NCBI GenBank assembly: GCA_947472765.1
Contig: CANJCM010000035.1
Coordinates: forward strand, 1-44,308
From: Opitutia bacterium
GTDB lineage: Bacteria; Verrucomicrobiota; Verrucomicrobiia; Opitutales; Opitutaceae
Reading direction: 5' to 3'
DNA: 44,308 nt
The translations under genes and the position numbers were made by a program. Of this stretch, positions 1 to 44,308 are shown in pieces. Under the pieces are notes generated by a model, which saw only the letters and a list, made by a program, of their open reading frames with translations, was not told the DNA's origin and did not search any database. Numbering within the stretch: the stretch's first letter is position 1; every line of letters starts with the position of its first letter.

Positions 1-1031
1 GCGACGCCGATTTCCCGCGTCATCCAGTGCGCGAACTCCACGTCGCTCGCGTAACCGTAGTGCGCGATGTCGAGCATGACGAAGTACGCGCCCTCCGGCC
101 GGGAATATTCGATCCCCGTTTTGTCGAGATACGACAGCAGGATGTCCCGTGCGGCGGTATATTCCGCGGTCAGCTTGTCGTAGTAACTCGCGGGGAAATT
201 CAACGCGGTCACGACCGCGTGCTGCAGCGGGGCCGCCGCGCCAATGGTGAGGAAATCGTGCACCTTGCGCGCCCGGGCAATGACGTCCGGCGCGGCGCGC
301 ACGAAACCGATTCTCCATCCCGTGATTGAGAACGTCTTCGAGAGCGACGAGCACATCAGCGTCCGCGCGGCCATTCCGGGCAGCGTCGCGAAATACGTGT
401 GCCGGTGCGGCGCGTAGACGATGTGCTCGTAGACCTCGTCGGTGATCACCCACACGTCGAACTCCTCGGCGAGCGCCGCGATCTGGAGCAATTCCTCCCG
501 GGTGAAGACGCGACCCGAGGGATTCGACGGGTTGCACAATACGAACGCCTTCAGCCCGCTCGCGAACGCCTTCCGCAGCTCCGCCGGGTCGAAGCGATAC
601 GTCGGCGGATGCAGCGGGATGTGCACCGGCACCGCGCCGGTGAGAATCGCATCCGCGCTGTAGTTTTCGTAAAACGGGGAAAACAGCCCGACTTTGTCGC
701 CCGGATCGCAGACCGACATCATCGCCACCATCATGGCTTCGGTCGCGCCACACGTGACGACGAGTTCCGCGTCGGGATCGACCGGCACGCCCATGGTCCG
801 CGTCAACTTGCTGGCCAGCGCCCCGCGCAGTTCCGCCGAGCCCCAGGTGGTCGCGTATTGGTGCCTCGGCGTGTCCAGGGCCGCGTGGGCCGCGGCCACG
901 AGTTCCGCCGGCGGATCCCAGTCGGGAAAACCCTGCGCGAGATTGATCGCGTTATGCCGCGCTGCGACGCGCGACATCTCGCGAATCAGCGACTCGGTGA
1001 AACCGGCGGTGCGTTGGGAGGTGCGGGGCAT
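1..1031 (-). CDS. PLP-dependent aminotransferase, class I/II (3' end beyond window)
   Basis: Reading leftward from the ATG at 1031, an open frame runs to the window edge (343 codons), so the C-terminus is missing. It begins MPRTSQRTAGFTESLIREMS and shows fold-type I hallmarks: NLAQGFPDWDPP near the N-terminus, CNPSNPSGRV, TDEVYEH with the PLP-contacting Asp and Tyr, and SSLSKTFSITGWRIGF containing the Schiff-base lysine. These are typical of the aspartate/kynurenine/methionine aminotransferase branch, which moves amino groups between amino acids and 2-oxo acids in the cytoplasm. Exact substrate cannot be told; the QGFPDW pattern resembles methionine- or kynurenine-type enzymes. The LysM lipoprotein gene lies 53 bp upstream on the same strand. 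The missing end should hold the conserved C-terminal Arg that binds the substrate carboxylate. Confidence 0.93.
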   Translation of the reverse strand, partial: MPRTSQRTAGFTESLIREMSRVAARHNAINLAQGFPDWDPPAELVAAAHAALDTPRHQYATTWGSAELRGALASKLTRTMGVPVDPDAELVVTCGATEAMMVAMMSVCDPGDKVGLFSPFYENYSADAILTGAVPVHIPLHPPTYRFDPAELRKAFASGLKAFVLCNPSNPSGRVFTREELLQIAALAEEFDVWVITDEVYEHIVYAPHRHTYFATLPGMAARTLMCSSLSKTFSITGWRIGFVRAAPDVIARARKVHDFLTIGAAAPLQHAVVTALNFPASYYDKLTAEYTAARDILLSYLDKTGIEYSRPEGAYFVMLDIAHYGYASDVEFAHWMTREIGV

Positions 1032-1084
1032 GACGAAAGATTGGGAAATTTCCGCGTCGCCGAACCGACCGCGACGATTCCGGG

Positions 1085-2005
1085 TTACGGAATCCGGAGG
1101 ACCATGCCGGGCTTCAGCGGCGTGTTCACGCCTCCCGGGAGGACATCCGGATTCGCATCGACGATCTCGCGCAGCTTGCGGCTCGCGTTGGCCGAATCGT
1201 AACGCCGCGCGATCGCGAAGAGTCCCTCGCTCTGCTGAACCGTGTGCGTCCGGCCTCCTGTTGCCGGCCGCGCCGCCGTCGTCGGAGCGGGGCGGACTGG
1301 AGCCACCGGGACAGTTCGCGCGGGAGCCGCCGGGACGGAGCGGATCGGGTTGGCGACAGTCCGCGTCGGTGCCGTTGTGATCAACGGCTGCGCCGCCGGA
1401 GCCGAGGGAACGCCGGTGATCGGCGAATCCTCGACCGTGAGCGCGGGCACCGGCGTCGGTGCGGGCTGCACGAGGGCGGGGACCGTCACGAGGGCACGCG
1501 GCGAACGGCCGGCACTGCCGCGCAGCGTGGCGTTCTCGGCGCGCAGTTCGGCGTTTTCGCGCCGGAGACGCTCGAGTTCCTCAGCGGATTCGAAGCGAAC
1601 CGCCTGGTTTTCGTCGGGGCGCGCCGGCAGGGCCGAGGCAAATTCCCGCTTCGCGGCATCGAGTTGCTGACGGACGAGCACGGATTCGCGGGAATTCGGC
1701 TGCAGCTCGAGGTACTTGCGGAAGTGATGATACGCCTCGACGGGATCCTTGATGTATTGGAGGTAAATTACGCCGGCCTGCAGGTGCGATTCGGGGGAAT
1801 TCTGCACGCCGCGGCGATCGATGACCTTGAGGAACCACGTCAGCGCCTCGGGGGCGCGTCCCTCGCGCAGGCGCTGCTGGCCTTGGCGGAAGGCGGGCTC
1901 GTCCATTTCCGCCGCCACGGGCCCCTGATCTCCACCCCCGCAGCCCGCGCCGAGCGTCAACGCGAACAACGCGACGACAGCAAGGAGCTTGCGACAGTCA
2001 GTCAT
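1085..2005 (-). CDS. Lipoprotein with TPR-like region, coiled coil and C-terminal LysM domain
   Basis: A 306-residue secreted lipoprotein. The signal peptide ends in lipobox LGAGC (Cys22), so the mature protein is probably lipid-anchored. Residues about 36-120 look like two TPR-type helical repeats (FRQGQQRLREG, EAYHHFRKYLELQP). Residues 140-162 form a short Glu/Arg/Leu coiled coil, 165-250 are a Pro/Ala/Thr-rich linker, and 253-306 match LysM (HTVQQSEGLFAIARRY, then PLKPGMVLRIP), a peptidoglycan-binding module. It probably sits in the periplasm bridging membrane and cell wall; its partner is unknown. It is divergent from the KpsF gene, with only 73 bp between the starts, so both promoters must lie in 2006-2078. 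The aminotransferase follows on the same strand. Confidence 0.88.
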   Translation of the reverse strand: MTDCRKLLAVVALFALTLGAGCGGGDQGPVAAEMDEPAFRQGQQRLREGRAPEALTWFLKVIDRRGVQNSPESHLQAGVIYLQYIKDPVEAYHHFRKYLELQPNSRESVLVRQQLDAAKREFASALPARPDENQAVRFESAEELERLRRENAELRAENATLRGSAGRSPRALVTVPALVQPAPTPVPALTVEDSPITGVPSAPAAQPLITTAPTRTVANPIRSVPAAPARTVPVAPVRPAPTTAARPATGGRTHTVQQSEGLFAIARRYDSANASRKLREIVDANPDVLPGGVNTPLKPGMVLRIP

Positions 2006-2078
2006 GTACCGGGAATGGGATTGAACGAGCGGTCGTTCGCCGTAAATTCCGCAACCTGCTTCGGCGACTCAACCCTAA

Positions 2079-3068
2079 ATGCCTCTGCCACCGAAAACCG
2101 TTCTCTCCCGTGCCCGCGCGTGCATCCGGATCGAGAATAGTGCGTTGGCGGCGACGGCCCGGGGACTCGGTCGGGAGTTCGTGGCCACGGCGGATGCGGT
2201 CGACGCCGCCACCGCGGCCGGCCGGAAGCTAATCTTCACCGGCGTCGGCAAGAACGCCCACATCGCACAGAAAATCGCCGCAACCTTCAACAGCACCGGT
2301 GTCTCCTCGTGCTTCCTCGACGCCACGCAGGCGCTGCACGGCGATCTCGGGCTCGTCGACGAAGGCGATCTCGTTTTCCTGCTCAGCAACAGCGGCCAGT
2401 CCGAGGAAATTCTCCGGCTCCTGCCGGTGTTGAAACGCTTCGGCGCCCGGCTCGTGGCCTTCACCGGCAACCCGGATTCCGACCTGGCGCGCAACGCCGA
2501 ATTCCGGCTGCTCTTCCGCGTCCCGCGCGAGGCCTGCCCGCTCAAGCTCGCGCCGACCGCGAGCACGACCGCCGCGCTCGCGCTGGGCGATGCCCTGGCG
2601 ATGGTGCTGCTCGAGGCGCGCGGCCTGACTCGCGACGACTTCGCCCGCTATCATCCCGCCGGCAATCTCGGCCGCGTGCTGCTGTTGCGGGTGCGCGATA
2701 TCATGCGCACCGGCGCCCGGCTGCCGATCGCCTCGGACCGCGTGACGATCCAGGACGCGATCCTCGCCATGACCAAAGCGAAGAGCGGCAGCATCGCGCT
2801 GGTTAGTCCGAAGTCGGGCCGGCTCTCCGGCATCCTGACCGACGGAGACTTTCGCCGCAGCGCCCTCACCGGACCCGGTTTTCTCGCGGAGCCGGTGGCG
2901 AAGTTCATGACGCGAAAACCGAAGGTCATCCGCGACACCGCCCTCGGCGTCGACGCGGTGCGGTTGTTCGAGGCGCATCGGATCGACGATCTCATCGTGG
3001 TCGATGCCCGCGGCCGTCCGGTCGGGCTGATCGACGGCCAGGATCTCCCCAAGTTCAAAATCGTGTGA
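2079..3068 (+). CDS. kdsD: KpsF/GutQ-family sugar-phosphate isomerase (arabinose-5-phosphate isomerase type)
   Basis: 329 residues, the usual length for KdsD/KpsF. A SIS domain (about 35-190) is followed by two CBS domains (about 208-325). Residues that align with the catalytic set of the E. coli enzyme are kept: Lys58 in GVGKNAH, Glu110 in SNSGQSEE, Glu151 in REACP and His192 in YHPAG; HGDLG is also intact. The HPxE stretch just before HGDLG is replaced by DATQ, a mild divergence. The family converts ribulose 5-phosphate to arabinose 5-phosphate for Kdo synthesis in the cytoplasm. No other kds gene is nearby, so a different sugar phosphate is possible. The stop overlaps the start of the next gene (GTGA), implying translational coupling with the Gfo/Idh protein. 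Confidence 0.9.
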   Translation: MPLPPKTVLSRARACIRIENSALAATARGLGREFVATADAVDAATAAGRKLIFTGVGKNAHIAQKIAATFNSTGVSSCFLDATQALHGDLGLVDEGDLVFLLSNSGQSEEILRLLPVLKRFGARLVAFTGNPDSDLARNAEFRLLFRVPREACPLKLAPTASTTAALALGDALAMVLLEARGLTRDDFARYHPAGNLGRVLLLRVRDIMRTGARLPIASDRVTIQDAILAMTKAKSGSIALVSPKSGRLSGILTDGDFRRSALTGPGFLAEPVAKFMTRKPKVIRDTALGVDAVRLFEAHRIDDLIVVDARGRPVGLIDGQDLPKFKIV

Positions 3069-4315
3069 AGGCCCCCATCCGCATCGGCATCGTGGGCATG
3101 GGAGGCTTCGCCGCCTCGCACCATCATGCCATCGCGCGGCTGGAGGATCGCGGTGTGGCCCAGCTCATCTGCACGTGCGATCCGCAACTTGATTCGTTCA
3201 TCGGCGAGCAGACGGCGTGGCGACTGGCGACGCGGGGCGTGCGGGTCTTCCACGACTACCGGACGATGCTCGAGGCCTGCCATCGCGACCTCGACGTCGT
3301 CGTGCTCCCGACGCCGATCCAGTTGCACGCGGAAATGCACGCGGCCGTGACTTCGTTCGGCCTGCCAACCTATCTCGAGAAGCCGCCCACCCTGGATTAC
3401 GCGGAGCTCGATCGCATGATCGGCGCCGACGCGCGCGCCCGGAAGGCGACGCAGGTCGGCTTCAACTTCATCATCGAGAAACTCCGCCTCACCCTGAAAG
3501 AGCGGCTGCTCAACGGGGAGTTCGGCGCGATTCGCGGCGCGACGCTCAATGCCCGCTGGCCTCGTCCCGCGAGCTACTTCCATCGCAACAACTGGGCGGG
3601 GCGGCTGCTGATCGACGACAAGGTCGTGCTCGACTCCTGCTTCGGCAACGCAATGGGGCACTTCGTCCACAACCTCCTCTTCTGGACCGGCACGGGCGAA
3701 CTCTTCAGCTGGGCGCAAATCGCTGCCGTGCGGGCCGAGCTCTACCGGGCGCACGCCATCGAGGGCGCGGACACGTTCCTCGTCGAGACCGACACCACCG
3801 CAGGCATCACGATGCGCTTCGCGCTGTCGCACGTCGGTTCCGGGCCGAGCACGCACAGCGAGATCGTCCTCTGCGACAAGGCGACCTTGCGCTACACCGT
3901 CGGCGGCGCGATCGACATCCGCTGGCTCGACGGCCGGACCGAGACGTACCAGCTCGAGCCCTACGATCCGCTGATGGAGAACCACCTCCACTTTTTCCGC
4001 TACCTGCGCGGCGAGATCTCGCGGCCGGCCACGACGCTGGCCGAGTCGCGGCCGCTCGTGACGCTCAACGATCTCGCCTACATCTCCAGCGGCCGGATTA
4101 CTCCCATCCCCGCCTCGAAGATTGCCGCCGTGCGTGACGAGAAGGAGCAGAAGGACTACATTTCCGTCACCGACATGACACCGGTCTTCGACAACTTCCT
4201 CGTCCGCGGCCTCTGGCCCGGCCCGACGGTCTGGGGTCGCGAGCCGGGCGAAGTCGTGACGCCCGCCGACCTGGCGCGGCTGCACGACATCGTGCGCGCG
4301 ATGGCGAAGGGCTGA
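3065..4315 (+). CDS. Gfo/Idh/MocA-family oxidoreductase
   Basis: 416 residues from a GTG at 3065 that overlaps the kdsD stop by four bases; no other start nearby fits as well. An N-terminal Rossmann fold opens with RIGIVGMGGFAASHH (GxGxxA type NAD(P) site); LPTPIQLHAE and YLEKPP follow, the latter carrying the family's Lys of the EKP motif. The C-terminal half is the alpha/beta substrate domain. Such enzymes oxidise or reduce sugars, inositols or amino-sugar derivatives in the cytoplasm using NAD(P). The long insert with RWPRPASYFHRNNWAG and the length, above the usual 330-390, are not typical of characterised members. Coupling to a sugar-phosphate isomerase suggests both act on one sugar intermediate, but the substrate is unknown. 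Confidence 0.9.
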   Translation: MKAPIRIGIVGMGGFAASHHHAIARLEDRGVAQLICTCDPQLDSFIGEQTAWRLATRGVRVFHDYRTMLEACHRDLDVVVLPTPIQLHAEMHAAVTSFGLPTYLEKPPTLDYAELDRMIGADARARKATQVGFNFIIEKLRLTLKERLLNGEFGAIRGATLNARWPRPASYFHRNNWAGRLLIDDKVVLDSCFGNAMGHFVHNLLFWTGTGELFSWAQIAAVRAELYRAHAIEGADTFLVETDTTAGITMRFALSHVGSGPSTHSEIVLCDKATLRYTVGGAIDIRWLDGRTETYQLEPYDPLMENHLHFFRYLRGEISRPATTLAESRPLVTLNDLAYISSGRITPIPASKIAAVRDEKEQKDYISVTDMTPVFDNFLVRGLWPGPTVWGREPGEVVTPADLARLHDIVRAMAKG

Positions 4316-4317
4316 GC

Positions 4318-4389
4318 GAGTGGCACGGGTCTCCTGACCCGTGAAGGACCTTCCGAACGGCTGACACGGGTCGGGAGACCCGTGCCACT
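4318..4389. repeat. 72-bp element with inverted GTGGCACGGGTCTCC ends, copy 1
   Basis: The element runs GAGTGGCACGGGTC to GACCCGTGCCACTC, so its two arms pair over about 23 bp. Each arm is itself a palindrome around CACGGGTC/GACCCGTG. The core (about 4344-4364) is unlike that of copy 2. It starts two bases after the stop of the Gfo/Idh gene. The remaining stretch 4390-4497, leading to the fumarase gene, shows nothing recognisable. Confidence 0.85.
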
Positions 4390-4497
4390 CGAGGCAGGCC
4401 AGCCCGCATAATACCGCCCCCGCTTCCGGCTAAAATCCACGTCCCTCTACCGCGGCTCCGCTTTACTCGCGGGAAATTTCCCCCAACTTCCTGCCCC

Positions 4498-6141
4498 ATG
4501 CCTCCGCCCGCCTTCGTCTACCAGGATCCCATGCCGCTCGGTGCCGATGACACCGAGTACCGCCTGCTCTCGAAAGAGGGCATCAGCACGACGACGTTCG
4601 AGGGCCGGGAGATTCTCAAGGTCGAGCCCGAGACGATCGCGTTCCTCACGCAGCAGGCATTCCACGATACGTCGTTCATGCTGCGGACAAAGCACCTGCA
4701 GCAAGTCGCCGCGATTCTCGATGATCCCGAGGCCTCGGCCAACGATCGCTACGTTGCCCTCACCTTGCTGAAGAACGCCGAGATTGCCGCGCAGGGCATC
4801 CTCCCCATGTGCCAGGACACCGGCACCGCAGCCGTCTTCGCCAAGAAGGGCCAGCAGGTCTGGACCGGCGGCAATGACGCGGAGGCCATTTCCCGCGGCG
4901 TCTACGACTGTTTCACGAAGGAGAACCTGCGTTACTCGCAGACGGCGCCGATCGACATGTGGAAGGAAGTGAACACCGGCACGAACCTGCCGGCTCAGAT
5001 CGATGTGATGGCAACCGAGGGTTCGAAGTTTGAATTTCTCTTCGTCGCCAAGGGCGGCGGCTCGGCGAACAAGATGTTCCTGTTTCAGGAGACCAAGGCG
5101 CTGCTCAACCCGAAGAGCTTTGAGAAGTTCGTCGTCGACAAGCTGCCCCTGCTCGGCACCGCGGCCTGCCCGCCGTATCACCTCGTCTTCGTCGTCGGCG
5201 GCACCAGCGCCGAGGCGTGCATGAAGACGCTGAAGCTCGCATCGACCCGCTACCTCGACTCGCTACCCACGACCGGCAACGAGCACGGTCGCGCCTTCCG
5301 CGATCTCGCGATGGAGGAAAAAGTCCTCCAACTCGCCCGCTCCACCGGGATCGGCGCACAGTTCGGCGGCAAGTATTTCGCGCTCGATGTCCGCGTCATC
5401 CGCCTGCCGCGCCACGGTGCGAGCTGCCCCGTCGCGATGGGCGTGTCGTGCAGCGCCGACCGCAACATCAAGGGCAAGATCACCAAGGACGGCGTGTTCC
5501 TTGAGCAGATGGAGCCGAATCCGGGCCGCTTCATTCCCGCGGCCAGTCGCGCGCTCAAGGACGACAATATCGTGAAGGTCGACCTGAACCGCCCGATGGC
5601 CGACATCCTCGCGGAACTGAGCAAGTATCCGATCACGACCCGTGTTTCGCTCTCGGGTCCACTCATCGTCGCCCGCGACATCGCTCACGCCAAACTCAAG
5701 GAGCGCGTCGATTCCGGCCAGGGTCTGCCGCAGTATTTCAAGGATCACCCGGTGTACTATGCCGGTCCGGCGAAGACGCCGAAGGGTTACGCGTCAGGAT
5801 CGTTCGGTCCCACCACGGCGGGCCGGATGGACAGCTACGTCGATCAATTCCAGGCCCTCGGCGGCTCGATGATCATGCTCGCGAAGGGCAACCGCAGCGC
5901 GCAGGTCACGACCGCGTGCAAGAAACACGGGGGCTTTTACCTCGGCAGCATCGGCGGCCCGGCTGCGATCCTTGCGAAGGAAAACATCCGCAAGGTCGAG
6001 CAGCTCGAGTACCCGGAGCTCGGCATGGAATCGATTTGGAAGATCGAGGTGGAAAACTTCCCCGCGTTCATCCTCGTCGACAACAAGGGCAACGACTTCT
6101 TCGCCAACGGATGCGCCGCGTGTTTGCCGGCGAAGGCCTGA
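4498..6141 (+). CDS. fumA: Fumarate hydratase class I ([4Fe-4S], FumA/FumB type)
   Basis: 547 residues, matching the one-chain class I fumarases. It interconverts fumarate and L-malate in the TCA cycle (cytoplasm) with an oxygen-sensitive [4Fe-4S] cluster. The three cluster cysteines are visible: Cys105 in LPMCQDTGT, Cys224 in TAACPPYH and Cys310 in HGASCP. The C-terminal beta domain carries [12 protein letters not shown] and the end motif NGCAACLPA. The ATG at 4498 gives full family length with no upstream alternative. Codon use is like the neighbours. The gene stands alone between repeat-filled gaps and is probably a single transcription unit. A related class I enzyme such as L(+)-tartrate dehydratase is less likely, since those are two-subunit. 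Confidence 0.96.
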
Positions 6142-6170
6142 CGGGCCTTTCGATTTTCGATTGGGCCGGA

Positions 6171-6240
6171 GTGGCACGGGTCTCCCGACCCGTGAAACTC
6201 GTCTGGAAAAGCCTTTCACGGGTCCGGAGACCCGTGCCAC
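6171..6240. repeat. 70-bp element with inverted GTGGCACGGGTCTCC ends, copy 2
   Basis: Same arms as the element at 4318-4389: GTGGCACGGGTCTCCCGACC on the left, and its near-complement ending GACCCGTGCCAC on the right. Inside the stem, TTTCACGGGTC pairs with GACCCGTGAAA, extending the hairpin. Short ATTTTCGATT-type tracts flank it at 6149-6163 and 6255-6268. It begins 29 bp after the fumarase stop. Confidence 0.85.
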
Positions 6241-6279
6241 GCCTTCGGCATTCTGGATTTTCGATTTGGGCCGGGCCAA

Positions 6280-6558
6280 CACACCCCGCCCTCCGGGCCG
6301 CCCCTCTCCAAGAGGGAATCGACGTTCTGCTGCTCGTGATCCCCGCTGGATCCGGAACCAGGCAGTCGAACCACAGATGGACACTGATGCGCACAGATGG
6401 GAAAGACCCCCGGCCATCGCCCACCAAAAGGTGTGCCTGATTTCCAGCCGCCCTGTGCTGGATCGACGCCTCTGAATCCGTGTCCATTTGTGTCCATCTG
6501 TGGTTGTTTCCTCGGCATGGTCCCGCTCGAGAGGGGTGGAGTAGGCGTCGGGGTGTGT
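6280..6558. repeat. Composite element: ACACCCCG terminal inverted repeats around an ACAGATGGACAC core
   Basis: Left end 6280-6317 (ACACACCCCGCCCTCC, then CCCCTCTCCAAGAGGG) is the inverted partner of right end 6525-6558 (CTCGAGAGGGGTGGA, then CGGGGTGTGT). The core 6370-6506 is another inverted pair: CCACAGATGGACACTGATG facing GTGTCCATTTGTGTCCATC. About 75 bp of low-repeat sequence lies in the middle. The rest of the 542-bp gap (6559-6683) holds a lone CTCTGTGTCTCTGCGCC-type tract (6574-6602) of the family seen at 12255-12410, and the 5' region of the next gene; no gene is seen. Confidence 0.8.
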
Positions 6559-6683
6559 TGCGCCAGTCCCGCATCTCTGTGTCTCTGCGCCTTCGTGGTT
6601 AATGTTTGGGCGAATCCCGCATCGAGATTCCAAAATCCAAAATTCCCTCCCCTTCCCGCGCCGCGGCGCCTTACTTCCCTACC

Positions 6684-7946
6684 ATGAAAGTTCCCCTCCA
6701 GTTCGGCCGCGACGGACTCACGATCGATATCCCCTCCGCCCGCGTCACGGTCGTCGAGCCGATCTTCGTCAAGGGACTGCCCGACGAAGCGGCCGCCTTT
6801 GCCGCGGCCGTGCGAAAGCCGATCGGTTCCCAGCCGCTCGCCGAGTTGATCAAGGCCACGGATCGCGTGGCCATCGTCATCCCGGATCACACCCGGCCCC
6901 TGCCCCGCGAGCGCATCCTTCCCTGGCTGTTTGCCGCGCTGCCGCATGTGCCGGCGGAAAATTTCGTCATCATCAACGGCACCGGTTCGCACCGCGCCAA
7001 CACGGACGCCGAACTGCGCCTGATGGTCGGCGACGCCGTCGTCGATCGCTACCGGATCGTGAATCACAACTCCTTCGATCCCGCGACGCTCCGACCCGTG
7101 GGCAAGACGGTCGACGGACGCCCGGTGTCCTTCAATCGCGACTACGTCGAGGCCGACAAGCGGATCGTGATGGGCTTTATCGAGCCCCACTTCATGGCCG
7201 GCTTCTCCGGCGGCTATAAGGGCATTTTCCCCGCGGTCGCCGACATCGACTCCATCAAACACTACCACCGCGCGCAGGTCATCGGCGATCCGCTCAGCAC
7301 CTGGGGCGTACTGGAAAATAATCCGACCCAGGCGCAGGTCCGGGCCAACGGTTCGCTCGTGCCAGTGGATTTCTGCATCAATGTCACCCAGAACCGCCAC
7401 CGCGACATTACCGGCTTCTTCTGCGGCGACGTGCTCGCCGCCCATGCCGAGGGCTGTGCGTTTGCGAAGCGCACCGCGATGGTCTCGTGCCCGCAGCCGT
7501 TCCCGATCGTCATCACGACCAACGGCGGCTTCCCGCTCGACCAGAATCTCTACCAAACGGTGAAGGGCATGTCGGCCGCGGCCCAGATTGTCGCCCCGGG
7601 CGGACTCATCCTCGCCGTCGCAGAGTGCAGCGACGGTTTTCCCGAGCATGGAAATTTCAAGAAGTTCGTTTTCTCGCACCACTCGGCGGGCGCGATGCTC
7701 GACACCATTAACAACGCTCCCGTGCCGATCCTCGATCAGTGGCAGGTGCAGTTGTTCGCGCTCATTCTCCAGCGGGCCCGCGTCGCGCTGCACAGCAAGC
7801 TCGCGCCTGGAGACGTGACGCGGGCGCATCTCGAACCCGTGGCCGATATCACCGCCTGCCTCGCCGCTGAGCTGAAGCGAATCGGCGCAGATGCCCCGAT
7901 TGCGGTGCTGCCCGAGGGTCCGATGACGATCCCGTATCTGGCTTGA
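6684..7946 (+). CDS. larA: LarA-family (DUF2088) protein, lactate racemase-like
   Basis: 420 residues from the ATG at 6684; the frame extends upstream into repeat sequence but homology begins here. LarA landmarks are present: DHTRPLP (about 68-74), GTGSHR with His103, EPHF with His169, GGYKG with Lys179 and HYHR around His193-195. These correspond to the nickel-pincer and catalytic residues His108, His174, Lys184 and His200 of Lactobacillus LarA. Known members interconvert D- and L-2-hydroxy acids using a nickel-pincer nucleotide made by LarB, LarC and LarE, none of which is in this window. Relatives act on malate, aryl-lactates or sugar acids, so lactate is only the default. It follows fumarase, which yields L-malate, a suggestive but unproven link. 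Confidence 0.88.
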   Translation: MKVPLQFGRDGLTIDIPSARVTVVEPIFVKGLPDEAAAFAAAVRKPIGSQPLAELIKATDRVAIVIPDHTRPLPRERILPWLFAALPHVPAENFVIINGTGSHRANTDAELRLMVGDAVVDRYRIVNHNSFDPATLRPVGKTVDGRPVSFNRDYVEADKRIVMGFIEPHFMAGFSGGYKGIFPAVADIDSIKHYHRAQVIGDPLSTWGVLENNPTQAQVRANGSLVPVDFCINVTQNRHRDITGFFCGDVLAAHAEGCAFAKRTAMVSCPQPFPIVITTNGGFPLDQNLYQTVKGMSAAAQIVAPGGLILAVAECSDGFPEHGNFKKFVFSHHSAGAMLDTINNAPVPILDQWQVQLFALILQRARVALHSKLAPGDVTRAHLEPVADITACLAAELKRIGADAPIAVLPEGPMTIPYLA

Positions 7947-8106
7947 AGACAGGAGCCGGAATTTGGACAGGATGACAGGATGGTGCAGGATTCGGAGCTT
8001 GGGCCCGAGTCCCTGACCAGGATCGGACTCCGAGGGAGCTCCACCGCTCTTCGCCCCATCCTGCTCAATCCTGTCATCCTGTCCAAACTCCGAACTCCTG
8101 TCATCC
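7947..8106. repeat. Inverted GGACAGGATGACAGGATG repeat pair
   Basis: Left arm GACAGGAGCCGGAATTTGGA, continuing GGACAGGATGACAGGATG, at 7947-7990. It is answered on the right at 8057-8106 by CATCCTGCTCAATCCTGTC, CATCCTGTCC and AACTCCTGTCAT. The middle also pairs in part (TCGGAGCTTG near 7994 with CTCCGAGGGAGC near 8028). It starts directly after the LarA stop and would make a long hairpin in the message. Single arms of the same family occur at 33262-33306 and 37421-37604. Confidence 0.8.
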
Positions 8107-8166
8107 CGCTCCTATCGTGTTTGCATCCTGTCGCTGCTTTCGCAAATGCTCCAGTCCCCAATCCCA

Positions 8167-8787
8167 ATGAAACTCCTGTCCCTTCGCACCCTCGCCTTGG
8201 CTGCCTCGGCGTTCATCGCTCTCTCCGCGGTTCGCGCCGCTGATACCGCCGCGCCGAACTTTGTTTCGATCTTCAACGGCAAGGACCTGACCGGCTGGAA
8301 GCCGAACGGCGACACCAGCATCTGGAGCGTCCAGGACGGCGCGCTGGTCGGCCGCAGCAATCCCCAGCGCAAGGGCAGCACGATCGACACCGAGAAGACC
8401 TACAAGAATTTCATCATCGAGTGTGATGTGAAATACCTGCCGCCGGCCGACAGCGGCATCGAGTTCCGCATGCCCCGGCTGCAGATGCAGATTGGCACGT
8501 CCGCCAGCCTCCGCACGGAGCTGACGGGATCTTTCTACCTCGGCGCCTTGAGCTACACCGACGACTCGACGGCGAAGGACACCTGGAAGGTGCTGAAGCA
8601 CGGCGACTGGAACCACATCCGCCTCGAGGCGCGTGGCGCGATTTTCACCGTTTGGATCAACGGCCAGATGGTGCATCGCTATGCCGATGCCGGCCATCCC
8701 GACGCCGGCCCGATCAGCCTGCAGGTGCACGACAACTTCGACATGAAGATCGAGTTCAAGAACATCCGCCTGGCGGAGCTGAAGTAA
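8167..8787 (+). CDS. Secreted DUF1080 (3-keto-disaccharide hydrolase-like) protein
   Basis: 206 residues if begun at the ATG 8167, which puts the signal peptide MKLLSLRTLALAASAF at the very N-terminus with probable cleavage after AVRA; an in-frame ATG 21 bases upstream is less likely. The rest is one DUF1080 concanavalin-like beta-sandwich, opening with FVSIFNGKDLTGWKPNG and holding SGIEFRMP, WNHIRLEARG and a closing IEFKNIRLAELK. Characterised members cleave 3-keto-glycosides in the periplasm, acting on sugars first oxidised by Gfo/Idh-type or FAD enzymes. Many relatives have no known substrate. It stands alone; a second DUF1080 gene lies at 29988-30635. Confidence 0.9.
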   Translation: MKLLSLRTLALAASAFIALSAVRAADTAAPNFVSIFNGKDLTGWKPNGDTSIWSVQDGALVGRSNPQRKGSTIDTEKTYKNFIIECDVKYLPPADSGIEFRMPRLQMQIGTSASLRTELTGSFYLGALSYTDDSTAKDTWKVLKHGDWNHIRLEARGAIFTVWINGQMVHRYADAGHPDAGPISLQVHDNFDMKIEFKNIRLAELK

Positions 8788-8796
8788 CCGGCGAGA

Positions 8797-9219
8797 ACAC
8801 ACCCCGTCGCTCTTCGACTAGCTCAGAGCCTCTATTTTAAGCGAACGCCAGGCCGTGAGCCCGTCGAACGGGTTCGCGCCACCCCTCTCGAGCCGGAACG
8901 ATGCCGTGGAATGTAGGGCCGGCGCTCGCCGCCGGCCCGTTTCGCGAATGAAGGCCGCGGCCCGGCGACTAGCCGGTTCGGCAAGCTCACGGCCGAACGG
9001 AGGGGATCCCGGGCCCTACACCGGGCCGCGGACGTTCCGTCGCAAGTTAGGCAGCCTTGGACGGTGAGGGCACCGTCCCTCCATTGACTTCTCTTTGAGA
9101 GGAGCGCGAACGGAAGTCTGAACGATCCGCCTACCCTGGAGGGCGGGTGGCCACACCCGCCGACTTCGTTCCACTGCATCATTCCAGCTCAAGAGGGGCG
9201 CAGTAGGGCGGGGGGTGTC
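8797..9219. repeat. Composite element, ACACCCCG terminal repeats with three inner palindromes
   Basis: Modules in order: left terminal repeat (8797-8890, interrupted by a TCGACTAGCTCAGAGCC insert also seen at 26305), GTAGGGCCGGCGCTCGCCGC (8918), GGTTCGGCAAGCTCACGGCC (8969), GGGCCCTACACCGGGCC (9012), GGACGGTGAGGGCACCGTCC (9059), GGAGGGCGGGTGGCCACACC (9139), and the right terminal repeat (9187-9219). No gene is seen in the 715-bp gap 8788-9502. The last part, 9335-9502, is plain leader sequence of the tRNA-synthetase gene. Confidence 0.75.
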
Positions 9220-9251
9220 GGCCACGGATCGACGCTCGTTCGAACGGCTTT

Positions 9252-9277
9252 CACGGGTCGGGAGACCCGTGCCACTT
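9252..9277. repeat. Half copy of the GTGGCACGGGTCTCC element
   Basis: CACGGGTCGGGAGACCCGTG followed by CCACTT matches the right arm of the elements at 4318-4389 and 6171-6240. No left arm is visible, but CGTTCGAACGGCTTT before it resembles the core of copy 1. Confidence 0.7.
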
Positions 9278-9292
9278 CCGGCCATGCCAAAC

Positions 9293-9331
9293 AAAGAAAC
9301 CGACCCCGCGTGGGATCGGTTTCTTTCTTCT
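9293..9331 (+). terminator. Rho-independent terminator-like hairpin upstream of asnS
   Basis: AAAGAAACCGA pairs with TCGGTTTCTTT around a GC-rich inner CCC/GGG stem, then TCTTCTTAAT follows. The arms are A-rich upstream and T-rich downstream, so it could end transcription from either side. Nothing on the plus strand just before it is an obvious gene. A 16-codon ORF (ATG 9284, stop 9332) spans the hairpin, starting MPNKETDP, but lacks a ribosome site and may be chance. It could end a short transcript or insulate asnS from upstream reading. Confidence 0.6.
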
Positions 9332-9502
9332 TAATACTTACTTTGATCACCGCCGTCCGGCGCGGTGCCTCACTCCCAGCAGGCCGAGTTGCACACTCCC
9401 GACAGATGTGCCGCCGGAACCGGCGGCCTCGGCACGGCGCAGCAGCGCAGTGCCTTTACAGATTTGCGTCACACCGTGGGCGCGGATTCGTTGGATGCAC
9501 AC

Positions 9503-10900
9503 ATGGCACGCACCCTGATCAAAGACGCGCTGGCGGCCTCGGCTCCCCAGGACGCGATCCAACTCCAGGGCTGGGTTCGCACCCGGCGCGACGCGAAGGC
9601 GTTCTCGTTTATCGAGCTCAACGACGGCTCCAGCCTGAAGGGCATCCAGGTCATCGCGAACGCGACGCTCCCGGACTACGCGCACATCGAGAAGGCCACC
9701 ACGGGCGCCGCCCTTGAGGTGCACGGCAAGCTCGTTCCCTCCCAAGGCCAGGGCCAGAAGTGGGAAGTGATCGCGGACACCTTCAAGGTCGTCGGCGAGG
9801 CGGACGCGACCTATCCGCTGCAGAAAAAGGGACACAGCCTCGAGTTTCTCCGCGAGATCGCCCACCTCCGCCCGCGCTCGAACCTCTTTGGGGCGGTCTT
9901 CCGCGTGCGCAGCCGGCTGGCGTACGCCGTGCACCAGTTTTTCCAGCAGAAGGATTTCATCTACGTCCACACGCCGATCATCACGGCCAGCGACGCCGAG
10001 GGCGCGGGTGACATGTTTCGCGTGACCACCCTGCCCGTCGGCGATCCGCCGCGCACCGAGGACGGCCAGGTGGACAACACGAAGGACTTCTTCGCGAAGA
10101 AGACTTTCCTCACCGTATCGGGGCAACTCGAAGGCGAGATCTTCGCCTGCGCGCTTTCGAACATCTACACCTTCGGGCCGACGTTTCGCGCGGAGAATTC
10201 CAACACCTCACGCCACGCGGCCGAGTTCTGGATGATCGAACCCGAGGTCGCGTTTTGCGATCTGCAGGGGAACATGGCGCTCGCCGAGGAGTTCGTGAAA
10301 TACCTCATCCGCGACGCGAAGGAACATTGCGCCGCCGACCTCGAGTTCTTCAGCAAGTTCGTCGACAAGGAACTGCTCGCGCGGCTCGACTTCGTCCTCG
10401 AGCGGCCGTTCCAGCGCTGCAGTTACACCGAGGCGGTGGAGATTCTCGAGAAGAGCGGAAAGAAGTGGGAGCATCCCGTCTCCTGGGGCGCGAATCTGCA
10501 GGCTGAGCACGAGCGCTACCTCACCGAGGAACACTTCAAGTGTCCGGTGACGGTCTACAATTATCCGCGGGCGATTAAGGCCTTCTACATGCGCGTCACC
10601 GACGGCTGTCCGCCAGATCGGCAAACGGTCGGGGCGATGGATTTGCTCGTGCCCGGCATCGGCGAAATCATCGGTGGCAGCCAGCGCGAGGAACGGCTGG
10701 AGATGCTCCGCGAAGGCATGGCGATGCATCATCTCTCCGAGAAAGACTACTGGTGGTATCTCGATCTGCGGCGTTTCGGTTCCGTGCCGCACGCCGGCTT
10801 CGGCCTCGGCTTCGAGCGGATGCTGATGTTCGTCACCGGCGTCGGAAACATCCGGGACGTCATTCCGTTTGCGCGCACGCCCGGCACGGCGGATTTCTGA
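9503..10900 (+). CDS. asnS: Asparaginyl-tRNA synthetase
   Basis: 465 residues from ATG 9503, almost exactly the E. coli length (466); the frame is open further upstream but homology starts at [10 protein letters not shown]. The N-terminal OB-fold anticodon-binding domain (about 1-110; [20 protein letters not shown]) is followed by the class II catalytic core. Motif 2 is [20 protein letters not shown] and motif 3 [25 protein letters not shown] marks it as AsnRS and not AspRS. It charges tRNA-Asn with asparagine in the cytoplasm. A roughly 50-residue stretch after the [13 protein letters not shown] motif ([20 protein letters not shown]) is usual for bacterial AsnRS. It forms a single-gene unit with a hairpin upstream. 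Confidence 0.97.
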
Positions 10901-10919
10901 CGCGGAACCATTCCGTTGA

Positions 10920-11195
10920 TGGTAGGGCCGGCGCTCGCCGCCGGGCCGCTTCGCGAATGTAGGCCGTGGCCGACCGACGAACGGCAGTTGGTGTACTGAT
11001 TGGTGAACGTTCCGCTCGACGAAATGCAGCCGTGGATGGTGGGGGCACCGTCCCCACGGATTGCTTTCCGAGAGGAGGAACAGCCGGGCATCTGAACGAC
11101 GCGCCTTCCCTGGAGGGCGGGTGTCTCACCCGCCAGTTACATTCCACTGCATCGTTCCGGCTCGAGCGGGGTAGCGCGCAGCGCCGGGGTGTGTC
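10920..11195. repeat. Composite repeat, left end missing, 20 bp after asnS
   Basis: Contains GTAGGGCCGGCGCTCGCCGC (10922), GGATGGTGGGGGCACCGTCC (11034), GCTTTCCGAGAGGAGG (11064), GGAGGGCGGGTGTCTCACCC (11113) and the right terminal repeat CTCGAGCGGGGTAGCGCGC followed by CGGGGTGTGT (to 11195). Order and orientation are the same as at 8918-9219. The left ACACCCCG end is absent, so it looks truncated against asnS. It fills the whole 312-bp gap to the next gene; no gene seen. Confidence 0.75.
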
Positions 11196-11212
11196 GGCTG
11201 GGGCTTGCTGCT

Positions 11213-12223
11213 TCAGCGCACGCGACCTCGGGCGGCGACGGTCCACTTGCCTTCGACCATCCCGTTGCGGCCGTACCAGACCTCGTCCTGCAGGTTCACC
11301 GCCGGACAAACATGGCTCGGAATGACCCAGACTTTCTCGCCGACCTTCGCCGTGCTGCCGTTGAGCGCGACATGCCCGTGTTCCTCCGTCATGCGTGGCA
11401 TGGTCCAGGTCCGGCCGGGAAACAGGCCGTAATTCGGCGCCCCTTTCGTCGCGTCGTAGGTGAAGGTCTTCGAACCCCCATCGATGATGCACTGCCCGGG
11501 GACGCTGGTGCTCACGACGGTAACGAGCATCCGAAGGGCACAGTCCGCCTCGGTGCAGAGTCCCTGCACCACGCCCGTCGCATCCTGGAACACATACGTG
11601 CCCGGACGAACCTCGGTGGTTTGCGGAATCAAGTGGGTCCGATCCATGCCGGGCGTGGAACCGCCCGAAACGATTTTCACCTCGAACCCGGCGGCCTTCA
11701 GGGCCGCCAGCACCGCGTCGATTTTGCGCCGCGCCGCCTGAAACTCGGCTTCGTTGAGCCACGCGGGATAATAAAAAATGCCCTGAAAGTTCGTGCACGC
11801 CCGCGCCACCGCCACCGCGTCCGCCGGCGTCTGCACGCCGCAGCGGCCGGCACCGATGTCGATCTCCACCAGCGTGTTGATTCCAGGGAGGCCCCGCGCG
11901 ATTTCCACGGAATCGACGGCGACCGTGATGCGCCGGGTCTTCGCGAGTTCGCGAACCCGCGGAAATTTTTCGGCGGTGAGCGGGTAACCGATCAGGATGT
12001 CATCGCCCGGCATCACCTCGGCCTCGCCGGTCTTCGCCATCGTCAGACCGATCGCTCCCGCGGCGAGCTGCATGCGGGCGATCTCGGGCATCTTGTGGGT
12101 CTTGATGTGCGGACGCAGCGACACGCCGAGCTTGTTGCAGCGCTCCTGCATCGTTCGGATGTTGCGCTCCAGCACGTCGAGATCGACGTAGAGGGCCGGG
12201 GTATCGAGTTCGGTCGCGTTCAT
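11213..12223 (-). CDS. D-serine dehydratase / D-threonine aldolase family PLP enzyme
   Basis: 336 residues, fold-type III (alanine-racemase-like barrel plus beta domain). The PLP lysine lies in RPHIKTHK (Lys41 by alignment); SGGSTP, GTYVFQDA and IDGGSKTF are family motifs. The metal site is SHVCP with His304 and Cys306. In this family a His-x-Cys pair binding zinc is characteristic of eukaryotic-type D-serine dehydratase, whereas D-threonine aldolases have His-x-Asp with manganese. I therefore favour D-serine (or D-threonine) dehydration to a 2-oxo acid and ammonia in the cytoplasm, by inference. The next gene in the same direction upstream is RidA, which clears the enamine such a dehydratase releases. 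Confidence 0.87.
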   Translation of the reverse strand: MNATELDTPALYVDLDVLERNIRTMQERCNKLGVSLRPHIKTHKMPEIARMQLAAGAIGLTMAKTGEAEVMPGDDILIGYPLTAEKFPRVRELAKTRRITVAVDSVEIARGLPGINTLVEIDIGAGRCGVQTPADAVAVARACTNFQGIFYYPAWLNEAEFQAARRKIDAVLAALKAAGFEVKIVSGGSTPGMDRTHLIPQTTEVRPGTYVFQDATGVVQGLCTEADCALRMLVTVVSTSVPGQCIIDGGSKTFTYDATKGAPNYGLFPGRTWTMPRMTEEHGHVALNGSTAKVGEKVWVIPSHVCPAVNLQDEVWYGRNGMVEGKWTVAARGRVR

Positions 12224-12254
12224 GCAGGAAGAAGAAGATTAGGCACAAGAGGGA

Positions 12255-12410
12255 TTAACCACCGAGACACCGAGGCACCGAGCCGGTTTAAACACGAAGA
12301 CACGAAGGGCACAAAGGTTTGGGATCCTGGCGATCCGGTCTGCTCTCGGTGCCTCGGTGTCTCGGTGGTTAAATCAGGGGCTTCGTGCCCTTCGTGCCTT
12401 CGTGGTTAAA
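12255..12410. repeat. Interleaved ACCGAG / CACGAAG inverted repeats
   Basis: Four arms in the order A-B-A'-B'. A is ACCACCGAGACACCGAGGC (12257-12282), B is ACACGAAGACACGAAGGGC (12291-12312), A' is GCCTCGGTGTCTCGGTGG (12351-12370) and B' is CTTCGTGCCCTTCGTGCC (12381-12398). Both pairs match, but they cross rather than nest, so in RNA only one hairpin or a pseudoknot could form. Each arm is internally a tandem of a 7-8 base unit. The block ends seven bases from the RidA stop. Confidence 0.8.
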
Positions 12411-12416
12411 ACTCCG

Positions 12417-12794
12417 TCACTGCATCGCAACGCACTCGATCTCGACGGCGAAGTTTCGCGGGAGCGCGCCGGCCTGGATCGTCGTGCGGGCGGGAAACGG
12501 CGCGGCGAAGTAAGTCGCATAGACTTCGTTCATCGCCTTGAAGTCGCCAATATCGCGGAGAAACACGTTCACCTTGACGACCTTCTCCAGCGAGGAGCCG
12601 GCGGCCTCGAGGATCGACTTGATGTTTTCGAACACCTGCTTCGTCTCGGCCTGAATCGTCGAAGGCGTGTAGTTGCCGGTGGCAGGATCGAGCGGGCCTT
12701 GGCCCGACACGTAGATGAATCCGTTCGCGACGATCGCGGGCGAATAGGGAGCGGATGGCGCCGCAGCGCCCTTGGGGTTGACGGCTTTTCTCAT
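12417..12794 (-). CDS. ridA: RidA family enamine/imine deaminase
   Basis: 125 residues, full length for the Rid/YjgF family trimer. It hydrolyses reactive enamine/imine intermediates such as 2-aminoacrylate, released by PLP-dependent dehydratases, to 2-oxo acid and ammonia in the cytoplasm. Catalytic features are kept: Arg103 in PARTTIQ (Arg105 of E. coli RidA) and Glu119 in VEIECVAM. YSPAIVANGFIYVSGQGPLD is the usual N-terminal signature. It lies between the D-serine-dehydratase-like gene and the D-aminoacylase gene, all on the minus strand but separated by repeat blocks, so one shared transcript is uncertain. The Arg marks the RidA subfamily and not the Rid4-Rid7 types lacking it. Confidence 0.94.
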   Translation of the reverse strand: MRKAVNPKGAAAPSAPYSPAIVANGFIYVSGQGPLDPATGNYTPSTIQAETKQVFENIKSILEAAGSSLEKVVKVNVFLRDIGDFKAMNEVYATYFAAPFPARTTIQAGALPRNFAVEIECVAMQ

Positions 12795-12870
12795 GGCGAC
12801 GGCGATTGATTCGCAAATTCGGCGATGTGTCTAGCGATGAAGCGGACCGATCAACCGGAGCCGCGCAGCT

Positions 12871-13076
12871 TAACCACAGATGGACACAGATGGACACAAA
12901 TCCGGTGGTCCGTTCGAAACACGGTCTTCCGGATGTCAGGAGCGCTGCACGTCTTCACTCAGTGCACTCGGAGGTTAAACTCCGGAGGTTGGACCACGGA
13001 GCGCACGGAATGCACGGAATCAAAGGCCGCCACTGCTGAGGCATCCGTGTTCATCGGTGTCCATCTGTGGTTTAAC
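12871..13076. repeat. ACAGATGGACAC inverted repeat element
   Basis: Left arm TTAACCACAGATGGACACAG ends near 12904 after a second GATGGACACAAAT. The right arm 13041-13076 is ATCCGTGTTCATCGGTG followed by TCCATCTGTGGTTTAA. The core between has its own GGAGGTTAAACTCCGGAGG (12970) and CACGGAGCGCACGGAATGC (12995) runs. It fills most of the 306-bp gap between the RidA and D-aminoacylase genes; no gene seen. Confidence 0.8.
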
Positions 13077-13100
13077 TCCCAGAGGGAGCCGCGCGGCAAC

Positions 13101-14561
13101 TCAGCGCGCGTCCTGAATCGGCGCGCGGACCGCTTTGCCGGGCTTCGCGTTCGCCTGGAAGACGCCGTCCTTCACCACGAACACGCCGCCGACCAGCACG
13201 TGCGGGATACCTTCCGAAGGCAGATCAGGCTGCGTGTAGGTCGCGCGATCGGTGATCGTGTCGGGATTGAAGAGCACCAGATCCGCATCGGCACCGACGC
13301 GGACCCGGCCTTTGTTGCGCAGCATCGGCACGCGGTTCTCGAGCCGCTTCGCCGGCATGAGCGCGAGTTTGTCGATCGCCTGCATCAGGCTGATCGCCTT
13401 CAGCTCGCGGGAGTACCGCCCGATCACCCGCGCACTCGTCCCGGCATGACGCGGATGACCACGCAGGCCGTCGCTGCCGATCATGGTGAGCGGATGGGCG
13501 ACGATGTCCCGGACCACGTCCTCGGGGTTCGAATGGATGATCACGAGCCCGCCGGTCTTTCGGTATTTCTCGAACGTCTCGGCATTCAACCGCTCGCCCG
13601 TCGAGGGCCATTGGAGATCCGAGTAGTCCATCTCGCCGTTCTCGCGCCAGCCCGGATCGAAGATCGCCGACTTGATGTCCGTCATGCCCGCCGTGTACGG
13701 GTAACACTCCGTCGTGATGTCGACCCCGTGCGCGTGGGCCGCGGAGATCATTTCCATCACGCGCGGGGTCAGCCGCAGCGCCGTGCTCTGGACGTGGCAG
13801 ACATGAGCCGGGGCGCCGGTGATCGTCGAAGCGGCGATGATTTCGAGCACGGCCGAGTAGACATTCTGCGAGCCCGTGCCGCCCTTGGCCCGCATGTGCA
13901 GATGACACGGGGCATTGTACCGCGCCGCGACGCGAAACATCTGCACCGTCTCACGCTGCGTCGCCATCGGCGTGTATTGCAGTCCGAAGCCGACCGCGAC
14001 CGCGCCGCGCTGCAGCCCCTTTTCGATCAGCGCCGCAATCTTATCGAGCTCCAGATCCGTGGCGATCCGCGTGGCCGCGCCGGACTGCGCGCCGGGGAGA
14101 AATTCCATCTTGTCACCCATCACGACCATCCGCGACGGGATGTGGCCGATGCTCACCGCAAAATTGATCGGCGTCTTGCCCTCGCGGGACGCGTACCACG
14201 CGTCGACGTCAGCGGTGCCCACTTCGAGTTCGGCCACCGTCGTGACCCCGTCCTGCGCCTTGAGCCGGTAGTCCTCGGGCAGCTGCGCGTGCTGGTGCAG
14301 GTCGATGAACCCCGGCGCCACCACGAGTCCCTTCGCGTCGATGACATTGGGGCCGGTGAGCGGCTGTTCCGTGATGGTGCGGATGATCCCGCCGCGAATG
14401 CCGACGTTGCGCACCGCATCGAGACCCGACTCCGGGTCCATCACGCGACCATTGCGAATCACAAGGTCGTACTCCTGCGCCGCGAGTCGCGGGACACCGA
14501 GGCCGAGGAGAAGGAGAAGGGACGCGGCACGACGCACGGACAGGAGGCGGAAGGACAGCAT
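13101..14561 (-). CDS. N-acyl-D-amino-acid deacylase family amidohydrolase, exported
   Basis: 486 residues from ATG 14561, chosen because the signal peptide (MLSFRLLSVRRAASLLLLLG, probable cut after LAAQ) then starts the protein. The amidohydrolase fold shows GFIDLHQH with metal ligands His89 and His91, CHLHMRAKGG, HVCHVQSTA and the catalytic-type Asp in MIGSDGLRGHPRH. This is the D-aminoacylase branch, which frees D-amino acids from N-acyl forms. At the place where many relatives have a metal-binding Cys (GNCG), this one reads ELEVG, so a Glu may replace it. The signal suggests periplasmic action, which would supply D-amino acids for the two downstream enzymes. A dihydroorotase-like or other amidohydrolase activity cannot be excluded. 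Confidence 0.88.
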   Translation of the reverse strand: MLSFRLLSVRRAASLLLLLGLGVPRLAAQEYDLVIRNGRVMDPESGLDAVRNVGIRGGIIRTITEQPLTGPNVIDAKGLVVAPGFIDLHQHAQLPEDYRLKAQDGVTTVAELEVGTADVDAWYASREGKTPINFAVSIGHIPSRMVVMGDKMEFLPGAQSGAATRIATDLELDKIAALIEKGLQRGAVAVGFGLQYTPMATQRETVQMFRVAARYNAPCHLHMRAKGGTGSQNVYSAVLEIIAASTITGAPAHVCHVQSTALRLTPRVMEMISAAHAHGVDITTECYPYTAGMTDIKSAIFDPGWRENGEMDYSDLQWPSTGERLNAETFEKYRKTGGLVIIHSNPEDVVRDIVAHPLTMIGSDGLRGHPRHAGTSARVIGRYSRELKAISLMQAIDKLALMPAKRLENRVPMLRNKGRVRVGADADLVLFNPDTITDRATYTQPDLPSEGIPHVLVGGVFVVKDGVFQANAKPGKAVRAPIQDAR

Positions 14562-14707
14562 GGGAGGAAGGGCTGAACCGGCAGCCAATCGGCGCCGGAG
14601 GAGAGACAGCCTAGCTCCGCGTTCGTGGGGAAGTGTAGCCGAAAAGGGTCCCAGCCCCCCGCATGCCACGCCGCAACGGTAGCCGACCGGTTTGTCATCT
14701 GATAGAT

Positions 14708-14827
14708 GGATTCCGAAGTTGGCTTCGTAGCCCGCTGCGTGAGCAGCGGGACGGCTTTAGGCGAAGCGACCAAGAAGTCCCTGTCCTCACGGACAGGGCC
14801 ACGCCAATCCGTTTAACTTCGGAATCC
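14708..14827 (+). mobile_element. MITE-like 120-bp element, copy 1
   Basis: Ends GGATTCCGAAGTT and AACTTCGGAATCC are perfect 13-bp inverted repeats. Inside are two strong hairpins: GCCCGCTGCGTGAGCAGCGG at 14732 and CCCTGTCCTCACGGACAGGG at 14779. No reading frame of note. A nearly identical copy in the opposite orientation lies at 39720-39838 and a fragment at 18532-18617. The rest of the gap holds nothing recognisable: 14562-14707 and 14828-15105 show no gene or clear motif. Confidence 0.8.
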
Positions 14828-15105
14828 AGGTGATGATTACAACGGGGTCGCGGTCCGGGGGAGGCGCGCGCCGGGTAACGTGGAGGGCGCGGCTGGCACG
14901 ATGGCGACTGACCTTTGACCGACTCCGTCGGTGGCCCTGGTACCCTGAGCGCAAATTTCCGGCGTCATTCCGTCGTTCGAAGGGCGAAAGGGGTTTCGTC
15001 CACGCGGGAGGAGCGGCTCGCCGGCCCCGGTGAACTTGACCGCTTCCGCGTGGCGCGCTGATCCTGTCGGCACCGCGACGCCGTCCGACTCGGCGCGTAT
15101 GCCCC

Positions 15106-15681
15106 ATGCGACTCCTCCCCGCCCTACTCTTTACCCTGCTCGGTCCGCTCGCCGGATTCGCGAAGGCTGAGGTTCAAATCGAACGCACGTTCCTGCCCTT
15201 CGACGTCGCGCCGAGCAGCTTCGCGATCGGCCTGCCGGGCGGCATCAACTTTTGCTACGATCCCGTCCGCGGTGGCGTGTGTTACGCGTGGACCGGCGGC
15301 TTCCTCGACATTGGTCCCGTGCGGCCGGGCGTCGGCGGAAAATTTCTCGCGCCGGCCGGATTGCTTGGACCGGTGGTTTATCGCGAAAACGGCCCGACTC
15401 CCCTGCGGCGCGGCGACTCCGCCCACGTCCCCGTGTACGAGTTCAAGGGCTATGTGCTCCGCGACGACTCGGTCGAGTTCCAGTACACGCTCGACGGCGT
15501 GCTGGTCCGCGAGGACATCCGCGCCGGGGCGAAAGGCGGACTGGCCCGCCGGTTCCGGATCGAGGGCGCGACCGATGCGAAATGGTGGTACGCCGTCGAC
15601 GGCCAGCCCGCGAATGCATTGAGCCCAACCCCGGACGGACAGTTTCTGCTCGAAGTAAAATTCGGCGCACCGACGCCATGA
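15106..15681 (+). CDS. Small secreted protein of unknown function, coupled to propeller-cytochrome c
   Basis: 191 residues with a clear signal peptide (MRLLPALLFTLLGPLAGFAKA). I do not recognise a named family. The mature part is beta-rich with short motifs such as FDVAPSSFAIGLPGGINFCY, GGVCYAWTGGFLDIG and VEFQYTLDGVLVRED. The two cysteines (in NFCYD and GVCYAW) might form a disulfide. Its stop overlaps the start of the next gene (ATGA), so the two proteins are probably made together and act together outside the cytoplasm. Related sequence occurs, as far as I recall, next to or fused with sorbosone-dehydrogenase-like proteins in Verrucomicrobia; treat this as unverified. Confidence 0.8.
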   Translation: MRLLPALLFTLLGPLAGFAKAEVQIERTFLPFDVAPSSFAIGLPGGINFCYDPVRGGVCYAWTGGFLDIGPVRPGVGGKFLAPAGLLGPVVYRENGPTPLRRGDSAHVPVYEFKGYVLRDDSVEFQYTLDGVLVREDIRAGAKGGLARRFRIEGATDAKWWYAVDGQPANALSPTPDGQFLLEVKFGAPTP

Positions 15682-17570
15682 AGCCATTCCCCGCCCGCCC
15701 TTCGCTTCGTAGTTCGATCTTCGCGGCTGTCGTCGCTCTGTTCACCTTCGTCGCGCCGGCGCGCGCCGGTTACCGAATCGAAAACGTGCCCTATCCCGCG
15801 GAGATTCGCGGCGGCATCACCGCGGTCACGTTTACGCCGGCAGGCACGCTGGTCATCGCGACGCGTTACGGCGAAATCTGGATGCGTGCGACGGAGGGCA
15901 GGTGGCGCCTGTTCTCCCGCGGCCTCAACGAGCCGATGGGCCTGATCGCCGATTCCGAGCGCGTCGTGTACGTCGCGCACCGGCCCGAACTGCTCCGCGC
16001 CGAGGACAAGGATGGCGACGGCCGCGCCGAGACGTTCACTTCGCTCGGCGGCCAGTGGGGCATCTCAAACAACTACCACTCCTTCTTCTTCGGCCTGCGC
16101 CGCGACGCCACGGGCAATTTTTTCGGCGCCGTTTCGCTCGAGTCGGGCGGCGTCAGTCCCGATGCGCCGAAGACGAACCAGCCGCCGATCGCCCGTCGCG
16201 GGGAACGCGACCAAAGCCTCATCCTCGAGGCCACCGGCCATCGCTCGGAAATTCCGTGGAGCGGCTGGGCCGTCCGAATCTCGCCCGACGGAAAACTCGA
16301 GCCGTGGGCCAGCGGTTTCCGCCAGGCGAACGGGATTGGCATGAGTCCCGAGGGCGAACTCTTCTTCGCGGACAACCAGGGTGACTACAAACCGTCGTGC
16401 GGCCTGCTCCACGTCGAGCGCGGCGATTTCCACGGCATGGTCGCGAGTCTCAAATGGGAGCCCGGGTTCAACGCGAAGACCTTTACGACCGAGGATGCGT
16501 GGCGCCGGTACAAGTCGCCCGCGGTCGTCTTCCCGCACGGCCCGATGGGCGTGTCGAGCGGCGAACCGGTCTGGGATCTCACCAGCGGAAAATTTGGGCC
16601 GTATGAAGGACAGGTGTTCACCGGCGATTACTCGACGCTCGTGATCCGCTCCGCGCTGGAGAAGGTCGCGGGCGGCTGGCAGGGCGCGTGTTTCCCGTTT
16701 CTCGGTCGCAACGACAGCCCGGGCGTCGTCAGCGGCGACAAGTTGAAGGCCGGTCCGACCCGCGCCGTCTTCGGTCCCGATGGCGCGCTCTATCTTGGCG
16801 AAGCCGGCGGCTGGGGCGCGGGCGCGGACGGCTTGCAGCGCGTCGTGTGGGACGGTCGCGTCTCGCCCGAGGTGAAAACGATGACGCTCACCGAGAGCGG
16901 TTTTCGGCTCACGTTCACGCGGCCGATGACCGCGGCCACCCTCGCGAATCCCGCGAACTACGGACTCACGCGCTTCCGCTTCTACTATCACTACAAGTAT
17001 GGCTCGCCGTGGATCGACGAGGCGCCCGTCGGCGTGCGCGCTGTCCGCCCCGCAGCCGATGGACTCAGCGCCGAGTTGGAGCTCGACGAATTGAAGGCCG
17101 GCTTCGTGTACGAGCTTTCGGTGCCGTCACTGCGCAGCACGGACAACGAACCCATCACGAATCCACTTGGGTACTACACCGCCAACCGCCTGTTGAACGG
17201 CGAGCACCCGATGGGGGGCACCACGCGTTTGCCGCGTCCCGGCGAATCTTCGCTCGACGCCAGGCAGGGTCAGGCCGCGGAGCTGCGTTCCGGCAGCGCC
17301 CTCGTGGCCGCGGGCGAAAAGGTCTACCGGCTCTACTGCGTGGCCTGCCACCAGGTGAATGGCCGCGGGATTCCCGGCGGTGCGGCGAGCTTCGTCGATG
17401 ACAAGACGCGGCTCGCGAAGTCGGACGAACAGCTCCTGCAGTCGATCGCCAACGGGATCGACGTCAAGGGCATGCCGTCCTTCGGCACGTCGCTGTCGAT
17501 CGGCCAGCGTCGCGCCGTGCTATCGTACATCCGCGCCACGTTCGGGGATTCGCCTTCAGCGAATCCCTAG
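15678..17570 (+). CDS. Glucose/sorbosone dehydrogenase-like beta-propeller with C-terminal cytochrome c
   Basis: 630 residues from ATG 15678, four bases inside the previous gene. Signal peptide (MKPFPARPSLRSSIFAAVVA, cut after ARAG); residues about 32-400 form a six-bladed propeller of the soluble quinoprotein glucose/sorbosone dehydrogenase type (GLNEPMGLI, RQANGIGMSPEGELFFADNQ, AVFGPDGALYLGEAGG). A beta domain follows (about 400-490). The C-terminus is class I cytochrome c with CVACH at 554-558 and a likely Met ligand in KGMPSFG. This suggests a periplasmic oxidation passing electrons straight to the fused haem. Substrate and quinone are unknown; many such PVC-group proteins lack a tested activity. 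The last codons encode a hairpin (17545-17567). Confidence 0.9.
   Translation: MKPFPARPSLRSSIFAAVVALFTFVAPARAGYRIENVPYPAEIRGGITAVTFTPAGTLVIATRYGEIWMRATEGRWRLFSRGLNEPMGLIADSERVVYVAHRPELLRAEDKDGDGRAETFTSLGGQWGISNNYHSFFFGLRRDATGNFFGAVSLESGGVSPDAPKTNQPPIARRGERDQSLILEATGHRSEIPWSGWAVRISPDGKLEPWASGFRQANGIGMSPEGELFFADNQGDYKPSCGLLHVERGDFHGMVASLKWEPGFNAKTFTTEDAWRRYKSPAVVFPHGPMGVSSGEPVWDLTSGKFGPYEGQVFTGDYSTLVIRSALEKVAGGWQGACFPFLGRNDSPGVVSGDKLKAGPTRAVFGPDGALYLGEAGGWGAGADGLQRVVWDGRVSPEVKTMTLTESGFRLTFTRPMTAATLANPANYGLTRFRFYYHYKYGSPWIDEAPVGVRAVRPAADGLSAELELDELKAGFVYELSVPSLRSTDNEPITNPLGYYTANRLLNGEHPMGGTTRLPRPGESSLDARQGQAAELRSGSALVAAGEKVYRLYCVACHQVNGRGIPGGAASFVDDKTRLAKSDEQLLQSIANGIDVKGMPSFGTSLSIGQRRAVLSYIRATFGDSPSANP
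17545..17567 (+). terminator. Hairpin formed by last codons of the propeller-cytochrome gene
   Basis: GGGATTCGC and GCGAATCCC pair perfectly over 9 bp around CTTCA, ending three bases before the end of the stop codon. There is no T tract, so it may protect the 3' end or pause polymerase and not act as a classical terminator. Confidence 0.45.
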
Positions 17571-17628
17571 GTGCGCGCGCCGTCCGCGTCGGAGTGCTTC
17601 GTCGGACCGGGAGGACCCTTCGTTGCAG

Positions 17629-17695
17629 GGGCGCGCCTCGTGCGCGCCCGCTTCGCCTCCAGTCCCCAACTCGGGTCGCGCTGCAGGCGCGACCC
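17629..17695. repeat. Two perfect hairpins between convergent genes
   Basis: GGGCGCGC with GCGCGCCC (17629-17649), and GGGTCGCGC with GCGCGACCC (17673-17695), each with a 5-base loop. They lie between the converging propeller and cupin genes and may serve as two-way terminators. The first resembles GTAGGGGCG-type repeats at 24995-25050 and 33333-33356. Confidence 0.6.
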
Positions 17696-17697
17696 AC

Positions 17698-18090
17698 TTA
17701 ATCGAACCATTCGTCCGCCGGATCGAAGGCGGGCACGGGGATGTTGAGAATCTTCAGCTTCCCGATCGCGCGATGCCGGCAGCCGGGCTTGATGAAGACC
17801 GCGCTCATCGGCCGCACGGGATGCTGCACGCCGTCGAGTTCGATGAAGCCCGTGCCCTCGAGCACGAGATACATCTCAGACATCTTCTTGTGGTAGTGCG
17901 TCTGCGCGTCGGACTGGATGTCGACCATGTGCAGGGTCGCGACCGGATTGTCGGGCGAGGCGAACGCGCGGCGTGCCCAGCCGCACGGACACCGCGTGGC
18001 CGGAACCTCGTCGAGCTGGGCGAGCATGTAGTTCGGACCGGAAGTTTCCGCCGGCTTCGAGGAAGCAACCGGCACGGAGGAGGTTGTCAT
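17698..18090 (-). CDS. Single-domain cupin protein
   Basis: 130 residues. The cupin barrel carries both signature motifs: motif 1 THYHKKMSEMYLVLEGTG with metal ligands His, His and Glu, and motif 2 PGCRHRAIG with the fourth His. PMSAVFIKPG precedes motif 2. An unusual RCPCGWARRAF lies just ahead of the barrel (residues about 33-43), whose cysteine pair is not standard and might bind metal. Such small cupins can be isomerases, dioxygenases or sugar sensors in the cytoplasm; no function can be assigned from sequence. It converges with the propeller-cytochrome gene and its upstream side is repeat DNA, so it is probably expressed alone. Confidence 0.85.
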   Translation of the reverse strand: MTTSSVPVASSKPAETSGPNYMLAQLDEVPATRCPCGWARRAFASPDNPVATLHMVDIQSDAQTHYHKKMSEMYLVLEGTGFIELDGVQHPVRPMSAVFIKPGCRHRAIGKLKILNIPVPAFDPADEWFD

Positions 18091-18170
18091 GGCGCCGGAA
18101 CTAACGGCGAGGCGGGACCAGTGTCAAAAAGATCGACCTCCAAGTCAGCGGAGGCACGGGTCGAGTGGCG

Positions 18171-18197
18171 CCGGTCTCCGACCGGCGAATGGCGGAA
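18171..18197. repeat. GTGGCGCCGGTCTCCGACCGG hairpin, single copy
   Basis: GGCGCCGGTCTCCGACCGGC is a short palindrome. The same sequence forms both arms of the element at 27521-27590. It lies in the 538-bp gap 18091-18628, which otherwise holds the two repeats listed next and no gene. Confidence 0.65.
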
Positions 18198-18261
18198 AGT
18201 TGGGCGTGATGTTTCTCTTCGGTCGAAGACAACGCCTTCTCCCGGCGTAGCCGATCGTGCC

Positions 18262-18488
18262 AACACACCCCGCCCTTCGGGCACCCCGCTCGAGCCGGAA
18301 CGGTGCAGTGGAACAAAATCGGCGGGTGTGGGCACCCGCCCTCCATGGTAGGCGGATCGGTCAGACTTCCGTTTGGTCTCCTCTCAAAGAGCTATGCATG
18401 GAGGGACGGTGCCCCCACCGTCCACGGCTACCTTTCGGGCAACGGAGCGTCCACGGATCGGTGTAGGGCCGGCTCGAGAGGGGACCTT
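18262..18488. repeat. Composite element, opposite orientation, right end truncated
   Basis: Order is reversed relative to 8918-9219: ACACACCCCGCCCTTCGGGC (18264), GGCGGGTGTGGGCACCCGCC (18322), CCTCTCAAAGAGC (18381), GGGACGGTGCCCCCACCGTC (18403), then GTAGGGCCGGC (18464) and CTCGAGAGGGGACC (18474) where the closing ACACCCCG complement should be. Strong similarity to 30736-31059, including the spacers GGTAGGCGGATCG and TCAGACTTC. Confidence 0.75.
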
Positions 18489-18531
18489 CAGTAACCTCTT
18501 CGAAAGGTCCCCGTTCGAGTGCCGACTGGGA

Positions 18532-18617
18532 GCCCTTGCCGTGAGGGCAGGGAATTCTTCATCGCTTCCCCTAAAGTTGTCCCGCTGCTCACGCAGCGGG
18601 CTACCAAGCTCACTTGG
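18532..18617 (-). mobile_element. Fragment of the MITE-like 120-bp element
   Basis: GCCCTTGCCGTGAGGGCAGG, TTCATCGCTTCCCCTAAAG and CCCGCTGCTCACGCAGCGGG appear in the order and spacing of the copy at 39720-39838. It is more diverged, and the GGATTCCGAAGTT ends are missing. It lies 11 bp from the stop of the triple-repeat protein gene and could shape its 3' end. Confidence 0.7.
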
Positions 18618-18628
18618 TCGAACCAAAC

Positions 18629-20272
18629 TCAGTCCGACTTCCGCCGCCCGCGCGAACGGCCGGGCTTCTTCTCGCCGCCCTTGGCTTCGCCGGCGCCTTC
18701 GCCTTCGTCACCCTCCGTCTTCGCTTCGCCCTGCGCGGGCTTCGCGTTGAGCCAGAGTTCACCCTTCGAGTTCCGCGCGAGCCAGTAGGCTTCGCCCCCG
18801 AATTCGACATAGACGGCTTTCTCGCGCGGCTTCTCCGGCAGCTTGAGGCCGGCCGCCACGAGATGCTTCACGAGTTCGTCGAGCGCACTGCCACGTTCCT
18901 CGGCGATGGCTTCAACCTTCGCGGAAACTCCGGTCTTCGCCGGCTTCAACGAAGGACGCACGACCGCGAACACACTGTCGCCGGCCGGTTTCGACTCAGT
19001 CGCCGCGGCCGCCGTCGCCGGCGGCTGCTCGGCCGTGGGCGTGGCACCGGTTTCAATCGGAGTCTGGACGGAAGCCTCGTTTGCGCTGGCGACGGTCTCA
19101 CCCGGTTCCTTGTCCCGGCCGTTGATCCAAAGTCCACCGCGCGAATCCAGGTTCAGCCACCAGAGCTGGCCTTCAATCTCAGCGTAAACGGGCGCGTCAT
19201 TGGGCGTGGCGGGCACGGTGAGACCGAGACCGGTGAACGCCGTCTTCAGGTCCGCCTCGCTGCACTTGAGCGCGCGGGAGAGGAAACTGCCGCTGCCGCT
19301 GCCACCGGGGCCGCGACGATTTCGCCGCATCAAGGGACGGATCTTCGCGAGCAGCGCCGAACCTTCCGGCAACGGCGCACCCGGTGCCTCGGATCTTGCG
19401 GGAGCGTGCGAAGAAGCTTCCGTCGCCGCCGGCTCGGAAATCGGAGCGCCACCTTCGGGCTTCGCCACCGGCTCGGTCGGCTCGGGCCGGCGCTGGTTGC
19501 GATCCGGGCGGCTCTGCGGCTCTTCCTCGATCGTGACCCGCTCAGCCTTCACGGCGCGGAACACCGGACGCGGCTTTTCCTTGGTGTTGAGCCAAAGTTC
19601 GCCGCGGCGGTTCTCGTTCAGCCAGTAAAGATCGCCGTCGTACTCGAGGTAGACCGGCTTGTCGTCCTCGTTCTCGGGAATGACAAAACCGCATTCGAGC
19701 AGCGCGCCCTTGATGTCCTCCTCGGACTGGTCCCACTTGCGCGCCAGATAATCCACGCCGACCGACATGCCCGGACCGCGTTGATTGCGGCGCATGTGCG
19801 GACGCATCGCCTCGAAAAACGTCGGCAGCTCTTCCTCTTCCTGCGCGGTGAGCTTGTCCCAGTCGTCCGCCTTCGTCTCCTCGTCATCCGCATCGGTGTC
19901 GGCATCGCGGGAAGTGTCGACCAGGCTGCGCAACCCGTCCTCGGGGGCGACCTTCTCCTCGAGAAACGACGCCGGCGGCTCCTCGTTGCCCGCCGCGCGA
20001 GTGGCTACTTCCTTGAACTTGGCTTCGAACTCGGCGCGAACCTTGTCCGCCTCGGCCTTGGCGGCGGCGGTGGCCGCTCCTTCCAAAGTCCAGTCACGCT
20101 GCGTCGAACGCCGGGCGAGCCCGGAGAACGCCAGCGGATTTTCCGGGAGGGTCTGATAGTGGATGATCTCCCACTCGTCGCGGCCCAGGTCGCCGAGAAA
20201 TTTTTCGAGCAGCGCCGGCGTGGCAAAGCCGCCCTTGCCACTGCTGATGACCTTATATTCCCAGACGGACAT
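18629..20272 (-). CDS. Protein with N-terminal DUF4177-like region and three copies of an unrecognised ~78-residue domain
   Basis: 547 residues from ATG 20272 (MSVWEYKVISSGKGG); an upstream extension is low-complexity and not believable. Residues 1-45 resemble DUF4177 (WEYKV, LLEKFLGDLGRDEWEII). A charged helical stretch (65-95) and an acidic linker (120-150) follow. Then come three related blocks, 151-229, 306-384 and 432-509. Each starts near (V/M/I)RP, in the first two followed by MRRNxRGPG; each then has a helical SEAD(L/I)K-like part, PVYxE, (Y/W)WL and ends GELWLN or GLWIN. Linkers are Pro/Ala/Glu rich and the C-terminus is basic (KKPGRSRGRRKSD). The third copy has lost MRRNxRGPG. No signal peptide or membrane span. 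Function unknown; nucleic-acid or protein binding is a guess. Confidence 0.82.
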   Translation of the reverse strand: MSVWEYKVISSGKGGFATPALLEKFLGDLGRDEWEIIHYQTLPENPLAFSGLARRSTQRDWTLEGAATAAAKAEADKVRAEFEAKFKEVATRAAGNEEPPASFLEEKVAPEDGLRSLVDTSRDADTDADDEETKADDWDKLTAQEEEELPTFFEAMRPHMRRNQRGPGMSVGVDYLARKWDQSEEDIKGALLECGFVIPENEDDKPVYLEYDGDLYWLNENRRGELWLNTKEKPRPVFRAVKAERVTIEEEPQSRPDRNQRRPEPTEPVAKPEGGAPISEPAATEASSHAPARSEAPGAPLPEGSALLAKIRPLMRRNRRGPGGSGSGSFLSRALKCSEADLKTAFTGLGLTVPATPNDAPVYAEIEGQLWWLNLDSRGGLWINGRDKEPGETVASANEASVQTPIETGATPTAEQPPATAAAATESKPAGDSVFAVVRPSLKPAKTGVSAKVEAIAEERGSALDELVKHLVAAGLKLPEKPREKAVYVEFGGEAYWLARNSKGELWLNAKPAQGEAKTEGDEGEGAGEAKGGEKKPGRSRGRRKSD

Positions 20273-20685
20273 GTTGGTTTCGTTTTTTGCGCTGAACTCG
20301 AAAGCCATCCCAAAAGCGGGTCCACTTGCCGAGCCAAATCGCGCTCCCGTCCGATTGACCGCAGGCGCTGCCGCGGCGTTGCAGCCTGCCGCCGCCGGCT
20401 GATTGCCCCCTCCGCCGCCCCGGCGATTCCATCGCCTTGCTCCGTTCAACTCCAAGCCACGCTTGTCATCTAATGGACGACAAAGGGGCTTGGGCGGCGA
20501 GCGGGTGGGTGGCAGGGGGAGCGTCGGATTTCGGAGGTCGCGGGAGGGGTCGCCGAGGCCGGTCACGGCGGGCAGAACCGCGGGCGCTTCCGTGCGTCTG
20601 GCGAATGAAATCGCGGCCGTGAGATGCTGCAGCACATTAGCCTGTCCCTTTATACCCCGCCCCCTAACGTCCCGCGCACCCTGCC
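20273..20685. other. 413-bp gap between divergent genes with one stem-loop
   Basis: This region must hold the promoters of the triple-repeat protein (minus) and the TonB-dependent receptor (plus). One clear structure is visible at 20452-20493: CCAAGCC pairs with GGCTTGG, inside which TTGTC pairs with GACAA around an 11-base loop. No conserved riboswitch core (for example a B12 box) was recognised, and none of the main palindrome families is present. Confidence 0.55.
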
Positions 20686-22800
20686 ATGAAGCTTTCGCGT
20701 TGTTTCTGCCTTCTCGCTGTCCCCGCCGCCGCCCTGACCGCCGCCGAGTCCGCTCCGGCTGTACCCCGGCTCGATCCCGTCGTGATCACCGCGGCGCGGG
20801 CCGCGCAACCCGCCGAGCAGGTGGCATTTTCCGTCAAGGCTCTCGACGCCGGCAACCTGCGCGCGAATCCGGCGCTGACGCTGGATGGCGCCCTTCGCTC
20901 CGTGCCGGGATTCACGCTGTTCCGGCGCAGCGACAGCTTCACGGCCAACCCCACCGCCCAGGGCGTCTCGCTCCGCGGGCTGGGACCGAGCGGTGCCAGC
21001 CGCTCGCTGATCGTCCTCGATGGCGTGCCGCTCAATGATCCTTTCGGTGGTTGGGTGGCGTGGACGAAAGTTCCGCGCGACGGCCTGTCCCGCGCCGAGC
21101 TCGTCCCTGGCGGCGGCGCCACGGCTTGGGGCAATGCCGCCCTCGGCGGTGTCGTGCAGCTCCTGACCGAGCCGATGAGCGGCGCGCACACGCAGACCAG
21201 TCTCGCGATGGGCGACTATACGACCCGCAGCTTTGAACTCGCAGCGACCCAGCCCACCACGACCGGTGGATCCGTCCAACTGCTCGGCCGCATGTTCGCC
21301 ACGAACGGCTTCCGGCTCGTCGGCCGCGAGCGCCGCGGCCCGATCGACATCGCCGCCTCGAGCAAGCACAACTGGATCGGACTGCGTGCCCGCCAGAGCA
21401 TCGGCTCCGACCTCGAGCTCAGCCTCAGCGGTCGCGCCTACAACGAGGAACGCGGCAACGGCACCCCTTACCAGAACAACTCCTCCCGAGAGAAGTTCGC
21501 CTCGGTCGGGCTGGCCGGAAAGTCGGGCTCAGCCTTCACCTGGAACAGCGTCGGCTACGTCCAGGACCAGTCGTTTGCCTCGACGTTCAGCGGCGTGAAC
21601 GCGACCCGCACCGCCGAGACGCCGGCGAGCAACCAGTTCGATGTGCCGGCCAAGGCCGGCGGCCTCGCCTGGACCGGCTCGTGGGTGCACGGCGACGGCT
21701 CCCGCACCAACGCCGGTGGCGACTGGCGCACCGTGCGCGGCGAGACCCGGGAATACTTCACGTTCGCCGCGGGCGACTTCACGCGCCTCCGCGTCGCGGG
21801 CGGCCGCCAGACCATCGGCGGCGTCTTCGCGCTCCATGAGCGGGCCCTGACCCCCGCGCTGCGCGGCACCCTCGGCGGCCGGCTCGACTGGTGGAAGGAC
21901 ACCGAAGGCCACCGGCGCGAAAGCGATCGCGCCACCGGCGTAGCGTCGCGCAATGACGTCTTCGCCGATCTGGACGACACCGAGTTCAGCCCAACCGCCG
22001 GTCTCGTTTACTCGACCAGCCGCGCCTGGCGGCTGCGCGCGAACGTCCAGCAGTCGTTCCGCCGCCCCACCCTCAACGAACTGCATCGTCCGTTCCGGGT
22101 CGGCCCGAATGTCACCGAAGCCAACGCCGCGCTCAAAACCGAGCGCAACACGAGCGGCGAAGTCGGCGCGGAATGGAATCTCTTCGCGGACCGCGCCCCG
22201 ACCGGTGCCCGGCCCCTGCTGCAGGTCAGCGCGACCGCGTTCACGAACGAGCTGAGCGATGCGGTTGGTAATGTGACCATCGCCCGCGGACCCGGCACTT
22301 TCCCGATTGTCGGCTTCGTCGCCGCCGGCGGCGTCGGTCGCCAGCGCCAGAATCTCGACCGCATCCGCGTGCAGGGCCTCGAGCTCTCCAGCACCTGGAA
22401 CGTCTCGTCCGACCTCAGCCTGTCCGTCGACTATATCTACAACGATGCCACCGTGCGCCGCGCCTCGACCGCCCCGGCGCTCGTCGGCAAACGCGTAGCC
22501 CAGGTTCCGCGCGTCAACGCCTCCTTCGCCGCCAGCTGGCGCGGCCCCGCCGGGCTTACCTTCACGCCGCGCATCCGCGGGATTGGACGTCAGTTCGAGG
22601 ACGACGAGAACCAGCTCATCCTCGGCGAAGTCTCCATCATCGACCTCGGAGTCAGCCGCAAGATGTCCCAGCACCTCGAGCTGTTCCTGAACGCCGAGAA
22701 TCTTGCCAACGCCCGGATCGAAACCGGCCGCACCGCCGACGGCATCGTCAACGTCGGCACGCCCCGCATGATCATCGGTGGGCTGCGCGGCTCCTGGTAA
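20686..22800 (+). CDS. TonB-dependent outer-membrane receptor
   Basis: 704 residues with signal peptide (MKLSRCFCLLAVPAAALTAA). The plug domain (about 30-150) shows LDPVVITAAR, VPGFTLFRRSDS, GVSLRGLGPSGASRSLIVLD and GGGATAWGNAALGGVVQL, all classical TonB receptor motifs. The remainder is a 22-strand-type barrel ending in Trp (GGLRGSW). It would import a scarce ligand across the outer membrane with TonB-ExbBD energy. The ligand is unknown; the size fits siderophore, cobalamin or metal-chelate receptors, and motif order resembles the BtuB/colicin I receptor group. MsrP, a molybdenum enzyme, follows 261 bp downstream, but a link is not shown. No regulatory box was recognised upstream. Confidence 0.93.
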   Translation: MKLSRCFCLLAVPAAALTAAESAPAVPRLDPVVITAARAAQPAEQVAFSVKALDAGNLRANPALTLDGALRSVPGFTLFRRSDSFTANPTAQGVSLRGLGPSGASRSLIVLDGVPLNDPFGGWVAWTKVPRDGLSRAELVPGGGATAWGNAALGGVVQLLTEPMSGAHTQTSLAMGDYTTRSFELAATQPTTTGGSVQLLGRMFATNGFRLVGRERRGPIDIAASSKHNWIGLRARQSIGSDLELSLSGRAYNEERGNGTPYQNNSSREKFASVGLAGKSGSAFTWNSVGYVQDQSFASTFSGVNATRTAETPASNQFDVPAKAGGLAWTGSWVHGDGSRTNAGGDWRTVRGETREYFTFAAGDFTRLRVAGGRQTIGGVFALHERALTPALRGTLGGRLDWWKDTEGHRRESDRATGVASRNDVFADLDDTEFSPTAGLVYSTSRAWRLRANVQQSFRRPTLNELHRPFRVGPNVTEANAALKTERNTSGEVGAEWNLFADRAPTGARPLLQVSATAFTNELSDAVGNVTIARGPGTFPIVGFVAAGGVGRQRQNLDRIRVQGLELSSTWNVSSDLSLSVDYIYNDATVRRASTAPALVGKRVAQVPRVNASFAASWRGPAGLTFTPRIRGIGRQFEDDENQLILGEVSIIDLGVSRKMSQHLELFLNAENLANARIETGRTADGIVNVGTPRMIIGGLRGSW

Positions 22801-22879
22801 GACGGGAAGGCAGGAGGTCGGAGTTGGCGGGGAAGAGTTGGGAAGCGAGCCCGAGGTTTGCGTGATCGACCATCTTTCC

Positions 22880-22910
22880 CATGGAGGGCGGGTGCCCTCA
22901 CCCGCCATGA
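22880..22910. repeat. GGAGGGCGGGTG hairpin, single copy
   Basis: ATGGAGGGCGGGTGCCCTCA then CCCGCCAT forms a hairpin of GGCGGGTG with CACCCGCC. Same module as in the composite elements at 8797-9219 and 30736-31059, here alone between the receptor and MsrP genes. A weaker CTGCCG/CGGCAG pair lies just after it (22925-22966). Confidence 0.7.
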
Positions 22911-23047
22911 CGGTTTCACGGTCCTGCCGTCTGGCCGGTGAGGGCATCGGCCCTGCAACCGGCAGGCCTCCGCGGAATAAACTTTGCGGAAGAAGACTCT
23001 CACCGCACATTCCGGGAACCATCCCCGTGACCGGCCCTCGAACGGCC

Positions 23048-23053
23048 AAGGAG
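23048..23053 (+). promoter_or_regulatory. Ribosome binding site of msrP
   Basis: AAGGAG lies 8 bases before the ATG at 23062. Such a clear site is rare in this window, and it decides the start against the longer open frame from 22984. Confidence 0.75.
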
Positions 23054-23061
23054 AAACCATC

Positions 23062-24030
23062 ATGCTCATCCGCACACCGAAAGACTGGGAGTTGCCCGAA
23101 TCCGTCGTCACCCCCGAGAGCGCCTACGAGCTCCGTCCGCGTCGTGACTTCATCAAGACGCTCGGCCTCGGGCTCGCCGGGGCCGCGCTGGGCGGAAACA
23201 ACATCCTCGCTGCCACCGCAGGATTTCCCTCGAAGGAAAACCCCGCCTACCCGGCCAGTGCGCTCAAGCCGACGGCGTACGAGCACATCATCAGCTACAA
23301 CAATTTTTACGAGTTCGGCACCGACAAGGCTGAGCCGAAGGATCAGGCGAAGAAATGGAAGCCCGAGCCGTGGACCGTCGAACTCGCCGGCCTCGTGCGC
23401 AACCCCGCGAAGATCGAGGTCAACGACCTGATCAACAAGCTCGGCGGGATCGAGCAGCGCGTCTACCGGATGCGCTGCGTCGAGGCCTGGTCGATGGTGA
23501 TTCCGTGGGACGGATTCCAGCTTTCCAAGCTCGTCGCGCTCGCGGATCCGAAGCCCGAGGCGAAGTTCCTCAAGATGACCACGCTGCTCGACCCGAAGAA
23601 CATGCCGGGCCAGCGCGAGCGCAGCCTCGACTGGCCTTACGTCGAGGGACTGCACATCGACGAAGCGAACCACGAGCTGGCGTTCATCGCGACCGGCATC
23701 TACGGCAAACCGATCCCGAACCAGAACGGCGCCCCGCTGCGGCTCGTCGTGCCGTGGAAGTACGGTTTCAAGGGCGTGAAATCGATCGTGAAATTCGAAT
23801 TCGTCGCCGAGCAACCGCTCAACACCTGGCATGTGATGCAATCGCGGGAGTACGGCTTCCTCGCCAACGTGAATCCGATGGTGGATCACCCACGCTGGTC
23901 ACAGGCCAGCGAACGGATCATCGGCGCCGGTGGCGTGCTCGGGGCCCGGCAAAAGACGCTGATGTTTAATGGCTATGAGAAGCAGGTCGCGCCCCTCTAT
24001 CAGGGCGTCGATCTGAGGAAGTATTTCTGA
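23062..24030 (+). CDS. msrP: Protein-methionine-sulfoxide reductase, molybdopterin catalytic subunit MsrP
   Basis: 322 residues, close to E. coli MsrP (334). A Tat-type signal is present (RRDFIKTLGLGLAGAALGG, residues 28-46), so the folded enzyme with its molybdopterin cofactor would be exported to the periplasm. The molybdenum-binding Cys is Cys139 in RMRCVEAWSM. PWDGFQLSKL, GYEKQVAP and the ending GVDLRKYF also match the sulfite-oxidase-fold family. It reduces methionine sulfoxide in periplasmic proteins with electrons from MsrQ, whose gene follows about 100 bp downstream. A strong ribosome site supports the start. The family identity is secure; the 100-bp repeat-bearing spacer to msrQ is longer than usual for this pair. 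Confidence 0.95.
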   Translation: MLIRTPKDWELPESVVTPESAYELRPRRDFIKTLGLGLAGAALGGNNILAATAGFPSKENPAYPASALKPTAYEHIISYNNFYEFGTDKAEPKDQAKKWKPEPWTVELAGLVRNPAKIEVNDLINKLGGIEQRVYRMRCVEAWSMVIPWDGFQLSKLVALADPKPEAKFLKMTTLLDPKNMPGQRERSLDWPYVEGLHIDEANHELAFIATGIYGKPIPNQNGAPLRLVVPWKYGFKGVKSIVKFEFVAEQPLNTWHVMQSREYGFLANVNPMVDHPRWSQASERIIGAGGVLGARQKTLMFNGYEKQVAPLYQGVDLRKYF

Positions 24031-24040
24031 GCGGCCCCGG

Positions 24041-24109
24041 TTTGTCATTCTGAGCAGAGCGAAGAATGACAAGGGCCCGAATTGGCGGGTGAGGACACCC
24101 GCCCTCCAT
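24041..24109. repeat. Two hairpin repeats between msrP and msrQ
   Basis: TTTGTCATTCTGAGCAGAGC followed by GAAGAATGACAA (24041-24072) pairs GTCATTCT with AGAATGAC. GGCGGGTGAGGACACCCGCC (24084-24103) is the GGAGGGCGGGTG module in reverse. Both could attenuate reading into msrQ or stabilise the msrP message. Confidence 0.7.
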
Positions 24110-24129
24110 TCGGCTAGCCCGCCGTCCTT

Positions 24130-24822
24130 TTGCTTCGGAATAACCTGACGCGAGCCGTCTCTACCTTCGTGCCCGTGCTCGAAAAACTCCTCCGCTCCAA
24201 GGTCGTCATCTGGATCCTGATCGTGCTGCCGGGCCTGTGGCCCGTGTGGCCGATTTTCATTCAGCACGATTCGACGGTCCTCGCGGATCCGCTGAAGTAC
24301 ATCCTGCACCACCTCGGCTTCACGGCCTGCGTGCTGCTCGCGGTGGTCCTGACTTTCACGCCCCTGCGCGTGCTCTTCCCAAAATCGCCGGTGGCGCTCG
24401 CGCTCAACCGGCACCGCCGGCTCGTGGGTGTCAGCGCGTTTGCCTACGCCGCCCTCCACTTCAGCACGCACGTCCTCTACGAAGGCGGCCTCGAAAGTCT
24501 CCAGGCCACGCTGAAGATCGCCGCCGGAAAGCCATTTCAACTCGTGGGACTCATCGCGTTGACGATCCTGCTGATTCTCGCGCTGACGAGTTTTCCCGCG
24601 GCCATCCGCTGGCTGGGTGGGAAACGTTGGAAGAACCTGCACCGGCTCGTCTATGTCGCCGCCGCGCTCTCGGCCTATCATCAAGCCGCGGCGCGAAAAA
24701 TTTTCCCGCAACAGGTCCTGTGGATCTTTGGGCCGCTGATCGTGCTCGAGGTGCTGCGCGTGATGAAAGAGCGCAAAGCGCGGCGGCCCGTCGCGCGACC
24801 GCCCGCTGCTTCGGCAGCCTGA
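24130..24822 (+). CDS. msrQ: MsrQ haem-binding membrane subunit (YedZ family)
   Basis: Up to 230 residues from a TTG at 24130; a GTG at 24169 gives 217, nearer the E. coli 211, and may be the true start. The protein is mostly membrane helices (VVIWILIVLPGLWPVWPIF, FTACVLLAVVLTF, LVGLIALTILLILALTSF). Candidate haem-ligand histidines lie in HHLGF, ALHFSTHV and AYHQAA; NRHRRLVGVSAFAYAALH and WKNLHRLVYVAAALSAYH are family signatures. It carries electrons from the quinone pool or a flavin reductase across the inner membrane to MsrP. The order msrP-msrQ matches the usual operon. The C-terminal tail (RKARRPVARPPAASAA) is basic and probably cytoplasmic. Confidence 0.92.
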   Translation: MLRNNLTRAVSTFVPVLEKLLRSKVVIWILIVLPGLWPVWPIFIQHDSTVLADPLKYILHHLGFTACVLLAVVLTFTPLRVLFPKSPVALALNRHRRLVGVSAFAYAALHFSTHVLYEGGLESLQATLKIAAGKPFQLVGLIALTILLILALTSFPAAIRWLGGKRWKNLHRLVYVAAALSAYHQAAARKIFPQQVLWIFGPLIVLEVLRVMKERKARRPVARPPAASAA

Positions 24823-24870
24823 AGCGTCAGTTGGCCCCACCCCGTCCCGATTAATTCCTCCCGGACCTAA

Positions 24871-24903
24871 CCTTGCACGTCACGTAATACGTGACGTGCA
24901 AGG
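24871..24903. repeat. Perfect 33-base palindrome
   Basis: CCTTGCACGTCACGTA and TACGTGACGTGCAAGG pair fully (16 bp each) with a single A at the centre. Similar sequence (TGCACGTAATGTAATAC and GTAATACGTTACCTGCA) flanks the MITE-like copy at 39720-39838. Beyond it, 24995-25050 holds GTAGGGGCG-type repeats; the 255-bp gap has no gene. Confidence 0.85.
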
Positions 24904-25077
24904 ATCGGCGGAGCGGTGAAATTGCCGGAGGCAGGGACCGGGCAGGCTTGTTGTTGAGCGAATCCCTGACGCCTTGCCGAAAAGTCATCGTGGGCGCGCA
25001 CGAGGCGCGCCCCTACGAAAGGCGTTGTAGGGGCGTGGCTCGGGCACGCCCGTCGCAAAACAAATTCTCGAACAGGA

Positions 25078-26238
25078 CTAGCGGCTCGTAACGTCGGCCG
25101 GAGCGGGCCGCGTCACCGCCGCGAGAAACCACTCAATCGCATAGGTCGAGATCTGGCCGCCGGGGCCGTGGCGGTTCACTTCGAACGCGTGCGTCGCCCA
25201 CGGCAGGGAGACGAAGAGGTTCTTTACCTTGAGTTCGTTCAGGCGCGCCTCGAGCCGTTCGCTGTGCCGGTGCCAGACCAGCCCGTCGAGCCGGCCGTGG
25301 AGTTGCAACGTGGGCGGCGCGTCCGCCGTGACGTGGTTCAGCGCGCTCGCACTGTCGTAGGCGGCCTGCGCCGTCGCAGGCGGACCGCCGAGGTATTGCC
25401 GCATCAACGTCGGTGACTTCAGCGCATCGTCCTCCCAGGCGTTGGCATACCCGAAGTTCAGATCCGACGGCGAATACAGCGCCACGAGTCCGCGGAGCGC
25501 CGGATCTCTGGCTGTGTAGGCGACGACCTCGGCAATCTGGCCGCCGGCCGATCGGCCAAGCAGCACGAGCCGCGTCGGGTCGAGGCGCAGCGCGGTCGCG
25601 TTGGCCTTGAGGTAGGCGATGGCGGCGAGGGTGTCATCGCGCGGTGCCGGCCACGTGTGCGCCGGTGCGAGCCGGTAGGATATGGCCGCGACGGCGTAGC
25701 CGAGCGATACGACCCAGTGATTAAAGGACGCGAGCTGCGTGCGGTCCCCGCTGTCCCAGCCACCGCCGTGCACGACGATCACGCACGGAACCGGTCCGGT
25801 CGCAGCAGCGGCCGGTTGGTAATAATCAAGCGTGAGGCCCGGCGCGAACTCGCGCGTTTCGATCGGCACCGGCGGAATGCCGCGGCCGATCAGCGCGGTG
25901 ACGGCAAACGGCTCACGCGTCATCGGCACGCGGCCATACGACGACGCCAGATTCGCAGCGAGATTCTGGCTGATCCGCGCCGCTTCGATCACGGGACGGC
26001 AGAAAAGCCCGATCGCGAGCGAACACAGCAGGAGCGTCGCCAGCGCCACGCCGGGATGCATGCCCCGGTTGCTTGCCGCCAGGACCGCGATAAAAAACGG
26101 CACCGCGGCCAGAGCATAACCGTATTCGCCCGCCAGCACGGCCAGCCGCCACTCCGCCCAGTCGGGCGCGCGGACGAGCGTGAGGAGGCCGAGAGCGAAG
26201 CAGAGACCGGCGGAGGAAAAGAGAACCCAGCGGAACAT
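25078..26238 (-). CDS. Membrane-anchored alpha/beta hydrolase (esterase/lipase type)
   Basis: 386 residues. Three hydrophobic helices fill the first ~85 residues (FRWVLFSSAGLCFALGLL, LAAVPFFIAVLAAS, ATLLLCSLAIGLF). The hydrolase domain starts near 125: oxyanion-hole HGGGWDSG, nucleophile elbow GRSAGG with the Ser, acid in HGRLDGLV and catalytic His in ATHAFE. This is the BD-FAE/hormone-sensitive-lipase-like carboxylesterase group, acting on ester bonds, probably facing the periplasm. Substrate is unknown; relatives act on acetylated or feruloylated plant polysaccharides, which would suit a sugar-degrading bacterium. It stands alone between repeat regions, and no promoter was recognised. Confidence 0.88.
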   Translation of the reverse strand: MFRWVLFSSAGLCFALGLLTLVRAPDWAEWRLAVLAGEYGYALAAVPFFIAVLAASNRGMHPGVALATLLLCSLAIGLFCRPVIEAARISQNLAANLASSYGRVPMTREPFAVTALIGRGIPPVPIETREFAPGLTLDYYQPAAAATGPVPCVIVVHGGGWDSGDRTQLASFNHWVVSLGYAVAAISYRLAPAHTWPAPRDDTLAAIAYLKANATALRLDPTRLVLLGRSAGGQIAEVVAYTARDPALRGLVALYSPSDLNFGYANAWEDDALKSPTLMRQYLGGPPATAQAAYDSASALNHVTADAPPTLQLHGRLDGLVWHRHSERLEARLNELKVKNLFVSLPWATHAFEVNRHGPGGQISTYAIEWFLAAVTRPAPADVTSR

Positions 26239-26290
26239 GGATAGGAACTCTCATTGCCGGAGGGCGAATGCCGAGTGCCGAATTTGGAAC

Positions 26291-26678
26291 CACACCCCGG
26301 CGCTCTTCGACTAGCTCAGAGCCTCTCTCTTGAGCGAACGTCAGGCCGTGAGCCTGTCGAACGGATGCGCGTCACCCCTCTCGAGCCCGATCCATGCATT
26401 GGGAACAACCACAGATGGACACAAATGGACACAGATTCAGAGGTGGCGGTGCAGCTCAAGGGGCGGTTGAAATCAGGTCACTGTCCAGTGGTCGATGCCT
26501 GGGCCTTAACTCATCTGTGTGCATCCGTGTCCATCTGTGGTTCAACTGAATGGTTCCGGCCCGAGAGGGGACCTTTGTTCAATCATTTCGTCCCGTCGGG
26601 CGAGGATGGCTTTCGCGCACGAACACGCTACTGAGATCCCCTTTTGGAGAGGGGTGGCGCGAAGCGCCGGGGTGTGTC
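26291..26678. repeat. Composite element: ACACCCCG terminal repeats around an ACAGATGGACAC core
   Basis: Left end CACACCCCGGCGCTC (26291) includes the TCGACTAGCTCAGAGCC insert seen at 8813, and CACCCCTCTCGAG follows at 26372. The core 26406-26543 is AACCACAGATGGACACAAAT facing ATCCGTGTCCATCTGTGG. Then GAGAGGGGACCTTTG (26562), and the right end GGAGAGGGGTGGCGCGAAGC with GCCGGGGTGTGT (to 26677). It fills the 536-bp gap 26239-26774. GAATGCCGAGTGCCGAA before it is another short repeat, also at 39628-39662. Confidence 0.8.
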
Positions 26679-26774
26679 TGGATTGATCGTCGGCGGGAAC
26701 ATAAGATCGCCGTCACTCGCCCCTCGGAATTCGGAATTGGCCATTTCCCCGCCCGCTCTTCCACTTCTGCATCC

Positions 26775-27470
26775 ATGCGTCGACTCGACCAATTCCTCGC
26801 CAATCTCGGCTACTGCAGCCGGCGCGAAGCGCGGGATTGGATCGAGGATGGACGCGTGACGGTCCACGGCGAGGTGGCCGATGATTCCGGCGCCAAGGTC
26901 AAGGCCGAGGCCGTGCGGGTGGACGGCGAACCGCTCGACCACCCCGACGGGCTCCTGTTGCTCGTCCACAAGCCGGTCGGACTCGTCTGCTCCCACGAAG
27001 CACGCGAGGGTCCAAACGTTTACTCGCTGCTGCCGGCGCGCTGGCAGCAGCGGCATCCGGCGATCACGAGTGTCGGACGTCTCGACAAGGACACCAGCGG
27101 ATTGATCCTGTTGACCGATCAGTCGCCGCTCGTGCACCGGCTCACCTCGCCGAAGCACAAGGTGCCGAAGACGTATCGCGCGACCGTCAGCGCCGAACTC
27201 TCGCCCGACCTCATCCCACTCTTCGCCAGCGGCACACTCCTGCTCGCCGGCGAAAAGGATCCCTGCGCACCCGCGACGCTGCGTCTGCTCGGGCCACGCG
27301 AGGCAGAGATAGTCCTCACAGAAGGGCGTTATCATCAGGTTCGCCGGATGTTTTCCGCATTCGGCGCCGAGGTAATGACCCTGCACCGTTCGCATTTCGG
27401 TCCGCTCGATCTCGAGGGAGTCGCGTCCGGGCAGTGGCGGGAGCTCCGGCTGGATGCGATTGGCATTTGA
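26775..27470 (+). CDS. rsuA: RsuA-family pseudouridine synthase (16S rRNA type)
   Basis: 231 residues from ATG 26775, the same length as E. coli RsuA. An N-terminal S4 RNA-binding domain (1-60; RRLDQFLANLGYCSRREARD) is followed by the catalytic domain with the key Asp in SVGRLDKDTSGLILLT. HKVPKTYRA and EGRYHQVRRMF complete the family set. It isomerises a uridine (U516 of 16S rRNA in E. coli) to pseudouridine during 30S assembly. The shorter open frame upstream is repeat DNA and was not included. RluE/RluF-type relatives on 23S rRNA share these motifs, so the exact target is inferred. A YhbY gene follows on the same strand. Confidence 0.92.
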   Translation: MRRLDQFLANLGYCSRREARDWIEDGRVTVHGEVADDSGAKVKAEAVRVDGEPLDHPDGLLLLVHKPVGLVCSHEAREGPNVYSLLPARWQQRHPAITSVGRLDKDTSGLILLTDQSPLVHRLTSPKHKVPKTYRATVSAELSPDLIPLFASGTLLLAGEKDPCAPATLRLLGPREAEIVLTEGRYHQVRRMFSAFGAEVMTLHRSHFGPLDLEGVASGQWRELRLDAIGI

Positions 27471-27520
27471 ATGCCGATTGCCGACTTCCAAGTGGCGAAT
27501 GCCGGCGGAATTGGGGGGTA

Positions 27521-27590
27521 AGTGGCGCCGCTCTCCGACCGGCGAAGTACCGGGGGTGACAAGAATTTCGCCGGTCGGCGACCGGCGCGA
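27521..27590. repeat. 70-bp element with inverted GTGGCGCCG(C/G)TCTCCGACCGG ends
   Basis: AGTGGCGCCGCTCTCCGACC then GGCGAA (27521-27546) faces TTCGCCGGTCGGCGACCGGC then GCGA (27567-27590). Length and design (arm, ~20-base core, arm, each arm itself palindromic) match the GTGGCACGGGTC elements, but the sequence differs. GAATGCCGATTGCCGA (27469) precedes it. Confidence 0.75.
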
Positions 27591-27658
27591 TTCCTTCGCC
27601 ATGGTTCGCCGCCATTTTGCTTCTTCCCATCCGGACCAAAGGACGGCATTCGCGAGCC

Positions 27659-27967
27659 ATGTATGAATTCCCTCTCACGGGCGCCCAGAAGTCGTTTCTG
27701 CGCAGCCAGGGCCAGACGCTCGAGCCGGTCATCAAGATCGGGCGCAGTGGCCTGACGCCCGCGTTCTTCATCGAGTTGCAGCGGCTGCTCCGGCGCCACG
27801 AACTCGTGAAGCTCCGGTTTCTGGGGGCGGACCGCGACGAACGGGCCGAACTCTGCACGCGCATCGCCGACGAAGGCCGCTGCATCTGCGTCGGGGCCGT
27901 CGGCGGCACCGCGCTCTTCTACCGGCAGAATCCAGAGCCGAAAGAACGGGTCATTGACCTCGGCTGA
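27659..27967 (+). CDS. yhbY: YhbY-type RNA-binding protein (CRM domain)
   Basis: 102 residues from ATG 27659; E. coli YhbY is 97. The whole protein is one CRM domain: LTGAQKSFLRSQGQTLEPVI, then the GxxG-like loop KIGRSGLTPAF, ELVKLRFLGAD and GTALFYRQNPE. The family binds pre-50S ribosomal RNA and helps large-subunit assembly in the cytoplasm. The next upstream gene is the 16S pseudouridine synthase, and RsgA lies about 3.4 kb downstream, so three ribosome-maturation genes cluster loosely here. The longer frame upstream (from 27617) is not supported by homology. Confidence 0.93.
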   Translation: MYEFPLTGAQKSFLRSQGQTLEPVIKIGRSGLTPAFFIELQRLLRRHELVKLRFLGADRDERAELCTRIADEGRCICVGAVGGTALFYRQNPEPKERVIDLG

Positions 27968-27988
27968 AGGCCCCCAGCGATCGGCGGC

Positions 27989-28083
27989 TTTGTAGGGCTG
28001 CCGCTCGTCGGCAGGCCTCGGAATTTTCGATTCTCGATTCTCGATTTTGGATTAGGCCCGGCGACGAGCGCCGGCCCTACAAA
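27989..28083. repeat. 95-bp element with inverted GTAGGGC(T/C)G ends
   Basis: TTTGTAGGGCTGCCGCTCGT (27989) is answered by ACGAGCGCCGGCCCTACAAA (28064-28083). The core is a run of TCGATTCTCGATT units (28027-28050). It lies between the convergent YhbY and PQQ-like genes. The same GTAGGGCCGG arms occur inside the composite elements. Confidence 0.75.
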
Positions 28084-28103
28084 TCAACCCGGGCGCCGCG
28101 GCT

Positions 28104-29882
28104 TTAGAACTGATACGCGATCACCGTGTTCTTCCCCTTGAAGTGGAAGACGCGGTTGAGCGGCTCATCGAGCATGTACTCCGGCTCTTTTTCCTTCAGC
28201 ACGACTTCGCGATCCGTCTCGCCGGTGCTGAGGTTGACGCCGACCACGCCGATTTCCTTTTCCACGTTGGTGAGGATGTAGGTGTAGGACTGAGCCGACT
28301 TCGATCCGCCGATGCGGGCCGCACGCTTTTCGGTGTAGGAGTTATACCGGTCGAGGTTGCTGTGAATGGTGCTCACGCCGTCATTGTAGCCACTGGATCC
28401 GATGCCACCGCTCGCCGCCACTTGGGCGTTGCCGTAAACCGCCGCGGCGGCCGTGACCGCAAACATCGCGGCGTTCGCGAACGCCTCGCTCGGCGCCGCG
28501 TAGTAGAGCGACCAGCTCGCCGTCTTCGTCGCGGGATCGAAACCGAGGAGGTGCTGCTTGCCCTGCACGATCACGCGGCCGCCCTGGATGTTCACTGCCA
28601 CCGGGACATCGAGCAGTCCCTTGTTGGCCGACATCACACCCTTGGCCAGGCCGGTCACGCCCCCGAGGGCACCGAGGCCGATCTTCGCAATGCTGCCGGC
28701 GCCCATCTTGCGCTTGAACTCGATCGGGACCTTGAACGACTCGACCGGCGTGGCCGGCACGGCGTCCAGGCCGTAAACGTTGCCGCCATCGGCAAACACC
28801 ACCGTGTTCGCCTCCGGGAGGACCATGAGATTGGTGATGCCTTCCTTGGCCTTGTCGAAGTGGTAGAGCGATTTTCCGTCGGCCGGATCGAGGACGACGA
28901 TGCCGAGCGGCTCGCGCAGGGTCGCGGTCTTGCCGTCGGAGAAATTCCCGCCGTAGCGCGAGAAAATCTTTCCGCCGGCGATCTCGATCTGCGCGACGAT
29001 CGCGTTGTCGCGGGCCTTGAAGAGGCCGGCGTACTCCGAGATGCGATCGCTCTTCCAAATCGTCGCGCCGGTCCGGCGGTTGATCGCGTAAACGCTGCCG
29101 CCGCCACCGCCGTAGATCCGGTCGCCGTCGATCCGCAGCGGCGCGTAGGTCTTTTTCAGGCCCTTGTTGCCCGAGGGAAATTCGACGCCCCACTTCACCG
29201 CGCCGCTCGTGAGGTCGACGCAATGCACGCCGAGATAACCGAGGTACATCTCGTCACCGTCGAACACGGGATCGTGATACCCGGAAAGATCCATCGTCGG
29301 CATGAACCGGCCGCTGTTGTCCGCAAGATGGAGCGGGATGCCGTTGCTCTTGGTGAACTTGGACGACCACTTGAGCTGCCCCTTCTCAAGGTCGTAGGCC
29401 ATCAGGTAGACGCCATTGTCCTTCTCCATGAAGGTATTGATGACGAAGATCACCATGTCCTTCTGCGGCACCGCGATCGTGTCGAGATACTGCGCCGTCA
29501 TCTGCGGGATGGTCCAGATGGTCTGCCCGGTCTGGTAGTCGATCGCCATCAGCGTAAGCTTCGAGTTGCCCATCCCCTCGACCGTGTTGCAGAGGAGCAT
29601 CGGCGTGCCGGGGATCTCCACCGCGTTGTTGCGGTTCGACTTCTTGATGTCGTCGCGCTTCCACGCGATTTTTCCGTCCTCGGGGGTGATCGCGAGCAAC
29701 GAGGCATCGGTGCCGACCAGCAGCGTGCCGAGGCCGGTCAACTGCTGCCACTTGGCATCACCGGGCAGCTTGGCGGTCCAGAGTTGCCGGGCGGGAGTGG
29801 CACTCGCGAGGGAGGCGGCGCCGAGGGCTGCGACGAAGAGAGCGCGGAAAAACCAGCGGGAAGCGGGGATTCGGGAGATCAT
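28104..29882 (-). CDS. Exported PQQ-like beta-propeller protein
   Basis: 592 residues with a signal peptide (MISRIPASRWFFRALFVAAL, probable cut after LASA). Repeated blade motifs of the quinoprotein-dehydrogenase-like propeller are seen: AITPEDGKIAWKR, AIDYQTGQTIW, AYDLEKGQLKW, CVDLTSGAVKW, AINRRTGATIWKS and GFDPATKTASW. A Gly/Ala/Lys-rich hydrophobic insertion (about 400-425, SIAKIGLGALGGVTGLAKG) and a second Ala-rich stretch (about 470-495) are unusual for such propellers. No haem site. It is most like BamB-type or non-enzymatic binding propellers, though a PQQ enzyme cannot be ruled out. Location is periplasm or envelope. It is downstream of the DUF1080 gene (105 bp), perhaps co-transcribed. 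Confidence 0.82.
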   Translation of the reverse strand: MISRIPASRWFFRALFVAALGAASLASATPARQLWTAKLPGDAKWQQLTGLGTLLVGTDASLLAITPEDGKIAWKRDDIKKSNRNNAVEIPGTPMLLCNTVEGMGNSKLTLMAIDYQTGQTIWTIPQMTAQYLDTIAVPQKDMVIFVINTFMEKDNGVYLMAYDLEKGQLKWSSKFTKSNGIPLHLADNSGRFMPTMDLSGYHDPVFDGDEMYLGYLGVHCVDLTSGAVKWGVEFPSGNKGLKKTYAPLRIDGDRIYGGGGGSVYAINRRTGATIWKSDRISEYAGLFKARDNAIVAQIEIAGGKIFSRYGGNFSDGKTATLREPLGIVVLDPADGKSLYHFDKAKEGITNLMVLPEANTVVFADGGNVYGLDAVPATPVESFKVPIEFKRKMGAGSIAKIGLGALGGVTGLAKGVMSANKGLLDVPVAVNIQGGRVIVQGKQHLLGFDPATKTASWSLYYAAPSEAFANAAMFAVTAAAAVYGNAQVAASGGIGSSGYNDGVSTIHSNLDRYNSYTEKRAARIGGSKSAQSYTYILTNVEKEIGVVGVNLSTGETDREVVLKEKEPEYMLDEPLNRVFHFKGKNTVIAYQF

Positions 29883-29987
29883 GGGAAAGGCGTTGTGCCT
29901 GTCCCATGGCTAGTGCTTCGCCCCGCCTCCCGGCGATGCGTTTAACCCGATCTCCGCAAGTATGCGTATGCCGTCGGCGGAACCCGT

Positions 29988-30635
29988 TTACGGCAGGATG
30001 TGCAGCGACATTTCCTTGTAGAACGTCGTGCTCTTCGGGTCGTGGCCCTGCAGCGCAATCGTCCCCTCGGAGAGTTTGCGGCCCGGCATGTCCTTCAGGC
30101 TCTTCGCCGGATCCCAGTCCGCGGGCTCGGTCCAGTCCACCGTCGTGCGGCCGTCGATCTGGATGATGATCCGCCGGCCCTGGACCTTGATGTAGTAGTC
30201 GAACCACACCTTGTCCTTGCTCGGTGCGTTATTCATCACGTCTTGGACGGCGTAGAGACCACCGGTTTTCTTGGCGTCAGCGTGACTCGTGTTCACCTGG
30301 CACTCGTAACCTTTGATTGGCCAGCCGGAGGGTTGGAACTCGGTGTGAAGGTAGATGCCGGAGTTGGAGCCGGCTGTCGTCATGACCTTGGCCTTGAACT
30401 CGAAGTTCTTGAACTTCGCCTGTCCATCGGGACCGACGTAGAAAAGATGCGCGCGGCCACCGCTGACCTTCAGCACGCCGTCCTCGACGGTGAAGACGCC
30501 CTTCGTCTCCTCGTTCGATTTCCACTGCGAGAGATCCTTGCCGTTGAACATCGACGTCCAGCCGGAGTTCTCCGCGGCCGAGGTGGAAACAAGGCCGGCC
30601 ACGAGGGCCACGGCCAATGCAAAGAGGGTTTTCAT
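29988..30635 (-). CDS. Secreted DUF1080 (3-keto-disaccharide hydrolase-like) protein, second copy
   Basis: 215 residues from ATG 30635, placing the signal peptide MKTLFALAVALVAGLVSTSA first; the longer frame upstream runs into repeats. DUF1080 motifs: WTSMFNGKDLSQWKSNEET, FTVEDGVLKVSGG, NSGIYLHTEFQPSGWP, YECQVNTSHAD, DWTEPADW and GTIALQGHDPKSTTFYK. The latter half, with GYECQVNTSHAD and the LQGHDP loop, is the more typical Bacteroidota/Planctomycetes form and differs clearly from the copy at 8167-8787, so they are distant paralogues. A periplasmic role in cleaving oxidised glycosides is inferred. The PQQ-like gene follows in the same direction. Confidence 0.92.
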   Translation of the reverse strand: MKTLFALAVALVAGLVSTSAAENSGWTSMFNGKDLSQWKSNEETKGVFTVEDGVLKVSGGRAHLFYVGPDGQAKFKNFEFKAKVMTTAGSNSGIYLHTEFQPSGWPIKGYECQVNTSHADAKKTGGLYAVQDVMNNAPSKDKVWFDYYIKVQGRRIIIQIDGRTTVDWTEPADWDPAKSLKDMPGRKLSEGTIALQGHDPKSTTFYKEMSLHILP

Positions 30636-30735
30636 GGTTCGGGATGTAATTCTGATCTGCATCGCTGTCCAGAGCGGCGCGGAAGGCGGTGTGCTGACCC
30701 GACCACGGCCGGCGGCAGGCTGAATCTCCAAGCTG

Positions 30736-31059
30736 CACACCCCGCCCTTCGGGCACCCCTCTCGAGCCGGAACGAGGCAGTGGAACGAAATCGGCGGGTG
30801 TGGGCACCCGCCCTCCATGGTAGGCGGATCGTTCAGACTTCATTTCGCTCTCCGCTCAAAGAGCAATCCATGGAGGGACGGTGCCCCCACCGTCCAAGGC
30901 GGTATAATGTCCGACTGAACGTTCACCGTTCGGTGTAGGGCCGGCGCTCGTCGCCGGGCCACGGCTCTCATTCGAGAAGAGGCCCGGCGGCGAGCGCCGG
31001 CCCTGCATTCAACTGCATTGTTCCGGCTCGAGCGGGGTGGCGCGCAGCGCCGGGGTGGG
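30736..31059. repeat. Composite element, most complete copy
   Basis: Left ACACCCCGCCCTTCGGGC (30737), CACCCCTCTCGAG (30754), GGCGGGTGTGGGCACCCGCC (30794), TCCGCTCAAAGAGC (30851), GGGACGGTGCCCCCACCGTC (30875), GTAGGGCCGGCGCTCGTCGC (30936) with its inverted partner GGCGAGCGCCGGCCCTGC (30987), then right end CTCGAGCGGGGTGGCGCGC and CGCCGGGGTG (to 31057). Both terminal repeats are intact, enclosing three palindrome types. In the 747-bp gap 30636-31382, the rest is 30636-30735 (DUF1080 leader) and the leader region described next. Confidence 0.8.
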
Positions 31060-31151
31060 TTGGTCGCGATTGACAGAAGCCAATCGGGCGCAATCTTCCG
31101 CACGTCCCGCCTCGCGAGAGGCCAACCGCAACCGCCAACCCTTCACCCATC

Positions 31152-31214
31152 ATGAACGAGATTGTCCATTCCCAGACCTCGCTCCCGCCGGTTGGCCCCG
31201 ACGTGCGTCGCTGA
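31152..31214 (+). CDS. Possible 20-residue leader peptide upstream of rsgA
   Basis: ATG 31152 to TGA 31212-31214 encodes a peptide starting MNEIVHSQTSLPPVG and ending DVRR. It lies in the only non-repeat part of this gap and is followed by two hairpins and a T tract, an arrangement seen in attenuation leaders. There is no strong ribosome site, no run of one regulatory codon, and the ORF is short enough to be chance. A TTGACA at 31070 could be a -35 box, with only a weak -10. Confidence 0.25.
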   Translation: MNEIVHSQTSLPPVGPDVRR

Positions 31215-31242
31215 CGCGCGTTCATTTCGGTTTTCGAAATCA

Positions 31243-31272
31243 GGCCGCCCGACCGGGCGGCCTTTTTGTTTT
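31243..31272 (+). terminator. Strong rho-independent terminator upstream of rsgA
   Basis: GGCCGCCC and GGGCGGCC form a perfect 8-bp stem with loop GACC, followed by TTTTTGTTTT. Just before it ATTTCG/CGAAAT (31224-31240) forms a small hairpin that may be an alternative fold. No ordinary gene ends here: the nearest upstream gene points away. It therefore ends a short transcript (small RNA or leader) about 110 bp before rsgA. Confidence 0.85.
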
Positions 31273-31382
31273 CCGAGCCCGGCGCTGATATCGCCGGGCG
31301 ACCGGGAAACCTCTCCGCGCGGCGCTGCCGCGCGTGCCCACACCCTGCTCCCGTCTTTGTTTCCGTTTTTCTGTTTCCGACC

Positions 31383-32507
31383 ATGACCCTTTCAGACCTC
31401 GGCTGGGACGATTCCTTCGCCCGCCATTTTCAGATCTACACCGCGGACGGCCTTGTGCCGGCCCGTGTGACCCTTGAACACAAGCACGCCTACGAACTGC
31501 TCGGAGCCGACGGCGCATTTTCCGCCGTCTGCACCGGCCGGCTGCTCCATCACGCCGTCGGCGACGGCGCCGTGGTCCCGGATGACCGCGCCGAGTTGCC
31601 GGCCGTGGGCGACTGGGTCGCGGTCCGTCCGCGGCCCTTCTCCGGGACGCTGCCGCCGGGCGAACTCCCGATCGCGGATATCCACGCGGTCCTGCCGCGG
31701 CGCACGAAGTTTTCGCGTCGCGCACCCGGTGACTCCCGGGCCGAGCAAATCGTGGCGGCAAACGTCGACACCATCTTCCTCGTGACCGCGCTCGATGAAA
31801 ATTTCAACCTCCGCCGGATCGAGCGCTACCTCGCCGTCGCCTGGGAGAGTGGCGCCCAGCCGGTCGTGGTGCTCAACAAGTCCGATCTCCCTTCCGATCC
31901 GGCCGGCGCCCGCGCCGAAGTTGAGTCGGTCGCAATCGGCGCGCCCGTGTGCCTGGTCAGCGCCGCGTCCGGCGACGGACTCGACGCGCTGGCACCATGG
32001 TTGGAACCGGCCTGCACGGTCGCGTTCCTCGGCTCGTCGGGCGTCGGCAAGTCGACGCTGATCAACCGCGTGCTCGGCTTCGAGCATCAGCGGACCGGCG
32101 CGATCAGCACGGCGGTGCACAAGGGCCGCCACACGACGACGCACCGCGAACTGATCGTGAGTCCGTCGGGCACGCTCGTGATCGACACGCCCGGCATGCG
32201 CGAGCTGCAGCTCTGGGACGTGGACGCCGGCGCGCTCGACACGACGTTCGCCGAGGTCGCGGCGATGGCCGCGGGCTGCCGGTTCCGCGATTGCTCGCAC
32301 CGCGCGGAGCCCGGTTGCGCGATCCAGGCCGCGCTCGACGACGGCACGCTGCCGGCCGATCGCTGGCAGAGTTACCAGAAGCTCCAACGGGAGCAGGCCT
32401 ATGCCGCGCGGAAGTCCAATGTCCATCTGGCCCGCGAAACCAAGGCCCAGTGGAAGCGGCTGCACGTGGGCATGCGGCAGAAGGCGCGCCTGGAGGAGGC
32501 CGAGTGA
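31383..32507 (+). CDS. rsgA: Ribosome small-subunit-dependent GTPase RsgA
   Basis: 374 residues from ATG 31383. The circularly permuted GTPase order is visible: G4 NKSD (165-168), then G1 GSSGVGKST (217-225), then G3 DTPG (268-271). An N-terminal OB fold (about 35-105) precedes, and a C-terminal zinc module (CRFRDCSHRAEPGC) follows. It checks and releases maturing 30S subunits in the cytoplasm. HKGRHTTTHREL is the switch region. The C-terminal tail carries the usual KLQREQAYAARK helix. It begins after a terminator-bearing leader (31243-31272), so its own promoter should lie in 31273-31382 or the leader regulates it. The stop overlaps the next start (GTGA). Confidence 0.96.
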   Translation: MTLSDLGWDDSFARHFQIYTADGLVPARVTLEHKHAYELLGADGAFSAVCTGRLLHHAVGDGAVVPDDRAELPAVGDWVAVRPRPFSGTLPPGELPIADIHAVLPRRTKFSRRAPGDSRAEQIVAANVDTIFLVTALDENFNLRRIERYLAVAWESGAQPVVVLNKSDLPSDPAGARAEVESVAIGAPVCLVSAASGDGLDALAPWLEPACTVAFLGSSGVGKSTLINRVLGFEHQRTGAISTAVHKGRHTTTHRELIVSPSGTLVIDTPGMRELQLWDVDAGALDTTFAEVAAMAAGCRFRDCSHRAEPGCAIQAALDDGTLPADRWQSYQKLQREQAYAARKSNVHLARETKAQWKRLHVGMRQKARLEEAE

Positions 32508-33259
32508 ACCATCGGGCGCGCGACGTTGACGGCCCCGGTGGCGCGGTGTTCCTTGGCCCGATGTTCACCATCATCGGAGGCGACGGCCGCGAGTACGGGC
32601 CGGTGTCCGTGGATCAAGTCCGGGTGTGGATCAACTCCGGCCGGGCAAATCTCGACACGCAGGCCAAGGCCCTCGGCACGGCGGAGTGGCGCCGCCTCGG
32701 CGACTTCGCGGAGTTCGGCAGCCCGGACGAACTCCCGCCCGTGATGTCGGCGCCGGCCGCGGAAGGCACCCCGGCCGCCGTCATCGAGAGTGCGCAACTC
32801 GCGAGCTTGGGACAGCGCTTTGGCGCCGCGGTGATCGATGGGGTGTTAAAGACCCTGTGCTGGCTGCCGACGTCACTCGCGATGTGGCGAATCCTGGGCG
32901 ATCAGATCCGCGCCGGCGAGCAGCCCAACCCCGTCGTGATGTTGGGCGCGATGGAAGCGACCATCTCGAACTCCATCCCGTATCTCGTCGCGCTCGCAAT
33001 CGTGCAGGGCATCCTGATCGCGCGGCGCAGCCAGTCGATCGGCAAGCTTCTCTTCGGTCTGCGCATCGTGCGCATCGGCAACCTGCAACCGTCCGGATTC
33101 ATGCGCGGCTATCTCCTGCGCGGCGCCGTGCCTTGGTTCATCGAGCAGATTCCGCTGCTCGGCGGGCTGTTCTGGATGGTGGACGTCGGCTTCATCTTCA
33201 GCGCCGAGCGCCGCTGCCTGCATGACCTGATTGCAGGAACGAAGGTCGTGAAAGTCTAA
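32504..33259 (+). CDS. RDD-family membrane protein with N-terminal GYF_2 domain
   Basis: 251 residues from the GTG at 32504, favoured because GGAGGAGG (32492-32499) lies just upstream and it overlaps the rsgA stop; an ATG at 32561 would give 232. The GYF_2-like domain covers about 20-72 (MFTIIGGDGREYGPVSVDQV, then TAEWRRLGDF), a module thought to bind proline-rich peptides. The RDD domain (about 100-250) starts with LGQRFGAAVIDGVLK, has three or four hydrophobic helices and ends SAERRCLHDLIAGTKVVKV, where Arg and Asp residues are characteristic. Cellular role is unknown; RDD proteins include transporters or ion exchangers. Coupling to rsgA may be only transcriptional. Confidence 0.88.
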   Translation: MNHRARDVDGPGGAVFLGPMFTIIGGDGREYGPVSVDQVRVWINSGRANLDTQAKALGTAEWRRLGDFAEFGSPDELPPVMSAPAAEGTPAAVIESAQLASLGQRFGAAVIDGVLKTLCWLPTSLAMWRILGDQIRAGEQPNPVVMLGAMEATISNSIPYLVALAIVQGILIARRSQSIGKLLFGLRIVRIGNLQPSGFMRGYLLRGAVPWFIEQIPLLGGLFWMVDVGFIFSAERRCLHDLIAGTKVVKV

Positions 33260-33261
33260 GG

Positions 33262-33332
33262 ACAGGATCCCGGATTTTTTGGACAGGATGACAGGATGAG
33301 CAGGATGCCAGCCATGCCCCTGCATGGCTGGC
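33262..33332. repeat. GACAGGATG arm and perfect 11-bp hairpin
   Basis: GGACAGGATGACAGGATGAG at 33281 is the single arm of the family at 7947-8106. Just after, GCCAGCCATGC and GCATGGCTGGC (33307-33332) form a perfect hairpin with loop CCCT. A GTAGGGGCG-type repeat (33333-33356) and TCTGACGGTGCGCCGTCGC (33398) follow. It lies between converging genes and may act as a terminator, though without a T tract. Confidence 0.65.
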
Positions 33333-33426
33333 GTAGGGGCGAGCCTCGAGCGCGCCCGGTGCCCGAACGGCTGACCTCAATTTAGTCTGCTCCATAGGTC
33401 TGACGGTGCGCCGTCGCGGCGCAGCG

Positions 33427-34398
33427 TCAGACCACGCGGTCGACCATCGGCTGGCCGTGGATGAACGCCTCGAGGTTCTTGAGGAAGTGCGCGACGATGG
33501 CCTCGTCCTGATCGTGTCGGCCGCCGCCGGTGTGCGGCGTAATGTAGCAGTTCGGCGCCTCCCAGAACGGGCTCGAAGCCGGCAGCGGTTCGGTCTCGAA
33601 AACGTCGAGATAAGCCTCACCGATCCGGCCGCTGCGGAGCGCCTCGAGCAGCGCCGGTTCGTCGACCGTGGTGCCGCGGCCAACGTTATAGAAGCGGGCA
33701 CCCGGCTTGCAGCAGGAGAGCCGGCGCGCGTTGACGTAGTGCCGCGTGCTCGCGTTGTCGGGGAGAATGTTGATGACGTGATCCGCCTCGCCCAGCGCGC
33801 TGCTCACGCTTTCCTCGGAGATGATCCGCACGCCCAGTTCGCTGCGGACCTGGCGGCGCACCGCGGAAATCTTCATCCCGAACGGCGCGAGCAACTCGGC
33901 CAGCCGGCGGCCAATCGCTCCATAACCGAGAAGCAACACGCTCTGGCCCGTGAGTAAACGGGAGTCATAGCGGCGCTGCGTGTATTCCCAGCCGCGGTTC
34001 GTGAGCTGATCCTTATAGGACGGCAGGAGGCGGCGGCCGAAGGCGAGCATCTGCGCGAGCAGGTGCTGCGCGCACGGATCGGCAAAGACTTGGGAGACAT
34101 TCGAGAAGGCGGAGCCGCGGGCGCGAAAACCCTCCTGGAACTCCGGCGTGTCATAACGCGTGTAGCCGGCGCTCGTGACCTCGACCCAGCGCATCTTGCC
34201 CGAGGCGAGACACTGGCTCGGTTCCGGCTGACCGAAGGCGATGTCGGCCAGCGCGAACTTCGAATCGGGCTTGCCCGCGGCGAGCACCGAGGCCGTGGCG
34301 TGTTCGGAGAACAGCAGCGTGTGATCGCGGGTGCCCTCGACCAGCATCCGGGTCACAGGGTCAGAGAACTTGGCATTACTCCAGATGGTGAGGCTCAT
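33427..34398 (-). CDS. D-isomer-specific 2-hydroxyacid dehydrogenase family protein
   Basis: 323 residues from ATG 34398 (MSLTIWSNAKFSD); an upstream extension has no homology. The NAD-binding fold shows GYGAIGRR (158-165), with RRQ after the second strand suggesting NADP preference. The catalytic trio is Arg241 in NVGRGTTVDEPAL, Glu in DVFETEP (266-272) and His289 in TPHTGG. Members oxidise D-2-hydroxy acids or reduce 2-oxo acids such as glyoxylate, hydroxypyruvate or phosphoglycerate, in the cytoplasm. The short length (no ACT domain) excludes typical SerA. It is divergent from the sugar isomerase gene, 175 bp apart. A sugar-acid substrate would suit these neighbours, but this is inferred. 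Confidence 0.91.
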   Translation of the reverse strand: MSLTIWSNAKFSDPVTRMLVEGTRDHTLLFSEHATASVLAAGKPDSKFALADIAFGQPEPSQCLASGKMRWVEVTSAGYTRYDTPEFQEGFRARGSAFSNVSQVFADPCAQHLLAQMLAFGRRLLPSYKDQLTNRGWEYTQRRYDSRLLTGQSVLLLGYGAIGRRLAELLAPFGMKISAVRRQVRSELGVRIISEESVSSALGEADHVINILPDNASTRHYVNARRLSCCKPGARFYNVGRGTTVDEPALLEALRSGRIGEAYLDVFETEPLPASSPFWEAPNCYITPHTGGGRHDQDEAIVAHFLKNLEAFIHGQPMVDRVV

Positions 34399-34573
34399 GG
34401 GAAAAGTCGGGCATGAGGACCGACCCGCCACGGAGCGGCAAGGAAAAGCCCTGTCACCGCCGGCGAGGCGGCTGCACGCAGCCATCGACTGACATTCTGC
34501 TTGCGACTGCCGCTCCCCGACGAAAATCATCTTTCCGCGCTTCCGCGCGATTTCGCGGCTGCCGCTCACCCCT

Positions 34574-35617
34574 ATGCCAAGACCTGTTACGCTCTTCACC
34601 GGCCAGTGGGCCGATCTGCCGCTCGAGAAACTTGCCCCGCTGGTCAAAAAGATGGGCTACGACGGCGTCGAACTGGCCTGCTGGGGGGACCACTTCGACG
34701 TCGATGCCGCCGCGACGAGCAAGAAGTACGTCTCCGCGAAGTGGGAGTTGCTGAAGGACCACGGCCTCGAGTGCCACGCGATCTCGAGCCACCTCGTCGG
34801 CCAGGCGATCTGCGATCGGATCGACGAGCGCCATCAGGCCATCCTGCCGCCCGACGTCTGGGGCAACGGCGAGCCCGAGGGCGTCCGCCAGCGCGCCGCG
34901 CGCAAGATGATCCTCGCCGCCAAGGCCGCGCGCAACTTCTTCGACTCCCGCCCCGGCCGCGGCCCGGCCGCGGGTTTTCCAGTCGTGGTCAACGGCTTCA
35001 CCGGCTCGAGCATCTGGCATTCGATTTACGCCTTCCCACCGACGTCGCAGGCGTATTGGGACGCCGGCTATGCCGACTTCGGCAAGCGCTTCGGCCCGAT
35101 CCTCGAGGCCTTTGACAAGGTGAACGTAAACTTCGGTCTCGAAGTTCACCCGACCGAGATCGCATTCGACATCGTCAGTGCAGAGCGCGCGATCGCCGCG
35201 GTGAAGGGACACAAGCGTTTCGGTTTCAATTACGACCCGTCCCACCTCGGCTACCAGGGTGTCGACTACGTGAAGTTCATCCGCCAGTTCGGCAGCCGCA
35301 TCTTCCACGCCCACATGAAGGACGTCTGGTGGGGTCACGGTGAAGGCACGGCCGGCGTGTTCGGCGGCCACACCAACTTCGGCCACCCGGGCCGCTACTG
35401 GGATTTCCGCTCGCTCGGTCATGGCGACATTCGCTTCGAGGACATCATCGTCGCGTTGAACGATGTCGGCTACCGCGGACCGCTCAGCGTCGAGTGGGAG
35501 GACATCCGGATGGATCGCTTCCACGGCGCGACCGAGGCGGCGGCGTTCGTGCGCAAGCTCGACTTCCCGACCAGCTCGCTCGCGTTCGACGCGGCCTTCG
35601 ACAAGAAGAACCAGTAA
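34574..35617 (+). CDS. Sugar phosphate isomerase/epimerase family protein (xylose-isomerase-like TIM barrel)
   Basis: 347 residues. AP-endonuclease-2-type TIM barrel with metal-binding residues in [12 protein letters not shown] (Glu), [12 protein letters not shown] (Asp, His), [10 protein letters not shown] (His) and [10 protein letters not shown] (Glu). N-terminal [20 protein letters not shown] and [13 protein letters not shown] are family openings. The group includes sugar isomerases, epimerases and enzymes acting on 3-keto sugars, usually with Mn or Co. No signal peptide, so cytoplasmic. The next gene on the same strand, 82 bp on, is a Gfo/Idh/MocA oxidoreductase; this pair is common in inositol and keto-sugar pathways. 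Substrate unknown. Confidence 0.91.
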
Positions 35618-35699
35618 GGCCGGCGGTGGCGCAGTCCGGTTTTTCTCCCGGCGCACGTTCCCCGGCGGCGTTTCGTTTTCCCCCTCGAGCCCCTTACCC

Positions 35700-36857
35700 A
35701 TGATTCGCAAACTCAGATTCGGAATGATCGGCGGCGGTCGCGGTGCCTTCATCGGCGGCGTGCATCGGATTGCCGCCCTGATGGACGGCCGCGCCGAGCT
35801 CGTGGCCGGCGCCTTTTCCTCGGACGCTGCGCGCTCGAAGGCCTCCGGCGAGGACCTCGGCATCGATCCCGCGCGGACCTACGGCAGCTACGCCGAGATG
35901 GCGAAGGCGGAAGCCGCGCGGCCTGCCGCGGACCGGCTCGACTTCGTCGTCATCGTCACGCCGAACCACCAGCACTTCCCGCCGGCCAAGCTGTTCCTCG
36001 AGTCCGGCTTCAACGTCGTGTGCGACAAGCCGGTGACCTTCAATCTGGCGGAGGCCAAGGCGCTGCGGAAGGTCGTGGCGAAGTCGAAGAAGGTTTTCGT
36101 CCTCACGCACAATTACACCGGCAATGTGATGGTGAAGCAGGCGCGCGACCTCGTCCGTGCCGGCGACTTGGGCGACATCCGAAAAATCGTCGTCGAATAT
36201 CCGCAGGGCTGGCTCTCGACCTTCGTTGAGGGCAGCGGCCAGAAGCAGGCCTCCTGGCGCACCGACCCGAAGCGCAGCGGCGCCGCCGGTTGCATCGGCG
36301 ATATCGGCACCCACGCCGAGAATCTCGCCCGCTACATCACCGGACTCGAGATCAGCGAGCTCTGCGCCGACCTCAGCACGTTCGTGAAGGGCCGGAAGCT
36401 CGACGACGACGGCAACATTCTCGTCCGCTTCAAGGGCGGGGCGAAGGGCATCCTCCACGCCTCGCAGATCTGCGTCGGCGACGAAAATCATCTCAACATC
36501 CGCGTCTACGGCACCAAGGCCGGACTCGAGTGGAACCAGGAGCATCCGAACGAGCTGACGGTGAAGTTCCCGGACAAGCCCCGCCAGATCTGGCGCCGCG
36601 GCAACGGCTACATCGGTGCCCGCGCCGCGAGTTTCACGCGGATCCCCGCCGGTCATCCCGAGGGTTACCTCGAGGCGTTCGGCAACATTTACCGCGAGGC
36701 GTTTCGCGCCATCGAGGCCGAGGTCGCGGGCAAACCGCTGCCGAAGGATCTGGATTTTCCCACCATCGACGACGGCGTCGAAGGCATGGTCTTCATCGAG
36801 ACCGTCGTGAAGAGCTCCCGGCTCGGCGCGAAGTGGGTGAAGTTCCCGAAGGTTTAA
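35700..36857 (+). CDS. Gfo/Idh/MocA-family oxidoreductase
   Basis: 385 residues from ATG 35700, immediately before [17 protein letters not shown], the NAD(P)-binding start; the longer frame upstream overlaps the isomerase. [15 protein letters not shown] and [15 protein letters not shown] carry the catalytic Lys of the DKPV motif. [19 protein letters not shown] has the usual Asp and His of the active site. The C-terminal domain (about 135-385) includes [20 protein letters not shown]. The enzyme oxidises or reduces a sugar or polyol. Paired with the isomerase gene before it. It differs clearly from the copy at 3065-4315 and is the more standard form. A terminator-like hairpin follows its stop. 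Confidence 0.93.
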
Positions 36858-36858
36858 G

Positions 36859-36912
36859 AAGGTTTAAGCTGCGCTTAAACCTTAGCTGGGTTTCCGCGCG
36901 GCGGAAACCCAG
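36859..36912. terminator. Two adjacent perfect hairpins between converging genes
   Basis: AAGGTTTAAG/CTTAAACCTT (36859-36883, loop CTGCG) and CTGGGTTTCCGC/GCGGAAACCCAG (36886-36912, loop GCG). The second lies within the last nine msrB codons. Only 24 bp separate the two stop codons, so these hairpins probably end both transcripts; neither has a long T tract. Confidence 0.65.
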
Positions 36913-37406
36913 GCGAGATACTCCTTCCGCGGCATGAACCGCAGCGAGGCGCTGTTGATGCAGTAGCGCAGGCCGCCGCGATCGCGCGGGCCATCGGGGA
37001 ACACGTGGCCGAGGTGGGCGCCGTCGACGTTGCAGTGCACTTCAACGCGCCGCATGCCGTAGCTCGAATCAACGTGCTCGCCGACGAAGGCCGGCTCGAT
37101 CGGCTGCGTGAAGCTCGGCCAGCCCGTGCCGCTGTCGAACTTGTCGCGGCTGTCGAACAGCGGGGTGTCACTGCACGAAGAGAGGTAGACGCCGTCCTCG
37201 TGATGGTCCCAGTACTCGTTGCGGAACGCAGGCTCCGTCCCCTGCTCGCGCGTGACCTGGAACTGCCGTGCCGAGAGCTTCGCGCGCCATTCGGCGTCGG
37301 TGTGCTGGACCCGCGTCTTCGCGAGATCGATCACGACATGAGAAGGCAGCCCGCACGCGGATTGGACAGGAGCACCGGCAGTCGGGGAGGTTTTGTTCGT
37401 CGGCAT
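36882..37406 (-). CDS. msrB: Peptide-methionine (R)-S-oxide reductase MsrB
   Basis: 174 residues from ATG 37406. SelR/MsrB fold: KFDSGTGWPSFTQPI, the catalytic site HLGHVFPDGP and the reactive Cys in RYCINSASLRF. EPAFRNEYWDHHEDGVYL precedes. The two CxxC pairs that bind zinc in many MsrB are not kept (YLSSCSDTPLF, VHCNVDGAHLG), so this is a zinc-free type; the Cys in SSCSD may be the resolving residue. It reduces methionine-R-sulfoxide in proteins using thioredoxin. No signal peptide seen, so cytoplasmic, complementing periplasmic MsrPQ at 23062-24822. Its last codons form a hairpin. The longer upstream frame crosses repeat DNA. Confidence 0.94.
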   Translation of the reverse strand: MPTNKTSPTAGAPVQSACGLPSHVVIDLAKTRVQHTDAEWRAKLSARQFQVTREQGTEPAFRNEYWDHHEDGVYLSSCSDTPLFDSRDKFDSGTGWPSFTQPIEPAFVGEHVDSSYGMRRVEVHCNVDGAHLGHVFPDGPRDRGGLRYCINSASLRFMPRKEYLAWVSAARKPS

Positions 37407-37420
37407 GATTTCCCCAAATC

Positions 37421-37604
37421 CTGAACATCCTGCCCATCCTGTCCAATGTTTGGACCAATTCGATCGGGACCGGAGTTTTTGACAGGATGAACAGGATTTA
37501 CAGGATGGTCCGGGCACTTGCCGGAGAACTAAACGCCCGTCGGGCAGCATCGCCGCTTGGGCTCGTCTGAATCCTGTCCATCCTGTTCATCCTGTCCAAA
37601 ACTG
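37421..37604. repeat. Cluster of GACAGGATGAACAGGAT repeats
   Basis: AACATCCTGCCCATCCTGTC (37424), GACAGGATGAACAGGATTTA then CAGGATGG (37479-37506), and AATCCTGTCCATCCTGTTC then ATCCTGTCC (37570-37599). Two arms face left and one right, so at least one long hairpin can form. Lies between msrB and xseA (both minus); the middle (37509-37569) is non-repeat. No gene seen. Confidence 0.8.
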
Positions 37605-37619
37605 CTCCGCCGCTTCCTG

Positions 37620-38900
37620 TCACTCCGCCCGCAGCTTCACCTGACCATCGGAAAATTCCGCGGCCAGCGGCTGGGCGGGCTTCACCTGCGCTTTGCGCAT
37701 CACGGGCATCCCGTCGGCATCGCGCAGGATCACGAAGCCGCGATTCAAAACCGATTTTGGACTCGCCGCCTGCAGGCGCTTCCAGAGCGCAAGCAGTCGC
37801 TGCGATTCGGACTGCACCCTCAACTCCGGCGAACGATGCGCCATCCGATTCCGCAACTCGGTGAGCTGCTCGCGCCGCACCTGGGCCGAATGCCTCAGCG
37901 CGGAACCGAGCCGGTTCGAAAGATCGTCCAGCCGGAGAAAGCCCTGCTCGATTTGCGCCGCCGGGCTCAAGAGTCGCAGCCGCGAGCGGGCGTGATCCAA
38001 CTCCGCCTTCGCCTGCCGCATCGCCCCGTCAACGAGTGTCACCAGTGAGTCGCCCGCCTGGTTCGCGCGCTCGGCGCAGGCGACAAAGTGACTCGTGATC
38101 CGCTCCGCCGCCGCGCTCGGCGTCTCCGCCCGCAAATCCGCCGCAAAGTCGCAGAGCGTGAAATCGATCTCGTGGCCGACCGCCGAAATCACCGGCACCG
38201 GGCACGCCGCCACTGCGCGCACCACGACCTCCTCGTTGAAGGGCCAGAGATCCTCGAGGCTGCCGCCGCCGCGTCCGACGACGAGCAGATCGAACAACCC
38301 CGACTGCTCCGCCCACTGCAGCATCGCGACAATCTCCGCCGCCGCCCCGGGCCCCTGCACCAACGCCGGCAAAATGATGACGCGTCCGCGCCACCCGCGC
38401 CGGCGGACGATGCGGACAAAATCCTGGGCGGCCGCACCCGTCGGCGAGGTCACGAATCCGACGACCTGCGGCATCAACGGAATCGGCTTCTTCCGCTCCG
38501 GCTCGAAGAGACCCTCCGCCGCGAGCCGCGCCTTCAACGCCTCGAACTCCCGCTGCAGCCGGCCCACGCCGTCGTCGACCACGAGCCGCACGATGAGCTG
38601 ATACTGCCCGCGCGCCTCGTACACGCTGACCTGGCCGAACACGACGACCTGCAGGCCGTCGCGCAACTTCACCGTCTGCCGCGCCGCATCGCCGCGAAAG
38701 AGCACCGCGCTGACCTGCGCGCCGGCGTCTTTGAGCGAAAAGTACACGTGCCCGCTGGCCTGGGCGCGAAGGTTCGAGACCTCGCCGCGCACCCAGCCCG
38801 GCTTGAGTCCGCCCTCGAGCAACTGCTTCACGCGCCGCGTGAACTCGGTGACGCTCTCCGCCTTCGTGCCGCCGTCGGCGATTTCGATTTCAGCGGCCAC
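37620..38900 (-). CDS. xseA: Exodeoxyribonuclease VII large subunit
   Basis: 426 residues from a GTG at 38900; a TTG at 38966 is also in frame but overlaps the upstream gene by 77 bases, so the GTG is preferred. N-terminal OB fold (SVTEFTRRVKQLLEGG, VRGEVSNLRAQASGHVYFSL), catalytic domain with VGFVTSPTGAAAQDFVRIVR, VGRGGGSLEDLWPFN and ISAVGHEIDFTLCDFAADLR, then a long helical region and C-terminal SVLNRGFVILRD and SDGQVKLRAE. It degrades single-stranded DNA from both ends together with the small subunit XseB, which is not in this window. It overlaps the end of the upstream VTT gene by 11 bases. Confidence 0.95.
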   Translation of the reverse strand: MAAEIEIADGGTKAESVTEFTRRVKQLLEGGLKPGWVRGEVSNLRAQASGHVYFSLKDAGAQVSAVLFRGDAARQTVKLRDGLQVVVFGQVSVYEARGQYQLIVRLVVDDGVGRLQREFEALKARLAAEGLFEPERKKPIPLMPQVVGFVTSPTGAAAQDFVRIVRRRGWRGRVIILPALVQGPGAAAEIVAMLQWAEQSGLFDLLVVGRGGGSLEDLWPFNEEVVVRAVAACPVPVISAVGHEIDFTLCDFAADLRAETPSAAAERITSHFVACAERANQAGDSLVTLVDGAMRQAKAELDHARSRLRLLSPAAQIEQGFLRLDDLSNRLGSALRHSAQVRREQLTELRNRMAHRSPELRVQSESQRLLALWKRLQAASPKSVLNRGFVILRDADGMPVMRKAQVKPAQPLAAEFSDGQVKLRAE

Positions 38901-39564
38901 GGGAAGCGTATTTCCGGCGAATCCATTGCACGGCGACGGTCGCGGCCACGAGCACCCCAAGGCCAATCAACACCGCGCCGAAGTTACCCTTGAAAAGTCC
39001 CTGCCCCAGAATGATCGCGCCAATCACCCAGGGCAGCAGCGCGATCCACGACACGATCATGTAGAGCCGGAAGGGCATCTCAGCCACGCCGAGAATCGCC
39101 GTCTGCAGCGCATACGGCGGCCCGGGCGTCAGCCGCACGAGCAACGCGACCTGCAACGCATTCTCCGGCGTGACGCGGGGAACCGTGTAGCCGTAGTAAG
39201 CGAGCAGCCGTTTCAACACCGGCCGCAGCACGTGACGCGCGACCGTGTAGCCGAGCACGAGGTTCACGGCGACGACCCCCAGCGCGATCGCGATCACGCC
39301 GCCGACGCCAAGCTGCGGTCCGAACGCCTCGCCCGCCGTCACGGTGAATACCAACAGCGGCATCCCGACCGCCGGCAGAATCGCCATCGCCGAGAAAAAC
39401 ACCCAAGGGCCGGCCGCGCGAATCGAGGCCATACCCGCATCGGCCGCCGCCGGCACATCGAGTCCGCGCAACACGAACGCCGCTGCCGCCAGCCCCGCGA
39501 TCGCGGCGAGCGCCAGCTTGACCAGGGGAAGCTTCCGCTTCCGACCGTGCGATTCGGACGACAT
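38890..39564 (-). CDS. VTT-domain (TVP38/TMEM64 type) inner-membrane protein
   Basis: 224 residues from ATG 39564 (MSSESHGRKRKLP). Membrane helices: LVKLALAAIAGLAAAAFVL, WVFFSAMAILPAVGMPLLVF, VGGVIAIALGVVAVNLVLGY, a later pair around LYMIVSWIALLPWVIGAIIL, and AVLIGLGVLVAATVAVQWI. The VTT core carries AGEAFGPQLG, ARHVLRPVLKRLL and LVRLTPGPPYALQTAILG, where the conserved Arg-(L)-x-P and Gly are seen. The family (like DedA) is linked to lipid flipping or membrane homeostasis, with undecaprenyl-phosphate recycling proposed for some DedA members. It overlaps xseA by 11 bases on the same strand, so the two are probably co-transcribed. Confidence 0.9.
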   Translation of the reverse strand: MSSESHGRKRKLPLVKLALAAIAGLAAAAFVLRGLDVPAAADAGMASIRAAGPWVFFSAMAILPAVGMPLLVFTVTAGEAFGPQLGVGGVIAIALGVVAVNLVLGYTVARHVLRPVLKRLLAYYGYTVPRVTPENALQVALLVRLTPGPPYALQTAILGVAEMPFRLYMIVSWIALLPWVIGAIILGQGLFKGNFGAVLIGLGVLVAATVAVQWIRRKYASRGR

Positions 39565-39625
39565 GCGGACCGAGCCTGTCGGCGCGCCGGGGAAACGGTC
39601 AAGTCTCACGCCCGCTGGAAATGCC

Positions 39626-39664
39626 GGAGGTGAATGCCGAGTGCCAAATGCCGAGTGCCGAATT
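39626..39664. repeat. GAATGCCGAGTGCC tandem repeat
   Basis: ATGCCGAGTGCCAA then ATGCCGAGTGCCGAATTC is a two-unit tandem. Similar single units lie at 26265-26285 and 27469-27495. It begins the 615-bp gap 39565-40179, which holds only repeats and no gene. Confidence 0.65.
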
Positions 39665-39694
39665 CTCAGAGGGCCGCGAACGATCCAAACTCCC

Positions 39695-39863
39695 AAACCG
39701 TGCACGTAATGTAATACCTGGATGCGAAGTTAAACGGATTGGCGTGGCCCTGTCCGTGAGGACAGGGACTTCTGGATCGCTTCGCCTAAAGCCGTCCCGC
39801 TGCTCACGCAGCGGGCTACGAAGGCAATTTCGGAATCCAAGTAATACGTTACCTGCACGGTTT
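39695..39863 (-). mobile_element. MITE-like element copy 2, inside a larger palindrome
   Basis: 39720-39838 is the reverse complement of 14708-14827 with few differences, including both inner hairpins (GACAGGG type at 39753, GCAGCGGG type at 39795). Ends are GGATGCGAAGTT and AATTTCGGAATCC. Outside it, AAACCGTGCACGTAATGTAA (39695) faces TACGTTACCTGCACGGTTT (to 39863), extending the inverted repeat by about 25 bp per side. These outer arms resemble the palindrome at 24871-24903. No open frame of note. Confidence 0.8.
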
Positions 39864-39939
39864 GGTGCGAGGCGGGAGGCGGGGCATGCCGACGATGGAG
39901 GTTGAACGATGGACGATAGACGACCGTGCGACGCAGCCT

Positions 39940-40110
39940 CCGCTGGAGGGCGGGTGCCCTCACCCGCAGGATCTTTCGGCGCGAATGGTAGGGCCGGCGC
40001 TCGTCGCCGGGCCTCTACTCGAATGCCAATCCAGGCCTGCCGGCGAGCCGGTTCGGCAAGCTCACGGCCAAGCGGAGGGAATCCCGGGCCCTGAGCCAGT
40101 CGAAGGGCGG
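39940..40110. repeat. GGAGGGCGGGTG and GTAGGGCCGG modules
   Basis: CTGGAGGGCGGGTGCCCTCA then CCCGCAGG (39943-39970) and GTAGGGCCGGCGCTCGTCGC (39988) form hairpins. GGTTCGGCAAGCTCACGGCC (40051) and ATCCCGGGCCCTGA (40081) match 8969-9015 in the same order. The block GCAGCCTCCGCTGGAGG through GGATCTTTCGG recurs at 42220-42266. No terminal ACACCCCG repeats, so this is a partial composite. Confidence 0.7.
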
Positions 40111-40179
40111 CAGCCCTGCGGGCGCAGAGGTTCGCCTCACACTTGCACGCCCTGCGCCGCGGCGCTGTCATCGCGATCC

Positions 40180-42192
40180 ATGACGCGCCCCGCCGCCCCG
40201 CTCTCGTCCCACCCGGCTGCGGCGCCGGTGCAGCTCTCGCGTGTGGCCGGAATGCTCGGGGCCGTCGCGCTCGCCGGTTTGCTCGTCATCACCCTCGCCC
40301 ATCCGGGCGCGACCCGGATGCACGCCGCCCCGTGGAGCGCGATCTACGCCGGCACCTTGATCCTTCCGGTGCTGGCACTGCTCCTCCGGGCCTTCGACGT
40401 CCGGCGGCCGCTCGTCCTGCCGAACCCGGGCTGGCGGGCGCTCATGGCGGGCATGGCCGCGATCGCTGTGGTTTCGGCCACGCTCAGTCCTTACCGCGGC
40501 CCGGCGTGGCTCGGCAGCGCCCCGCTGCTGGCAGGCCTGGCGGTCTTCGTCCTGGTGTTCGACTGGCTGCATCGGGATCCGGAACAGGCTTCCGCCCGCC
40601 GGGAAAGCGCGCGCCACGTCCTGCTGACCGCCTTCGCCGCGATCGCGATCGTGAGTCTCGCGCTTTGGTTCCAGCAGGTCGGTCCGCTCGGCGGCGGCGC
40701 GATGCTGGAGTTCCGCAATCTGTTCCCGCTGGGTCATCCGAACTACACTGCGGGGATCGCGCTGTTGATCCTGCCAACCGCCCTGCTGCTGGTCCAACGC
40801 CGCCGCGGTCGCTGGCAGATGGCCGCCGCCGCGGTGCTCGTGCTCGCGCTGCTGCTGCTGTTCACCAGCGGCAGTCGCGGCGGACTGATCGGCCTGGCCG
40901 TGATCGCGGTCGCGACGTGGTTGATGTCGCCGCTGCCACGCCGGAGAAAGTGGCAGTTCGCGCTCGTCGGCGGGGCCGCGGCCCTCGTCTTCGCGTTCGC
41001 GCATCCGCGGACGCGAGCGATGTTCCAGGCCGAGGCTCCGGGCATCACGCCAAACATCAGCAACGTGCAACGTCAGGCCATGCTCGTCGCGGGCTGTCGG
41101 ATGGGAATCGATCGGCCGCTGTTCGGCTGGGGACCGGGGACGACACCGCTCGCGTTTCCGCGTTATCGCGCCGGGCTCGACGGCGGCGCGGAAAATGTCC
41201 TGCAGCTCCACTCGCTCCCGGTCCAGCTTTGGGCCGAACTCGGAGGGACCGGCCTTGCTGCCTTTCTTGTGTTCGCCGGCCTGCTCGTCCGCGGTGCGCC
41301 GCGCGATCCGGCCGCGGCCGCGACGCTCGCCGGTTACGTCGCGTTTGCCCTCACCGACTGGCAGCTCGACGTGCCGATTTTCGCCGCGACCACCGCCGTG
41401 CTCGCGGCCCTGCTCGCTCCCGCCGCCACGACTCCAACCTCACCCTCGGGGGCCCGCGGCGCCGGGGTCTTCGTCCTGATCGGATTGATCCTCGCCGCAC
41501 TCTGGGCCCGGCGCGATCCGACTCCCGGATTGAATACCCAAGCACTGGCGCTCGCCCGGAGTGGCGAGCCCGCGCAGGCCACGGCCTTGTTCGACGAGTC
41601 GCTCCGGCTCAATCCCGACCAGGAGATCGCGCACTTCAATCTCGGCTGGCTCCGCGTCGTCTCGGATCCCGCCAGGGCCGAGCGCCACTTCCTCGCGGCC
41701 ATCCAGCTGGTGCCGGACAAGGGCGGCGTTTACTTCGGGCTCGGGCTGGCGCGACTCAATCAGGGTCGCACCCCGGGCGCGGTCCACGCCTTCGCGATGG
41801 AGTGTCTCAACGATCCCGCGTTCCTGACGTCGCCGTGGTGGCGCGAGCCGGCGATCGCGACGTGGCGTGGTCAGGTCGCCGCCGAATATCGCCGCTTGCT
41901 CGCCGCGAGCCGCGCGCTACTCCCCGCTGATGGCTGGGCCGCAGCGCAAGCCGGGGCGCTGGGCGGTTTCGCGACACAGCTGGGCGCGGTGCCGCCCGGC
42001 CCCGAGCGATCCTACCGCCGCGAGCGCACGGGCTATCCGGTGTTGATGCGAAACCTGGATCTGCCCACCCCGGTGGACCTGTTCGATGTGCGCGAGAGCA
42101 CCACGCCGCCGAGCGGTTTGCCGCCGAAAGGCTGGCTGCCCTCGCCGGTGCTGCTGTCGCTCCTCGACGCGTTGGATGTCCCTGCACCGTAG
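40180..42192 (+). CDS. O-antigen ligase-like (Wzy_C) membrane protein with C-terminal TPR domain
   Basis: 670 residues from ATG 40180 (MTRPAAPLSSHP); the frame is open further upstream, but only through repeat DNA. Ten or more hydrophobic helices occupy about 20-450. The Wzy_C signature lies in FRNLFPLGHPNYTAGIALLI, FTSGSRGGLIGLAV and GWGPGTTPLAFPRYR (residues about 310-345). Residues 450-560 carry TPR repeats (ALARSGEPAQATALFDESLR, HFNLGWLRVVSDPARAERHF). Such proteins polymerise or ligate polysaccharide chains from undecaprenyl-linked units on the periplasmic face, or glycosylate proteins. The next gene is a polyprenyl-phosphate sugar transferase, which starts those units, so both probably serve one exopolysaccharide or O-antigen. 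Confidence 0.87.
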   Translation: MTRPAAPLSSHPAAAPVQLSRVAGMLGAVALAGLLVITLAHPGATRMHAAPWSAIYAGTLILPVLALLLRAFDVRRPLVLPNPGWRALMAGMAAIAVVSATLSPYRGPAWLGSAPLLAGLAVFVLVFDWLHRDPEQASARRESARHVLLTAFAAIAIVSLALWFQQVGPLGGGAMLEFRNLFPLGHPNYTAGIALLILPTALLLVQRRRGRWQMAAAAVLVLALLLLFTSGSRGGLIGLAVIAVATWLMSPLPRRRKWQFALVGGAAALVFAFAHPRTRAMFQAEAPGITPNISNVQRQAMLVAGCRMGIDRPLFGWGPGTTPLAFPRYRAGLDGGAENVLQLHSLPVQLWAELGGTGLAAFLVFAGLLVRGAPRDPAAAATLAGYVAFALTDWQLDVPIFAATTAVLAALLAPAATTPTSPSGARGAGVFVLIGLILAALWARRDPTPGLNTQALALARSGEPAQATALFDESLRLNPDQEIAHFNLGWLRVVSDPARAERHFLAAIQLVPDKGGVYFGLGLARLNQGRTPGAVHAFAMECLNDPAFLTSPWWREPAIATWRGQVAAEYRRLLAASRALLPADGWAAAQAGALGGFATQLGAVPPGPERSYRRERTGYPVLMRNLDLPTPVDLFDVRESTTPPSGLPPKGWLPSPVLLSLLDALDVPAP

Positions 42193-42229
42193 ATGGGGGG
42201 AGCGAACGAGAACGAACATGCAGCCTCCG

Positions 42230-42310
42230 ATGGAGGACGGGGGTCCTCACCCGCCGGATCTTTCGGTACGATCTCTACGATCCGTCCGGTGGGGGCACCG
42301 GCCCTCCATG
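42230..42310. repeat. GGAGGACGGGGGTCC and GGTGGGGGCACCGGCC modules
   Basis: GGAGGACGGGGGTCCTCACC (42232) and GGTGGGGGCACCGGCCCTCC (42288) are variant forms of the two palindromes of the composite elements. They are preceded by GCAGCCTCCG and followed by GGATCTTTCGG as at 39937-39978. The rest of the 221-bp gap shows nothing recognisable. Confidence 0.65.
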
Positions 42311-42413
42311 GTACGGGGTACATTCAATCGCACCGCTGACGATTCACTTCGTGGTTTAAACCGCCGCCCCTTTCGCGATTGTCGGGCGCGTCCCTCCCCC
42401 CGCAACTTCCGCC

Positions 42414-43865
42414 ATGCCCCGCGCCACCCAATCCCTCCGCGACACCATCGTGCCGATGGTGCTAATCGCCGGGGACACGATCGCGACGTTCGGCGGGTTG
42501 GTGCTGGGATACTGGCTGCGCTACAATTCTTCGTTGGGCCGGTTCGGGATCGAAGTCCCTGACGCGACGTTCGCGAACTACCTGCCACTGCTGCTCGTGG
42601 GCGTGGCGCTGCTCATCGGGTCGTTCACGCAGTTTGGACTCTACGACACCCGGCTGCTGCTCCGGCGCTATCAGAGCCTTAACGCCATTATCAAGGGCAC
42701 CTCTTTGTGGCTCGTCGCGTATCTCGGCATCTCGCTCGTACTCAAATTCGATCCGCCGATCTCGCGGCTGTTCGTCGTCCTCGCGTTCGGCTGCGTCATC
42801 CTGCTGCTCTACGGCTGGCGCACGCTCGCCTACCGCATCGTGCGTCGCACCTCGATCCTCGGCCGGCTGCGGCGGCGGGCGGTGCTGCTCGGCTGGAACG
42901 ACCACGCCGATGCACTCGCCCGCGAGATCGCCCGCGACGACGCCCACCCGTTTCTCCTCGCCGGCCTGGTGCGGATTCCCGGCACCGCGAACCCGTTTGC
43001 CCAGGTGAACGAGCCGATGTCGACCGACTACCCCGCGCCCCGCGAACTCGGCGACGCCTCGGAACTCGAGGCGATTCTCGCGCGGGAATCCGCCGACCTT
43101 CTCATCATCACCCGGCTCACCCTCCCGCGGCCCGAGCTTCAGCGCCTCGTCGAGATCTGTGAGCGGACCTACATCGAGTGGAAGATCGTGCCGGGGGCCT
43201 TCGATATTTTTCTCAGCGGCCTGCGGCTGCAGACGATCGGACACGTGCCCGTGCTGGGCGTCGAGGAACTCACGATTCACCGGCTCTTCAACCGCGGCCT
43301 CAAGCGGGCCTTAGATGTGGTGGGCGCGCTGGTCGGGCTCGTCGTCTCGGCACCGGTCATGCTTGTGCTCGCCGCCCTGATCAAGCGGGAGTCGCCGCAG
43401 GGGCCGGTGTTGTTCGCCCAGACGCGGATCGGCGCCGGTCATCGCACCTTCACGCTGTGGAAGCTGCGCAGCATGCATCCCGGCGCGGAGGCGACGGACG
43501 CCGATCGTCAGAGCACGGCGCGCGACGATCCGCGGCTGCTGCGGATTGGAGCATTTCTCCGCCGCTGGAATCTCGACGAACTGCCGCAGTTCTGGAACGT
43601 GCTGCGCGGCGACATGAGCCTGGTCGGTCCGCGGCCGGAGCGGCCGCTCCATGTGGAGAGGCTGTCCACCGAGATTCCGCATTATCTTCCGCGCCACGTC
43701 GTGAAACCCGGCATGAGCGGCTGGGCGCAGGTCAACGGACTCCGCGGCGACAGCGACCTCGCCGCCCGGGTGCAACACGACATTTACTACATCGAGAACT
43801 GGAGCGCGTGGCTCGACGTGCAGATCATCCTGCTGACGTTTGTGCGGTGGAAGAATGCGTACTGA
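42414..43865 (+). CDS. Undecaprenyl-phosphate sugar phosphotransferase (polyprenyl glycosylphosphotransferase)
   Basis: 483 residues. Four N-terminal membrane helices (about 15-140), a Rossmann-like cytoplasmic domain (about 150-285; [18 protein letters not shown]) and the catalytic bacterial sugar transferase domain (about 295-483). The latter shows [61 protein letters not shown] and [16 protein letters not shown], the WcaJ/WbaP-type motifs. It transfers sugar-1-phosphate from a nucleotide sugar to undecaprenyl phosphate on the inner membrane, starting polysaccharide repeat units. Which sugar (glucose, galactose or other) cannot be told. It follows the Wzy-like gene by 221 bp, and a secreted protein gene with structured leader comes next. 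Confidence 0.94.
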
Positions 43866-43939
43866 GGGCGACCTTTACCTCCGGCTAACAATTCTCCGCT
43901 TCCGCCACACCAGCACTTAACAGAGTGCGGGCATTCTAT

Positions 43940-43998
43940 GGGCGTTCGCTAACGGGACTGCTTCGAAACCATCCGCTCCGGATGGACGGCAGACGCCC
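43940..43998 (+). ncRNA. Candidate structured RNA leader of the secreted-protein gene
   Basis: Three stacked stems fit one hairpin: GGGCGT/ACGCCC (43940-43945 with 43993-43998), CTGC/GCAG (43958-43961 with 43989-43992) and CCATCCG/CGGATGG (43969-43975 with 43979-43985). On the 3' side the outer two stems are contiguous, while the 5' side has a 12-base bulge (TCGCTAACGGGA). TTCGAAA and ACG form the inner internal loop. A small GGTG/CACC hairpin follows (44000-44011) before the ATG at 44017. Parts recall c-di-GMP riboswitches (AAACC-stem-GG-ACG), but the conserved core is not met, so no class is assigned. Confidence 0.4.
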
Positions 43999-44016
43999 GG
44001 TGGTGACACCCACAAA

Positions 44017-44308
44017 ATGATCTCACTCCGTTCCCTCGCCCTCGCCTCCGTCCTCCTGGCTTCCAGTTTCGAGCTCTTCGCCGCCTCGAATTCCTCCGGC
44101 TCCCTCCCGTCTGCGTCGGGGGTCCCGGCCATCGAACTCGCGCCGGCGCTGGAAAAGCTCAACGCCCAGGTCGAGGGTCGCCTGCAAACCAATCTCGATG
44201 GCGCCGTCCAGGAAATGCGCGCCGGTCTGCCGGACTCCGTTCCGGTCGCCGCGGCCCCCGCGACGCAGGTTACCCCGCGGTTCCGGGGTAAGGGGATGGC
44301 GATGCGCC
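44017..44308 (+). CDS. Secreted protein of unknown function (3' end beyond window)
   Basis: The frame is open from ATG 44017 to the window edge (97 codons). It opens with a signal peptide (MISLRSLALASVLLASSFEL, probable cut after LFAA). A Ser/Gly-rich stretch (ASNSSGSLPSASGVP) follows, then a helix-prone segment (ELAPALEKLNAQVEGRLQTN) with LDGAVQEMRAGL. Nothing is recognisable as a family in the part visible. The position after two polysaccharide genes suggests a role at the cell surface, by inference. The structured leader at 43940-43998 may regulate it. The rest must be read from the adjoining sequence. Confidence 0.7.
   Translation, partial: MISLRSLALASVLLASSFELFAASNSSGSLPSASGVPAIELAPALEKLNAQVEGRLQTNLDGAVQEMRAGLPDSVPVAAAPATQVTPRFRGKGMAMR

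Follow-up and report, generated by a model that had tools for sequence, protein, structure and literature searches.

The closest described relatives of the repeats analysed here are the TM/PIT units (TMECO in E. coli), a triplex-type repeat, reported in over 260 bacterial genomes (Holder et al. 2015, PMC4666352), in which a purine-arm hairpin is accompanied by an antiparallel third strand and which is intergenic, present in many copies and arranged in inverted pairs joining two types of loop. In the sections of that article drawn upon here, no mobility gene is reported near the E. coli unit, and the existence of a stable triplex in living cells is not supported for it. The REPIN/RAYT system also consists of short inverted hairpin pairs in high copy number, with one small nuclease gene that is bracketed elsewhere by the repeats (PMC3733652). 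Two other groups are relevant for their proteins: the EDxHD homing endonucleases, such as the intron-borne I-Bth0305I (PMC3943268), and VsrA of Caulobacter (PMC12907096) and YcjD of E. coli (PMC1189080), which are described as repair or putative nucleases, with no mention of repeats around the gene in the excerpts of these two articles at hand.

The window, which is the whole stretch of 44,308 nucleotides of the Opitutaceae contig C35 that was analysed, holds at six sites the repeats that a first-pass annotation had read as one pair of ends enclosing interchangeable cores. This observation is confirmed: five sites have paired ends, with one right end degraded, and the sixth (10920-11195) keeps the right end only. 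In what follows, a pair of ends is called a shell and its content a core; the left units lie on the minus strand and the right units on the plus strand. Shell 1 is made of a left unit at 6280-6317 (tag CACACCCC, loop CCCTCCGGG, hairpin CCCCTCTCCAAGAGGG), a core at 6352-6525 that occupies the second hairpin's tip and is bounded by a shared terminal inverted repeat (CCGGAACCAGGCAGT...), and a right unit at 6526-6558 (GAGAGGGG ... GGGGTGTG). In shell 2, the left unit (8798-8892) bears an inner-loop insert, TCTTCGACTAGCTC...GTCGAACGGG, of family D6, the core (8893-9187) contains the GTAGGGCC, GGACGGTG and GGGCGGGTG palindromes and the terminal repeat CCGGAACGATGCCGTGGAA, and the right unit (9188-9219) is degenerate. 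Shell 3 is a core devoid of a left end (10920-11160) followed by the surviving right unit (11161-11194); in the relative G362, about 45 nt separate the same two genes. Shell 4 combines a left unit (18264-18294), a core truncated at GTAGGGCCGG, of family D2 (18295-18472), and a degraded right unit (18473-18520) that retains the arm GAGAGGGG and an ACCT...AGGT spacer and has lost its tag. Shell 5 comprises a left unit whose loop carries a GTCGAAC-type insert (26291-26385), a core (26386-26559), and a hairpin arm, a spacer and the outer right unit (26560-26676). In shell 6, a core with three palindromes (30767-31026) lies between a left unit with the loop CCCTTCGGG (30736-30766) and a right unit with the loop GCGCGCAGCGCC and the tag GGGGTGGG (31027-31059). 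Both core types distinguished previously are real, the ACAGATGG type in shells 1 and 5 and the GGCGGGTG/GGACGGTG/GTAGGGCC type at the other sites, and they have in common a further boundary, CCGGAACSAKGCAGTNGAA, which had not been separated out. The inner loop usually differs between the left and right ends (CCCTNNGGG versus GCGC type). The statement that the window encodes no transposase also stands: a scan of 30 of the 127 listed ORFs detected neither a transposase nor a DUF559 family, and PF01797 and PF04480 had no match on the contig.

The repetition extends to the genome. The motif ACACCCCG is found 9 times in the window for 1.8 expected, a number reached by none of 100 shuffles. CCCCTCTCGAG alone, with 2 mismatches, occurs at the chance level (29 for 28.3 expected), so that the evidence resides in the combined pattern, ACACCCCG-N4-34-ACCCCTCTC, which has 36 exact matches in the 4.97-Mb genome and none in its reversed control. 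When shell 6 was used as query, 489 candidates yielded 40 scored places, the other 39 being 79-92% identical to it. The position of the palindromes between genes could suggest that they are only terminators or mRNA-stabilising hairpins of local origin, a reading that is refuted by the copy structure, namely these 40 places, the common nested order of their parts and the sites at which the shell or the core is absent, and to which we attach almost no probability. Rhizobia and enterobacteria have look-alike palindromes, RIME and BoxC, which we take as candidate identities only.

The ends were not plain terminal repeats of a transposon, as had been supposed, and are better described as triplex-hairpin units. 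In each of them, CCCCTCTC and GAGAGGGG form a hairpin whose loop is itself a second hairpin, and the tag GGGGTGTG can be placed antiparallel on the purine arm as a third strand. With the best placement taken near each end and the degraded end at 18473 left out of the count, the ten ends of the window give 8/8 triads at six ends (both ends of shells 1 and 5 and the left ends of shells 2 and 6), 7/8 at three (the right ends of shells 2 and 3 and the left end of shell 4) and 6/8 at one (the right end of shell 6), and in compact shells elsewhere the fit extends over 7-8 nt. Furthermore, tag and arm covary: among 156 hairpins chosen without regard to the tag, 66 have a perfect 9-nt third strand, compared with 16.1 on average under permutation (maximum 31), and 6 of the 27 distinct arms do so, compared with 0.68 (maximum 5). 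The units thus have the purine-arm hairpin and the third strand by G*GC, A*AT or T*AT triads that characterize TM/PIT, and this fit of the sequences suggests that they could fold into intrastrand triplexes. They differ from TM/PIT by their second loop, which is a hairpin of 12-15 nt, or up to 76 nt with an insert, instead of the 1-6 nt of the published ITxF search (PMC4666352, for the sections consulted), and by hairpin tips that carry other elements; because of the length of this loop, the unit of the window is a long-loop variant of TM/PIT and not a strict member. In relatives, a shell left unfilled is compact, its two inverted units spanning about 100 bp; most compact shells that we read join two different loops, the exceptions being L205 and L206, in which one loop type is present twice. 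At the outer borders of the shells, inspection by eye reveals no clear target duplication.

The core behaves as a second element lodged in a hairpin tip. Its terminal inverted repeat, CCGGAACSAKGCAGTNGAA, is about 19 bp long, 208 such ends are present in the genome with at most 3 mismatches, and it encloses three interiors, two seemingly separate ones being the two ends of a single interior, as seen on contigs C98, C21 and C53. The perfect repeats that flank it in the tip are direct in seven cases and inverted in one; out of 37 flank pairs, two of them having a right end in common and a few being spurious fuzzy matches, 22 were tied and the direct orientation was favoured in 14 of the 15 others. 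Terminal inverted repeats and a target duplication, which together define TIR transposons and MITEs, are therefore both found in the core, the duplication having an ambiguous length of 2, 4 or 6 bp because CT/AG is common to the target and the element. Direct repeats border the core in G657 as well, and a similar core exists in G017. At C155:2211 the target of the core is not shell-like, and in L205, which belongs to another genus, the core lies between two units and not in a tip. The terminal repeats with their many copies, the direct repeats and the cores of G657 and G017 would agree with the core being an ordinary MITE derived from a palindrome-targeting insertion sequence of the DDE type, against which can be set the ambiguity of the duplication and the fact that no parent insertion sequence with CCGGAACSAKGCAGTNGAA ends was met in passing; we give this origin of the core an even chance.

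The comparison of genomes supports the non-autonomous and nested character attributed to these elements. Ends co-occur in pairs in other genomes, and ends and cores also occur apart, as unfilled shells in G362, G071, G073 and G375 and as the core at C155:2211; single unfilled units are found in the present genome at C11:75725 and C16:31424. The mobile-shell idea thus withstands the condition under which it was to fail. One orthologous shell is filled here and unfilled in G362 (C111 versus C34), and behind asnS the site of G362 is without shell. Besides the plain terminal repeats, the swapping of cores is the part of the earlier interpretation that did not hold: the cores are better understood as having inserted independently, in most cases into a hairpin tip and with a direct repeat to either side, so that this interpretation is partly supported as a whole. 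In the loci extracted from this genome, no gene was noticed between shell ends.

Alternatively, the shells would be REPIN-like and would owe their movement to the RAYT (Y1) transposases of the genome. The genome has seven RAYT genes, the cores contain GTAG-type palindromes (the inner GTAGGGCCGG palindromes possess the GTAG foot), and in G362 a Y1_Tnp ORF with palindromes of its own adjoins a shell. The shell ends themselves are devoid of a GTAG or CGTC foot, none of the seven RAYT genes carries them, no triplex unit is present within 900 nt of the seven RAYT domains (or within the shorter stretch available, two loci being cut short on one side), and the RAYT genes L032 and L034 have terminal inverted repeats of another kind. 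RAYT was therefore rejected as the mover of the shells, a role that we regard as improbable.

A different nuclease gene, DUF559, is found between units of this type. Units were present on at least one side of 6/6 strong DUF559 loci, 0/9 weak DUF559-domain matches and 0/7 RAYT loci, the weak matches lying mostly inside long ORFs, so that coding sequence partly explains their missing units. A larger sample had 110 loci, among them the best 80 of 430 confirmed relatives and 30 best-scoring class loci; three (L111, L122 and L124) were dropped for short flanks. In this sample, which favours typical proteins and Alphaproteobacteria and whose related rows are not independent, a triplex unit of at least 8 nt is present in 159/214 flanks and at least one unit in 97/107 loci, compared with 2/214 shuffled flanks, 11/408 shifted windows and 8/261 partly non-coding windows of the same loci. 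An inverted match of at least 16 between left and right flanks exists in 68/107 loci, for 0/202 shifted and 9/300 cross-locus controls. Ten loci are without unit, although the inverted flanks of four of them (L151, L152, L154 and L156) are built differently; in 45, one side or both are devoid of it. The bracket crosses several phyla: all ten loci checked by name outside the Alpha-, Beta- and Gammaproteobacteria have a unit. Ends of the window type bracket DUF559 in two members of the same bacterial family as the window, exactly in L274 and with a right end one base short in L073, whose right unit fails the triplex fit. In S. meliloti, an inverted repeat of 114 nt, similar in kind to the RIME and BoxC palindromes, brackets a DUF559 gene. 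The literature searched, with partial coverage, does not indicate repeats around DUF559. The protein has the PD-(D/E)XK fold of the Vsr/EDxHD group, with matches to 3hrl (Z 15.6), I-Bth0305I (Z 12.3) and Vsr (Z 10.0), and is related to I-Bth0305I by sequence (E 3.4e-4); its invariant E, D and H residues are E53, D55 and H59 in the first protein of the alignment. Its likeness to the EDxHD enzymes concerns fold and sequence, for DUF559 stands as a separate gene flanked by hairpin units and is not borne by an intron, and with VsrA and YcjD it has the protein family or the fold in common. This bracketing also separates the units from TM/PIT as described so far, and the Vsr-like fold in place of an HUH enzyme, the triplex tag and the missing foot separate them from REPIN/RAYT.

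The model we propose, which we consider probable and which best explains the observations, makes the shells mobile through the DUF559 nuclease and comprises three nested layers. In the first, the shell, an inverted pair of intrastrand-triplex units, would be the non-autonomous version of a mobile unit; in the autonomous version, the triplex units would bracket a DUF559 gene. The nuclease would recognise the unit, probably in single-stranded DNA folded into a hairpin or triplex, and cut at or near it, and the repair of the break would copy the unit to new places, much as RAYTs are thought to act on REPINs. In the second layer, the element with CCGGAACSAKGCAGTNGAA ends would insert mostly into hairpin tips (CTNNAG), leaving a short target duplication, and the third would consist of the GTAG-type REP pairs and other palindromes within the second. 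The layered repeats of the window would thereby be explained as successive insertions, mostly into hairpin tips. We infer that DUF559 mobilises, or once mobilised, repeats of this type. Since the sole DUF559 match of this genome lies inside a 1636-aa open frame and no stand-alone gene was found, the shells here would be relics, or would depend on a lost or outside nuclease.

On the other hand, DUF559 could be a passenger: the triplex units would spread by their own instability, through replication slippage and break repair, and a Vsr-like repair gene would have been caught between two of their copies. The E. coli unit is linked with instability (Holder et al., PMC4666352, in the sections cited above), the Caulobacter protein acts in a Vsr-like manner (PMC12907096), and units reach high copy numbers in genomes where the DUF559 gene was not found. 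Against the model itself, the number of copies does not follow the presence of the gene, because the shell-rich G071 (27 ends) has no DUF559 match and the end pattern has a single exact match in G017, where the gene is present. The unit of L100 is as abundant in another Rhizobiales genome, G652 (86 copies), whose sampled DUF559 gene, L083, has other flanks. The missing stand-alone gene in the present genome, the loci without unit, the outer borders at which no clear target duplication was seen and the lack of support for a stable triplex of the E. coli unit in cells also count against the model. What makes the passenger reading rather unlikely is that a single small gene family is bracketed across several phyla and is present in multi-copy cassettes: one Rhizobiales genome has three bracketed DUF559 cassettes and a fourth one-sided, all with one 77-copy unit, and in hsdR and hsdM, which are unrelated genes, DUF559 is inserted as a cassette. 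In plasmid records, the Azospirillum and Sinorhizobium flanks yielded no clean empty site for a cassette.

Returning to mobilisation by DUF559, could these nucleases, throughout the bacteria, be the so far missing agents that mobilise intrastrand-triplex repeats? We advance this as a tentative proposal with somewhat less than an even chance of being right. It would imply a system parallel to REPIN/RAYT, in which a nuclease of Vsr/homing type replaces the HUH enzyme and a triplex hairpin is recognised, with the shells of the window as its non-autonomous elements, their tips as landing pads and ycjD as a domesticated or resident member. DUF559 is a candidate for moving repeats of a class that is very widespread, and the units are a natural candidate substrate for this little-studied family; the bracketing of a single small family of nucleases, statistically strong and extending across phyla, makes the spread of triplex repeats testable at the bench. 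In E. coli K-12, a triplex unit lies between ycjD and fabI. The sapF-fabI interval of E. coli, considered as an empty site, was set aside: it is polymorphic, but its alternative is the eefRABCD operon (PMC12817139). In G071, the 1.6 kb that separate two opposed shells were likewise discarded as a candidate, as they contain an iron-sulfur assembly ORF (PF01883) and unrelated repeats.

The six intergenic elements on the window contig (C35; genome of 4.97 Mb, 157 contigs), which the first-pass annotation had described as one pair of terminal inverted repeats around interchangeable cores, are confirmed, and their ends have a common design. Read on the G-rich strand, the shell ends at 6280, 6557, 8798, 9219, 11193, 18264, 26291, 26676, 30736 and 31059 have three parts: GAGAGGGG or a variant of it, a loop forming in most cases a hairpin of its own (TGCCCGAAGGGC or TGGCGCGCAGCGCC), and GGGGTGTG or a variant. 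The combined pattern has 36 exact occurrences in this genome versus 0 for its reversed control, and is present in 9 of 100 genomes of the family, its own included (36 copies in its own, 27 in G071, 5 in G093, 4 each in G073 and G095, 1 each in G003, G017, G061 and G075), the reversed control giving 1 match in total across the 100; within the genus it is found in 5 of 27 genomes. Laid antiparallel on GAGAGGGG, GGGGTGTG forms exclusively G·GC and T·AT triads, the fit at the ten window ends, taken as the best placement near each end and excluding the degraded end at 18473, being 8/8 at six, 7/8 at three and 6/8 at one. The core interrupts the hairpin at most window ends, those at 6280 and 26676 retaining a degenerate hairpin of their own. 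A full hairpin with a 7-8 nt fit is found in the compact shells of G071, G073 and G061 and in both units of L205, a locus of G017. Compact shells, about 100 bp long, consist of two units in inverted orientation, with unlike loop types in most; in L205 and L206 one loop type is present twice. At three G071 loci (L195, L197, L198) a further inverted repeat, CACTACTCCGTTAGGT...ACCTAACGGAGTAGTG, encloses compact shells.

Holder et al. (PMC4666352) give a like description of E. coli units, whose inverted pairs always combine two loop types; the search presented there allowed loops of 1-6 nt, so that hairpin-loop units like those of the window fall outside it. The shell represents a variant of a known repeat class, distinguished by its long loops.

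The middle layer is a second element: CCGGAACSAKGCAGTNGAA stands at the start and end of both window core types and of a third, which has CCGCGAAGAGCGCGAAG at one end and GCGGCGAATMGCCGC at the other, and 208 core ends are found in the genome at up to 3 mismatches versus 0 for the reversed control. Its usual site is the hairpin tip CCCCTCTNNAGAGGGG. Among 37 paired cores, 22 are uninformative on whether the six bases at the two borders stand in a direct or an inverted relation; the direct relation is favoured in 14 of the 15 informative ones, with 7 perfect direct flanks (e.g. CTCAAG...CTCAAG) versus 1 perfect inverted. This speaks for reading the core borders as a target duplication rather than as part of an inverted repeat. 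Since target and element have CT/AG in common, the duplication may be 2, 4 or 6 bp long. L336, a shell in a species of the genus (G657), has CTTGAG on both sides of a core with a different interior, and in L205, from another genus, a core with similar ends lies between the two units, outside the tip. An added repeat, CCGTTCGACAGGCTCACGGCCTGACGTTCGC...GCTAGTCGAAGA (window 8807-8880 and 26300-26372; L015, L239), is found in the loop formed by the second hairpin of the shell and, as other copies, inside GTAGGGCC palindromes, another hairpin-tip insertion. Core copies in L020 and L033 are broken at CTAG by a further dispersed element, TAGAGCGGGTTAA...TTAATCTGCTCTA. Shell-free GGGCGGGTG, GTAGGGCC and related palindromes lie at window 22874, 24080, 39936-40092 and 42223-42326, and a 77-nt direct repeat (CCCGCTGCTCACGCAGCGGGCTAC type, 87% identity) lies at 18532-18608 and 39747-39823, not in shells.

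Both layers are polymorphic at sites orthologous with G362, whose asnS is the most similar among the genus genomes (85%). Behind asnS, where the window has the element at 10920-11195, the same gene pair is about 45 nt apart in G362, with no shell. The filled shell on C34 of the window's genome corresponds to an unfilled hairpin, CCCCTCTGGAGAGGGG, on C111 of G362 with the same right flank, GGGGTGTGTCCCGGCATTCGGCCCACCATGAG, a Y1_Tnp gene and its palindromes occupying the left part of that shell. On C95 and C86 a shell lies in the same intergenic stretch in both genomes, unfilled in G362 and filled in the window's genome, with clean alignment on one flank only. The Y1_Tnp ORF (PF01797) of G362, at L326:846-1412, lies between GGGCGTGG...CGCCCCTACA palindromes in a shell that is core-filled in the window's genome.

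A RAYT gene bounded by the same ends, also envisaged at first pass, was not found among the genome's seven Y1/RAYT loci: none has shell ends, and triplex units near them number 0/7, scanned over 900 nt or the shorter stretch available. The earlier interpretation is supported in part, by the nested cores and the unfilled or absent orthologous shells; the ends as plain terminal repeats, of a transposon or of a RAYT element, are not supported. At L032 and L034, RAYT genes have long ends, GGGGTCATGGTAGGATTCGGGATATTGC (one base different in L032) ... ATATCCCGAATCCTACCATGACCCC.

The gene found with the unit is DUF559 (PF04480). It gave 15 matches in 13 of the 100 family genomes; each of the 6 strong matches is flanked by a triplex unit on one or both sides, and the 9 weak ones, 7 of them inside ORFs above 1000 aa, have none. 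Window-type units bracket DUF559 on both sides at L274 (G621, genus of G071) and L073 (G017; right end short by one base), and L073's next best relatives, L275 and L276, have the same design with GGGGTGGG. We met no report of DUF559 bracketed by triplex units in the literature that could be searched.

A wider survey took the best 80 of 430 loci confirmed in named genomes, and a further 30 loci came from the class (286 genomes), with flanks long enough in 107 of 110; its numbers, like those for covariation, are inflated by related rows. Inverted left-right flank matches of at least 16 occur in 68 of the 107 loci versus 0/202 shifted and 9/300 cross-locus controls. A unit of at least 8 nt is present in 159/214 flanks, as against 2/214 shuffled flanks, 11/408 shifted windows, 8/261 windows drawn from these loci in partly non-coding DNA and 0/19 under a stricter intergenic control. 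At least one unit is found in 97 of the 107 loci (69/77 named, from the best 80 of 430; 28/30 class) and units on both sides in 62. All 10 loci checked by name from outside Alpha-, Beta- and Gammaproteobacteria have at least one (5 with Chloroflexi-type titles and 1 each from Elusimicrobia, Methylomirabilota, Nitrospirae, Deltaproteobacteria and Chitinophagaceae). Arm and tag covary: a perfect 9-nt third strand is present in 66/156 hairpins picked blind to the tag, versus a mean of 16.1 and a maximum of 31 in 5000 permutations, and in 6/27 with one row per distinct arm, the safest count, versus a mean of 0.68 and a maximum of 5. The parallel reading of the same triad rule reaches 35/156, partly because many arms are mirror-symmetric. 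DUF559 at L151, L152, L154 and L156 (Mesorhizobium, Chelativorans) has inverted flanks of a different design (GATTTCAGCATCTTAG...CTAAGTGCTAGAAATCGCAAGAGAGGGG at L151), which fail the triplex test.

The unit bracketing DUF559 at L100 has, at up to 2 mismatches, 77 copies in its own genome, 86 in that of L083, 17 in that of L088, 2 in that of L151 and 0 in eight others. Four DUF559 genes at separate places in the L100 genome carry it: L304, L305 and L306 (L100 itself) on both sides, with cassettes 69-89% identical pairwise and a shortened open frame in L304, and L311 as an exact copy that flanks one side, over the 701 nt examined. At L069 two DUF559 domains lie in frame in an hsdR-like ORF, splitting its SWI2/SNF2 match into two stretches; at L167 a single domain splits an hsdR-like ORF likewise, and at L164 one lies in frame in an hsdM-like ORF; the reading covered 12 class loci. 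In-frame cassettes with triplex units inside long ORFs were seen at L069, L072, L163-L170, L173, L174, L177 and L178, the host ORF being identified by Pfam at L069, L167 and L164, and the other cassettes being seen by reading alone; their units translate to Pro/Ser/Gly-rich peptides.

The most likely mechanism, we infer, is that DUF559 would recognise the unit and cut or nick it, and that the ensuing repair would copy the unit. The gene-less unit pairs would then be passive copies, and the exposed hairpin tips would act as landing sites for the middle layer. What the analysis shows directly is architecture, association and polymorphic sites. A point against this mechanism is that a stand-alone DUF559 gene was found neither in the window's genome, which is 96% complete, nor in the shell-rich G071.

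The AlphaFold2 model of DUF559 from 27 sequences (pLDDT 81) matches 3hrl at Z 15.6 and Vsr at Z 10.0; between them, at Z 12.3, comes the homing endonuclease I-Bth0305I with its catalytic domain. By sequence, 3hrl matches at 2.6e-32 and 3r3p at 3.4e-4. Invariant in the 27 are R6, E13, W17, L20, F30, Q33, D42, E53, D55, G56, H59, R68 and R81. E. coli YcjD is annotated as a DUF559 protein, and in K-12 the stretch from ycjD to fabI contains a triplex unit. A comparison of L271 (K-12), L272 and L273 places ycjD between sapF and fabI in K-12 and an efflux operon there in other strains, named eefRABCD in PMC12817139.
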